Shown here: piece after piece, positions 1-64,000 of the stretch
Numbering within the stretch: position 1 is the first letter of the stretch
Layout: each line of letters begins with the position of its first letter
Source: Chondrosia reniformis
Lineage: Eukaryota; Porifera; Demospongiae; Chondrillida; Chondrillidae
Reading direction: 5' to 3'
Assembly (NCBI GenBank): GCA_947172415.1
Contig: OX359190.1
Location: 2,914,001 to 2,978,000 of the forward strand
DNA: 64,000 nucleotides
Made by a program: the position numbers and the translations under genes
The notes under the pieces: model-generated
The model's input: only the letters and a program-made list of their open reading frames with translations
Told to the model about the DNA's origin: nothing
Databases searched by the model: none

Positions 1-185
1 ACAATTGTATGCCCTTAGCCATATATAATCCTTTCCAAACTTGTGTTACACACATAATTGAAGATGTCCAATACCAATTAATTTGGCAACTTTTAAAACA
101 TTATTACTCCACCAAAAAAGAGATAAAGTACTTCATGCATAAAAGTGTTTCTAAGAACTAAGTGCTTGTGTAAAGTTTATTGTAC

Positions 186-283
186 CTCCAATTTCTTTTT
201 CATTGTATCTTGTTCCACTGACCAATGAGTTTCCAGTTTGCCAATTCTTGCCCCCTCCTCTGCACTCTGTGGATTTTGTGAGT
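186..283 (-). pseudogene. Duplicated STAT exon 7 (coiled coil), unit A
   Basis: A 98-nt copy of STAT exon 7 (40304-40401) with its acceptor and donor and an open frame ([13 protein letters not shown]...). One Arg is changed to Gly. Flanking intron sequence (1-450) also matches 40130-40590. No other STAT exon is adjacent here, so it cannot make a STAT protein. Confidence 0.85.
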
Positions 284-1016
284 CTAAAGTATACACACAA
301 AGAGAAATGAAATACTGTTCTTTGACTGTAACTCAAAGGATAATCATGTCAGATGGCACATTCACATAGGATCAGAAAAAGTGATTTAGATTTAATGGAG
401 CGTTAATTGTCAGATACAGTATACTGTACGTACATTTAATGGGCCATACATATGGTTTTCAACAGTGCAGATAATTTTCTAAATGGTCAAGTTCAGCAGA
501 ACCCAAGCCGACTACACTAGACAGGTTTCACTCTAAGAGGCTGTGAGAATTGAAGCATTGCTATGGTATAGTAGTTTACAATTAATAGAATGTTTATATT
601 TTATTAATTGAAAACTGCAAATAACTTAGGATAAGCTTGCAGATAACTAATACACTTAACCAATCCTAGCAATGAGAACCTCTAGTACAAGACGGTACAT
701 CTCTTGGTGTAACGAACTCACAATGTTTTAGTAAGTACGTATGTAATGAGCTACTACACATGCATTACAGATCAAGAAGACTCAGCTAAGGGTCACTGGA
801 GAAGGGTGCTATGGTATAGTGACTTAGAGACAGAGGAGTGATTAGTAAGTACGTAATGGATAAGTAAGTGGTAGCAATACTGGCTATATCATTGAGCAAT
901 ACTGGCTATATCATTGAGCAATACTGGCTATACCCTTGACCAAATCTAATATCTACATATAATCAAAGGAAAGTGTACTATACAATCTAGTATGATATAT
1001 TATTTGTAAGACTTAC

Positions 1017-4000
1017 AGTCTCTCCAGTGGGCCCTTGGTCACCATGGAGACCATCAAGACAAGAAGCACCACGAGCACCTTCCAGACCTCTTGTTCCCTG
1101 TACACCTCTCAGGCCTTGTGCACCTGGTCTACCAGGAACACCTTCAACACCAGGATCTCCAACATCTCCATCAATTCCTCTCTCTCCCCTACCTCCAGTT
1201 GGACCCTACAGGACAGCAAACACATTGAGGTTTCTAAAGATCACCATCACATTTCAACAACTATAGCTACGTATGTATATATCTCTCTTCCATTGCTTCC
1301 AGCTGGACATCTGCTACCTACCCCATAATAGAGTTGACATTAAATAATTATTTTCAAATAGATTAAAAAGTGTTTACATTTGACCTCTAAAGTGCTTATA
1401 ATTACCTTTAGTATATATACATTAGTGGAGTCCACAGTTAGTGTATATAGAGGTTTACTTACACATCATGACCTGGCAAACCATCAGCACCATGGAAGCC
1501 TTGTGGACCCACTGGACCCATGTCACCTGGTTCTCCTTGGGCACCTTGGGGACCAGCACTTCCCACTGTTCCATCATCACCCATAGCCCTTCACCTCCAG
1601 CTAAACCAGGTCCACCCTCACTGTCCTGTACAGTAACAGGGAGAAGAGCACTCTAGCTGATGACAGTCTAATAATTATGCATCATAGAGTGTAAAAAAGA
1701 ATATCAATATTTTACAGAGTGTGCAACACTGTACAAGTCATCAAATACTATCAACAATCAGCAATACATTCCACACATATAATTACAGCAGGTCCTTGTG
1801 GACCAGGGAGACCAACATTTCCTTCTATGCCCACATCTCCAGCATCACCCAGTTCTCCAACATCTCCTGGCTCACCACACATTCCCCTAGCACCCTTAAG
1901 CCCTATTAGACCACCATCACTACCATTAGGTCCTTGGGCTCCAGTAGGTCCACCATCTCCAGACCCTCCTCTTGCACCTCCGGCTCCTTGGTGTCCCTCA
2001 CGTCCTGCTGCTCCATCATCTCCTGGATTTCCAGCAGGACCTTGACCTCCTGTCAGACCCTACAGTCGTAGCAATGCAAGTCACTTTATACAATGGACAG
2101 TCAGACATTTTCATGATAATTCTTGTATGTATGACAGCTTACTGGTGCACCAAGATCACCTCTTATTCCTGTAGCACCAATGGGACCCTCGGCTCCCTGC
2201 ACCTGAGGACACAACATGAATTGACTTATGTAGTCATGGTAACAGATTAAACACACTTGGACCTGCTTTAAGTTGCATAGTTACCAATCATAAGTATGCC
2301 TTCAGGTCTGCCATCTTTGCCACGTTGACCCTGGTTCTCCAGTCTGACCTTTAGGACCAGTAATTCCCTGTGGACCAGCAAGATCAGCAGATTCATTAGC
2401 TCCTTGTTCACCAGCTGCACCAGTTGCACCACGATCTCCACCTGTTCCAGGTAGACCCTGTTGTCCCGAGTTACCAGGACCAACTGCAGGTCCTCTGGAA
2501 CCCTATACATATGTATACATACACATGTAGTGATATAGGGATATAGTGATTGGATTATGCAAAACAAAATGGAAATGTACACTTCAAGGAGTTAACGCTA
2601 TCTATTATTTGATTAATAAGTTGTAAAATTTTATAACACAATACATAGTTAGCTTGTTCTGCTACATATATAGTTGAATCATCACCAGTTCAAACAAGTG
2701 CAAATTTAACATTTACCATATTAATATAATAGGAGACAATACTGCATGAGGTACTGCCGAGGACAATTGTAGACTCCATGGCCTAGAACTGATCAATAAA
2801 ACCAATTGCCCTGTGACATTAGTTTACTTCCCTCTAAAATGATGTCTAAGAATGATTATTTGTACTTTGATCAACACTACAGTTATTCATATAAATGCTG
2901 TACTTACTGATGCATCTTGTGGAACAGATGATCCAGCGACTCCATTTGCTCCCTTAATACCATCAGTACCAGAAGCTCCACTTGTACCATCACCTCCAGG
3001 AGCTCCAATGTCACCTCACTACCCTACCAGTGAATCGCATACAATATCAGACAATGTCACAAATTAATGTAATAAAGATAGTGATAGAAAACATACTCAA
3101 GATATATCTAATCTACAGGATGCTACCTATATATGTAAGATCTTTACCAACTCTTTAACTGACCTTTTCTCCTTGATCACATTGTGCCTCAGTAGAGCTT
3201 ATACATCTCCCTTGGCACCTTTGGTACCTTGTGAACCAGTTGCACCAGTAAGACCACTCACACCCTACAGAGAATGAAATGCAGTCGACCAACATGCAGT
3301 ATGCTTCAATTGGGCCCACTCATGAGGAGAATGACTATCAGGTTCTTGAATGCATACTATAACTATAATTTACCTTACTGCTGCTCCAGCTGTTCCAGAG
3401 GAAGGATTAGAACAAGGATACCCGTGTTTACCAGGGTCAACATGGTTACCATTGCTGCCTGGATCTCCAACAGCACATACATTACCAGGTTCTCCATCAA
3501 AACCTCTGTCTCCCTTCCTCCCTATATATTTGTTGAATTAATCTCCATGTGGACCAGCCTTTGACTGCATGGTTACCATGGTAACATTTCCAATTGACCC
3601 CTTTAGCCCCTTTAGATCCTTTATCCTAGTTTCTCCTAGATTGTTATGTTCCATTTAGTCCAGGCAATCCTTGAATACCTTGAAGGAATGATCATTATCT
3701 TGAACAAATAGCACTTTTGGATCTCATATGTAAATCCACTCACTCTGGTACCTTGTGACCCTATGGGTCCCATTTCTCCTTTCTGACCATGCAAGCTTTC
3801 CTTGGTCTCCACTACGTCCAGGTCTGCCATCCACACCATTTTCACCAGATACACCAGGATCATCAGGTGATCCATCACAGCCAGAAGTGGACCCAACACT
3901 GTTACTATATATAGCACAGTTGAAATGATGTACAAGTAGGAGGTGTCATCCTTTACATTTGGCACCAGCCACACTTGCACTCTAAAGGAAGGAGAACAAA

Positions 4001-5050
4001 TGAATAACATTATGATATGAATAATTCAATTTAAGTGCTCTCATAATGTTATTCATGGGATTAGTACTTCCTCATTAAGATCCTATGGAATGTAGACCTC
4101 ACAAAACAACTACCAGACCTGAACATGTGACCTCCACTGGCTAGAGAGACTAGTCAAGAATACTATCTCTGAGTAATTAAGGTCCTTTAGCATAACATGC
4201 AGACCAAAACAATACTTCACTAAAGCAACACTAATCCAAAGGAATATAATCATATAGGATACTTAACTAGCTAAATACCGGAAGAGCATCTGTGTGAACT
4301 ACAAGGAAATTTCATACATCATATTATCAAATCATAAAATAATGTATTGTAGATACACTTCCACAGGTTAAAAGGTGGATTTCAAATGGTCAGAAAATCC
4401 TCGTTAATCCAGTCAATTCATACATATAAAGAGCGATATACCTTTTATTGACAAAGTCCTCTTGAAATAGCACATTCCTCAACATTCCTGCTGGTCCCAG
4501 TACAGAGGTGCACTTGTAGTAACCAGCTGAGGCGACCTCATTCTCATTGCCAAGTGTCTCAATTGGTTACACTGGTAGTTGTACCACAAAGGAGAAGCTG
4601 TGTCCTTCATCACTTGGAAACCAACATTCCACTTGTTACTTTGTAATGCTGTAAAGTAGTCGAATCTTTGAACACCTTTATACACTCTTTACATAGATAG
4701 TTAGAACTAGTTCCTATACGATCCAGAAAACAGGACAACCTTTGCCTTTCATAACGGCTGCATGGAGGAGAATTAAATCACTGAGGTGGTGCAGTATATT
4801 AGATATGTGATCATACTTGAATGTGCCGCAGACAAGAAAGTACATTTGGCAGGGTCAATAAACTGGGAATCTCATTGCCTATCCTCATGTTAAGTACAAC
4901 TTGAAGGTCAGCCATCCTTGCCATATCCTGACCTTATTCTCCAGTCTGACCTCTGGGGACCACTACTACCAACCAATACAGGAGCTCCTTGTTCACCAGA
5001 CACACCACTGCAGCACAATCTCTACATGTTCCAAGTACAACAAGTTGAAT
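1017..5050 (-). pseudogene. Collagen-like gene, unit A, with frame lesions
   Basis: Minus-strand exons encode Gly-X-Y repeats and are bounded by GT/AG: 1017-1205, about 1475-1640, 1787-2059 (91 codons of G-X-Y), 2143-2202, 2300-2502, 2908-3018, 3205-3264, 3379-3521, 3744-3904. A weaker fragment lies at about 4880-5050. Many exon lengths are multiples of three and start with GGT, as fibrillar and short-chain collagen exons do. Lesions: a one-base shift near 1586-1590; a frame switch near 2325-2335 that unit B shares; a TGA at the start of 2908-3018 where unit B has CGA; a switch near 3800 shared with unit B; and a GC rather than GT donor at 2299-2300. No N-propeptide, C-propeptide or NC1 domain was found. 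It is probably decaying, but sequencing errors could explain single-base shifts. Confidence 0.65.
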
Positions 5051-5330
5051 GTCTTTGATCAGAAGGATGTAGTTTGTTGAGGCTTGATTGAGTCAATATA
5101 GTGTTTGCTATATAAACATTTCGAAATGTGTTGCATACCTTACTTTATTTGGAAGTGTTTTCCCCCAAAAATAGCGGGACAACACTCAGATCTGCCGCCA
5201 ATGGAAGGAATATATATATACAGTCGTTATAGTAACGGTATAGTAACAGTGCGGTCAGAAAGTATTTGCTAAGTAAAAGTTTAAATTTTCAAGTGTTCAG
5301 TTTTTCGTTTTGTTTGCCTTACTGAGGATA
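5051..5330. promoter_or_regulatory. Divergent spacer before Kelch-GTPase-CARD copy A
   Basis: The minus-strand collagen block ends near 5050 and the plus-strand gene starts at 5331. The corresponding unit B region is about 19700-19994 and is strongly conserved. A promoter is expected here, but no specific box was identified. Confidence 0.4.
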
Positions 5331-8300
5331 ATGAACAAGAAGAACGTAAGTTTACTTAATAGGTCTCTTGTTAACTAAAGCAGTTTATAGGAGTGTTAAC
5401 TATTACTGGTCCGAATTCAGTGCTAAAATTATAATAGCCAAACTTAAGCTTAACACTATTAGCCACAACATAATTAACAACAAGTACACCACTGATGTAT
5501 TCAAATAGCCGAACTAAGAAATGCGACTTAATCTTAACTCTAGAAGTAGTTGGTCAAGTCTAGAACAGATATTGTAAGTGAACCTGCGCTGTCGGGACTA
5601 ACTGGCATACATTCAGAGACTAGTTTCTGTTTGATTGGGTTTGTTTAGAAAGCAATACTTGGCTGACTCGTGTACTTCAATTACAGTTGTTGGGTCCGTG
5701 TAAAACCTAAACCAAACCAGTCAACTATAGAGCGACGAGCCACACGCGATTCATATCCTTTTAGGGGACAAGTTAGAAAGCGAGGAACTGATTCGTAATC
5801 TTTCCGTAACTGAATAACCATTCTGTTACTCTACTGGTGGTAATTAGCTTGTCACTGTAAACGTTATAAAGTTTAAAATATGAGCATTATTAAACTATGA
5901 GCCATGCATGCACGTTAAGAATATTTAGACAAGAAGATTTACGGCACTTACAGACCTCAAAGTGTTCTTGCAATAAGCTGCTACAGAACTTGCTCCTTCC
6001 ATGTCATTCAGTTCCTCCAAACAGTGAATATTATCTTTTCTTTCTTGTCTCTAATTAGGTATTTCAAAGTGACCTCTTGACAGCTGGAGGAGGTCACTTC
6101 CTGAAATCAACTGAAATACCGGAAATTCCGATTGGAACTCTATTAGGGAAGGCAGTTACAATTAACGAGAGTGTATTTGTCTACGGAGGAGAATGTGAAA
6201 ATAGGGCATCTGAACGGATCGTTCAGGTATACAATGTACTAACGAAGAAATGGTCAACACTACCTCCATCTCCGTATTCTCTCAGTGGAGCCACCATCAT
6301 AAAAGATCAGTTAACTCTGATAGGAGGTAGAGTCACAGACACTCCTTGCACTCCTACAAGCAAGCTAGTAACATGGACAGGTGAAGAATGGTTAGAGCTA
6401 TATCCTCCAATGCACACTGCCCGATACACTCCAGGTGTTCTTGCTATTGGAGACTTAGTAATTGTGTCTGGAGGAGCAGGAGCAGATAACAGACGAGTAG
6501 ACACAATTGAATTCCTGGATATTGAGAATAAAAAGTGGACCCAGTCAAATCTGAAACTTCCTCGATCATTATCACTACACGACATGGCATTGTGTGGTGA
6601 ATACATTTACATCTACTACTTGGGCTATGGATATTTTTGGAGAATGAATAAGAAGAATTTTATGGCTTCACTTACCAATAATGAAGTACATCACTGGGAA
6701 GAGCTCGAGAATGCACCAGAGGGGAGTTCACTATTACAATACAGCGTCCTACCAGTCTTAGTAGGTCGAGATGGAATCTTCATTTTCGAGAAGAAGAAGT
6801 GGACACAAATTAGTAAAGAAACGTCTTATCGCAACACCTGTACGGCTTCCCTTAACGGAACTACTTTTCTCACCATTGGAGGAGTACAATATGAGGCAAG
6901 AGCTGTACAGTATGATATTGCAGTTGAGGTTAGTAACTTATTTAATTACAAATCATTACATTAAAGTATTACAAGTCTTGTTAACATTCGTTGCGCGCTT
7001 CGCGTGCACTTTCTCCCTCAAATAGAAACATTAGAAGGTTTTACTTCCTTCGTTAGAGTCACCTAACTTGTGCGCTCAGTGTGCACGAAGCGTGTGTCAA
7101 TGTTAACAAGACTTGTATTGTTTTAAGTTCTCGTACGAGTGTGTTCTACGAACGCTCTCACGAGTTTAAGTGTTAACTTGTTTCCACTAACGGGGACTGT
7201 TGGAAGTCTTCTTGTATCACCCGCTCTTTGTATTTGAAGGAGAAAGTAGAGTGTGTACGTTTTATAAAAGTGCCAAGTTGTAAAACGGTTTCTTGCGTGT
7301 AATTTGCAGAATATTAATTTCTCGTCCTGTGTACGTTCGTGTGATTAGTTATAAGATGGTGCAGGAGCGCATAATGAATAGACACAATTAATAAACTGCT
7401 AACTAAGTAACAATTTGAGTAAAATTACTGCGAAGTTTTATTTGGCAGCCAAAAGTCGGCCATTTTACCAGTGAAAAATAGTCGTCAACGTCTAGATCTT
7501 AGGCAGATGATTACAAAGTTCTTAAATCAGTATAGTCTACCTTGTTGAAGTGTAATAGAGATAAATAAAGTCAAATAGAACTGTCATTGACTTAGCCGAA
7601 CTAGAAGTGTCTAGTTTCTGTTCTCTAAAAGCTCCTTGTGTTAAGTTTATGTGAAGCACTCGAGAAAGTAATGATGTCTCCTATATAGGAAGCATTTAAC
7701 AGTTTAGCTAAGCGTTTTAATTACAGTACAAGTTATGTTAACATTCGTTGTGCCTTTCGCGTACACTTTAAAATAGAAACATTGTAAACATTTTCAATGT
7801 TAACAATTAAGACTTGTATTGCTTTAGATTGTTGATGTTCTCGTACGAGTGTGTCCTACGAGCGCTGATACGTACTTGTTTAAGTGTTTCCACTAACAAA
7901 GACTGTTAAGTCTTCCTTGCTCTTTGCATTTGAAGTGAGAAAGTAAAGCGCTCAAAGTATTATCCGCTAGAATTGTTAGCTTCATTGTCTGATTACTTAG
8001 AGTGTTTATTGTCGCGTATATGTAGACCTACGTACGTATATGTTTCAACTTGAATGTTTTCTCGTCCTGTGTATGTACGAGTGATTAGTTATAGATTGTT
8101 AGTTGAGCCACTTGCCATATTTTGAGAATTTTGGTGGTGCATATATTACGTATTCAACCTCTTTTGAGGTCCATAAACACACAATGCAATTAGCCTCCTA
8201 CCAACACCTACTCACATGTGAATTGATCTGGTTGATTTGAAGAGTTACTAATAATATTGTTTCTCTAGACACTCAAAAGTCAAAGGATAAACCATTATAA

Positions 8301-11300
8301 GAGGATTTAGTTACTGAATCATCATTTTATACCTATGGCCTGACATGTACGTATGTATACACTGTGATTGCTACATAGCATGTGCATTGTGTAGGGAGTA
8401 ATGTGTAAAAGGTCTTAGAAAAGTAGACCACGTGCCCACAACTAAGATACCATTGTGCTAGCACAGTCTTCAAAGGCCATAATAATTTAATTTATGCAGG
8501 CTATCAAATTTTCCTCATTTAAACACTACTGAAAAGTCCTTATGTGTACACTTGTGGGATTGACTGAGTTGTGATTAATGGTTACCTATTGTTCCCCAAC
8601 ATTCTTGTGAAGCTACTGTTTATCATATATGTATTATGCGTCACTTTTTGGTCCTACGTATGATGTACATATGAGGGAATTAAGAAATTAATTTATTTCC
8701 GATCCTAAAATGTATAGTATTTGCAATTGATTTGCAAACATCTAATCTTTTGAATATTGAAGCTTACGTACTTCTAAAAATGATTGAACCAAATATTCCT
8801 ATTCTAATCCATCCATGTTTGTTTGTTTATAAGCACAACTTCCAGCAGTTTGATAATTAGTGACCTTTTAATTGTTTGTTTGTTTATAAACTTCCACTAC
8901 TTTGCATAAAAATTAGCATATACTGTATAAATAATCTATCACACCATTTCTCTTACATGCTACTTCTACTTATCAAGTTAAGGTCCATAGAGAACTAAAC
9001 ATAGTAATTGTTTTGGATACTTTAGTAGATGGTATTTGCAATTGATTTGCCAACTTCTCATCTTTTTAAATATCGAAGCTTACTTCTAAAATTGATTGAA
9101 CCAAAAATTCCATGTTTGTTTGATAATTATTGACCTTTTAATTGTTTGTATGTTTAACATTACAGAGGTTTGATAATTAGATTTTAATTGTTTGGTTTTT
9201 TATAAACACAACTTGCACTTTGCATAAGGAATAATCTAATATACCATTTCTCTTACATGCCATATCTACTTTAGGGAATTAAACATAGCGAGTGTTTTGG
9301 ATTAGGATGCAGAGTTTCTCCTTCTCTTCTCTTTTTGGAACAATTGACAATTTGAGTGTTTGTTACTTTATAACGTTTATTAAGAATAAGTTGTTCAACT
9401 TGGGTCAGTTCTGTACCTTATACTAGACTGCTTTTAGTTTCTATATTTGGACATCTTACAAGCAGTGTACGTATTAGAAGATACATTAATACATTGCTCA
9501 AACTGATTTGGTGTAAGCAACACACAATGCAATTAGCCTCATACCAAGACCCACACACAAGTGAATTGATCTGACAACAGTGGACAGTCCATATGGTCCT
9601 CTGCCATATCTCATCTTGGTTAGGGTAGGAGGGTAGATTGTAGGAACTGTAAAATAGTTCTAAATGTTGTAATGTCTGTGTAGCCTGTACATTAGACTAG
9701 TCAATCTCATTCTAAATTAAAGTGTACATCCTCTACTTCATGATATAAACTCAACAACTGAAGTAGCACTACATTTAAAGAAGCCTTAAAAGTTAATCTA
9801 TGTAGATGGCAATTCTTTAACATACAATTGTTTATAGTTGTTTACGTACGTATGTTTATTAAGCGTTTATTCCTGTACTCCTGTTGTGTTAGGAGCAAAT
9901 GAAATATTTTTGATACCAACGTTGATCAAATCTAAATATCTGCATTGAGTCAAGACAATTGTTGTAACTATATTGATATGAAATATGCAATAATAATTTA
10001 CTTCTGTTTATTATATGTTTTGTTTTGTATGATATAGGAACCTCAGTGGTATGAAGAAGCCATAGAAGGGCATGGCTCTGTTGAGGTTAACATCTTTTAC
10101 TGTTTCCTAACAGGAGGCCCTCGTGTTGGTAAAACCTCACTGAAGCACTACCTGCTCTACAACACAGTAAGAGAAGACAAAACTAGCACTGGAGTGCTGG
10201 AAGCTCCTGAAGTGGCCACAATTGCTGACAATGGAGACACAAAAGGAAGAACAGATCGGTTGGAGGAATACCAGAGAGAAGAAAAGCAGAGAATGGAAGG
10301 CCAGGGAGAGGAAGAGAAGTATGATTTCATTAAATGCTTGGCAGTTGGTTCTTCCTGGAAAGTTTTAACAGATGAAAAGCTAGGGCAGCTTATTTCAAAG
10401 GTTAAGATGGAGAAGAGGAAGGTCTTTCCAGGCAGCACTCTAGAAGCCCCACCTGCCTCTCTTCCAAAGGCTTCATCTAATAATACCACTTTACCTGATG
10501 GTATCACCAAGACAACAGAGGTAGCCAGTGAGACTACCAAGCTGCCAACCGATGTCTCCAATTCCCCTCCGCCTCCTCCTAGCCATAGAGATGATACCAC
10601 TGAGGCTTTAGCAGTACAAGACCCACTAGAGTTGCTGGAGCAAGCCAGGGACAAGTTCCTGCTGAAACACAATCTCTCCACCGAAGCAGAATTTGATGAA
10701 AAGCAGTGTACGTTCATTTACCTCCTGGACACAGGAGGCCAGCCCTCCTTTCAGAATGTCGTTCCACTCCTACTAGACTTTCCCTGCAACTTTCTGCACG
10801 TCTTTAAAGCTTCAGAGAGGTTGACAGATCCGTATGTCAATGCTTTCTGTCGAGATGGAGCCACTGAAGAGATGAGAGCCAACAGCCGTTCAACCTGGGA
10901 ATTGATGAAGGAGTCCATTACAGCTGCCTACACAATGTCAATGAAGAGCAAGCGGCAGTTGAAAGCATTTGACATGCCTAATGAGCCCCAACTTCGCATT
11001 TTTCTTGTTGGCACTCACCTTTCCCATCTTCCTGAAGATCCTGAAGCTGAGAAAGCTCTACTGGACCACAACAAGACGGTTCTAGAGGAAATGGACAAGA
11101 AGCCTTATGATGGCAACAGGGTTTTCCCCCCAAAAGAAGTTGTCTACAAAGGTGCTGGTAGTTACTTTCTATTAGACAGTCAACTACAGGGAGACAGCAA
11201 GATGAAGGATCACACTTGCAAAGTAGTTAATGCCCTTCGCTCTCAGCTTGCAGATTTCAATAGTCGGTTAGCATTGAAAGTCCCCAAAGTTTGGTTCTGC

Positions 11301-13184
11301 CTGCAACTAATCACATCTAGCGTGAAAAGGAAGATGTGGAAGTTCACAGAAGTGAAAGAGTTCTGCCTCCGATGCCAATTCATCCAACCAGTAGATCCTG
11401 ACAGACAGCTCCTTGCACTGCTGAACCTATTTCATTGCCTTGGGTTCTATTTGTACTTTGACCTGAGTGAGTACAAAGAGCAGTGGATCTGTACAGATGC
11501 AACCTTTCTGTACAAGGAAATGTCCAAAGTGCTATCAGTCCAGTATGGCCCAAGTGAATCTTCAAGTCCAGAGCTACGTAACTTCAAGGAAAAAGGAGTA
11601 ATTCCTGAAGCTGTTTCAGAGGCCTTGTTTCAACAGCTAGATATCAATGCTGACATCCCAACAAGATGGCTCCTGGAGGTCTTGGTAAAAATTGGTATCG
11701 CAGCCAAAGTGAGAGAGAAGGAGACACACTACTTCATTCCAGCAGCCCTTCCTGAGAGGCAGATCCACCTATCTGAAGCATCTGTGGCCACTTTGGGATT
11801 CACTTTCTCATTCCATTCTGTCCAATATCAGAGATATACCTGCATACCAACTGGTCTATTCCACAGACTGGCTGTGGATATTGCAAGTGGCAGACAAGCA
11901 CTTGAGGATCAGCAGATCAAGCCTGCATACATCAGTGGAAGCCAGTGGGTGTACTGTCCCAGTCAATCTGACAGTACACAATTCTTATTCTCCCAAGATA
12001 ATGCCCACATTGTCCTTTTCCAAAAGGAGGACCTCATTCAGCTCCAACTGCTGATTCCAGCAGATTTTTCTCAGCTTGGTCTCTCTTTGACTGAGCTCTG
12101 CAGGTGTATCAGAATGGAAATGAAAGAGCGAATTGCTTTTGTAAGTAAAGCCATTTTCGGAAGCGAATTTTTAGCCCAAAAAGCTACTTTAGAGGATGGT
12201 GTCAATTGCCGTTACTGTGAGGGCTCCACTTTGCATCTTCTACGATTTAAAGATGGCAACCAGAGAAAGGGTCTGTGTACCAGACTGAACAAAGTGAAGT
12301 CACTATCTCCAAGAGAGTCTGTTTGGGTTGCTAAGGAACATGGCAGTGACACCATTTCTGTAAGTCTCATTTACGTATTTTAACTTAAACTTTAATATTA
12401 TCTTTTTAGCATAGTAATTATGTGGGTATGTACATGAAGAATGTAAAGCTTATTCCTATACTACAGTTGTGTGCAGCTAAACCAATTGAATTTGATGGAG
12501 AGCAGTTCCTAGCCTTCCAAGACCAGCCTTCATCAAGTGGGCAGTCCTCCTACCCAAGCATTTCACACCAGTCTGACGCACGTGGGCATGACCATTCTGA
12601 CACAAGAGGGCTTGATCAGTCTTTGCATCCAAGCAAGCGTGCTCGATCTTTGCATCCAAGCAAGCGTGCTGGCGTTGAACCTGGAGAGCTTAAAAGTTAG
12701 TGTATATATGAGCATTCGTAGGTGTGTCATTTGCAATAATGTTGTTTTTAAATTTCTTCTGTTCTTACTACCTGTACATGTAGTAATTTAAGACTACAGA
12801 TTTGTATAGTAGAAGATTGTATTTAAAACTGTTGTTTCTTACACCTATGTAGATGTTGAAAATTGGCAAGAGACCTTGCAGACTAAATACTGGCTATACC
12901 TCTTAAACAATTTGGTTGTCAACAAGATAGTTGATGAGCTCTATCAAGGAGTAGAAGGAGTGCCACTCATCACTTCACAGCTGTATGAGAAGATTGAGAG
13001 AGCTGATAGCAGGAAGGAAGCAAACAAGATCTTTATGAAGCACTTGCTGACTGCTGGTACAGTAAAGCAGTTCTGGTTGTTCTGTAAAGTGCTTCATCAA
13101 ACATCTGATGACTACGGAGTGCATGAAGAGATTCTTGAGAAGCTGAAAGAGGATTTCAACTTTAACTTTGGAAAACATACCTAA
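5331..13184 (+). CDS. Kelch - Roc/COR-like GTPase - CARD-like protein, copy A
   Basis: Spliced model, all junctions GT/AG and phase-consistent: 5331-5345, 6059-6928, 10038-12359, 12467-12695, 12853-13184; about 1255 aa. The short first exon encodes MNKKN. Exon 2 (residues about 6-295) has five or six Kelch-type blades (VFVYGGE, LTLIGG, VIVSGG, FLTIGG, each followed by a W-containing strand). Exon 3 starts the GTPase: P-loop GGPRVGKTS (about 321-329), G3-like DTGGQ (about 526), and VGTHLS (about 619) where NKxD would stand, as in Roc-type GTPases. A COR/winged-helix-like stretch follows. The last exon is an all-helical CARD-like domain (about 1146-1255). Known: Roc-COR proteins are GTP-dependent scaffolds and CARDs pair homotypically. 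Inferred: a cytoplasmic sensor or adaptor. Linking the Kelch exon to the GTPase exon across a 3.1-kb intron rests on matching phase and identical layout in copy B. Two separate genes remain possible. Confidence 0.72.
6929..10037 (+). other. Long intron 2 of copy A
   Basis: About 3.1 kb, AT-rich, with no coding signal seen. It contains palindromic elements at about 6970-7120 and 7728-7830, TTTGTTTATAAAC-type repeats at 8815-9220, and a right-arm remnant of the foldback element found whole in unit B (about 8118-8142). Confidence 0.6.
6970..7120. repeat. Palindromic short element in intron 2, copy A
   Basis: The arms TACAAGTCTTGTTAACATTC and its near-complement ending GTTAACAAGACTTGTA bound about 150 bp, giving a strong hairpin. 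The same element is at 21540-21691 in unit B, and degraded copies lie at about 7728-7830 and 22080-22180. It looks like a non-autonomous inverted-repeat element. Confidence 0.7.
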
Positions 13185-13788
13185 AATACGTCATTATTTA
13201 TTATTATAACAATATTGAAATTACATAAAAATTGTCATCCAAAAAGAAAAAAATGTTGCGTCATTGCACCATAGGCTAGTAATTGTTTTTTTTTCACAGC
13301 TATCAGGATCATTCTCACTGCAACATAAATAGTTGAAGGTACTTTTCCCTATATATATAGTCCCAAAAGTTAGCAGTCTTCAAATATATGCTATATGTAT
13401 GTCACAATGGACTCCTTTGTATCAATGAGATACTTAGAGTGAGCAGCAATCCACTAGTCAATAATGGTAACACCTCCAACCTGCCACCTCAAGTGGTCTG
13501 ACAAGGGATTACAAAACACTGCTGAGGAGACAAGTTCATGAATTTGAAGCTCTTCCTTTTCTACAGAACAACAATTATCTCATTAATCAGATGTAAAACT
13601 GAACCTTTTCATTACACAATATAACAACACACACATAACTGAGTCTTCTACATCTGTAATTGGCTGCAGCTTTAATTGAAGGGATATACCCTGGATCAGC
13701 ATACAGGTAATCTCTCCTTCTCATGTGAAACAGCCCCCCCCCCATGTAATTATGGGTTTATACATTCCATGTATGTATACGTACTTAC
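13185..13788. other. Spacer after copy A
   Basis: No gene seen. AT-rich, with a poly-C run at about 13735-13743 next to the isolated collagen exon. It is the 3' flank of copy A, and no canonical AATAAA was found close to the stop codon. Confidence 0.5.
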
Positions 13789-14055
13789 AGCAGGTCCTTG
13801 TGGACCAGGGAGACCAACATTTCCTTCTATATATGCCCACATCTCCAGCATCACCCAGTTCTCCAACATCTCCTGGCTCACCACACATTCCCCTAGCACC
13901 CTTAAGCCCTATTAGACCACCATCACTACCATTAGGTCCTTGGGCTCCCACAGGTCCACCATCTCCAGACCCTCCTCTTGCACCTCCAGCTCCTTGGTGT
14001 CCCACACGTTCTGCTGCTCCGTCATCCCCTGACCACCTTGACCACCTGTCAGACC
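13789..14055 (-). pseudogene. Isolated third copy of one collagen exon
   Basis: A single Gly-X-Y exon matching 1787-2059, with acceptor at 14055/14056 and donor at 13788/13789. Small deletions near the acceptor and a 4-bp insertion (TATA-type) near 13828-13833 break the frame. It ends just before the junction with STAT-derived sequence at about 14091. Confidence 0.8.
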
Positions 14056-14090
14056 CTACAGTCGTAGGAATGAAGTCACTTTATACAATG

Positions 14091-16430
14091 GCAGTGTGCA
14101 TCTGTCCATGTTGCGACATCATCACATTCTGATAAAGGGTTTCTAACTGCTTCAGCGGGTGACAGAGCTGCCAGTTCACTTCAGCTAGAATCTCACACCT
14201 ACAGACGGGATCACACAGAAACAAAAGCTAACAAAGCAGATCTACAGCAGGCCTGATGCTAGTGTTCAGAAGGAGGAGTATTGAAAGTTCAAAGTGGTAC
14301 TTTTGTAACCAGCTAAAGTGTTCCTGAACTGGATGTATCATGGGTGGGATCAAGTCAGCTCTGATAGAAATCATTTATGCCCTGAGGAAAGAATATCTAC
14401 AGACTATAGCCAGAGAATATTAGGAACGTATGCTTGAAATACTGCAACCTGTAAATATACACAAGAGTGGCTAATGTACAATATTACAGGATTCACAGAA
14501 GATCAAGATAAAGAAAAGACAAAGACTCCCAGGATCACTGATGAAGGGTGGAATTCCCAGAAACGGCTGTCTGACCCAGTGGAGAAGAAGATGAAAGAAG
14601 GGAAAAGAAGGAAGAAAAGACTCCTGTATCTTCATCCAAATCTCTCTTCAGGTTTAGTTCCCCTATAGGCTCTTTTACAGAATAGGCATATAGCATGTAG
14701 GAAAATGCATGGTATCTTAGATTTTTCATGTCCATTCTTCCACTCTTCCTCAGGCTATTGTCCCACAAATACTAGGGTTGGTTGTGGCCTAGAAAGGGGT
14801 GGATCTAATATTTTAAGGAGGTGGGGGTGCTAAGGTATACAGGGGACCTCATCCCATGGGAGGCTTCAAGGTTCAAGGTTCAAGGTGACAGAAAAAGGAT
14901 ATGGGGCAGTTTGGCTAATACAGACAAACTCAATAACAAACTCAATCTCATAGAGGATGCTTCAGTGCACAGAGCCCTTGTATCCACCACTGCTAGACTT
15001 TCCATCACCATTTGGATTGTGGAGGAGAATCTATGGGCGTACATACATGCACATAATATACACCATGTATAGTAGTACGTAGTAACAGTGCACGTTTACT
15101 ACAAGAGGTCTGTTACAGCATATAACTAAAGTAGAACAAAAGTCTTATAATCAGACTTTCAAAATAATCTCAACTCGACACTGCTCAGTAGGAAGGTTTT
15201 CCAGCCACCTTAAGTACGTACTTATATACATACATATATAAACTAGAGGAGTTAATGGCACTTAACTGTGCAAAGGCTATGATGATTAGCAAAATTTGTT
15301 TTTTGGAATAATACGTTACAGTGATTATTTTGTTTATCACATACATATACGTCCATGTATAGGTGCACAAACATAAACAAATGTAAACAAATCATAATAT
15401 CTAGTGTTACAGGCTTACCATTGTTGAATTTGGTTTAGTTTCTTTGTCTGAAAACCTTCTTCATTTTTGTAGTGCTTTTGTTTCGTTTTTAAATCTTCCA
15501 ACACATCATCCAACACTTTTTGTTGTGCCTGACCAATCTCGTCCAATATGGTTCTGCACTTTGTACTAACTTCCTATGTAAACAAGAAGCATACCAAATC
15601 ATCCAGGCAAAAATCTTGGTTTAGGATTTGAAGCTGATTTGGAACTCTGACAGTAATCAATTATAGCTAAAACATCTCATCATCCACCATAACAAATATA
15701 CACTGTAAGTAAGTAAGGAGCTATATGCTTCTAGGAAGGTGTACATTTCAAGCAAACCAGTTAACTGTAAAGTACTCCAAAATTAACTTGTTCATAAAAA
15801 TAATGAAATGATTAATTGGAATATACGTGTACACAAGTACTATAGTTTGGAACATTTTCGTTGTTAAAATATTTTCTGCCATTGGCTTAAACTATGTCAG
15901 TGAAAAATATACGTATTAGTGAGCTCAAATTTCTATATTGCGTGGGTGACATACGTATATAGAAACAATTGTATGCCCTTAGCAATATATATAATCCTTT
16001 CCAAACTTGTGTTACACACATAATTGAAGATGTCCAATACCAATTAATTTGGCAACTTTTAATACATTATTACTCTACCAAGAAAGAGATAAAGTACTTC
16101 ATACATAAAAGTATTTCTAAGAACTAAGTGCTTGTGTAAAGTTTATATATACCTCCAATTTCTTTTTCATTGTATCTTGTTCCACTGACCAATGGGTTTC
16201 CAGTTTGCGAATTCTTGCCCCCTCCTCTGCACTCTGTGGATTTTGTGAGTCTAAAGTATACACACAAAGAGAAATGAAATACTGTTCTTTGACTGTAACT
16301 CAAAGGATAATCATGACAGATGGCACATTCACATAGGATCAGGATAAGTGATTTAGATTTAATGGAGCATTAAATTGTCAGATACAGTATACTGTACGTA
16401 CATGGGCCATACATATGGTTTTCAACAGTG
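14091..16430 (-). pseudogene. Duplicated STAT exons 9 (partial), 8 and 7
   Basis: In transcript order: exon 7 copy 16153-16250, exon 8 copy 15419-15573, and exon 9 copy from acceptor 14198 to an abrupt break at about 14091. The first two are full length and open, with intact splice sites. Source coordinates are 40304-40401, 39574-39728 and 39273-39380. About 14300-15330 is an insertion of about 1 kb absent from the source intron. The fragment encodes coiled coil only, without DNA-binding or SH2 parts. Confidence 0.85.
14480..14745 (-). mobile_element. About 250-bp dispersed repeat, antisense copy
   Basis: Matches, on the opposite strand, the repeats at 60868-61100 and 61935-62150. Shared blocks include a CCACTGGGTCAGACAGC-type segment, GGAATTCCACCCTTCATCAG and AACTAAACCTGAAGAGAG. 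It sits in the sequence inserted into the STAT-derived fragment. It has no coding capacity of its own, so the class is unclear. Confidence 0.65.
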
Positions 16431-16439
16431 CAGATAATT

Positions 16440-17271
16440 TTCTAAATGGTCAAGTTCAGCAGAACCCAAGCCGACTACACTAGACAGGTTTCACTCTAAG
16501 AGGCTCTAAGAATTGAAGCATTGCTATGGTATAGTAGTTAACAATAAATAGAATGTTTATATTCTATTAATTGAAAACTGTAAATAACTTAGGATAAGCT
16601 TACAGATAACTAATAGACTTAACCAATCCTAGCAATGAGAACCTCTAGTACAAGATGGTACATCTCTAGGTGTAATGACTTCACAATGTTTTAGTAAGTA
16701 AGTAATTAGCTACTACACATTACAGATCAAGAAGAAGAAGACACAGCCAAGGGTCACTGGAGAAGGGTGCTATGGTATAATGTAAAATTCAAACAACACA
16801 TAGGTGATTAGTGATTGGATGACCCCATCTGAAATGCTTCCATACCTTAGAGACAGAGGAGTGATTAGTAAGAACGTAACAGCTGGATGGATGAGTAAAG
16901 TGGTAGTAATACTGACCATACCATTGAGCAATACTGGTTATATCATTGAGCAATACTGGCTATATCATTGAGCAACATACTGGCTGATGATACATATAGA
17001 ACATTCCTTTAGGAAGGACACAGGGGGTGAGCAAAATACAATAATGGCTAGGTACCAATAATCAAAGTGATAATCAAACCACAACCATTAATAAACATCA
17101 TGAAGAGGGGAACACTGGGAATCAAACCCTGGGCAGTTTGCTATAATCACCAGTCCTCTGCCACTGAGTTACAATTGAATATCATACAATTTAATGATAT
17201 ACAACATACTGTAATTCAATGAGTATGTGGTCAATTGAGCAATGCTGGCTATACCATTGAGCAATAGAGGT
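16440..17271. other. Spacer joining STAT-derived and collagen sequence, unit B
   Basis: No coding signal. The first part matches unit A (about 481-900) and the second part matches STAT intron 9 (38630-39180), including its minisatellite and SINE-like repeat. It ends at a junction near 17272 inside a collagen exon. Confidence 0.6.
17035..17180 (-). mobile_element. tRNA-derived SINE-like repeat, unit B
   Basis: On the minus strand this reads A-box-like TAACTCAGTGGCAGAGGACT, then B-box-like GGGTTTGATTCCC, then a tail with CATGATGTTTATTAATGG and GGTTTGATTATCACTTTG. The copy at 38955-39127 is its source or sister. Confidence 0.65.
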
Positions 17272-19700
17272 TACACCATCTCCAGACCCTCCTCTTGCAC
17301 CTCCGGCTCCTTGGTGTCCCACACGTCCTGCTGCTCCATCATCTCCTGGATTTCCAGCAGGACCTTGACCTCCTGTCAGACCCTACAGTCGTAGGAATGC
17401 AGTCACTTTATACAATGGACAGTCAGACATTCATGATAATACTTTCTATGTATGACAGCTTACTGGTGCACCAAGATCACCTCTTATTCCCGTAGCACCA
17501 ATGGACCCTCGGCTCCCTGCACCTGAGGACACAACATGAATTGACTTATGTAGCCATGGTAACAGATTAAACACACTTGGACCTGTTTTAAGTTGCATAG
17601 TTACCAATCATAAGTATACCTTCATCTTTGCCACGTTGACCCTGGTTCTCCAGTCTGACCTTTAGGACCAGTAAATCCCTGTGGACCAGCAAGACCAGCA
17701 GATTCATCAGCTCCTTGTTCACCAGCTGCACCAGTTGCACCACGATCTTCACCTGTTCCAGGTCAACCCTGTTGTCCCGAGTTACCAGGACCAACTGCAG
17801 GTCCACTGGAACCCTATATATATGTATACATACACTTGCACCATCACCTCCAGGAGCTCCAATGTCACCTCGCTACCCTACCAGTGAATCGCATACAATA
17901 TCAGACAATGTCACAAATTAATGTAATAAAGATAGTGATAGAAAACATACTCAAGATATATCTAGTCTACAGGATGCTACCTATATATGTAAGATCTTTA
18001 CCAACTCTTTAACTGACCTTTTCTCCTTGATCACATTGTGCCTCAGTAGAACTTATACATCTCCCTTGGCACCTTTGGCACCTTGTGAACTAGTTGCACC
18101 AGTAAGACCACTCACACCCTACAGAGAATGAAATGTAGTCGACCAACATGCAGTATGCTTCAATTGGGCCCACTCATGAGGAGAATGACTATCAGGTTCT
18201 TGAATGCATACTATAACTATAATTTACCTTACTGCTGCTCCAGCTGTTCCAGAGGGAGGATTAGTACAAGGATCCCTGTGTTTACCAGGGTCACCATGGT
18301 TACCATTGCTGCCCGGATCTCCAACAGCACATACATTACCAGGTTCTCCATCAAAACCTCTGTCTCCCTTCCTCCCTATATATTTGTTGAATTAATCTCC
18401 ATGTGGACCAGCCTTTGACTCCATGGTTACCATGGTAACCTACCTAATTGACCCCTTTAGCTCCTTTTTTCTAGTTACTTCTAGATTGACCCTTTTAGGT
18501 CCTAGATTGTCATGTTCCATTTAATCCAGGCAATCCTTGATTACCCTGAAGAAATGATCATTATCTTGAACAAATAGCACTTTTGGCTCTGATATGTAAA
18601 TCCACTCACTGTGGTACCTTGTGACCCTATGGGTCCCATTTCTCCTTTCTGACCATGCAAGCTTTCCTTGGTCTCCACTATGTCCAGGTCAGCCATCCAC
18701 ACCATTTTCACCAGATACACCAGGATTATCAGGTGATCCATCACAGCTAGAAGTGGACCCAACACTGTTACTATATTTGAAATGATGTACAAGTAGAAGT
18801 AGGAGGTGTCATCCTTTACATTTGGCACCAGACACACTTGCACTCTAAAGGGAAGGAGAATGAATGAATAACATTATGATATGAATAATTCAATTTAAGT
18901 GCTCTCATAATATTATTCATGGGGTTAGTACTTCCTCATTAAGATCCTATGGAATGTAGACCTCATAAAACTACTACCAGACCTGAACATGTGACCTCCA
19001 CTGGCTAGAGAGACTAGTCAAGAATCCTATCTCTAAGTAATTAAGGTCCTTTAGTGTAACATGCAGACACAACAATACCTCACTAAAGCAACACTAATCC
19101 AAAGGAATATAATCATATAGGACACTTAACTAGCTAAATACTGGAAGAGCATCTACAAGTAAATTTCATACATCATATTATCAAATCAAATATAATATAT
19201 TGTACAATGTATTGTAGGTACACTTCCACAGGTGGAAAGTGGATTTCAAATGATCAGAAAATCCTCATTAATCAAGTCAATTCATGCATATAGAAAACGA
19301 TATACCTTTTATTGAAAAAGTCTTTACATCTTCTTTATACATCTTTATACACTCTTTACATAGATAGCTAGAACTAGTTCCTACGATACAGAAAACAGGA
19401 CAAGCTTTACCTTTCATAACAGCTGCATGGAGGAGAATTAAATCATTGAGGTGGTGCAGTAGATTAGATATGTGATCATACTTCAATGTGCCGCAGACAA
19501 GAAAGTACATTTGGCAGGGTCAATAAACTGGGAATCTCATTCCCTATCCTCATGTTAAGTACAACTTGAAGGTCAGCCATCCTTGCCATATCCTGATCTT
19601 GTTCTCCAGTCTGACCTCTGGGGACCACTACTACCAACCAATACAGGAGCTCCCTGTTCACCAGACACACCACTGCAGCACAATCTCTACCTGTTACAAG
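17272..19700 (-). pseudogene. Collagen-like gene, unit B, truncated copy
   Basis: Second copy of the minus-strand collagen block: exons 17272-17382 (cut off relative to 1787-2059), 17464-17522 (59 nt; one base lost against the 60-nt exon at 2143-2202, so the frame breaks), 17620-17813, a stub at about 17835-17873, 18059-18118, 18233-18375, 18610-18770, and a weaker fragment at about 19530-19690. It lacks the equivalents of 1017-1787 and of about 2510-2970. At about 18290 it keeps a Gly that unit A has changed to Val, so the copies decay independently. It is likely non-functional. Confidence 0.65.
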
Positions 19701-19994
19701 TACAACAAGTTGCATGTCTTTGAATTGAAGGATGTAGTTTGGTGAGGCTTGATTGAGTCAATATAGTGTTTGCTATATAAACATTTCGAAATGTGTTGCA
19801 TACCTTATACTTTATTTGGAAATGTTTTCCTCCAAGAATAGCGGGAAAACACTCAGATCTGCCGCCAATAGTTAAATAAGGAATACGGTCGTTATAGTAA
19901 CGGCATAGTAACAGTGTGGTCAGTAAAGTATTTGCTAAGTAGTTCTCGGTTTTCAAGTGTTCAGTTTTTTCTTTTGTTTGCCTTGCTGAGGATA
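19701..19994. promoter_or_regulatory. Divergent spacer before Kelch-GTPase-CARD copy B
   Basis: Counterpart of the region before 5331 and close in sequence to it, with small indels. It separates the truncated collagen block from the ATG at 19995. Confidence 0.4.
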
Positions 19995-22900
19995 ATGAAC
20001 GTGGAGAACGTAAGTTTACTTAATAGGTCTCTTGTTAGCAGTTTATAATGTTGTAGGAGCTAGTGTTAACTATTACTGGTCCGAATTCAGTGCCAAAATT
20101 AAAACTCGCTTAGTTTGAGATAATAGCCAAACTTAAGAAAGTAATTAGCTACAGAGTTAGTGAACCTGTCGGGACTAACTGGTATACATTCAGAGACTAG
20201 TTTCTATTCGATTGGGTTTGTGTAGAAAGGAATACTTGGCTGGCTCGAGTACTTCAATTACAGTTGTTGGGTCCGTGTAAAACCTAAACCAAACCAGTCA
20301 ACTATAGAGCGAAGAGCCTCACGCGATTCATATCCTTTTAGGGGACAAGTTAGAAAGCGAAGAACTACTTCGTAATCTTTCCGTAACTGAATAACCATTC
20401 TGTTACTCTACTGGTGGCAATTAGCTTGTCACTGTAAACGTTATAAAGTTTAAAATATGAGCATTATTAAACTATGAGCCATGCATGCACGTTAAGAATA
20501 TTTAGACAAGAAGATTTACGGCACTTACAGACCTCAAAGTGTTCTTGTAATAAGCTGCTACAGAACTTGCTCCTTCCCTGTCATTCAGTTCCTCCAAACA
20601 GTGAATACATTATCTTTTCTTTCTTGTCTCTAATTAGGTATTTCAAAGTGACCTCTTGACAGCTGGAGGAGGTCACTTCCTTAAACCAACTGAAATACCG
20701 GAAGCGACTATTGGAACTCTGGGGAAGGCAGTTGCAATTAACGAACGAGTATTTGTCTGCGGGGGAGAGTGTGAAAATGCAGCATCTGAACGGATCGTTC
20801 AGGTATACAATGTATTAACGAAGAAATGGTCAACACTACCTCCATCTCCGTATTCTTGCAGTGAAGCCACCATCATAAAAGATCAGTTAACTCTGATAGG
20901 AGGTTATGACACTCGTCGCACTCCTACAAACAAGCTAGTGACATGGACAGGTGAAGAATGGTTAGAGCTATATCCTCCAATGCACACTGACCGATACCAT
21001 CCAGGTGTTCTTGCTATTGGAGACTTAGTAATTGTGTCTGGAGGAGCAGGAGCAGGAGTATACACAATTGAAGTCCTGGATATAAACAATAAAAAGTGGA
21101 TCCAGTCGAATCTGAAACTTCCTGAACCATTAGCACTACACCACATGGCATTGTGTGGTGAATACATTTACATCTACTACTGGAACAATGGTTATTTTTG
21201 GAGAATGAATAAGAAGAATTTTATGGCTTCACTTACCAATGATGTACATCACTGGGAAGAGCTCGGGAATGCACCAGGGAACAGTTCACTTTTACAATAC
21301 AGCACCCTACCAGTCCTAGTAGGTCCAAATGGAATCTTCATTTTCGAGAAGAAGAAGTGGACACAAATTAGTAAAGAAACGTCTTATCACTTCAATTTTA
21401 CGGCTTCCCTCAACGGAACTACGTTTCTCACTATTGGAGGATATGGAGGAGTAAGACAATATGAGACAAGAGCTGTACAGTACGATATTGCAGTTGAGGT
21501 TAGTAACTCATTTAATTACAAAACATCACATTAAAGTATTACAAGTCTTGTTAACATTCGTTGCGCGCTTCGTGTGCACTTTCTCCTTCAAATAGAAACA
21601 TTAGAAGGTTTTATTTCCTTCGTTAGAGTCACCTAACTTGTGCGCTCAGTGTACACGAAGCGCGTGTCAATGCTAACAAGACTTGTATTGCTTTAAGTTC
21701 GCGTACGAGTGTGTTCTACGAACGCTCTCACGAGTTTAAGTGTTAACTTGTTTCCACTAACGGGGACTGTTAGAAGTCTTCTTGTATCATCCGCTCTTTG
21801 TATTTGAAGGAGAAAGTAGAGTGTGTACGTTTTATAAAAGTGCCAAGTTGTAAAACGGTTTCTTGCAATTAATAAACTGCTAACTAAGTAACAACAATTT
21901 GAGTAAATTGCTACGAAGTTTTATTTTGGTAGCCAAAAAAGTCGGCCATTTTATCAGTGAAAGATAGTCTTCAACGTCTAGATCTTAGGCAGATGATTAC
22001 AAAGTTCTTAAATCAGGTTCTCCTTATTGAAGTAAGTGTAAGAGAGATAAATAAAGTCAAATAGATTGTATTGTAATTACTGTACAAGTTATGTTGACAT
22101 TCGTTGCGCGCTTCGCGTACACTTTAAAATAGAAACATTAGAAGGTTTTATTTCCTATTTTCAATGTTAACATGACTTGTATTACTTTAGATTAATGTTC
22201 TCGTACGAGTGTGTCCTACGAGCGCTGATTCGTACGTGTTTAAGTATATTCCACTAACGAAGACTGTTAAGTCTTCCTTGCTCTCTACATTTGAAGTGAG
22301 AAAGTAAAGCGTTCAAAGTATTATCCACTAGAATTGTTAGCTTCATTGTCTGATTACTTAGAGTGTTATTGTCGCGTGTATGTAGACCTACATACGTATG
22401 TTTCAACTTGAATGTTTTCTCGTCCTGTGTACGTACGAGTGATTAGTTATAGATTGTTAGTTGAGCCACTTGCTAACAGCAAAAAGGGTAAATTGCTACC
22501 AATTAAGTCTTTATGCTTACAGCCATTTAGCAGTGAATATGTTGTCATATACTAGTCAGATCATTCGACTGAGAGAGGTACCGTGTTTTTAAATCTGGTG
22601 TTCCCTAGCATAAAGGTACAATAAAATAGTTTTTTTTTTTTCAGTAATATTATCATCAAGAATATAGCATTCTTATCATTTGAGAATGATATACTACATT
22701 GTTTGAGTGGGTATGTCTGTACGTATACGTATCCTAATTTATTGAGACTCAGCAACAATTGTATTTAAAAACAAATTGAACGTTTCAACCCAAAAGTATT
22801 CATCAGCATAATAATTTATGCACCACCAAAATTCTCAAAGTATTTATACGTACGTAGATGGCCATTTTTCTAACACACTGTCTGTATACGTACATAGATT

Positions 22901-25900
22901 CAAAGAGTTTCCTTATACTTGATAGCTTTTAGTTGCTATGTACATCTTCCAAGCAGTGTGTTAGAAAAATGGTCGTCTACGTATAAATATTTTGAGAATT
23001 TTGGTGGTGCATAAATTACGTATTCAACCTCTTTTGAGGTCCATAAACACACAATGCCATTAGCCTTCTACCAACACCTACTCACATGTGAATTGATCTG
23101 GTTGATTTGAAGAGTTACTAATACTGTTTCTCTAGACACTCAAAAGTCAAAGGATAAACCATTATAATAGGATTTAGTTGCTGAATCATCATTTTATACC
23201 TATGACCTGATATCTACGTATGTATACACTGTGATTGCTACATAGCATGTGCATTGTGTAGGGAGTAACGTGTAAAAGGTCTTAGAAAAGTAGACCACGT
23301 ACCCAGAACTAAGATACCACTGTGCTAGCACAGCCTTCAAAGGCCACAATGATTTAATTTATGCAGGCTATCATATTTTCCTCATTTAAACACTACTGAA
23401 AAGTCCTTATGCATTCACTTGTGGGATTGACTGAGTTGTGATTAATGGTTTCCCAACATTCTTGTGAAGATACTGTTTATCATATACGTATATATGTGTT
23501 ATGTGTCACTTATTGGTCCTACGTATGATTTACATATAAGTGAATTAATAAATGAATTTATTTCCGATCCTAAAATGTATGGTATTTGCAATTGATTTGA
23601 ATATCGAAGCTTACTTCTAAAATTGATTGAACCAAAAATTCCTATTCTAATCCATCCATGTTTGTTTGATAATTATTGACCTTTTAATTGTTTGTTTGTT
23701 TGTTTACAAACATTACTTCCAATGGTTTGATAATTAGATTTTAATTGTTTGTTTGTTTATAAACACAACTTGCACTTTGCATAAGGAATAATCTAATATA
23801 CTATTTCTCTTACATGCCATATCTACTTTAGGGAATTAAACATAGCGAGTGTTTTGGATTAGGATGCAGAGTTTCTCCTTCTCTTCTTCTCTTTTTGGAA
23901 CAATTGACAATTTGAGTGTTGGTTACTTTATAACGTTTATTAAGAATAAGTTGTTCAACTTGGGTCAGTTCTGTACCTTATACTAGACTGCTTTTAGTTT
24001 CTATATTTGGACATCTTACAAGCAGTGTACGTATTAGAAGATACATTAATACATTGCTCAAACTGATTTGGTGTAAGCAACACACAATGCAATTAGCCTC
24101 ATACCAAGACCCACACACAAGTGAATTGATCTGACGACAGTGGACAGTCCATATGGTCCTCTGCCATATCTCAACCTGGTTAGGGTAGGAGGGTAGATTG
24201 TAGGAACTGTAAAATAGTTCTAAATGTTGTAATGTCTGTGTAGCCTGTACATTAGACTAGTCAATCTCATTCTAAATTAAAGTGTACATCCTCTACTTCA
24301 TGATATAAACTCAACAACTGAAGTAGCACTACATTTGTAGAAGCCTTAAAAGTTAATCTATGTAGATGATAATTCTTAACATACAATTGTTTATAGTTGT
24401 TTAATTAAGCGTTTATTCCTGTACTCCTGTTGTGTTAGGAGCAAATGAAATATTTTTGATACCAACGTTGATCAAATCTAAATATCCGCTTCATTAAACC
24501 TTTTAAACCTCACCTTTTATATAACTAGCTACGTATACTTGAAAACTGTAAACATTGAGTCAAGACAATTGTTGTAACTACATTGATATGAAATATGCAA
24601 TAATAATTTACTTCTGTTTATTATATGTTTTGTTTTGTACGATATAGGAACCCCAGTGGTATGAAGATGCCATAGAAGGGCATGGCTCTGTTGAGGTTAA
24701 CATCTTTTACTGTTTCCTAACAGGAGGCCCTCGAGTTGGTAAAACCTCGCTGAAGCACTACCTGCTCTACAACACAGTAAGAGAAGACAAAACTAGCACT
24801 GGAGTGCTGGAAGCTCCTGAAGTGGCCACCATTGCTGAGGATGGAGACACAAAGGGAAGAACAGATCGGTTGGAGGAATACCAGAGAGAAGAAAAGCAGA
24901 GAATGGAAGGCCAGGGGAAGGGGAGCCAGGGAGAGGAAGGCCAGGGGAAGGGGAGCCAGGAAGAGGAAGGCCAGGGTAAGGGGAGCCAGGGAGAGGAAGG
25001 CCAGGGGAAGGGGAGCCAGGGAGAGGAAGGCCAGGGGAAGGGGAGCCATGGAGAGGAAGGCCAGGGGAAGGGGAGCCAGGGAGAGGAAGGCCAGGGGAAG
25101 GGGAGCCAGGGAGAGGAAGGCCAGGGGAAGGGGAGCCAGGGAGAGGAAGGCCAGGGGAAGGGGAGCCAGGGAGAGGAAGGCCAGGAGAAGGGGAGCCAGG
25201 GAGAGGAAGAGAAGTATGATTTCGTTAAATGTTTGGCAGTTGGTTCTTCCTGGAAAGTTTTAACAGATGAAAAGCTAGGGCAGCTTATTTCAAAGGTTAA
25301 GATGGAGAAGAGGAAGGTCTTTCCAGGCAGCACTCTAGAAGCCCCACCTGCCTCTCTTCCACAGGCTTCATCTAATGATTCCACTTTACCTGGTGATATC
25401 ACCAAGACAACAGAGGTAGCCAGTGAGACGACCAAGCTGCCAACCGATGTCTCCAATTCCCCTCTGCCTCCTCCTAGCCATAGAGATGATACCACTGAGG
25501 CTTTAGCAGTACAAGACCCACTAGAGTTGCTGGAGCAAGCCAGGGACAAGTTCCTGCTGAAACACAATCTCTCCACCGAAGCAGAATTTGATGAAAAGCA
25601 GTGTACGTTCATTTACCTCCTGGACACAGGAGGCCAGCCCTCCTTTCAGAATGTCGTTCCACTCCTACTAGACTTTCCCTGCAACTTTCTGCACGTCTTT
25701 AAAGCTTCAGAGAGGTTGACAGATCCGTATGTCAATGCTTTCTGTCGAGATGGAGCCACTGAAGAGAAGAGAGCCAACAGCCGTTCAACCTGGGAATTGA
25801 TGAAGGAGTCCATTACAGCTGCCTACACAATGTCAATGAAGAGCAAGCGGCAGTTGAAAGCATTTGACATGCCTAATGAGCCCCAACTTCGCATTTTCCT

Positions 25901-27990
25901 TGTTGGCACTCACCTTTCCCATCTTCCTGAAGATCCTGAAGCTAAGAGAGCTCTGCTGGACCACAACAAGAAGGTTCTAGAGGAAATGAACAACAAGCCT
26001 TATGATGGCAACAGGGTCCTTCCAAAAGAGGTTGCCTACAAAGGTGCTGGTAACTACTTTCTATTAGACAGTCAACTACAGGGAGACAGCAAGATGAAGA
26101 ATCACACTTACAAAGTAGTTAATGCCCTTCGCTCTCTGCTTGCAGATTCCAAGAATCGGTTAGCATTGAAAGTCCCCAAAGTTTGGTTCTGCCTGCAACT
26201 TATCACATCTAGCGTAGAAAGGAAGATGTGGAAGCTCACAGAACTGAAAGAGTTTTGCCTCCGATGCCAATTCATCCAACCAGTAGATGCTGACGGACAG
26301 CTCCTTGCACTGCTGAACCTGTTTCATTGCCTTGGGTTCTATTTGTACTTTGACCTGAGTGAGTACAAAGAGCAGTGGATCTGTACAGATGCAACCTTTC
26401 TGTACAAGGAAATGTCCAAAGTGCTATCAGTCCAGTATGGCCCAAGTGAATGTCCAAGCACAGAGCTACGTATCTTCATGGAAAAAGGAGTAATTCCTGA
26501 AGCTGTTTCGGAGGCCTTGTTTCGACAGCTAGATATCAATGCCGACATCCCAACAAGATGGCTCCTGGAGGTCCTGGTAAAAATTGGTATTGCAGCCAAA
26601 GTGAGAGAAAAGGAGACACGCTACTTCATTCCAGCAGCCCTTCCTGAGAGGCAGATCTACATACCTGAAGCATCTGTGGCCACTTTGGCATACACTTTCT
26701 CATTCCATTCCGTCCAAGATGAGAGGTATACCTGCATACCGACTGGTCTATTCCACAGACTGGCTGTGGACATTGCAAGTGGCAGACAAGCACTCAAGGA
26801 GGAGGAAGTGAGCCCAGTCCAGCTGAGAGGAAAGCAGTGGAGGTACTATCACAAGCAATCAGGCTGTACACAGTTCATTTTCACACAGGAAAATGCCCAC
26901 ATTGCTCTTTCCCAAAAGGAAGACCTCATTCAACTCCAACTGTTGGTTCCTCAGCACTTTCGCAAGCTAAGTCTTTCCTTGACTGAGCTCTGCAGGCACA
27001 TCAGAAAGGAGATGTACAAGCGCATTTGTTATGTGAGTGAGGTAGTCTTTGGTGCTGAGTTTCTTGAAGAGAAAGCCACTTTAGAGGACGGGATCATTTG
27101 CAGTCACCAGAATTGTGAGGACTCCAGTTTGCATCTTCTGCGATTTGAATGTGACAACCAAAGTACAGGTCTGTGTACCAGACTGACCAAGATGACCGGA
27201 CTAAATCCAAGAGAGTCTGTTTGGGTTGCTAAGGAACAGGACAGTGACACCAATGTAAGTTTTCATAATATTATTATTCAACAGATAAGTTTTTTCACGA
27301 ATGTAGAACAATTTTTGACTGTACGTATATTTTGCATTCTGATCTTCTGCTACTGTCTCTATTATTGTTATTCTTTCAACACAAGTAATTATTAATTTTT
27401 ATATCTGCTTCTGAATATATAGTTGAGCGTGGCTGGTAATGTGGAATTTGATGGAGACCAGTTCCTTCTCTATAAAGACCAGTCTACCTGTACTGGAGGA
27501 CCCGGAGTTGTTGGACAGCCAACCCCATCTGACAACTCAGGAGAGTGTGATGGTGAGTGCGTATTCACTGTAACACTAAATAACGCACATTAAATTTTGC
27601 TTTTATGTACATTTATGTACATAATTTTGCACATAATATTGTTGAATGACTCAGTGTTCATATTATTTTGGTACAGAGAGCTGGAAAGAAAAGCTCAAAG
27701 GCAATCACTGGGTTTACCTGTTGGGAAACCTCACTGTCGACAAGATATGTGACCACCTCTACCAGGGAGTGGATGGAAAGTCACTGGTTACTGAAGAGGT
27801 GTATGATGAGATTGAGAATGCAAAGAGCAAAAAGGAAGCAAACAAAATCTTCTTAAAGCACTTACTGAATGCTGGTACGGAGGAGAGTTTGAAGCTGTTT
27901 TGTACAGTTCTTCGACAAACATCTAATGACTATCAGATTCATGAAGAGATTCTTGAGAAACTGAAAGCTGATTTCAAATTTGGAATGTAG
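19995..27990 (+). CDS. Kelch - Roc/COR-like GTPase - CARD-like protein, copy B
   Basis: Paralogue of the gene at 5331-13184 with the same five-exon layout: 19995-20009 (MNVEN), 20638-21498 (Kelch propeller), 24648-27254 (GTPase and COR-like), 27423-27552 (linker), 27677-27990 (CARD-like). About 1308 aa, no stops or frameshifts. P-loop GGPRVGKTS is at about 318-326 and DTGGQ at about 617. It differs from copy A mainly by a ten-copy 30-bp repeat in exon 3 that adds about 100 Gly/Glu/Gln/Lys residues between the P-loop and G3. Kelch loop residues also vary, and the region after the COR-like part, the linker and the CARD are clearly more diverged. The GTPase/COR core is nearly identical to copy A, which points to recent duplication or gene conversion. 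Function is inferred as for copy A. Confidence 0.72.
21540..21691. repeat. Palindromic short element in intron 2, copy B
   Basis: Orthologous to the element at 6970-7120, with the same inverted arms and few differences. It was present before the segmental duplication. Confidence 0.7.
22817..23012. repeat. Foldback element unique to unit B
   Basis: Two arms of about 57 nt (left starting GCACCACCAAAATTCTCAAA, right ending with its complement) flank a loop of about 80 bp. Unit A has only the right-arm end at about 8118-8142, so the element was lost there or gained in B. Confidence 0.75.
24908..25208 (+). repeat. 30-bp in-frame coding minisatellite, about 10 copies
   Basis: Ten tandem copies of a 30-bp purine-rich unit with few substitutions encode a decapeptide reading roughly QGKGSQGEEG. 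They lie in exon 3 of copy B between the P-loop and the DTGGQ motif. Copy A has a single remnant at the same place (about 10296-10318). Because 30 is a multiple of 3, copy number can change without breaking the frame. The encoded segment should be disordered and highly charged. Confidence 0.95.
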
Positions 27991-28869
27991 CTTTCAAATT
28001 TATTTGTCTCTCTTGTCTCTATATTTGTAACTTGCTCAATTTTTAACTTATTTAGTCAATCACTATTTGTTAATTGTTAATTTATATAAAATCCTTGGAC
28101 CATGGTATGTTATACACACTAAATACTTCTCCCTTCATCAGTTCATGTTTAGGGACAAAAATACGTTTTGTAAAATATATGGTGTCGACCTGTTCCAGTT
28201 GAGAGAGATGTCTCAGTGTAGATTAGAACATAAAATGGAAGTATACATGACTAGTGGTCTGTAGTCAATCATGGATTGTATAGAGGAAGCTTGTTACAGC
28301 TAGTGCAGTGAAAATCAAACCAGTTGACCCGAACAACCTCAGAGAGGTAGCTACAAGTAGCAGTGTGTAGCAAGTCCAATGAAGTATGAAACATGCTTGT
28401 AATGTCTCTGAATACAGATGCTACTGTTTCTGTTTTGTACAGTCTGCGGCTACCTCACTGTGTGTGTGTGTGTGTGCGATGGCGCTGGGTCCCTTCTGGA
28501 CAATACCAGCACTGCCACATGTAATACATTCTTACATAATACATGATAAAATTTGCCAGAAAGGTATTTTGAACAACTGGTAGAGAAGGTAAATAAGCTC
28601 TATGTGAATCTTTATAACAAGAGAGAAAAATGTATATACGTATAAGGCAATGCGGAGAAGAGTATAACCCTGTTGATATAAGTATATAATAAAGTTGATT
28701 TGTCAAATTTTGAGTAATTTTTCTGTTCCAAAATTATTTAATTACATTGTAGCCTTTTAATAGAGTAGAAACTGGTTGCCTAGTAGTATACGTACACAAA
28801 TTGCAATTATCACTCTAGTATAGCATGTTCATACACTTAGCATGCCCAGTGTTTTATTTTCATATTCCA
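27991..28869. other. 3' flank of copy B
   Basis: No gene recognised. A TG microsatellite lies at about 28459-28477. AT-rich. Confidence 0.5.
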
Positions 28870-29460
28870 TGTAGTTTGCTATGACTGATGGTCTTTGATT
28901 TAATGGAGACCAGTTCCTTCTCTATAAAGACCAGTCTACCTAGCCTGTACTGGCATAGAAACAGCTGAGCAGGTGGGGAGAGGGGGGGGGGGGGGGAGCT
29001 TAAGCCCCAAAGCCCCATAACCGTCTATACCCTTGACTGGAGGACCTGAAGTTGTTAGTCATACAACACCATCTGACAACTTGGGAGTGTGATGGTGAGT
29101 ACATATTCACTGTAAAACAGCTGTTGTGTGACGTTTTCAGTTGATTGCATAATAATTTAATAATTAATGCAATAATAGTATCAAAGAAATTGCCAACCAA
29201 CTCTTGCAAGGAGTGGATGGAACACAGCTAATTACAGATGACATTTGTCGGATAATCAATACGAAATCTTTTTGGAACACTTGAGAAGTAAAATACTTCC
29301 AAGTGTTTATATTTTCTGTAAGAGACTATGTATAAACGTACATGAAGAAGTGACTAACAGACTGGAAGGGGACACCAGAATATGGGTAGGTCCATACACT
29401 TTAGCAACCAACACCAACTGACAACTTGGGAGAGTGTGATGGTGATTTGAGAACTTGTAT
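28870..29460 (+). pseudogene. Decayed third copy of the Kelch-GTPase-CARD 3' exons
   Basis: About 28900-28950 and 29035-29100 match the linker exon of copy B (27423-27552), including the FDGDQFL-like stretch and the donor after GECD. It is interrupted by stop codons and a poly-G tract near 28983-28997. About 29180-29285 matches the start of the CARD-like exon (a QLLQGVDG-like segment) and then stops. A further linker fragment lies at about 29395-29440. No GTPase or Kelch exon accompanies these, so this is the tail of an older tandem copy. Confidence 0.7.
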
Positions 29461-31239
29461 TATTGAAATACTGTCAGAGTTGCTTGTTTACAAAGTGACA
29501 CATTTTGTAACATTTCATCAGTTTAGTTTGGTCTGGCCATCCTGTTTTCTATATAAGTTCATTTTTAAATGTCTTTATTTATGGCTATTAAATAGCCTAA
29601 CATGAGGCAGAAACCATTCCTGTAGGAAATGCACTTTTAAAACCATGCATGCAGCCTCATATATATAGATGCTTTGATGGTTACGACAATTAGCATTTTA
29701 CAGTAATCATTAATCATACAAATATAAAATGGATTATTTAGCTGCAGCATACAAACAATAATGTTTAAATACAAACTCTAGTAACTTCCTGTGGATTATT
29801 ACATTTGTGTGTGAGTGTGTGTTTATAAAAGGAGATACACTAAGCACGCATATTAGATAAGAATGGAGAGAAGGGCAAGCTGAGATGCTAAGAATGTTGT
29901 CTAGGAAAGAAACAAAATTGAAGTGGTAGTAACAAATAGCGATTTTCAGTGGCTCGATGATTAGTGGTAAAGTGATCGCCCATCAAAAGTAGAATTAAAC
30001 AGTCCCTGTGCGCCTGGAGGTTGGGGAAATTCTTCATGTTCATTCTATTTGGAGGAAAAATGAAAAATGGTAGGTATGTAAAACACTAATAAAACATGAT
30101 TCCACCAATATCATGGCAAGTGGCATTCTAATAGGACTAAATGTAACAAATACCTCAGATACGTATGCCTTAAAACAGTGAAGATACAATTTAGAGTATT
30201 TTAACTGAATTTATTTACTAGAAATCACATTTGTCTAATAATTTAGCATTCACTGATCTAAATACTTTCTACCTATGAAGAATTTTATATGAGTATTCTT
30301 TTTATACATACCATACTACGTACAGGATAAAAAGGAGAGAGAAAACTGTAAGTTCAGAATTATAGAAAATTAAACCTAGATAGCTTTGGACGAGGATACA
30401 AGAGCCTTCTTGGACTCTTGGTTCTTCTGTTGAGATAGCTGTTTTGTAAACACTTATAATATGTATTCAGTAAGTAATTATCTGTTTCTAATAAACAAGT
30501 GTGAGTATTATGCAATGACTCACTCCAAAAGGTTGCAACGGAGAGGGCTGGTTCTGTGGTAGGAAAAAGTGGTCAGTTATTAACAAAGTATTGTAGTCTA
30601 TTACGTATATAACAATCAAACCACAACCGTTTCATTAAAGTATTGCAAACAAATACTGGAAACCAAATCCAAAACACCACCAGTGCTATGCCAGATCAAG
30701 CTGACCTGCATTAGCCCATTTCAAGTGAGAGATCGTAAATAGTGCTGATGATGATATAATCCTAATATGGTCATAGATGTCCACTGACTACCACAAGTCA
30801 CAGTATGAATCTACATATACATGCACACAGACACACACAAGTATGTATACATGTGAGAGAGGCTATCTTAAGCAATGGGTTAAGATAGCCAACCAATGCA
30901 GACAATGATGTCATCTATGGGTTTTTGGCTACCATCCTCCATAGGCTAATCTGTATGTATACATGCATGCACACATGTTGGCATACACTTACATGTAACC
31001 CGTATTGTGGCATGGGGGAGGGCTGTCCAATGCTGTCTGGCCTTATCATCGGACTGCTCGGAGGTAAGGACCTGCAACAAAGTGAGGAACACTCCGTGTA
31101 CAGTGGAACGGTCACCTCTCTATGACAGTCTCTACTTAAAGTGACCATTTCAATCAAGTCTCAAAAATTCTCCTTATTATCAGTGTTTAAAATTAAAATT
31201 ATTGTTTTAAATTAAACAGATACCTTAAAACATTGAACA
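29461..31239. other. Intergenic stretch between the CARD remnant and STAT
   Basis: No convincing exon. A weak SINE-like block lies at about 29945-30060, a partial copy of the 250-bp repeat at about 30365-30440, and one pogo-like end near 31100. Confidence 0.45.
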
Positions 31240-31328
31240 GGTATACAAGAGGTATACAACAGGTATACAAGAGGTATACAACAGATATACAACAGGTATA
31301 CAACAGATATACAAGAGGTATACAACAG
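31240..31328. repeat. 11-bp minisatellite below STAT last exon
   Basis: Tandem AGGTATACAAC/AGGTATACAAG units, about eight copies. They start about 10 bp beyond the proposed STAT stop codon and so may lie in its 3' UTR. Confidence 0.85.
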
Positions 31329-31338
31329 TTATGTATAC

Positions 31339-33135
31339 TCACATTGAAGCTTCAGTGTTTGTTCGGGATGATCCAGGAGGGTGTAGCGAGACCACCACAG
31401 TGCATCCCACATACTTAGCTGGATCTGCTGACTCATCAATAGGCTCTGAATGGGCCAATAAGAAAGAGTACATAAAACCTCACTTATCTGGGACAATATG
31501 AGATCCAAGGAATTAGGAGTCTCAAATTACCCTAACTGTGAATCTTAACAAAAACATATGTAGGTTACTGTGATGTACACAGTTTATTTAATGAACCATC
31601 AACTGATTAATAAACCACAACTATTAAAATGTTGAAGGTTATTTTTAAATGAGGTATATTGTATAGGCTAAGACAATCAGGTACGTAGAATATTTCAAGA
31701 GAAATATATGCTATGTAATGAGAAATTTAAGTTATTTAAATAGAAAATGTAATGATAGTTTAAAATAATATTGATTAAAAAATTTAAAAAAGTCATAAAT
31801 AAATAAACAAACCCAAAAACGCCTCGAGATTATTGTACAATTTAAAACATAATAAGTCACATGAAGGAAAGCCAATGAAATTATGGATATCTGTTAATAC
31901 AGACAAAGTGACATGATGCAGGTGGTAGTGTTCCAGTTGGTATATTTACTTGCATACCATTCAGACACAACATACTGAGGTTTTATAATGTAAATCATAC
32001 TAAACATACGTGGATAGAATTTTGCAAATGCTTCATTCTTCAAAACACAGGGATACAAGTAAAGCAGCTCTTCCAAATCTCTAATTCTGAATCAAGATAA
32101 GAAAAAAATCAAAGAAGCAGTCAAGATGCTTGATTCTTTTATCTAAAAGCCAAAGTTGAAATAGTAACCACATTGTCGTTCAAAGGTAACCAATTTATTT
32201 ATTCCATGAATACTATAAACACCATTTTCTTATTGACATGGTTGACATCAATACGAGGCTAAGGTAAATATTACTAGAATAGACTATTTTCCTCAGCTAA
32301 TCACTTAGGGAATACCTATATACAGAGTAAGCATGGATTAATAAATCTCATAAAATGGCTCACAATGTAAGCAAGCAGTGTTAGAACACTTCATACATAC
32401 ACACACATACATGTCCAGTAAAGGTTGAGTGTAGTCAACTGCTATAACACACAGATGCTTGGAATGTACAGTATCTGCAGTAAACACTTGCAAGGTCTTA
32501 TAATAACTAGACCAAACTCTGAAAAGTGCCTCTTTAAGGGAGGGGAGCATTTGCCTTCACTTGCAGAAAGTCAAATTGCCAATTGGCAGATTGAATGTCA
32601 TTTGGTACCAATTACACCATGCATATGTACCTGGCAGAGAATGGACGGACATGCTGTAAGTCATTCTTTGTCCATGGTTGAACACTGTAAACTTCTGAAC
32701 CAACAATTGTATCAACGTCTAACAGAATAAACAGTCAGATGAAGTATCCACAAGTTGACATACATACCATACATGACCGCAGCTTCAGTAATAGGGTCAA
32801 GTGACCAACACTTGGATCATGTGACTAACAATAGGGTCATGTGACCAACACTTGGATCATGTGACTAACAATAGGGTCATGTGACCAACACTTGGATCAT
32901 GTGACTAATAATAGGGTCATGTGACCAACACTTGGATCATGTGACTAATAATAGGGTCATGTGACCAACACTTGGATCATGTGACTTACTTCTTGTATAA
33001 GCAATTGATATGCCCCCTATGCCTGAGTCACTGAATCTCATTAAAAATGTACCTGGAACACACTGTGCAAGCTTTGTGTGAGCTTCATTCTTATCAATAA
33101 AACCTTCAATCAGACTGCAGTGCAGAGGAAGAGTA

Positions 33136-33168
<33 letters not shown>

Positions 33169-36100
33169 ATGGATGGAAGAGTAATATAGATGGATGGATG
33201 GATGGATGGATGGATGGATGGAAGAGTAATATAGATGGATGGATGGATGGATGGATGGATGGATGGATGAATGGATGGATGGATGGATGGAAGGACGGAT
33301 GGATGGATGCATAGATGGATGAATAATTGATAAATTGAAAATTTAACAAAGTAGAGAAATGGATAAATGAACAGATAGATGGACAGAGACATGGATGGTT
33401 AAATCACCCTGCTTCCCATTCCTTTTTGAAACAAGTCACAACTAATTCCCTTGCCTGATAAAACCACGACCAGAAGGTGAACATGACACCTTTCAAAGTG
33501 TCCTTTCCCACAGCCTGCCTGCCAACCTTGTAATTGGAAGGGTCCTCATCATGCCCTGAAGAGACATGGAGCCATTTTTTCATTGGACAGGTATACAGAT
33601 ATATAAAGATGGCCTTCCTTCTCCCTTACCTAATGAAGGTATTAGTTTGTGTGCCAAATAGTTTAGATTGCCTGGTGTCAATCCTCTGCCAGTGGTACTT
33701 GCAAAAAATGCCTTCAAAGCTTCGGCTAACTTTGGCCAATCCACTAAATCCGGTGTTTGAAATGGATTACGATTCTACAAGGAGGCAGATATACAGAATA
33801 TCTTGTGTTTGACGGATAACAGTTTATGAGTTATTAGATAGAACAGTTTATGAATACAGTGTTGCTTACATTTTAAGATCAATGCTAAGAAATAAATTCC
33901 AGTTTGTTAGTATCCATAAATTAAGTAATTATTTAATGTGTAGTTATGTACGAAATAGAAAAGTAGATAGTGGTCTAATAGTAATCATGAGTTATTAGAT
34001 ATTACGTTTTGATTCGTTGATTAACCAGTCTACTTATTTTTATTACTTTTAACAGGAAAATGCCCCTTCAACAGTCAATAGCTGGTCTTTCAGGGGGTCC
34101 TGTGTCTGTTATTGATACATTTGATGCAATAAATTAGAATGGTAATTAATAATAATTTTAATTATTGTTGAATAGAAGCTGATCTCGAATAGCGGCTGAA
34201 TATCTCTAATCGACATGCCGGTCGAGGTGCGAACCGATCGCGATGTCTGACCAGTTTCCGTTGCAGTAGCGATGTCAAAGTGAAAGTCCTACGATATCTC
34301 CATTAAGTTGAAGGCCTTGGAATGTGCTGCAAATATCTATACCAACACCAATTTTAGCTATTATATAGAAGCCCAGCTCGAATAGAAGCCCAGTTCGAAT
34401 TGAAGCCCTGCTCGAATTGAACCTGGGTCAAAAACGACTGGAACGAATTAGAAGCCGGGGCTTCTATTCGGACAAATACGGTATACTATTTTCATAATGT
34501 CCACTTACAGGTTCTGCAAATGAGTTGTCCCAGAAGATTGTGAATTCAGCTTGCGGTTGCTGGTTGCCATGGACAATGACCACTACAGGAAGTGACATCA
34601 CTTTGATGTTTACATTAATCTCTCCACCAATATTCACTTGAGTTTGAAAGAGCAATGTAAACTTTTCTTCCATTACTGACTAAATAGAGATATTATGAAG
34701 ATATGTGATTACGTAAATATAGGGAGATGTGTGAGTGTAAAGGTAGGACCTTTGATTACCTCATTTCCTCTTCTTTCTGGTGATCTCTTGATTTTCTTCA
34801 ATTGCTACAGCAAAGACATGGGAAAAGCGTGCATACTGGTTAAATGCAGCAAAGCAAAATTCATTTTACAAAGTGGAAAATCACTGCAATATTACAGAAC
34901 ATGATTTTTCTATGCACATCAAAGTCTTTGCACATGAATTGTACAATCAACTGGTATAATTTAATTGCCATCCATTTTGTATTCCTGTGACACGACTGTG
35001 GGTTCACACCATAAATTTGATAAAATATTGATCGAGTCGATGATGGAGAGTGCTCTCATGATGTACATGTGATGTGCATGTGATGTGCTCACCATGCTGT
35101 TAAATGTGCAGGCAAGGACACCAGTAGAAGGCTGCAATTCCATTGTCTTCTTATAGTTTAGTAATTCTCCACTGTTCATACTGGCATCACACCTATGTAC
35201 ACACGTAAGAGCAACAATACCAGGTACTGTTAGATAACGTCATTTTTGTGACCCCATGCAAGAATAAATTACTTGAAAATTTATTGATAAACAGAGAATA
35301 AAGTTATATGAGTACAGTCTTTGACTACAAGATAGGGCAGCTGCATTGTGAATCTAATGACTACTTTACAATGCCAACTAAGGGATCTGGGTTTTCCTAA
35401 AAGAATCATGACAACCAAGGATCCTTCATGAAAATAAAAGATTGTCAAGTCTAGGGAACTAATCTAAAAAGTGTACTTTTTAATTTTTAAATATTTATGC
35501 TATTTATTGCTATGTTATTGTACAGATACGTATATATAGTGTACATATGTATGTGTATATACGTATAGATGGATGGAGGGATAGCCATCCATCCATCCAG
35601 CTACCACTTCACCCATCCATCCAGCTACCACTTCACCCATCCATCCAGCTACCACTTCACCCATCCATCCAGCTACCACTTCACCCATCCATCCAGCTAC
35701 CACTTCACCCATCCATCTAGCTACCACTTCACCCATCAATCCAGCTACCACTTCACCCATCCATCTAGCTACCTCTTCACCCATCCATCCAGCTACCACT
35801 TAACCCATCCATCCAGCTATCCCTCCATCCATCCAGCTACCACTTCACCCATCCATCCAGATATCCCTCCATCCATCCAGCTACCACTTCACCCATCCAT
35901 CCAGCTACCACTTCACCCATCCATCTAGCTACCACTTCACCCATCCATCTAGCTACCACTTCACCCATCCATCCAGCTACCACTTCACCCATCCATCTAG
36001 CTACCTCTTCACCCATCCATCCAGCTACCACTTAACCCATCCATCCAGCTATCCCTCCATCCATCCAGCTACCACTTCACCCATCCATCCAGATATCCCT

Positions 36101-39100
36101 CCATCCATCCAGCTACCACTTCACCCATCCATCCAGCTACCACTTCACCCATCCATCCAGCTACCACTTCACACATCCATCCAGCTACCACTTCACACAT
36201 CCATCCAGCTACCACTTCACCCATCCATCCAGCTACCACTTCACCCATCCATCCAGCTACCACTTCACCAATCCAACTGGGTGGATGACATATTAGGGAG
36301 GGGCTAACTGATTAAATGATTTCTGATTATTTCTAGACTCTTAATTAATTATTGTAAGTAATATGTAGGCATTTCCTTGATTACAGTTAATATATACAGG
36401 TATCATGTCAATTAATTAAGTACGTAATTAATTGGACTTGGCAACTGTTTTATTGCACGCATATATGTACGAGTACATGTATAGAGTAATTAAATAATTA
36501 ATTGAATGTCCTTGGCAACCTCAGATCATATCTTTTATCACAAGCACTGTTTCCCAGCAACTGTACCACTCCTTTTAGTGTTCAAACTTGTCAGCTACCA
36601 ATTTGAACAACAGCACAAAAGGAAATGGCCGCAGTCTCGACCAAAGAGGTAAAGACTTGTGATTCTGTGTCCACTGGTTAAAACTGGATCTAGTACTAAC
36701 TCTAACCAGCTTTACTCGCAGGGACCACCCACCTCTGTCCACTGTCCAATAATTACATCATACCTGTTGTGTACATCATAGCCTAGTTACTGCATTGGGT
36801 CTCCCGGGAGGTTAGGGTTACTGTATCATTCAAACTGAATGGAGAGGTACTGTCCAGTCCTGGGCAGACCAGATCAACCTCTCCAGATCAGAAAGAATGG
36901 TTATGCAAGAATTGGGGTTGCTAGGTAACAGTTGCCAAGTCAGCCCTTTTACCTGTCATCATTGGCTGCCAGCAACAATAGACAATTTTAAAAGCACTAA
37001 AGATTAAGCATGTTAAGGACAGTGTTTAGATGCTTGTATACTAAATACATACCAATTAATACCAAAGTAGTTTACAATATTCTTCTGCCTAGTCACATGT
37101 CTATGAAGCCATCAATATTAGGAGTTAGTAGGCACCACTGTACACTGATGATAAGATGTAACTGGTACAATACATAGTACACACAGAATGATTGGTATAA
37201 CACATTCTTTCAAAATGTTCTAGTAATGTCATTGAGCTGACAGACACAACTGTTAGGGTCAGGTTGATTAGGTAATCACAGACTTTCAGTCTTCTTTCTG
37301 TCATGTGGACAAACCTACTACATCACCAGACAGAATTATTAGAACTTGTACCCTCAAGTAAAACACAGCTGGCCACACTAGATCAATGAAACTTAACAAC
37401 AACATGGCTGCTATGGGATACAAGGATGCCATAACATAAAAAACCAATGACGTCATATTTCACACTGTACCTACCACTCTAAGGAAGTAACTAATGTCTT
37501 AAAACTAGCCTCAATTCTTCAATAGATCAGGAAATTTGAAATAAAATGATATCGCAAGAAAGTGGAAACTCAAACTGTTTTGTCATATCCTATTTTGTGT
37601 ATTTTCTTAAGATCTCATTTCAATCTATATGCGTAGTTTACACTCTAAAACCATTTGACAATATCCATGTACAACATAACTCGCCACAGAGGAGAAAACA
37701 TTAGCAGTGGTTGTATACTAGACAATGTGTGCAAATTTTCAGAGGCCATTTTTTCAATATTTCCCTTCGTATTTAACTGTCACAAATTGGAAAATCAATC
37801 ATATTAATGCGGTAAGCAGGCCATACTCAAAAGTGCTTCCTCCGTCTGTCTGGACCTACCTCTTCTCTGGTTCCCCATGCACCTGTCTTGCTTGCTGTTC
37901 ACTGAGAGAGAATAAAGGGAAGACAGTAATTAACTCATCTAAACAATAAAGAGGGACTAAACAGTCACAAGCAGTGAGGAACAATAGCACATGCACCAGT
38001 AGCTACTCCCAGGAATGGAAGCAAGCAGTGCCGTTATAATAAAATAAGGATTCCTTCAAACTGACTCAATTTGACATATTGTACATTGCAAAATTTCCGC
38101 AATTAATAATTTTCGCAAATTTCGTAAATGGAGTATATTGCACAATGTTTATTCACAAAAATTTCTGCCCACCCATTTAGACAGCGATTCGCGATTTTTT
38201 GGTTGAGAAAATTTTGCGATGTATGGTAACAATTGAAATCCAAATTTTTAGATGTTCAAAGAGTCAAAGGATCATTCAAAAGATAACTAAAACAGCTTGT
38301 ACAGATCTCTTTAGAGACAGCGGGTAATAATCACATTTAGACTATCAAATAACTAAACACTAGCTAAATCTTGTCTTCTAATTTATACTGTTTTATGCAG
38401 TCTCTCTACTCCAAGCTCCCTATAATGTACAGCTCACTTTATTATTGACACGACAACCTCCGGTGGACTCATGTGGAAGTTTAACTTGTTGCCAACCAAC
38501 ATTCTGACCGTAGCTGAGAAACGATTGGCAGTCTTCAGCACTTGTGGAGGTTCTCTTTCCAGCACAAAACACCTGTCAACAAGTCAAATGAACATGTAAT
38601 CACATGAAACCACCCAATATGGCTGTATCATTGAGCAATACTGGCTATACCATTGAGCAATACTGGCTATACCATTGAGCAATACTGACTATACCATTGA
38701 GCAATACTGACTATACCATTGAGCAATACTGGCTATATCATTGAGCAATACTGGCTATACCATTGAGCAATACTGACTATACCATTGAGCAATATTGACT
38801 ATACCATTGAGCAATACTGGCTGTATCATTGAGCAATACTGGCTGTATCATTGAGCAATACTGGTGGTATCATTGAACAATACTGACTATACCATTGAGC
38901 AATACTGGCTATACATAGCAACATACTGGCTGATAATACATATAAAACTTTCCTTTAGAAAGTACAGAGGGGTGAGCAAAATACAATAATGGCTAGGTAC
39001 CAATAATCAAAGTGATAATCAAACCACAACCATTAATAAACATCATGAAGAGAGGAACACTGGGAATTGAACCCTGGGCAGTTGGCTATAATCACCAGTC

Positions 39101-42100
39101 CTATGCCACTGAGTTACAATTGAATATCATACAATTTGATGATATACAACATAATGTAATTCACTCCGTATGTGGTCAATAAAGGGTGATATTTAGATAA
39201 TTCACTCACTTTTTCACTAAAGTTACTAGCAGTCGGACAGCGTACTGGTGCATCTGCTGGGGAGAGGGGGAAGCAGTGTGCATCTGTCCATGTTGCGACA
39301 TCATCGCATTCTGATAAAGGGTTTCTAACTGCTTCAGCGGGTGACAGAGCTGCCAGTTTACTTCAGCTAGAATCTCACACCTACAGACGGGATCACACAG
39401 AAACACAAGCTAACAAAGCAGATCTACAGCAGGCCTGATGCTAGTGTTCAGAAGGAGGAGAGTGGGAAGTTCAAAGTGGCAGTTTTGTTTATTACATACG
39501 TATACGTCCATGTATAGGTGCACAAACATAAACAAATGTAAACGAATCATAATATCTAGTGTTACAGGCTTACCATTGTTGGATCTGGTTTAGTTTCTTT
39601 GTCTGAAAACCTTCTTCATTTTTGTAGTGCTTTTGTTTCGTTTTTAAATCTTCCAACACATCGTCCAACACTTTTTGTTGTGCCTGACCGATCTCGTCCA
39701 ATATGGTTCTGCACTTTGTACTAACTTCCTATGTAAACAAGAAGCATACCAAATCATCCAGGCAAAAATCTCTTGGTTTAGGATTTGAGCTGATTTGGAA
39801 CTCTGACAGTAATCAATTATAGACAAAATATCTCATCATCTGCCACAACAAATATACACTATAAGTAAGTAAGGAGCTATATACTACTAGGAAGGTGTAC
39901 ATTTCAAGCAAACCAGCTAACTGTATAGCACTCCAAAATTAACTTGTTCATAAAAATAATGAAATAATGATTAATTGGAATATACGTGTACACAAGTACT
40001 ATAGTTTGGAACATTTTCATTGTTAAAATATTTTTTGCCATTGGCTCAAACTATGCTAGTGAAAAATATATGTATTAGTGAGCTCAAATTTCTATATTGC
40101 GTGGGTGACATATGTACGTATGTAGAAACAATTGTATACCCTTAGCAATATATATAATCCTTTCCAAACTTGTGTTATAGATGTCCAATACCAATTAATT
40201 TGGCAACTTTTAATACATTATTACTCCACCAAGAAAGAGATAAAGTACTTCATACATAAAAGTGTTTCTAAGAACTAAGTGCTTGTGTAAAGTTTATATA
40301 TACCTCCAATTTCTTTTTCATTGTATCTTGTTCCACTGACCAATGAGTTTCCAGTTTGCGAATTCTTGCCCCCTCCTCTGCACTCTGTGGATTTTGTGAG
40401 TCTAAAGTATACACACAAAGAGAAATGAAATACTGTTCTTTGATTGTAACTCAAAGGATAATCAGGACAGATGGTACATTCAAATAGGATCAGGATAAGT
40501 GATTTAGATTTAATGGAGCATTAACTGTCAGATACAGTATACTGATTTAATGGGCCATACATATGGTTTTCAACAGTGCAGACAATTTTCTAACTACTAT
40601 AGGTTGCCCTAAACCATAAGTCTAAGAAATTGTGTTTTAGTCTATTCTATTTAAGCTTCCTTAGCTTCATAGGAATGATAACCATTTTATTTTGGAATAC
40701 AATGCTTTAGATTATTCATAAACATATGTATGATGAACATATTATCAACTAATGAGGCATGATACTATAGTATTTCTTGGACTTCCTAATACAGCAGTCA
40801 ATTACAAGTTGGAATTTAAAATGTTATCTACATATTCAACTACTTTGAATAAAACAAAAGAGGAGAAGTGAAATGGTGTTTCCTAAAACACTAAGTACTC
40901 AATTCATGGACAGGTGTACTTTCAACATAGAATATCATCATTAAGTAGAACACCGATTTGAAACTACACATAATATTTTGTAGCCGAAATTCAATAACAC
41001 AATATGGCAACACATTGTATAACATGTGGACACATTCTATTTAAAAGGGGAGCTAAAGTGAAACACTTGTGGTTTCAGTAATAGCCCTTTGTACAGTTAA
41101 CTCTAATATTTCATTATGAGTCAGATTCACTTAGACTGCAGCCTACACTTGTTACAGAAACCAAAAATGTCTCACTTCTGTTGGATTAACAAGCTGGCCA
41201 GTCATCCAAACTTACCACATTAAAGTGTACTACACTGATGAGCCCTGGGGGGAGACAGCTGTCTGTGGTTCTTTATGATTATTTCCATCTTGGATGACTG
41301 GGAGGGGATCACTGGTTGTCATTTTAATGGGGCTTTGGTCCTCCAACTAATTCTGGACACTAGCTAGGTCACTAGGTACTGTACGTAGGTTTCTTGTAGT
41401 AATTTTAGCGATTATGTATTATTTCTATGTACAGTGGACCCTCACTTATCTGGACCTCGAGTATCTGGCCTTAGATTCCGTTTCTAATTAACGTCCATTG
41501 TTTAATAGCGTGTACGAGTTTATGACAATGGCTAGCTGTAGCGATGTCTCCTTGAAAAGGAAGCATAGTTGTGGTACTTTAAAGACCAAACTAACTTATT
41601 TGAACTAACCACTCGATGAAATGAACCGAAACATTACTTGTTCCTCTCTTAAAAATCTCGATCAAGACGGCGTTTCTTTCGCTTCACATATCCAGTCGTT
41701 TCAGTTATCTGGACATAGTCCGGTCCTGTTGGGTCCGGATAAGCAAGGGTCCACTGTATATTGTGAGGTTAATCAATTATTCAAACCATTCAAAAAGTTA
41801 ATAGTCAAATTGAGCAAAAGCGGCCATTTTATTGTTATCAGACATAGTCACATGGTATACCAAGGATCAGTACAGTAAACAAAAACAAGAGAAATTGTAA
41901 AGGACAATTTGACTGACAATGAATACATTCCCACTGTGTTAAAGTCACTTTCGCACTTCGCACCAAATACTTGATCTACATAAGTACTATGTACTTCTCC
42001 GAGCAAAACATTAAAACTTGCATCACTTAATTTGACAACATGACCGCACACACAATTCACATGGAAAAAAGGAGCTGTATTTATCAAACACAAATGTAAG

Positions 42101-45100
42101 GCCCCACTGGAATATTAAATGAGGCCTTCAAACGACATCTTCCTACTTACTTCTTTGTTTGGCTAATTCATTATAGAGAAGATTCAAAGTCTCATTCTGT
42201 TGAAGTAATTGGTTCAATGATATTCGAATATTCTGCAAGGCAGGAAACAGGAAGTGTTGCAATGCACATTATATAAACAAATTGGTGTTAGTTACAGTTC
42301 ATTTGAGTTGAAAGTAGTGGTGGAAATAAATTTCTACCAACATGCAAAGTTTGTAGAGAACTTTACAAGTTCATAAATATTAATGTGGTACTCCAATTTT
42401 CAGTTTACATTTAACATTGAGTAAAACTTTAATTCAATAACATGTACTAATGCAAAGGAAACTTAAGGAAATAGTCATTCGCTTCAGATTTCAACATTAC
42501 ATTAGGAAATACAAGGTAGTCACATGGTCACACTAGGCAGGTGATGAACCACACTAGGCAGGTAATGGACCACACTAGGCAGGTAATGGACCACACTAGG
42601 CAGGTAATGGACCACACTAGGCAGGTAATGGACCACACTAGGCAGGTAATGGACCACACTAGGCAGGTAATGGACCACACTAGTTAGGTAATGGACCACA
42701 CTAGGCAGGTGATGAACCACACTAGGCAGGTAATGGACCACACTAGGCAGGTAATGGACCACACTAGGCAGGTAATGGACCACACTAGGCAGGTAATGGA
42801 CCACACTAGGAAGGTAATGGACCACACTAGGCAGGTAATGGACCACACTAGGCAGGTAATAAAGATTTGCTTACATCACTTAGCTGTTTAAGGTTATCCA
42901 ATTTTCTTTGAATTTCCTTCTCTGGTCCTTGTTGACCAGGTCCAGCTACCTTCTCTCCTCCCTATGGAAACAGTCGGAAGGGTACAAATTAACCATTGCA
43001 CAGGGAAATCCCCCATACACTGATGATAGTTGTAACCAAACCTCTTCATATATAGTGAATATGGAAAAAATAGGGGAATTTTATGATCTAAAGCCGATCT
43101 TAAAGCTCATTGCGCTCCTCAGGGGACATGAGTGGGCAGGGGTAATTATCCAGAGTTTAATGATAATGATATAGTAAATATGTTAACTAAAAAAGAAGGC
43201 ACGAAGAGAAATAAACAAACCACATATACATAGCAATTAATCCTGCTGATGATAGAAACTTTATGAAAGAGTTCCAGAAAAATTTTGTTCAGTCTATTCT
43301 GTTACCTTAGCTTCGTAGGTATAATGACCATAGCTCTTGGAATATGTAGTTTTAGATAATTCATTAGTGGCAACAAGTTACAATCTCAGAAGGTTTCTCA
43401 ATAAATCAGAAACGTAAAATCCATTTAAATGTTAGATACTGTAAGAAAAAACTCACAAAGGTCTAAATGCAAATACAAAATCTAGTCTAAAATGCTACTT
43501 GAATAAAAAATGAAAGCATGTGGCAATTAATAGTTAGCCCTGTCGCTAAAGGGGATAACCCCATCGTTAGAGGGGTATCCCCATCGATAGTCCTATCAAT
43601 AGAGGAATCTAACTTGAGATATTGTCATCATAGGAGGAAGGTACGTTACATGATAACTTACATTGGACATTCTAAACATCTTTTCAACAAGTTCGTTTTC
43701 TTTGTAAAGACAGTTTTGGACAAATTTTACCAGTTCCAGAGGCTTTGAAGCATAGAACAACTACAAAATAATTGCAGTATGTAATCACACAGAAAATAAA
43801 AACAAAATGCATCACTACACACTAGCTCAAAGTATGTTGTAAACAAAGTTGCAGATGAACAAACTAGATTGAATAATGCTTTGGATTATCTCGAAAATGA
43901 CTTTTTGTGGGTTTCTGCTAAAAAGGATACATTAATTTAAAATTGGCTATTTCAAGTGAAATTTGCAATTAATTACATATGTACGTATATACAGACCTTC
44001 ATATGAATATACAAACCTTCATAAGAATATACAAACCTTCATAAGAATATACAAACCTTCATATGAATATATAAACCTTCATAAGAATATACAAACCTTC
44101 ATAAGAATATATAAAACAAAACTTCATAAGAATATATAAAACAAACCTTCATATGAATATACAATCCCTCTAATTGTGTTCTGGTAATGAAATCATCCGA
44201 CTTTCGCATTTGAATCTGCAAGTGATACAATCAAATATTAAAATAACAAATTAACTCATCAATGTACATACATATACGTATATAAAACCTATATCTATGT
44301 ATACATCTCTATATCTTCACATAAAACACTCTTACTTTATTTCTATATGATCGAGGATACACTTTCCTTTTAATCAATTTTGTAGTACGTACAATATAAT
44401 AATATACTATTTTTATTATTATTATTTATCTAAACTGAATTCAACCAGTTTACAAATTACAATGACAGTCTATATGTTTCTACTGCATTTAATTTGATTG
44501 GCTACCTGTAGGACATACTGAGTCACTAGTTTGATACTGCAAAAATTCTGATCAGACAACTTTTGGCATTAGAGATGTGATCTCACAGACACTCTATGTA
44601 AACCCAACAAATGGATTAAACTCTTCACTCTTTACAAATTACCATTATACTGTATAGCCGGAAATATTGGAAGGGAATTTCATACAAATCTCCTAATAAT
44701 GATCCCCCACCAATTTTATTGCATCATAGTGACGTAATCCATTGTAACGTGGGTAACCACCAATATTTAAATCAGTCCAAAATTGCCTAATTTTTCCCAC
44801 CAATATTTCCAGCTATACAGTACCACAGTAATGCAGTTTAAAGGAGTAAAGTGCTTTGTAACTTGTGTTACGTTTAGGTACTATTTGCACTATTTACAAC
44901 ATCTTAGAGAGCTGATAGAAATTTCTCCTCAAACTGTGCCAATTTTTTTCCTAACAGCAGGCCTGGGCCAGGAGAGACATTTTAAAAAACCTGAGGCCCT
45001 TTGGTATGAAAATGTTAATGTCCATAACCATCTATCAGTCGTTGAAGAAGACCCCAGGGGATAATATCTAATTCTCAAAAAACAAACTCCAGACTAGATC

Positions 45101-48100
45101 TTAGACAGGATTAGACCTTCACTCTATCAGAACACCAATCCACGAAACTTTAATTAGGTTAGTGTAGTAGCAACAAGTCAATGTGTACCTTCAATTTGAG
45201 AAAACATTTCGCAATGTACAGAACATCACAAGCATGGTGAAACACAAACTGATTATTAGGTAACAAAATTGGTAAACATGCCACAAAAGTCCGTACTACA
45301 TACTAGATATACAATTGTACAATATATAATGTTCTATAGTATCAGTATAATTTAACTTGAACACTTAAGCCACACAACACGCTGTATCAAGTGTGATAAA
45401 ACTGACTTAAGACTAACTATATCTGTATAGATTACCAGGGCTGCATAGAGGGGGGCGTTCATCCCCCCTAGGATTAATTTTGCTCCCCCTAGACTGTAGG
45501 AAACCCCCTAACTGCTTCGACACCCTCATACCATTGCCCCCACCTAAATTTTGAAAATTTTCAGTTTGCCCCCTCTGGCCCCAAATTCTGCATTCAGCCC
45601 TGATCACATATACATACACAATCCATTACAAGTAAGTTTTATAGTCACTCAATATGTATGTGAATACCATACTTGTCAGTATAGGAGCCGGGTGCCTGGT
45701 CAAAAATGACTGGAACGAAATAGAGAAATGGGCTTCTATTGGGACAAATATGGTAGACAGATTCAAAACCTGCTGATTTCAAGAGTCAACTTCAGACCTT
45801 GAAAGGGCAACATTTAAGGAACTAATTATAAAGAGAATTAATTGTACTATGCCTACGGAAAGTGTATAATCACTTGAACATACACCAGACCAGCCTCGTA
45901 ATTCAAGTGTTATCTCATCTCTTGAAAGGATCATCTTCAACTTGTAGAGCATCTAAAGACGCAGTTTTGTTGTCTCTTTAGTCGCTAAAGAAGACCCTCG
46001 GGGTTGAAACGTCTGACAATCAAGAAGATACAACAAAACTGTGTCTTTAGACACTCTAATAGTCGAAAGATGATCCTTTCAAAAGATAAGTTCAAAGCCG
46101 TTAGAAGAATCCTTATTCTATTAAGTGTTATCTTGGCTGGGGATCAATGTCCTATTAAAAGGCAACCAATAATCGTCTCCCAGTTATCAGAGGAAGGCAT
46201 ACGTATGCTCTCAAGTTGATAATAATGAGAAAGTACATATATACATATATCAGGTGGAATTTTGTCACGTCACATAGCAGGGAGCTGTAAACACTTTACA
46301 AATTACAATGCATTTAAGTACACATTTACTTGAAATTGAAAGTGCATAAAAAGATCATTTTATTGGTTTTAGTGTCAACAGATAAAATGAATTTATATGA
46401 TTAATTGAATGCCTAAATGTACCACAATTTGCAAAGTAAATTATTTGTATAAACTGCATTACTATGGTAGATGATGAGTTGTATTACTATGGCCGTACCA
46501 ATCTTCATACGTACTGTACGTATATACATACTGCATTATATGTATAATATGTACGTCTATACTGTGATTACTACTCCTAGTACACGTAAAAATAGATCAA
46601 TAAAGGTATTCCCAGTTATGACTACTTATTTGAATTTAATTTCATATAGCAAAATCTTATGATAATCAATGTGACAATTATTATAAGTATAAGGAACAAG
46701 TTTATATACATGAAATAAGGTACAGTACTTTTTGGGTCGGTTGTCCAGACTGGACCTTGCAATCAGTAACTCCCGACTATACTATTTGAACAAACTTTCA
46801 TTAGAATGATGTCACCATGCATGCATCAATACGATTACTGATTGCAATGGCCGGTCTGGACAACCAACCCAAAAGGTACTGCAACTTATTTCATAAATCA
46901 GTAATAATCAATGTGACGATTATCATGAATGGAACAAGTTTATAGAAAAAAAACTACTATATACTTACACATGAAATTAGTTATCAATATGGCTTCATAA
47001 CGAGCTCTTCAAAAAATAGATGACAAAATAGGAAGTACACCTCACTACACGCACAGTGACACTCTAGTCAGGATAATAACACTAATGACCCATTATATAC
47101 AGTGGGAGGCAGATATTATTCAACAATGACAACTGTAATGTAAAGATTGGATTACTCACATCCCGTAGGGCTTGCAATAGCCCCTCATAAAACTGAAATG
47201 CCTGAGGATACTGTCCAGCATCTTCTGGGTTGACAGAATTCCTACATAAATAGAAAATAATCCAATAGTGACAAGCAATGCGACCATGAACAGTCATCAA
47301 ATTTCATTACATCCTTTCAAGTGATAAAATGCTATGTAAATCAACAACTTATAAGGTGCAAAAATAACAATGCCATCTCTGCCACTCTGAATAACTAGAT
47401 GTATGGAACAACAACCGCACATTGTCTGCTAACACTGATATGTGACCAGCACGCTATTAACAAGAATATATTTTTAGAGGTTATATTGTTGTCATTTTTC
47501 GTTTTGTGATTTGGTTGTATGGCTTCATAATCCAGGAACACTATACATATATTCTATACAATAAACTGTGTTTATACACAGTATCTACATTTATACATAC
47601 ATAAATACATCTATTTTGAAAATGGTGGCATTCGGGAGGCTTAATTAACTAAACTTTCCTTTAGAATTTTAAGGGGGAACAATCATTAAGATATATAGTA
47701 AACTAAAACAGTTAAGAATTTTGAATGCAGGGGAGGCAGCTCCACGAGAACTTGTTTTAATGGTAACTGTAATCAGGTTAAATACTAAAGGGTTAACTTT
47801 AAATAAATCAACATAAAAACTGTAAAAAAGTAAAACCTTTCTAAGCAGTTTTCCAGAAACAGTTTCCACTACAAGTATCTCGAGTTTAAAAAACTCGTGA
47901 AGTACCCGGTTATTAGATGTCCGGTTAACCAATTCCAGTTGTTGCTTGAATGCCGTCAATTTCAAGGCCATATATCTCGTAGAAAACCTTCTTGCGCAAG
48001 CTTTACATAACATAGTATTAGTAAGGGTGGTAGTAAAAATGAAAATTTTTAACAAAGTGGCATGTTTAAGAGTTTGAAACTCTTTTCAAGTGAGTGTAAT

Positions 48101-49988
48101 AGAAAGACCATCACGCAGTACTAAATCAGAGGCCAGTTGATAATAATATAGCTAATTTGATTATAAAGGTTCAGATTTCTTAAAAGAGACCTAATTTAGA
48201 TGAACCAATTAGTAATAAAAACCTTGGCCTTACTCATTGAATACTAAAGAAACAGATTTTCACACCAATAACAGTGGAATTTATAAAATATTTCCAAGAA
48301 ACGATACATACCCCTACATACATATACGTATGTACAATTATTGCCACTCATTTATATTATCACTGTCTACATTATACTACTTACCTACATACATAATAGA
48401 TACAATTATTGTAAAATATGCTACTTTTAGTATTGTATTAGAGATTATTGTATTGCATTAGAGAAATTACTAATTACAACAATAAATGTTGACAACATTA
48501 CAATGGAAACAGTCACTCATAAAACTTAATTTACAAAACAGTTTTTAACAACCATCTCAAGTGTAAAGAACTCGTGAGGTACCTAGTGATCCCATACTTG
48601 AACTACTTGCTGGTTCTTAGATGTCTGGTTCACCAGTTGTCGCTTGAATGCTGTCAATATCAAGGCCATATCTTGTAGAAAACATTTTTTCACAGGCTTT
48701 ACATCGCATAGTATTAGGTGGTTTTTAAATCCACTTCATCCTTGGTTCAATGTTTAGCATTTGACGCAAAGGAAGTAAAAATGTCACAAGGAGGGACAAA
48801 CCACAGTATAGTCACATTTTGGAAGGGCAATCTATAGTTAAATATTTTGTTTACTATTAAAATTTGGTAATTTTCTTCAGTGGGAGATATATTTAAGAGC
48901 AAATGCCCCCTCTGGCACCTTAAAAGAATCCCTTAAAAGCATCATTATTTCTTGCCCATGAATAAGGGTCAAGCAGGTTGCTACTTTGAGCAACAGCAAG
49001 CCTTTCCCATCCCACGATACAGGTTCTCTCAGAAGAAGTTATACGTAGTTAATAGCCCTATCAAGGGTGCAGTCACCTAATACTGTATCACCAGAAATTT
49101 TGGTGATAAGAATTGGCGGATTGCTCAAAATATGGTAATCGGAAGATTGCTAATTTCACTGTCAAGACATACATTTGGTGAAGATTGGTGATGGAAATAT
49201 GGACGTAATGTTCTCAAAACTGCCAATCCTCCAAAATTTCCAGCTATACAGTACAACCAATGATTTAATTAAATAGGTCACATTCTAAATTCACACAATA
49301 ATTACAGGAATCTTACGCTGTACTTATTAAAATACATAGAAAGTTACATTTCGGAGTTTTAAACATGCATGACCTGCTATTTTAACAAACTATATTATTT
49401 CATTAACTATTTTATCAGTTAATTTAATTCTAAACACACAAAAATTCAGTCACTGAAAAGAAGTGCTAACAAATACGACAATGTAGGTTTATGTGTTTGT
49501 ACTTGACCATGTACCAAATGAAATTAATTACAAGACACTCTGTACAAGTTTCACACACGTACGCACCAATAGACATCACTTAGCAACTCATAAAAAGACA
49601 TATCTTTTCTTTCCAATACTAGAAAAACTAATTAATTGACACAAAGTTTTTCACTAATGACCACGTAGAAGTGACCTTCGGGGAAAAATGGTTGCTCTAA
49701 TAACAAACAGATTTGCGCGATCCTAACAGAGATAAAACAGTTGTTCCCGTACATCTTCTATCTACACATAACCACAACCCATTTAATACAGCTCTCGTAG
49801 CTTTAATGAAGCTGATGCTGAATAGAAGTTATACATCCATTCGCCAGGGGAAGAACTCACCAAGGTTGGTTTTCTATCCATTGAGCTAGATAATGGCGAA
49901 CTTCGATGGGAAAGTGGGCGCCATACAACTTCATCAGCTCCTCCAAATGTGGTCCGGTCAACTGCTGGCATTTCTCCCACAACGCCAT
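31339..49988 (-). CDS. STAT: STAT transcription factor (20-exon model)
   Basis: Exons in transcript order, all phase-matched: 49861-49988, 47160-47241, 44147-44215, 43662-43760, 42875-42961, 42151-42232, 40304-40401, 39574-39728, 39210-39380, 38438-38572, 37860-37901, 35093-35192, 34760-34804, 34509-34679, 33630-33774, 33408-33555, 32990-33114, 32631-32718, 32010-32086, about 31339-31445; about 716 aa. The N-domain starts [10 protein letters not shown] and carries HYLAQWIE. The coiled coil ends [15 protein letters not shown]. The DNA-binding part has [18 protein letters not shown] and [12 protein letters not shown]. The linker follows, then an SH2 domain with the phosphotyrosine-binding Arg in [10 protein letters not shown], and [12 protein letters not shown]. 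Known: STATs dimerise through SH2-phosphotyrosine contacts and act in the nucleus. A candidate C-terminal Tyr is in AKYVGC. The motifs resemble STAT5/6 more than STAT1-4. The last exon stops at TGA 31341-31339, but a GTGAGT there could be a donor, so the true C-terminus is open. Confidence 0.93.
32790..32984. repeat. 39-bp minisatellite abutting STAT exon 17
   Basis: Five tandem 39-bp units containing GGGTCATGTGACC and GGATCATGTGACTAA. The last unit runs into the splice donor of STAT exon 17 (GTAAGTCAC on the minus strand). Confidence 0.9.
33139..33307. repeat. ATGG tetranucleotide tract in STAT intron 16
   Basis: Near-perfect (ATGG)n arrays broken by two AAGAGTAATATAG spacers, about 25 bp upstream of the SH2 exon acceptor on the minus strand. 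The long frames over it are repeat artefacts. Confidence 0.95.
35588..36275. repeat. 24-bp minisatellite in STAT intron 11
   Basis: About 28 tandem units of the form CATCCAGCTACCACTTCACC plus ATCC. Several sub-blocks are duplicated as higher-order repeats (CCCTCCATCCATCC junctions recur). Confidence 0.95.
38628..38926. repeat. 22-bp minisatellite in STAT intron 9
   Basis: About 13 copies of ATTGAGCAATACTGGCTATA plus CC. Short versions also occur at 868-950 and 16915-16985, marking sequence shared with the duplicated units. Confidence 0.92.
38955..39127 (-). mobile_element. tRNA-derived SINE-like repeat in STAT intron 9
   Basis: Same A-box, B-box and tail order as at 17035-17180. It lies between the 22-bp minisatellite and exon 9, and both were carried along in the duplication to unit B. 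Confidence 0.65.
41432..41756. mobile_element. pogo/Tigger-like non-autonomous element
   Basis: A 325-bp element in STAT intron 6. Its terminal inverted repeats begin CAGTGGACCCTCACTTATCT and end with the imperfect complement ...AAGGGTCCACTG, with TA on both sides. The terminus resembles pogo/Tigger ends. No transposase ORF lies inside. Confidence 0.75.
42535..42861. repeat. 21-bp minisatellite next to STAT exon 5
   Basis: About 15 copies of GGTAATGGACCACACTAGGC plus A, ending about 14 bp from the donor of exon 5. The open frames over it are artefacts of the 3n unit length. Confidence 0.95.
43992..44160. repeat. 20-bp minisatellite spanning the STAT exon 3 donor
   Basis: Tandem AATATACAAACCTTCATAAG units. 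The last unit, at 44141-44160, includes the exon 3 donor and the last coding bases (YIHMK). Confidence 0.88.
44650..44820. mobile_element. MITE, CTGTATAGC family, copy 1
   Basis: A 171-bp element with inverted ends CTGTATAGCCGGAAATATTG / ...AATATTTCCAGCTATACAG, TA on both sides, in STAT intron 2. Confidence 0.78.
45436..45602. mobile_element. CAGGGCTG-ended element, copy 1
   Basis: A 167-bp element with short inverted ends CAGGGCTG/CAGCCCTG and an unusual G/C-rich interior. An inverted sister lies at 50879-51041. hAT-like ends are possible, but no 8-bp duplication is obvious. Confidence 0.6.
45926..46087. mobile_element. Foldback repeat with TAGAGTGTCTAAAGA arms, copy 1
   Basis: Arms around AGCATCTAAAGACGCAG and its complement bracket a GAAGAYCCTCGGGGTTGAAAC-like centre. 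Related copies are at about 54735-54835, 54940-55030 and 61208-61347. Confidence 0.6.
46723..46881. mobile_element. MITE, CAGTACTTTTTGG family, copy 1
   Basis: Inverted ends of about 30 bp (CAGTACTTTTTGGGTCGGTT and its complement) surround about 100 bp in the STAT intron before exon 2. TA flanks the left end. The sister copy is at 55226-55395. Confidence 0.75.
49083..49251. mobile_element. MITE, CTGTATAGC family, copy 2
   Basis: A 169-bp sister of 44650-44820 with the right end conserved (TTTCCAGCTATACAG) and TA on both sides, in STAT intron 1. Confidence 0.75.
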
Positions 49989-50361
49989 TCCACACAGCAA
50001 CCTTTGTGACTTCACAGAACTTCACTGTAGACTAGAAGTGACGTCTCTCAATTTCTATAGAAAGCGAAAATCGTAAGAGGACAGTATTTTCTCTTCCTAA
50101 AACGGGAGGGCCACGAACCTACTACAGGATCGCCTATTTCCTCAAGCGTTCTCAGTAGACTGGGGTTTCACAAGAAACCTGACGAAAAAATTCCAAGAAC
50201 GGAAAGGGTAAGTGGGCGGGTTCTATTGCCACTTGCGGTACGACCCTCAACTGACCTAGTCTCGTATAGCCAGACCATCGCGCCTCCATTATTTAATCGC
50301 TAGGCTTCTTATTAAAGAAAAGACTAGGCTCTTATTTTTATTTCAAAGAAATTCAGGAAGG
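49989..50361. promoter_or_regulatory. Head-to-head STAT / PH-gene spacer
   Basis: Only about 370 bp separate the STAT start codon (minus) from the proposed PH-gene start (plus). The spacer must hold both 5' leaders and probably a shared bidirectional promoter. No clear TATA box was seen. Confidence 0.5.
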
Positions 50362-53300
50362 ATGGTGAGTTAGAGCGAATAGTTCAAAGAATCGACCTTT
50401 ATTTAATTACTGGACTTTGGAGGGCGAAAGACCTCCAATTGTCTATGATTTTGATTAATGAAAGAAAAAGTACGTATGACAGAACCCGTCGATACAGTAC
50501 AGGTTTAAATCGTATGTGCGTGCGGTAACATGACCGCTGAAGCATTGCATGACTTGTTCCACTATCTGGAGATACAAGAGGTTTACTCCGCTATCGAGGA
50601 GGAAATCAACTGATTTTGAGGTTAACCCTTGAATAGATTTTTGGCATACGAAACTAACTTTAATTTCGAAGCCACTGCTTGACCTGAGCAGAGCGCCTAC
50701 TCTAAGACTCTGGAACTAGCTACAAACCGGAAGAGATAGGCTAGCTCAGTGGCCTATACAGTTGACATAGGTATACTGTATAAAAGTATATTCTGTATAC
50801 GAAACGCGTACGTCCGTTTGATATTCCAATTTTCTATGAAAATTTGATATTCCAAAATTCTATTCTTGCAATAGTAATCGGGCTGCATGCAAAACTTGGG
50901 GCCAGAGGGGGCAAAATGAAAATTTTCAAAATTTAGTGGGGCAATGGTATTAGGGTGTTGAAGCAGTTTAGAGGGTTTCCAAAAGTCTAGGGGGAGCAAA
51001 ATCAATCTTGGGGGGCAAATGCCCCCCTCTATGCAGCCCTGGTAATCTATACATGCAGATATACTAATGCATGTAGTTTAGTATGTTCATGTCTGTGAAG
51101 CTGGTATGCTTGTATTCATCATCCACAGATAAATGGTATTGTTCTCAATGGATATCTTGATGTACGAAGTGGGGAGAGCACTAGTAAGGTGGGCTGTGTA
51201 TTTGTATTGTGTTGGCCTGCATTTGAACAGGTGTGCATGCCTGATATCTTGGTAATGTGGCTAATTACTTGTCCATTTAGATACATCGGTGTCCATTTAG
51301 GAGCTGTACTTGTCCATTTAGATACATTGGAGCTGTACTTGTCCATTTAGATACATTGGAGCTGTACTTGTCCATTTAGATACATTGGAGCTGTACTTGT
51401 CCATTTAGATACATTGGAGCTATACTTGTCCATTTAGATACATTGCAGCTGTACTTGTCCATTTAGATACATTGGAGCTGTACTTGTCCATTTAGATACA
51501 TTGGAGCTGTACTTGTCCATTTAGATACATTGGAGCTATACTTGTCCATTTAGACATATTGGAGCTGTACTTGTCCATTTAGACATATTGGAGCTATACT
51601 TGTCCATTTAGACATATTGGAGCTATACTTGTCCATTTAGATACATTGGAGCTATACTTGTCCATTTAGACATATTGGAGCTGTACTTGTCCATTTAGAC
51701 ATATTGGAGCTATACTTGTCCATTTAGACATATTGGAGCTATACTTGTCCATTTAGACATATTGGAGCTGTACTTGTCCATTTAGACATATTGGAGCTAT
51801 ACTTGTCCATTTAGACATATTGGAGCTATACTTGTCCATTTAGATACATTGGAGCTATACTTGTCCATTTAGACATATTGGAGCTGTACTTGTCCATTTA
51901 GACATATTGGAGCTATACTTGTCCATTTAGACATATTGGAGCTATACTTGTCCATTTAGACATATTGGAGCTGTACTTGTCCATTTAGATACATTGGAGC
52001 TGTACTTGTCCATTTAGATACATTGGAGCTATACTTGTCCATTTAGACATATTGGAGTTATCCATTCAGTTCATTAAGAGAGGCTAGGTTTTTATTTGTT
52101 TATAAAGTATTCAGCTGGTGTGAATAGGCGAATAGCTTTTCCCACTTATCTAATCTGTAATTTGCAACACACTCTGTTATCTTTTCACTTTGAGCCTAAC
52201 AATCTTCACTTTGTTGTCGTTAGACTATACTTATCACTCTTCAACAAAAGTTGTTTGTATATATGCTGCTGCTTGTATTAAACTTAAGTGTTTCTTTCCT
52301 TTATGTTTTCTGACTTGTATTAGTGCTGCGTACATTGGACCTTTATTTCTGTGTCCTATATATAGCGCCTTATGGTGCGGTACACTTTAATAATGACTGA
52401 TTGATTAATTGATTGTTGGATATTCAAATGTGTTTTAATGTAAGCTATAAAATGTACATGTAGATTAAGTTAAAGATATACTAATATTTATATAAATCGT
52501 ACATGTAGATTAAGTTAAAGATATACTAATATTTATAGGACTTGAACAGATCGGGTTTCCATGTGGGGGTTGATATGTTTTTGTATGGATGCTAATATAC
52601 ACAATTGAATTTGCATAATCCTTCCATTCCACAATATTTTGCAAATTAACAATATGATATTTGTGCATTCAATTTCTAAATCACTTCCATAGTTCTGAAT
52701 GTTTGTTACCTCTAATATATTTGGAGGAGCAATGGTGTATGCTATATGGAATTTGTTTAGTTAAGAAGACATGGATTGATAATTTTAAAACAATGATGCA
52801 TTAATACTATTTAACTATGTAATATGTCTATATGTCATAATTATTGTAAGGACAACCTCCTGCATAGGAGATAATGGTCCATTTGGATGATTGATTGATT
52901 GATTGATAAGAAGACAAATATTTATCTATTATCTATGCATTTGTATTTACATTGTATATATAGGTACATATTGCGACTACTAATAATAATAACTTAATAT
53001 ATTACCGGGCAAGTGCATACCAATTAAGGGTTAATAATAATTACCCTTATTCGTAGTTATTATTATTATCTTGTCCCTTTAATAATATGTATATGTAGAT
53101 AGCAATAAAATTTAAAATAATAACAATAACAATGAGCTAGTTTTAATAATAATAATAACTTAACTCTCCATTCTAGGCTGTAGTTCTAATGGACCTTCTA
53201 TAAACATTTTCTTGTTTAATTTTTTTTGGATGTATCTTACCCATTAATAACATATTGTAATTTAAATAATAATAAAAGTAATTATTTTTATTAGCGAGAT

Positions 53301-55742
53301 AAGCTGTAAATGATCTTTTCACATCAATACATAAAAAAGTGGGAAGTTTGCAGATATTCACTAATTATATTCATGTAGGCAATATAAATTAAGCACACAG
53401 TCTCCTATGTGGACTTGTACATGACATAATAAATTATAAATTATAAATCAAAAATGTAAATTTAATTGAATTATATATTCTTTGTGTTTTTACTATAGGA
53501 TTTTCGGAAAAGATTTGTGGTTTTAGATCAAAATTGTATCAAGATGTATAAAAAGGAAGGAGTATGTTACCATGGCAATGACTGCATATAATTAGAGCCT
53601 CATCAATCTAGACTGTATGGGATTGGTATACAGCATCAGAAACTGATATATACTGTACAACAAAGATGTGTATATGTAGTTTTGATAGAGTAAAAAACAA
53701 CTCAAGGACTGAGTTTGAAAAATGACATTAACTGAAAAATATATTCAATTTCAAATGTAAATATAAAAAATGCTATATCTTTAATTAGAGTTGATAGCAA
53801 AGTAAAGATATCTCAAAACTGCTCTAACTATAGTTAAGCGAGGTTTTATACTGCACATTGTGCAAAGCTGGGAGTTAACAATATATTGTATACCTAACCC
53901 AAATAAGGTCTGGTTTGACAATACACTTTCTATTTCAGATATAATAGTGCATCCTATCAGTAGCTATATATACATATATTGCAATCACAAACTGCCACTT
54001 TGACTGTAGCCTTTGCCCCATTCTTCAAAATAGGAATAGTACCATACGCGTACGTATATCGGGAATTGACTTTGTGTGGAATGTGAGATTGTGAGTTTTG
54101 CAATTTTTGATCGATTTGACACCTCAGTAATTCTGTATACTAGTCTGTACACCTTAAGATTCATCTCGCATTCTTTTAACCACAATGTTTTACTTAAGAG
54201 AGGGGAACCTGCAGGCATGGTACTTCCTGTTGCGAGGTATTATTTCCATGGCAACCGCATACTTCTGTAGCAAAATTGGCGTCTCTGAATATGGTAAATA
54301 ACGGAAGTTGGGACAAATTCAATGAAGAAAGGCTAAAAAGAAAACGCTAGCCCCTTAAGACACTCCACAGACATCCCTAAGTTACATTAGTGTAGTTTGA
54401 GATCGATGGGGCCCAATTCAAAGGAGGAGTTTGAGAACAAACAAACAGAGATCCCACAAATTATTATATTGATACATACCAATTAGTTGCAATCTATTAC
54501 CCACGCATTCAAAAATTCCCAATAAATGGTAATCATTAATGGTTCATTTGACATAAGAGACTTTGTATTTACACTATTACACTATTACATTCAGAATCTA
54601 CCCGGTGTACATGGCATCATTCAATATCCCTAGCTTGATTCCCAGTGATATTACTAACCCAATCAATAATAGAATAAGATTCCTTCTAACTACATCAAAC
54701 TGATCTTTGGGATAGTACATCATCACTCAGTCACTGAAGAAGATCCCCAGGGTCGAAACATTTGACCAAGAAATGAAACCAAACTGCATTTCTAAATGCT
54801 CAAAAGTCGAAGGATGTACCATTCCAAAGATAACCCAATCAACTAATCTATTCCTCACTGATTCTGTTATTGGAGCCATGGTAGCAAGATTTATTATTAA
54901 AATAAGGATTTCTTCTAACTGCGTCAGACTTACCTTTTGAAAGGATCATCTTTCGACTTTTAGAGTGTCTAAAGATGTGGTTTTGTTGTCTCTTCTTGAT
55001 TGTCATATGCTTTGATGATTCTTTCAAAAGACAATTTATGTGTGCATGTTCATAGGAGAAGGACATAGCCGGAATGGTGTTTGCTGAGGACATAGGGACA
55101 CTTCAAGATAACAGTGAAGAAGTGGCAAAAGTAAAAATGCACACGTGCATGATTGTGGAGCAAGGATAGCAATTATTTGGTCCAACTTTTGCTAATCACA
55201 TACACTTTAAGGGACCAATATAATACAGTACTTTTTGGGTCGGTTGTCCAGACCAGATGTTGCAATCGGTAATCAGTAAAAAGGTTATCACTGCATGGTG
55301 ATGTCATTCTATATAGTCGGACAAATTGTAGTTGTGAGTACTAACTGATTACCAATTGCAATATCTGGTCCGGACAACTGCACCAAAAAGTACTGTATTT
55401 GTTTTGCATGTGATTTTGCCCCTTTTGAACTAAAATGGGAAATGGTGGAGTATTAGTGCTATTCTGTACGATTATGGATGGCTGGTTTGGCTGACGTCTT
55501 TTGGCTTTCTTATATCATTTAGAAAATATTGACAAAAGTCAATAGAAAACAGAAAATTAATGAATAATATTATATCAATATGTACACAGATGTACAAAAC
55601 TTAGGACATTTCAGTTGGCCGTGGTATGCCAACTATTCTTATTTCCCAGACATTGGGCAACTATATACATATCTACATCAGGAGTGGTGGCAACTTCTAA
55701 AAAGTGGGGGCTCCATCTTTCATGGAACTGGGGGCACTTTTT

Positions 55743-55782
<40 letters not shown>

Positions 55783-58700
55783 GAATTTGTTGAAAAGTCT
55801 CATTCGTGGGAGCCTGGGTTAAGGAATGAGGGGGCTAAGCTCTTCAGAGTGGAGCCCCCTGCCCCCTCCCCCCCGGTGTACATAAATGAATGTGAATGTG
55901 TAACTGCTTTGCATGTTTCTTTTATATTGGTTTTATACGTATACATATTAGTATTGTTATATATTATATTGCTTCTATGTATGTACATAATTGTTTATTA
56001 TTAATTGCAGTATCCATATGCTTTTAATGTCACAACCAATATGAAGACCTATGTTATGAATGCCCCTACCCAGGCAAAGAGAGTAAGTATGACACTGCAA
56101 GTACTGAAACATACGATATGTAGCCAGGAAAATTCTGTAGAATTTTTTTCAATTTTGAATTATTTGTATTTATTTGAGGTTTCCTATAGAAGTTACAAAA
56201 CACTGCAATAAGTTTCAAAGTGTATAAATATAAAGCATAATTTTCCCAGGAGTAATTAACACCTTGTCTATTGGACAGCCACAATGTATAAGTGGGGGTT
56301 CGAGGTTCACTTTTGAAATGTAATTCTCAGAAATGTCCCTTGACACAATTGATAGGAAAGAGAAATAAATGTATCCTTATTGAAACCTCTCTTCCAAACA
56401 CAATCTGGTATAAGCCCTTAAAATCTATGTCCAGATTGTGTTTACTGTAGAATAGATTTTTCCACATACAGTATGTTTATAGGAAGTGTTTACCTATAAG
56501 GCTTTGGATGAGGTTACATACATAATATTATATGGTTTCAGAATTTGCTTCCTTTTTTCCACTGAATCAGACAACTGTTTCTGGGAACTCTCCCCTTCAT
56601 ATTCTGGGAATATTTATTGTCTTGTTATCATCTCTGCATGTATTAAGTAGGCAGTGATAAGTTACAACCGAAAGTAGAGAATACGTTGGGCACTATGGTT
56701 ATGAAACATGTTTTAACCCATGTACAAACTTTAAGTGTCTTTGAATATTCTAAATGGACAAATCAGAAGATGTAGAAATAGAAAAGAAATTACGTATTTT
56801 AAGTTATTTAAATATTCTTAAACCATTCATTACTTGTCATCATAATTATTATGAATGTGTATTATTGTAATGCATAATAACTGTGTCAATAGGAGGAATG
56901 GAAAGCAAAGATTAAAGCAGTAGTGGATTCCTATAATGAAGGTAAGAGGAAGCCGTTAAGATGCTAATTGTTGAAAATGTTCTAATATTGGTCTGCTTTG
57001 AAGTATGGGATAATATTTTCTGTACAAATATGGCCACCTTTTGTAGTGACAACCAGATATGTGATAGGTTAACCAACACCAGAGTGTTTATATAGATGTA
57101 GTAAAGTAATCTTGTTTGAATAATTCTGTACCATTTTGGAAATTCAATTAACTTTTGTGTCAAGAAGAATAATATACTACAAGATAGTGTACATTGTTGA
57201 ATACACTCAGTGTTATAGCTAGAAGTGCTTGTCACAATAGCGATTTTAGTGACTTTTGATAGAGAAGGAAATTGTGGATTTTAAACTTGTGGTTTGGTTG
57301 ATCTGGATTTTTAAGTGCGTGTGAAATACCATTTACTATTAAACTGATAAGTATTTATAAATTAGTTTTCACCAAATCTGCAAACATTATTTCCTTGTAA
57401 ATATTTCTCTTGTTTTGAAGAAAGTCAATCTTTGGATGTAAAGTATGCCACAATAGAGTGTTTTCTCGAGAAAGGAATTCGTATCAGTGGAGACATCGGA
57501 TCAATACTCATGGCACAGCTAACAGCAAAGGCCACTCAACGACACGACGGTCCTAAAGGATGGTAACTTAGCATTTATTACACTGGTCTCGTTCTGTGTA
57601 CTATCTTTTTCCACAAAACAATTCAGTGGTAACCTGACCTAATGAACCAGCCAATGATTCAACAAATGTTACTGATACTAAATAGGTCAGGTTATCTGAA
57701 TGAATGCAAAAAACACTGTACAGTGCCACCCTCTTAATATTCCGCCGCTTAATATACCAAACTGTTTATTATGCCACTTTTTCATGGACGAATTCATAAG
57801 TACGTATTGTGTTAGTATACACATAATCTACCAACTGCTTAATCTGCCTATGCCATAGATTCTCGTGAACGAAATTGTATATCTATAATACTTAATGTTT
57901 ACACTTAATCTGCCAATTTGGGTTTGGACCGAGACCGAATTCATTCATTTCAGGCCACGTTTACATTAAAACATTTTCATTGATATCTGCATCCCGTAGA
58001 GCCACTTTACCATTGTTTCTTGACGGATAAGTCGCTGTAGAAGCAATCAGAGCCCCTTATTGACCATATTTCATAACGTGTGGAAGAAGGAAGTTTTGGT
58101 TAATATGCCAAATCGGATAATATGCCAAATCGGATAACAGAAAACCAATTGTGGCATATTAAGCAGGTGGCACTGTACGTAACTTTTAATAATTAAGTGC
58201 TCTATTACTGTACATGATCCAATGCTCTCACTAAGTTAGATTCCTCTATAGTTCCCTATAGGCCATTACTCTAAAGTAGATGTAGCATATAAGAATATAG
58301 GTGTGTTTGATTATTCATGAAACATCTGAATCACTGTTTTACTACATGTTTATCAATTAATCATAAGAGGCAAAGGAAACAGAAAGATTAAACACTTGCG
58401 AGACTTAGGCCCTATAGAGCATTGAATGAGTATACAGTGACTTTCTTCCTCTTCTCCACTTCTCCATTGGGCCTGACAGCTGTAGTTTTAGGAAGTGCAT
58501 AACACTGTATTCCCAAATAAGGAAGCAGCAGGCACTGGTGGTCATAACCAGCTGTCATGCACATTGGTTCAATTCCCAGCAATTACTTCTTTTGTGTATT
58601 TCCTCCTGATGATGTATATCATTATGGTTCACTGTGATTATTCGTGTATAAAGGTCACACATACGTACGTATGAACCTTCACACACGTACATTCTTGACA

Positions 58701-59397
58701 AGAAGGATATGTGAGCTTTTCGTAGCCGAGGGAAACAATCAAATATTTCATAACCTTTTGGTCCGTAGACCTTCTTCAGCTGATACTAATAGGTTTTACC
58801 TTAAACATACAAACTGATTGGTTTATTATCGGTTAATTATTCCTTCTTGTCATAGACATACATATTTGGTACATCATTTAATTTAATGATTATATGGCAC
58901 ACTAGCTCCTATGACCTATGACCTATGACCTATGACCTATGACCTACTTATAAGACATTTGTGTAGATAGCTACATAGGTACGTATATACTAGGAAAGGC
59001 AAGGGAGGTTGAGCGCGAGATATTACACTGACACTACATTCACATTGTTGACAATATTGTTAAATTTGAACCCTTTTAAGACAAGTAAAACATTTAAAGT
59101 AGTCATGATGTATTGAAATCAATTACCCTTCCTCATTAATGAGAGACATTTGTTATATGAAACTTCTACTTCTGAACTAACAGGGTCTATTATTATATAG
59201 TATGAAGCACTTCTCTCTCCTCTCTCTGTAGTTTCTATGACTGCAATCTTCCTGTGAGTAGCGTAATGACTCAGTTAGCTGAGCATGGCTGGATGTCTGT
59301 GTCAGTGTTTCACACTAGAATCCCTCACCCACTGGATGTAGTACCTCTACCGTGTGATGTACTAGTATTCTCCCATCACGGAGCTCCTGATGTTTGA
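50362..59397 (+). CDS. Small PH-domain protein
   Basis: Eight phase-matched exons: 50362-50364 (ATG followed directly by GTGAGT), 51129-51188, 53499-53561, 55056-55130, 56011-56082, 56893-56941, 57421-57562, 59232-59397; about 209 aa. Residues about 6-105 form a pleckstrin homology domain: GYLDVRSG, KRFVVLDQNCIKMYKKE, then a FNVTTNMKTYVMNAPTQAKR strand pair and the closing helix with EEWKAKIKAVVDSY. Known: PH domains bind phosphoinositides or proteins at membranes. The C-terminal half (about 106-209, starting ESQSLDVKY) is not a family I recognise. The start is the least certain part, since a one-codon first exon is unusual and an upstream non-coding or alternative first exon is possible. AATAAA at 59595-59600 could be the poly(A) signal. 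Confidence 0.7.
50879..51041. mobile_element. CAGGGCTG-ended element, copy 2
   Basis: Opposite orientation to 45436-45602 with the same interior. It lies in intron 1 of the PH gene, just upstream of exon 2. Confidence 0.6.
51268..52060. repeat. 29-bp minisatellite in PH-gene intron 2
   Basis: About 27 units of TACATTGGAGCTGTACTTGT plus CCATTTAGA. Variants (TATACTTG, ACATATTGG) are arranged in recurring patterns, so there is higher-order structure. Confidence 0.95.
55226..55395. mobile_element. MITE, CAGTACTTTTTGG family, copy 2
   Basis: A 170-bp element with the same terminal inverted repeats as 46723-46881 and a TA duplication on each side, in the PH-gene intron after exon 4. Confidence 0.78.
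55741..55783. repeat. ACT trinucleotide tract
   Basis: About 14 ACT units in the PH-gene intron after exon 4. Confidence 0.95.
57721..58175. mobile_element. Tc1/mariner-like non-autonomous element
   Basis: A 455-bp element with inverted ends CAGTGCCACC / GGTGGCACTG and subterminal CTTAATAT-type blocks, flanked by TA duplications, in the last intron of the PH gene. No transposase reading frame was seen. Confidence 0.75.
58505..58655 (+). mobile_element. SINE-like repeat, PH-gene last intron
   Basis: Contains the A-box-like GGCACTGGTGGTCATAACCA, B-box-like GGTTCAATTCCCAGC and a diverged version of the tail (CCTCCTGATGATG, ATGGTTCACTGTGATTATTC). Confidence 0.5.
58910..58948. repeat. TATGACC heptamer tract
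   Basis: About five tandem TATGACC units in the last intron of the PH gene. Confidence 0.9.
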
Positions 59398-60386
59398 TGT
59401 TATTTTAGTGAATGACAATTGTTGGGTTTGTAAATTGTTTCTATAGATAAGTGTATATTCAGAGTGGCTATGTAAGAGTTTATATGTACTGGTTTATTTG
59501 TCATCTTAATTTTGATGAGAAAGGTAATTTTGTAATTGCTACAGCCAAATTGATTTTGGTACCATCCCTAATTTGGTTACCATGGTAATAGTTGAATAAA
59601 TTCCTTTGCTAGTGATCTTAAAAACATCCACTACAACAGTTAGTTGACAACCATTGAGAGAATTAGCTACATGCATGAACCCATGGGTTAGCAATAAAAA
59701 CAATATCATCACACGTGCATGCACACTTGAAGAGGAATATCCTCTTAAAGCCAACAGTACATTGCTGTAGTTAATATGTACATACTTGCTTAAGGTCTTT
59801 GCATAAAAAACATTCTAATAGAAGAAGTTAGAAGATTTGACAGTTCTTATAATTTTACAGTTATGATATATTACATTACAATTAGCTATAGGGGTAAATG
59901 ATTACTTAATCTTTATTGTTAATGTTGTTGCTTTGTATAGAAATTGTCATGGAAACTGCACAAAATAAAGCATTTATTAATTCAACACAAGAGTTAAATA
60001 AACAATTATATGGTATATAGTCTATCATAGTTAATTGCGCTAGCATTATAATATTAATTAGTTGCCATATTTGCAATTGCCCATCCAACATAATGTACAC
60101 AACTAGAATAAAGCCTTCTAAAAAATTGCTGTAAGAGCAAAATTTAGTATATTTTTCGTATAATATAAACGTTAATAGTCATGATCAGTTTAGGCAACAC
60201 GGTTCATGTCAACGGATCGTTTTTAAGTGATCCGGGAAATCTCCATGGCAACCTAAGAGGAGTTGACTGAATTAAATGGCCGTCTAGTTAGAGGGTAGGA
60301 TCTATTCATCAAATCTCAACCAACATACGTAGCTGAAAGTGGAGAAACTATAGGTTTCATTGTTTAGATATAGCTTTAATCCCAGA
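59398..60386. other. Spacer between PH gene and TRAF3IP1
   Basis: No exon seen. AATAAA at 59595-59600 may end the PH-gene transcript. The last few hundred bases should hold the TRAF3IP1 promoter and leader. Confidence 0.5.
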
Positions 60387-63300
60387 ATGTCCAAAGTGGA
60401 GCAGATTGATCCTCAGGTCATTCAAAAGACCAAAGACACTCTAGGGAAGGTGATCTCAAAGCCAGCCCTAACGGACAAGCTTCTCAACCGACCTCCCTTT
60501 CGCTATCTTCACGACATTTTAACTGAAGTCATAAGAGCGACCGGATTTTTAGAAGGTCTCTACTCTGCAGATGAGCTAAATATTACCAGTATTCAGGATA
60601 AGGAGCAGAAAATGGCGTTTTTGCAAAAAGCCATTGATGCTACAAGTTTGTGGTTTAGCGTGTAAAACTTCATGTGCATACTGTTGCAAACTGTAAGAGA
60701 TCCATTTCACAAATTACTATAGGGAAAATACATTAGGTTTTAATCTGAATAAGAACATTTTTAAAAGTTTAAACATTTTTATTAATGTAATTTATCAACT
60801 TAAGTGACGTGACATTAATTAATGCTACAAATAAGAATAATAAATACCTTTTGCTATGTATATATCTATGAAAAATCTAAGATACCATTTTCCTACATGC
60901 TCTGCCTATTCTGTAAAATTGCCTATAGGGGAACTAAACCTGAAGAGAGCTTTGGATGAAGATACAGGAGTTTTTTCTTCCTTCTTTTCCCTTTCATCTT
61001 CTCCACTGGGTCAGACAGCCGTTTCTGGGAATTCTACCCTTCATCAGTGATCCTGAGAGTCTTTGTCTTTTTCTCTATCTTGATCTTCTGTGTATCACAC
61101 ATATCTTAATCTTCTGTGGCCTCCTGCATACATATGTACATTAATATGTTTATGAAGAGAAGAAAAGGAGAAGGAGAAAACTCTTAATAGAGTAAGGGTT
61201 CCTTCTAACTGTGTCGAATAATCTTTCGACTTTTAGAGCATCTAAAGACGTGGGGAAGAAGACCCTCAGGGTCAAAACGTTTGACAACAAGAAGCAAGAA
61301 AAATTGCATCTTTAGACGCTCTAAAAGTCAAAAGATGACCCTTTCAAAAGATGAGAAAACTCTCGAATCCTCTTCCAAACCTCTCACTAGGTTTAGCTTC
61401 CTACAGGCCTATATTCTAAAGTAGATGTAGCATGTAAGAGAAATGGTGTGTTAGATTATTCATGTAGTCTTCTTATTCCTATACTTTAACTTTGCAAGGT
61501 CTTTAGCTGTAGTGCCCTCAGCTTCTTGAATGATGAGTTCTATGTCCCAGACTGTTTGTAGTGATCCATTTCTGTCTTCTGGTCATACAGTATTTGCTAC
61601 AGGAGAACAATTGAAGGCAAAGACATCGCGGATAGTGGCAGGTCAGGAATGTGACAAGACCAACGAGTTCCTCCAAGCTGTGGCTACAGCTGTGTTGAGG
61701 AAGACTGACTCAACTGAGGCAGTGCAGAAGGTTTTGAGTGGGACTAAACCCTCAGACAAAAGGAAAGCTACAAAGTTAGCCATGTCTCAATGTTGTACAA
61801 CTGTTATTACTTCACATGTGTGTAATTATACATATGATAAATCTAATCCTACGTACAATGCTATATACATATATGTCTCAAATTAATATTTAACATGTGT
61901 GTAATTATACATACGTACACATACGTACGTAGGCACATATGAAAAATCTAATACACCATTTTCCTACATGCTATGCCTACTCTGTAAAAATGCCTAAAGG
62001 GAACTAAACCTGGAGAGAGCTTTGGATGAAGATACAGTTGTCTTTTTTCTTCTCTTTCTTCTTCTGCTCCACTGGGCCAGACAGCTGTTTCTGGGAATTC
62101 CACACTTCATCAGTGAATCTTTGTCTTTTTCTTGATCTTTTGTGAATCCTCGGATATGTACATACGTACGTATGTCTGAAGGTTTGCTTACATTGGCAAC
62201 TTTTAGCTTTGCTTTCCATTAACACTCCTTACATGAAACACATAGATACTATCTAATATACCTGCATGTGTATATATGCATGCAATGATGGGGTCTGTTT
62301 GTTGTATTCATTGAGAATGTTATTATTATTATTAATGATTTAAGTGTATCATATGCAGTAGTACACTAGGAATAAATTTTGCCCCATGCTGCACTATACG
62401 TACAATAACCATTGATACCAGTTCTATACATATGCTTATCACACCATACAACATGCCACTTAATGCATACATACATCTTGTTGAACGTTTTAACCTCTAG
62501 GTTTTCACCAGTAATAAATACATATCTATGTAAAGACGATGTACCTGGCTGTCTCCAAATGAAATACACAGATGCCAGAGATATTGCATTTTGTATATGT
62601 ACATATATACGTATGTGCTTATTTATGTACGTTTCTTTGAATGGTTAATTAATGAGAATGAAAATTTAATTGTTTAGAGACCAGAAACCAGAAAAGGAAG
62701 GCAAGAAGAAGAGTGAGGGGAAAAGGGATCCTAAGCCACATGCTAAAGAAGGTGAAGATGTTTTACAGAAAGGGAAACATTCCTCTCAACAGTCGGACCC
62801 AAAGATTGAGGAGACAACTGAGAAGAGGAGAAAGGAAAAGAGGCGTGACAAAGATACCAAGTCCAGTGAAAGAGAAGGTTTATCTAATAAGAGAAGAGAT
62901 CAAGGAGATGGAAAAGGAGTGAGTGCCGAAGAAAAGGAAGTTCCTAAGACATTGTCCCAACCATCCCAACCAAATGAAGAAGATACCTTGCAAGTAAGTG
63001 TGTTTATGTATGTGTGTCTTGCAGTGATCATGTGTCAAAGAGTTGGGAATCACTAAAGATCAAGAAGCAGACAAAGTTCCCCAGGACCACTGATGAAGGG
63101 TGGAATTCCCAGAAACAGCTATCTGACCCAGTGAAGAAGAAGAGAAGTAGAAGGAGAAAACATTTATATCCTTACCAAAGCTCTCCCTACGTAGGTTTAG
63201 TTCCCAAGAGGCCTTTATTCTACAGTATAATAAAAATACAATGAAAAATGTTCGCAATCACAATTTTTACTGTATACATTCCTATGGTTTGCGCTTTGGT

Positions 63301-63747
63301 TAGTGTGAAAATATAATATTTGTATATTTTTGGATAAGGTGAAATTTCTAGTGGTCTTGGCCATTTCATCTTAACAGGGTTCAACTGTATTTGGAATTAA
63401 TATAATAGAGAAGGCAGGATTGGAGCAATTCAACTGCAATGATAGCTCGGTGGCAGTACACTGAGAGATATTCTGGGTTCCCTTCCAAACATTCATTTCT
63501 TTAATGCTTTTCCGTCCTCATGATGTTTAACAATAATTACTTGTGGTTTGATTATCACTTCAATTACTCGTGTATGTATGTATGTATGTATGTATGTATG
63601 TATGTATGTAGGTGGAGAGTGGCTCAGATCAACAGTCACACGCACCTCTCCGACCTCCCTCAGCTAAAGGAGGGAGACGAAAACATGCTAGTATTGATGA
63701 TATGGGTGGCAGTGATGTTCCTACTAACAGAGACAACCAACCTGAAG
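60387..63747 (+). CDS. TRAF3IP1: TRAF3IP1 / IFT54 (MIP-T3), 5' part
   Basis: Exons 60387-60645, 61591-61774, 62678-62993, 63612-63747; the gene runs off the window. The ATG at 60387 gives MSKVEQIDPQVIQKTKDTLG followed by PPFRYLHDIL and TGFLEGLY, the conserved N-terminal (CH-like) region. Exon 1 ends one base into a codon (donor GTTTGT); joining to 61591 restores the family TGE...KTSRIVAG pattern. Exon 3 is the Lys/Glu/Arg-rich linker, and exon 4 begins the RPPSAK-type segment. Known: IFT54 is an IFT-B subunit that binds microtubules through its N-domain and IFT20 through its C-terminal coiled coil. The C-terminal coiled coil lies beyond this window. The donor at 61775 (GTTAGC) is weak but phase-supported. 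Confidence 0.88.
60868..61100 (+). mobile_element. About 250-bp dispersed repeat in TRAF3IP1 intron 1
   Basis: Sense copy of the family also seen at 14480-14745, 61935-62150 and 63055-63240, with partial copies at about 30365-30440, 56530-56600 and 61380-61460. The family is dense in the TRAF3IP1 introns. Confidence 0.65.
61208..61347. mobile_element. Foldback repeat with TAGAGTGTCTAAAGA arms, copy 2
   Basis: Same arms and centre (GAAGACCCTCAGGGTCAAAA) as 45926-46087, in TRAF3IP1 intron 1. Confidence 0.6.
61935..62150 (+). mobile_element. About 250-bp dispersed repeat in TRAF3IP1 intron 2
   Basis: Same family and orientation as 60868-61100, with the AACTAAACCTGGAGAGAGC and CAGACAGCTGTTTCTGGGAA blocks preserved. 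Confidence 0.65.
63055..63240 (-). mobile_element. About 250-bp dispersed repeat in TRAF3IP1 intron 3
   Basis: Antisense copy of the family. It starts just after the donor of the exon ending 62993, and its GAAGGGTGGAATTCCCAGAA block matches 14545 onward. Confidence 0.65.
63425..63575 (+). mobile_element. SINE-like repeat, TRAF3IP1 intron 3
   Basis: A-box-like ATAGCTCGGTGGCAGTACAC, a degenerate B box, then the shared tail (CTCATGATGTTTAACAATAA, GTGGTTTGATTATCACTT). It ends near a TATG microsatellite that runs into the exon 4 acceptor. Confidence 0.55.
63572..63611. repeat. TATG tract forming TRAF3IP1 exon 4 acceptor
   Basis: About ten TATG units whose last variant reads TATGTAG. This AG serves as the splice acceptor for the exon at 63612. 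Confidence 0.9.
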
Positions 63748-64000
63748 GTTAGTAATAATATATGGACAAATACAACTGCTGTATACCGCTTGCATACATA
63801 TTCATATGTACGTACATACATATCGTATTCGGGAATTGAAGCGCATGTGTTTAAAGAATGTCAGATTGCCAATTTTGCCCACATCCACAATCTATTGATG
63901 TGCCAAGGATTAGACACCTAAGTACGTAGTTTCCTATGCTCACATTATTTTTACCACAATGGTTTACTTTATACTTATTTCTCTGTAATTTGTATAAATC

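Follow-up and report, generated by a model that had tools for sequence, protein, structure and literature searches.

Intracellular danger sensing in animals is generally attributed to NTPase receptors, mostly with LRR or WD40 repeats. The window analyzed here, a stretch of 64,000 nucleotides which is part of chromosome 2 of Chondrosia reniformis (kidney sponge), the one species covered by this analysis, raises the question of whether an animal has also built receptors of this kind from Kelch, Roc-COR and CARD modules.

Exon structure of the two genes

The sequence-only reading had described two gene copies with five phase-matched exons each, and this structure was confirmed: all introns are GT..AG and their phases are 0, 0, 0 and 1 in both copies. 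The gene models predict proteins of 1255 (copy 1) and 1308 (copy 2) amino acid residues, both with the exon order Kelch, Roc-COR, linker and CARD, and all features are encoded on the forward strand. In copy 1, a candidate start-codon exon (exon 1, MNKKN; 5331..5345) was placed by an ATG and a GTAAGT donor in phase 0. Exon 2 (6059..6928) encodes the Kelch propeller, according to Pfam, an AF2 model and Foldseek, and exon 3 (10038..12359) the Roc GTPase (GGPRVGKTS, DTGGQ, VGTHLS) and COR, according to Pfam matches of the family, motifs and splice sites. Exon 4 (12467..12695) encodes a linker, its acceptor being set by homology to exon 4 of the relatives, and exon 5 (12853..13184) a C-terminal CARD-like domain with 60% amino acid identity to copy 2, whose CARD assignment derives from the family and not from copy 1 alone.

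In copy 2, the putative exon 1 (MNVEN; 19995..20009) was likewise placed by an ATG and a GTAAGT donor, and exon 2 (20638..21498) encodes a Kelch propeller which matches the Pfam profile Kelch_KLHDC2_KLHL20_DRC7 above its cut-off. Exon 3 (24648..27254), based on the gene model and the alignment with relatives, encodes Roc-COR and shows in-frame 30-bp repeats (GQGKGSQGEE-like) at approximately 24900..25210, in a Roc insert, which copy 1 does not have. Exon 4 (27423..27552; gene model and homology of the exon 4 pieces) encodes the linker and exon 5 (27677..27990) the C-terminal CARD, assigned by Pfam, AF2 and Foldseek matches to CARDs. Behind copy 2, the remnant of a second tail cassette (28899..29440) contains exon 4-like pieces and a second type of CARD, matched by tblastn at 29171-29382 with 58-60%; it is frame-broken, with stops in all three frames.

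The model is weakest at the start exon, five residues long (MNKKN or MNVEN), whose position is putative. Boundaries of the Roc exon were compared in 31 copies: an acceptor AG coincides with its start in 30 of them and a GTRAG donor lies near its end in all 31. Furthermore, the P-loop precedes the first Met in 30/31 copies, therefore the Roc exon requires an upstream exon. An AG also precedes the CARD exon in 30/31 copies, a weak test given how often an AG occurs within 15 bases. Intron 2 measures about 3.1 kb in both copies. Splice sites and reading phases suggest that the Kelch, Roc-COR and CARD exons are spliced into one protein.

Kelch, Roc-COR and CARD regions

The Kelch assignment made from the sequence was borne out by Pfam and by Foldseek matches to KLHL2, NS1-BP and KEAP1. 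The best Pfam E-values were 3.6e-14 in copy 1 (Kelch_6) and 1.4e-14 in copy 2 (Kelch_KLHDC2_KLHL20_DRC7), and the latter profile scores 51.9 and 54.3 bits in the two copies, both above the cut-off of 50. The AF2 model of the copy 1 Kelch exon has a pLDDT of 60 and a pTM of 0.66, and Foldseek E-values against NS1-BP, KLHL2 and KEAP1 range from 3e-10 to about 1e-8.

The Roc/COR-like GTPase claim also held, with both profiles matching below curated cut-offs wherever they were scored. In copies 1 and 2, Pfam places Roc before COR-A with weak E-values (Roc, 0.032 and 0.046; COR-A, 4.4e-4 and 4.9e-3, respectively), and across the family both profiles match 28/28 Roc-COR exons at E<=0.1 (best 1.1e-3 and 6.3e-6). 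The G1 (GKT) and G3 (DTGGQ) motifs are unchanged in the 28 members, and the G4 motif is THLS, without the usual Asp, in all of them. Loci L004, L006 and L014, which contain stops, were excluded from the Roc-COR alignment. The dN/dS of Roc-COR ranges between 0.28 and 0.51 by segment, across 28 genes. Sequence searches of PDB found no chain matching exon 3 alone or the 28-member Roc-COR profile at E<=1, and one scan each of prokaryote genomes and viral contigs found no Roc-COR relatives. With both profiles below the curated cut-offs, these proteins are at most a divergent branch of the Roco family.

For the terminal domain, the proposed CARD-like fold was upheld by a six-helix model, by fold matches which are mostly CARDs and by Pfam. 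The AF2 model of the copy 2 CARD exon has a pLDDT of 88.5 and six helices, and CARDs make up most of the 50 Foldseek matches listed, with probability up to 1.00 and E>=0.1. By sequence, the copy 2 exon matches Pfam CARD at 9.1e-4, below the cut-off; the copy 1 exon alone shows no CARD match and matches SCAPER_N instead (3.2e-4, also below the cut-off). Among the CARD exons of the family, Pfam CARD is found in 21/30 at E<=0.1 (best 1.4e-5) and SCAPER_N in 12/30. When PDB was searched by sequence, the CARD exon and the CARD profile (the profile at E<=5) gave weak matches, none of them to a CARD. Over 28 genes, the CARD dN/dS is 0.33; locus L011, out of the CARD alignment for a stop in the stretch used, is nevertheless among these 28.

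An expanded and clustered gene family

The two copies are members of an expanded, clustered Kelch/Roc-COR/CARD family. Both genes of the tandem pair reported by the sequence-only reading are real, but a pair is too small a unit, since the genome contains at least 65 genes of this type. Of 103 close Kelch exons in the whole genome, 65 have a Roc-COR core and then a CARD-like exon downstream on the same strand, and 68 of 74 close Roc cores have a CARD-like exon no more than 1.5 kb behind them. The Kelch count omits 33 of 136 rows (two small pieces, and 31 rows whose identity is 35-40%), and the Roc core count drops 40 of 116 rows (36-51%) and merges two split Roc genes. Of the 58 main Roc-COR rows, 53 are stop-free. 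For 18 of the 103 Kelch exons no partner was found. Elsewhere in the genome, Kelch exons occur with other partners.

Between the two copies, the 5' part is mostly 90-99% alike where it can be aligned, whereas dS rises to 0.48 in exon 3 beyond approximately codon 575 and to 0.94 in the CARD. This contrast rules out a simple recent duplication of the pair, and the copies are therefore mosaics. Alignment is lost in introns 3 and 4 and in the 3' flank (45-50% identity), yet the CARD exon retains 69% identity with a dN/dS of 0.32; because of this constraint next to unalignable sequence, and because the three-part order recurs genome-wide, the arrangement goes beyond chance. Among the genes, the tails are of mixed ancestry and so are the Roc parts, where ancestries cross in a looser comparison; the converse search for exchange (CARD at >=95% with Roc at <=87%) found no pair.

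Death domains, sought behind Kelch exons with only the 35 chromosome-2 rows of 142, follow 10 Kelch genes of the Roc-CARD type as well as 15 Kelch exons that have no Roc core and no CARD match. In a Roc-less Kelch block at 1.87-2.18 Mb of C2, 12 of the 22 Kelch exons are followed by a Death domain. A kinase was considered as partner in this block and rejected, as no row with the kinase of locus L037 falls there (132 of 359 candidates scored). The C. reniformis genome shows at least 101 NACHT matches, and in a comparison of 150 CARD and 101 NACHT rows, CARD-like exons of the family lie 0.6-2.0 kb upstream of six NACHT matches on the same strand, and none lies within 3 kb on the opposite strand.

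Diversification of the Kelch propeller

According to the structural model, the Kelch copies differ from one another mainly in the presumed B-C/D-A binding-face loops. Variable columns account for 37 of 107 positions in these loops versus 13 of 172 elsewhere, with a loop mask taken from a moderate-confidence model, adjusted in part by hand in blades 5 and 6 and drawn after the alignment had been viewed; when the register was slid as a control, 1 of 270 registers equaled the face contrast. The dN/dS of the face loops was 1.79, 1.82 and 2.29 with two, three and six copies (three of the six partial), compared to 0.26, 0.41 and 0.42 outside the face, and dS was much alike in face and rest for two and three copies. 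In six sequences, nonsynonymous and synonymous changes were 106:17 in the face versus 59:35 elsewhere (Fisher p 9.5e-5). The nonsynonymous excess in the face had a P of 0.015 with three copies and 0.002 with six, both optimistic as the sequences share history, and with the two copies alone the face dN/dS was not significantly above 1 (P 0.115). The share of variable columns differed between face and bottom loops with two (p 0.0012) and three (p 0.022) sequences; with six it did not (58/107 vs. 18/43, p 0.21). Distant Kelch families show a weaker face contrast: 0.86 vs. 0.64 in C14/C4, and 2.1 vs. 1.0 in C7, with few changes.

Proposed function and alternative explanations

The reading that we favor as fairly probable is a family of tandemly expanded, intracellular receptor-switch proteins with an NLR-like layout, in which Kelch would be the sensor, Roc-COR the switch and CARD the output. 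The proteins are probably located inside the cell. The B-C/D-A loops, diversified between copies, would form the face with which the Kelch propeller binds its ligand, and, similarly to Roco proteins, binding would shift the Roc-COR GTPase module into another state, presumably by GTP switching. This change may expose or oligomerize the C-terminal CARD, which could then recruit CARD partners, perhaps common to the sponge NLR-like genes, and the outcome would be cell death or inflammatory signaling. The sensor-switch-output logic had been proposed from the sequence and gained support from the excess of change in the face, the family of at least 65 members, the CARD-like exons near NACHT and the Death domains behind relatives, while the immune role is still one that we infer.

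The gene anatomy, the sessile life of the animal and the size, clustering and face diversification of the family would also fit self/non-self recognition during tissue fusion and chimerism instead of microbial defense, with Kelch faces reading polymorphic sponge proteins and the CARD executing rejection. However, inspection by eye shows neither a secretion signal nor a membrane span in any exon, and exon 1 is limited to five residues, so a cell-surface reading would require a partner, and we consider this explanation rather unlikely. Many roles of Kelch and Roco proteins lie outside immunity, and an ordinary intracellular scaffold or adaptor family of Roco/Kelch signaling, tandemly duplicated and with loop changes due to relaxed constraint, would agree with the nonsignificant two-copy face test and with the bottom loops being not significantly less variable than the face in six sequences; relaxation alone, however, would not yield a face dN/dS near 2 with the rest constrained, which makes this explanation quite improbable. 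It is very improbable that the Kelch exon and the Roc-COR-CARD exons are separate genes, adjacent as a duplicated gene pair. The length of intron 2 in both copies and the Kelch exons with other partners elsewhere speak for such a pair; against it stand the phase 0 matched at both ends, the lack of a Met ahead of the P-loop and the exact acceptor in exon 3 (30/31 copies each), and the identical order repeated in 65 genes.

If the receptor-switch proteins are functional, an animal has assembled the sensor-switch-death-fold plan out of different modules. Roco GTPases, to which LRRK2 and DAPK1 are related, would then gain a clear immune setting, and the way in which a microbe-filled sponge distinguishes between microbes would become testable.

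Relation to known systems

No described family with the order Kelch, Roc-COR and CARD was found in searches of a collection of open-access papers. Among Roco proteins, the flanks of Roc-COR include WD40 and Kelch motifs, and in DAPK1 Roc-COR is followed by a Death domain (review PMC6320773). The sponge family thus shares with them the Roc-COR core, and a Kelch motif and a death-fold partner are each known separately; unlike it, no protein with both Kelch and a death fold and no large clustered family with diversified Kelch is described in the available part of that review (PMC6320773). In the sea anemone, Roc/COR is also joined to immune domains: NG1 combines LRR, Ras/Roc, a low-threshold COR and TIR_2, and NG3 combines kinase, Death and TIR with Roc/COR. 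These proteins differ in carrying LRR or kinase and in using TIR as output, and, in the accessible portion of the source, they show no Kelch or CARD (PMC5094078).

The LRR-ROCO proteins of brown algae are candidate immune receptors, and LRR-ROC-COR is given, in the excerpt available, as the sole ROCO structure of these algae (PMC11378527). They resemble the sponge family in joining Roc-COR to a repeat sensor, with diversifying selection acting on its ligand side, and in exon-based diversification; in contrast, their sensor is an LRR shuffled as single-repeat exons, the same excerpt shows no CARD in them, and the lineage is distant (PMC11378527). TRADD-N is found with WD40 propellers, highly variable in amphioxus, in amphioxus and an oyster, and is expanded in Amphimedon, as reported in the accessible text of PMC8195603. 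This is likewise a marine-invertebrate expansion linking a death-fold domain to variable parts, but with a TRADD-N adaptor and WD40 instead of Kelch, Roc-COR and CARD (PMC8195603).

Among the Pfam matches of the exons of both copies at E<=1, there was no NACHT, NB-ARC or LRR; therefore the sponge protein is not an NLR but NLR-like in layout. Animal NLRs contain NACHT and LRR, with CARD or Death. The sponge family is like them in its repeat sensor, NTPase switch, death-fold output and large clustered organization, and differs in that a Roc-COR GTPase takes the place of the NACHT ATPase and Kelch that of the LRR, and in that the death fold is C-terminal rather than N-terminal. We regard as evenly balanced the broader proposition that this animal has, as a second intracellular immune system of NLR-like type, at least 65 Kelch-Roc-COR-CARD receptors and Kelch-Death relatives in megabase clusters. 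In this view, recognition would take place at the diversified Kelch face and the death-fold tail would serve as an output cassette that can be exchanged, and the family would be a counterpart of plant and animal NLR repertoires in which the switch is a GTPase and the sensor a propeller.

Anatomy of the two gene copies

Two neighbouring genes were found on the forward strand, copy 1 (5331-13184), coding for 1255 amino acid residues, and copy 2 (19995-27990), coding for 1308. The sequence-only reading had described a tandem pair of Kelch - Roc/COR-like GTPase - CARD-like proteins with an NLR-like logic, and this anatomy was borne out: both copies show five exons, GT..AG introns and the same phases (0,0,0,1). 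In both, exon 2 encodes a Kelch propeller (Pfam E 3.6e-14 in copy 1 and 1.4e-14 in copy 2), followed by a Roc G-domain with COR in exon 3, a linker in exon 4 and a CARD-like helical domain in exon 5; comparison with relatives places the exon 4 acceptor of copy 1 best at 12467. The Roc insert of copy 2 contains in-frame 30-bp repeats (24900-25210, GQGKGSQGEE-like units) which are absent from that of copy 1, and a frame-broken remnant of another tail lies behind copy 2 (28899-29440). Between the two genes, the minus strand shows, by eye, collagen-like Gly-X-Y stretches (13721-14080, 17588-17872 and 18541-18873), and at 32937-33398 it encodes a protein stretch that we take to resemble a STAT SH2 domain.

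Roc and COR-A profiles hit all 28 exon 3 sequences at E ≤0.1 (best 1.1e-3 and 6.3e-6, respectively), with scores below the curated cut-offs wherever scored; eleven other genome places passed the COR-A cut-off. In the predicted G-domain, GKT and DTGGQ are invariant and the fourth G motif is THLS in 28/28 sequences; the fourth motif of Roco proteins usually contains Asp. Pfam assigned CARD to 21 and SCAPER_N to 12 of 30 CARD exons. Structure prediction agreed with the CARD and Kelch assignments. The copy 2 CARD model has six helices (pLDDT 88.5), and most of the structures that Foldseek matches to it are CARDs (RIG-I, CARD8, APAF-1, NLRC4 and ASC), with probability up to 1.00 but E of 0.1 or more. 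The Kelch model, of moderate confidence (pLDDT 60, pTM 0.66), matches NS1-BP, KLHL2 and KEAP1 with E from 3e-10 to about 1e-8.

Splice sites were surveyed in 31 loci (30 fetched, copy 1 among them, and copy 2). An acceptor AG directly abuts the start of exon 3 in 30/31, and a GTRAG donor lies near the end of this exon in all 31. The first Met of exon 3 comes after the P-loop in 30/31 loci, therefore the Roc exon cannot begin translation with its P-loop intact. The Kelch exon is the closest coding exon upstream, and the Kelch, Roc-COR and CARD exons are predicted to form one protein.

Genomic distribution of the family

The window occupies C2:2914001-2978000. The assembly analyzed has 117,379,552 bases in 15 contigs, with 10,288,994 bases in chromosome 2 (C2); the published account gives 117.37 Mb, 14 chromosomes plus the mitochondrial genome, and 10.29 Mb for chromosome 2 (PMC12181767). 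For this assembly, the reported primary consensus quality is 69.8 and the contig N50 is 4.71 Mb (PMC12181767); it may still contain false haplotypic copies.

The Kelch/Roc-COR/CARD genes are a family, not merely a pair. Exon 3 matches at least 58 main genome places, 53 of the 58 being stop-free, and at least 116 matches were found for the Roc core (350 residues of exon 3), 136 for the Kelch exon and 150 for the CARD exon, all genome counts being lower bounds. Pairing by position covered 103 of the 136 Kelch matches and 74 Roc genes (from 76 of the 116 matches). At least 66 of these 103 Kelch exons show a same-strand Roc core downstream, ahead of the next Kelch, followed by a CARD in 65/66; 62 of the 66 are located in arrays at 0.77-3.56 Mb of chromosome 2. 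A CARD-like exon lies within 1.5 kb downstream of the Roc core in 68/74 genes, and downstream in all 30 loci fetched around Roc exons.

Further Roc-COR cores (36-51% identity) are found on C1, C3, C4, C6, C10, C11 and C13. Compared by eye, at least four of them (three on C10, one on C13) have a same-strand CARD-like match about 1 kb downstream, so Roc-COR-CARD genes without this Kelch may exist there.

Variation of the Kelch face and of the tails

In KEAP1/KLHL proteins, the B-C and D-A loop side of the propeller binds ligands. A mask of this face was taken from the strands of the Kelch model, with blades 5 and 6 adjusted by the pattern of relatives, and was drawn with the alignment already seen. 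Copies 1 and 2 differ in 37 of 107 face columns versus 13 of 172 elsewhere (Fisher 1.9e-8). Their dN/dS is 1.79 (0.96-4.96) on the face and 0.26 (0.10-0.68) elsewhere, while dS is much alike (0.124 and 0.140). With one full relative added, the values are 1.82 (1.05-3.72) and 0.41, and with three partial relatives more, 2.29 (1.33-4.61) and 0.42. Shortest paths among the six sequences show 106:17 nonsynonymous to synonymous changes on the face and 59:35 elsewhere (p 9.5e-5). The nonsynonymous excess on the face has P of 0.115, 0.015 and 0.002 with two, three and six sequences, the last two being optimistic because of shared history. When the mask was slid along the chain, the observed count was reached by the true register alone (1/270, with two and three sequences). 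The face is more variable than the bottom loops with two (p 0.0012) and three sequences (p 0.022), with no significant difference among six (p 0.21); in distant Kelch families the face contrast is weaker (0.86 versus 0.64) or based on few changes. As judged from these alignments, the presumed Kelch sensor face is diversified among copies. Furthermore, the whole Kelch exon (6059-6928 and 20638-21498) is 91% alike between copies (dS 0.13, dN/dS 0.66), below the 95-98% of the flanking intron stretches, as if the exon resisted or escaped homogenisation.

Roc-COR and CARD, with dN/dS of 0.28-0.51 by segment and 0.33, respectively, are on this measure under purifying selection. CARDs are at most 65% identical in 37 of 70 gene pairs with Roc at least 93% identical, and the nearest neighbour is the same by Roc and by CARD in only 8/28 genes. 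Ancestry is crossed: by Roc, the nearest locus is L003 for copy 1 and L002 for copy 2, and by CARD it is L002 for copy 1 and L003 for copy 2. Loci L009 and L025 share 93% of CARD but 83% of Roc. These mosaic genes would reflect either exchange of tails or homogenisation of the 5' parts by gene conversion; either yields mosaics. In locus L043 both Kelch and Roc are broken, and it carries, in this order, one CARD type, a decayed second CARD type and an open Death domain (E 2.3e-12).

Other partners of the Kelch and CARD exons

Comparison with the 35 chromosome 2 Death matches placed a Death domain downstream of 10 Kelch genes of the Roc-CARD type, of one Kelch that has a CARD and lacks a Roc core, and of 15 Kelch exons that lack both. 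Twelve of the 15 belong to the C2:1871227-2182034 block, which contains 22 close Kelch exons without a Roc-COR core or CARD match behind; the Death domain is 3.7-9.3 kb downstream of these 12, and no partner was found for the other 10. Across Roc, CARD and chromosome 2 Death matches, 18 of 103 close Kelch exons showed no partner.

Distant Kelch exons (about 30-37% identity; L036-L041 and L044, on C14, C4, C11, C12, C13 and C7) adjoin kinase exons, seen in L037, L039, L040 and L044 and by position in L036, L038 and L041; L040 also has a CARD-like exon behind. Kelch exons of one kind are joined to other parts in these loci. In L031 (C7:2858742-2868741), a 52%-identical Kelch exon precedes a CARD-like exon with no Roc match in between.

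NACHT matches lie on the same strand 0.6-2.0 kb downstream of six CARD-like exons (these exons of 31-40% identity), which ties the CARD family to the NLR-like genes of the sponge; on the opposite strand, no CARD-like exon was found within 3 kb of NACHT matches (150 CARD and 101 NACHT matches). At least 101 NACHT matches above the cut-off were counted (on C7, C1, C9, C10 and others), versus 19 caspase-family matches in the whole genome.

Proposed mechanism and comparison with known systems

The gene model shows, by eye, no signal peptide or membrane span, therefore the protein is probably intracellular. Given the selection evidence, the variable Kelch face would bind a ligand; following domain logic, Roc-COR would then switch state and the CARD would be released to recruit partners, with cell death or inflammation as the putative result. 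As its location looks cytosolic, microbial sensing would be a likelier role for it than allorecognition.

The family is not an NLR, since its proteins, in contrast to NLRs, have neither NACHT nor LRR; its predicted domains would make it a divergent branch of Roco. In a search of open-access papers, none was found that combines Kelch with Roc-COR and CARD. A Roco review describes Kelch motifs next to Roc-COR, and DAPK1 as Roc-COR plus Death (PMC6320773), and anemone genes with Roc/COR include LRR-Roc-TIR_2 and kinase-Death-TIR (PMC5094078). The closest precedent in logic to the sponge Kelch-Roc-COR-CARD proteins is the LRR-ROCOs of brown algae, for which positively selected sites are reported on the concave LRR side (PMC11378527).
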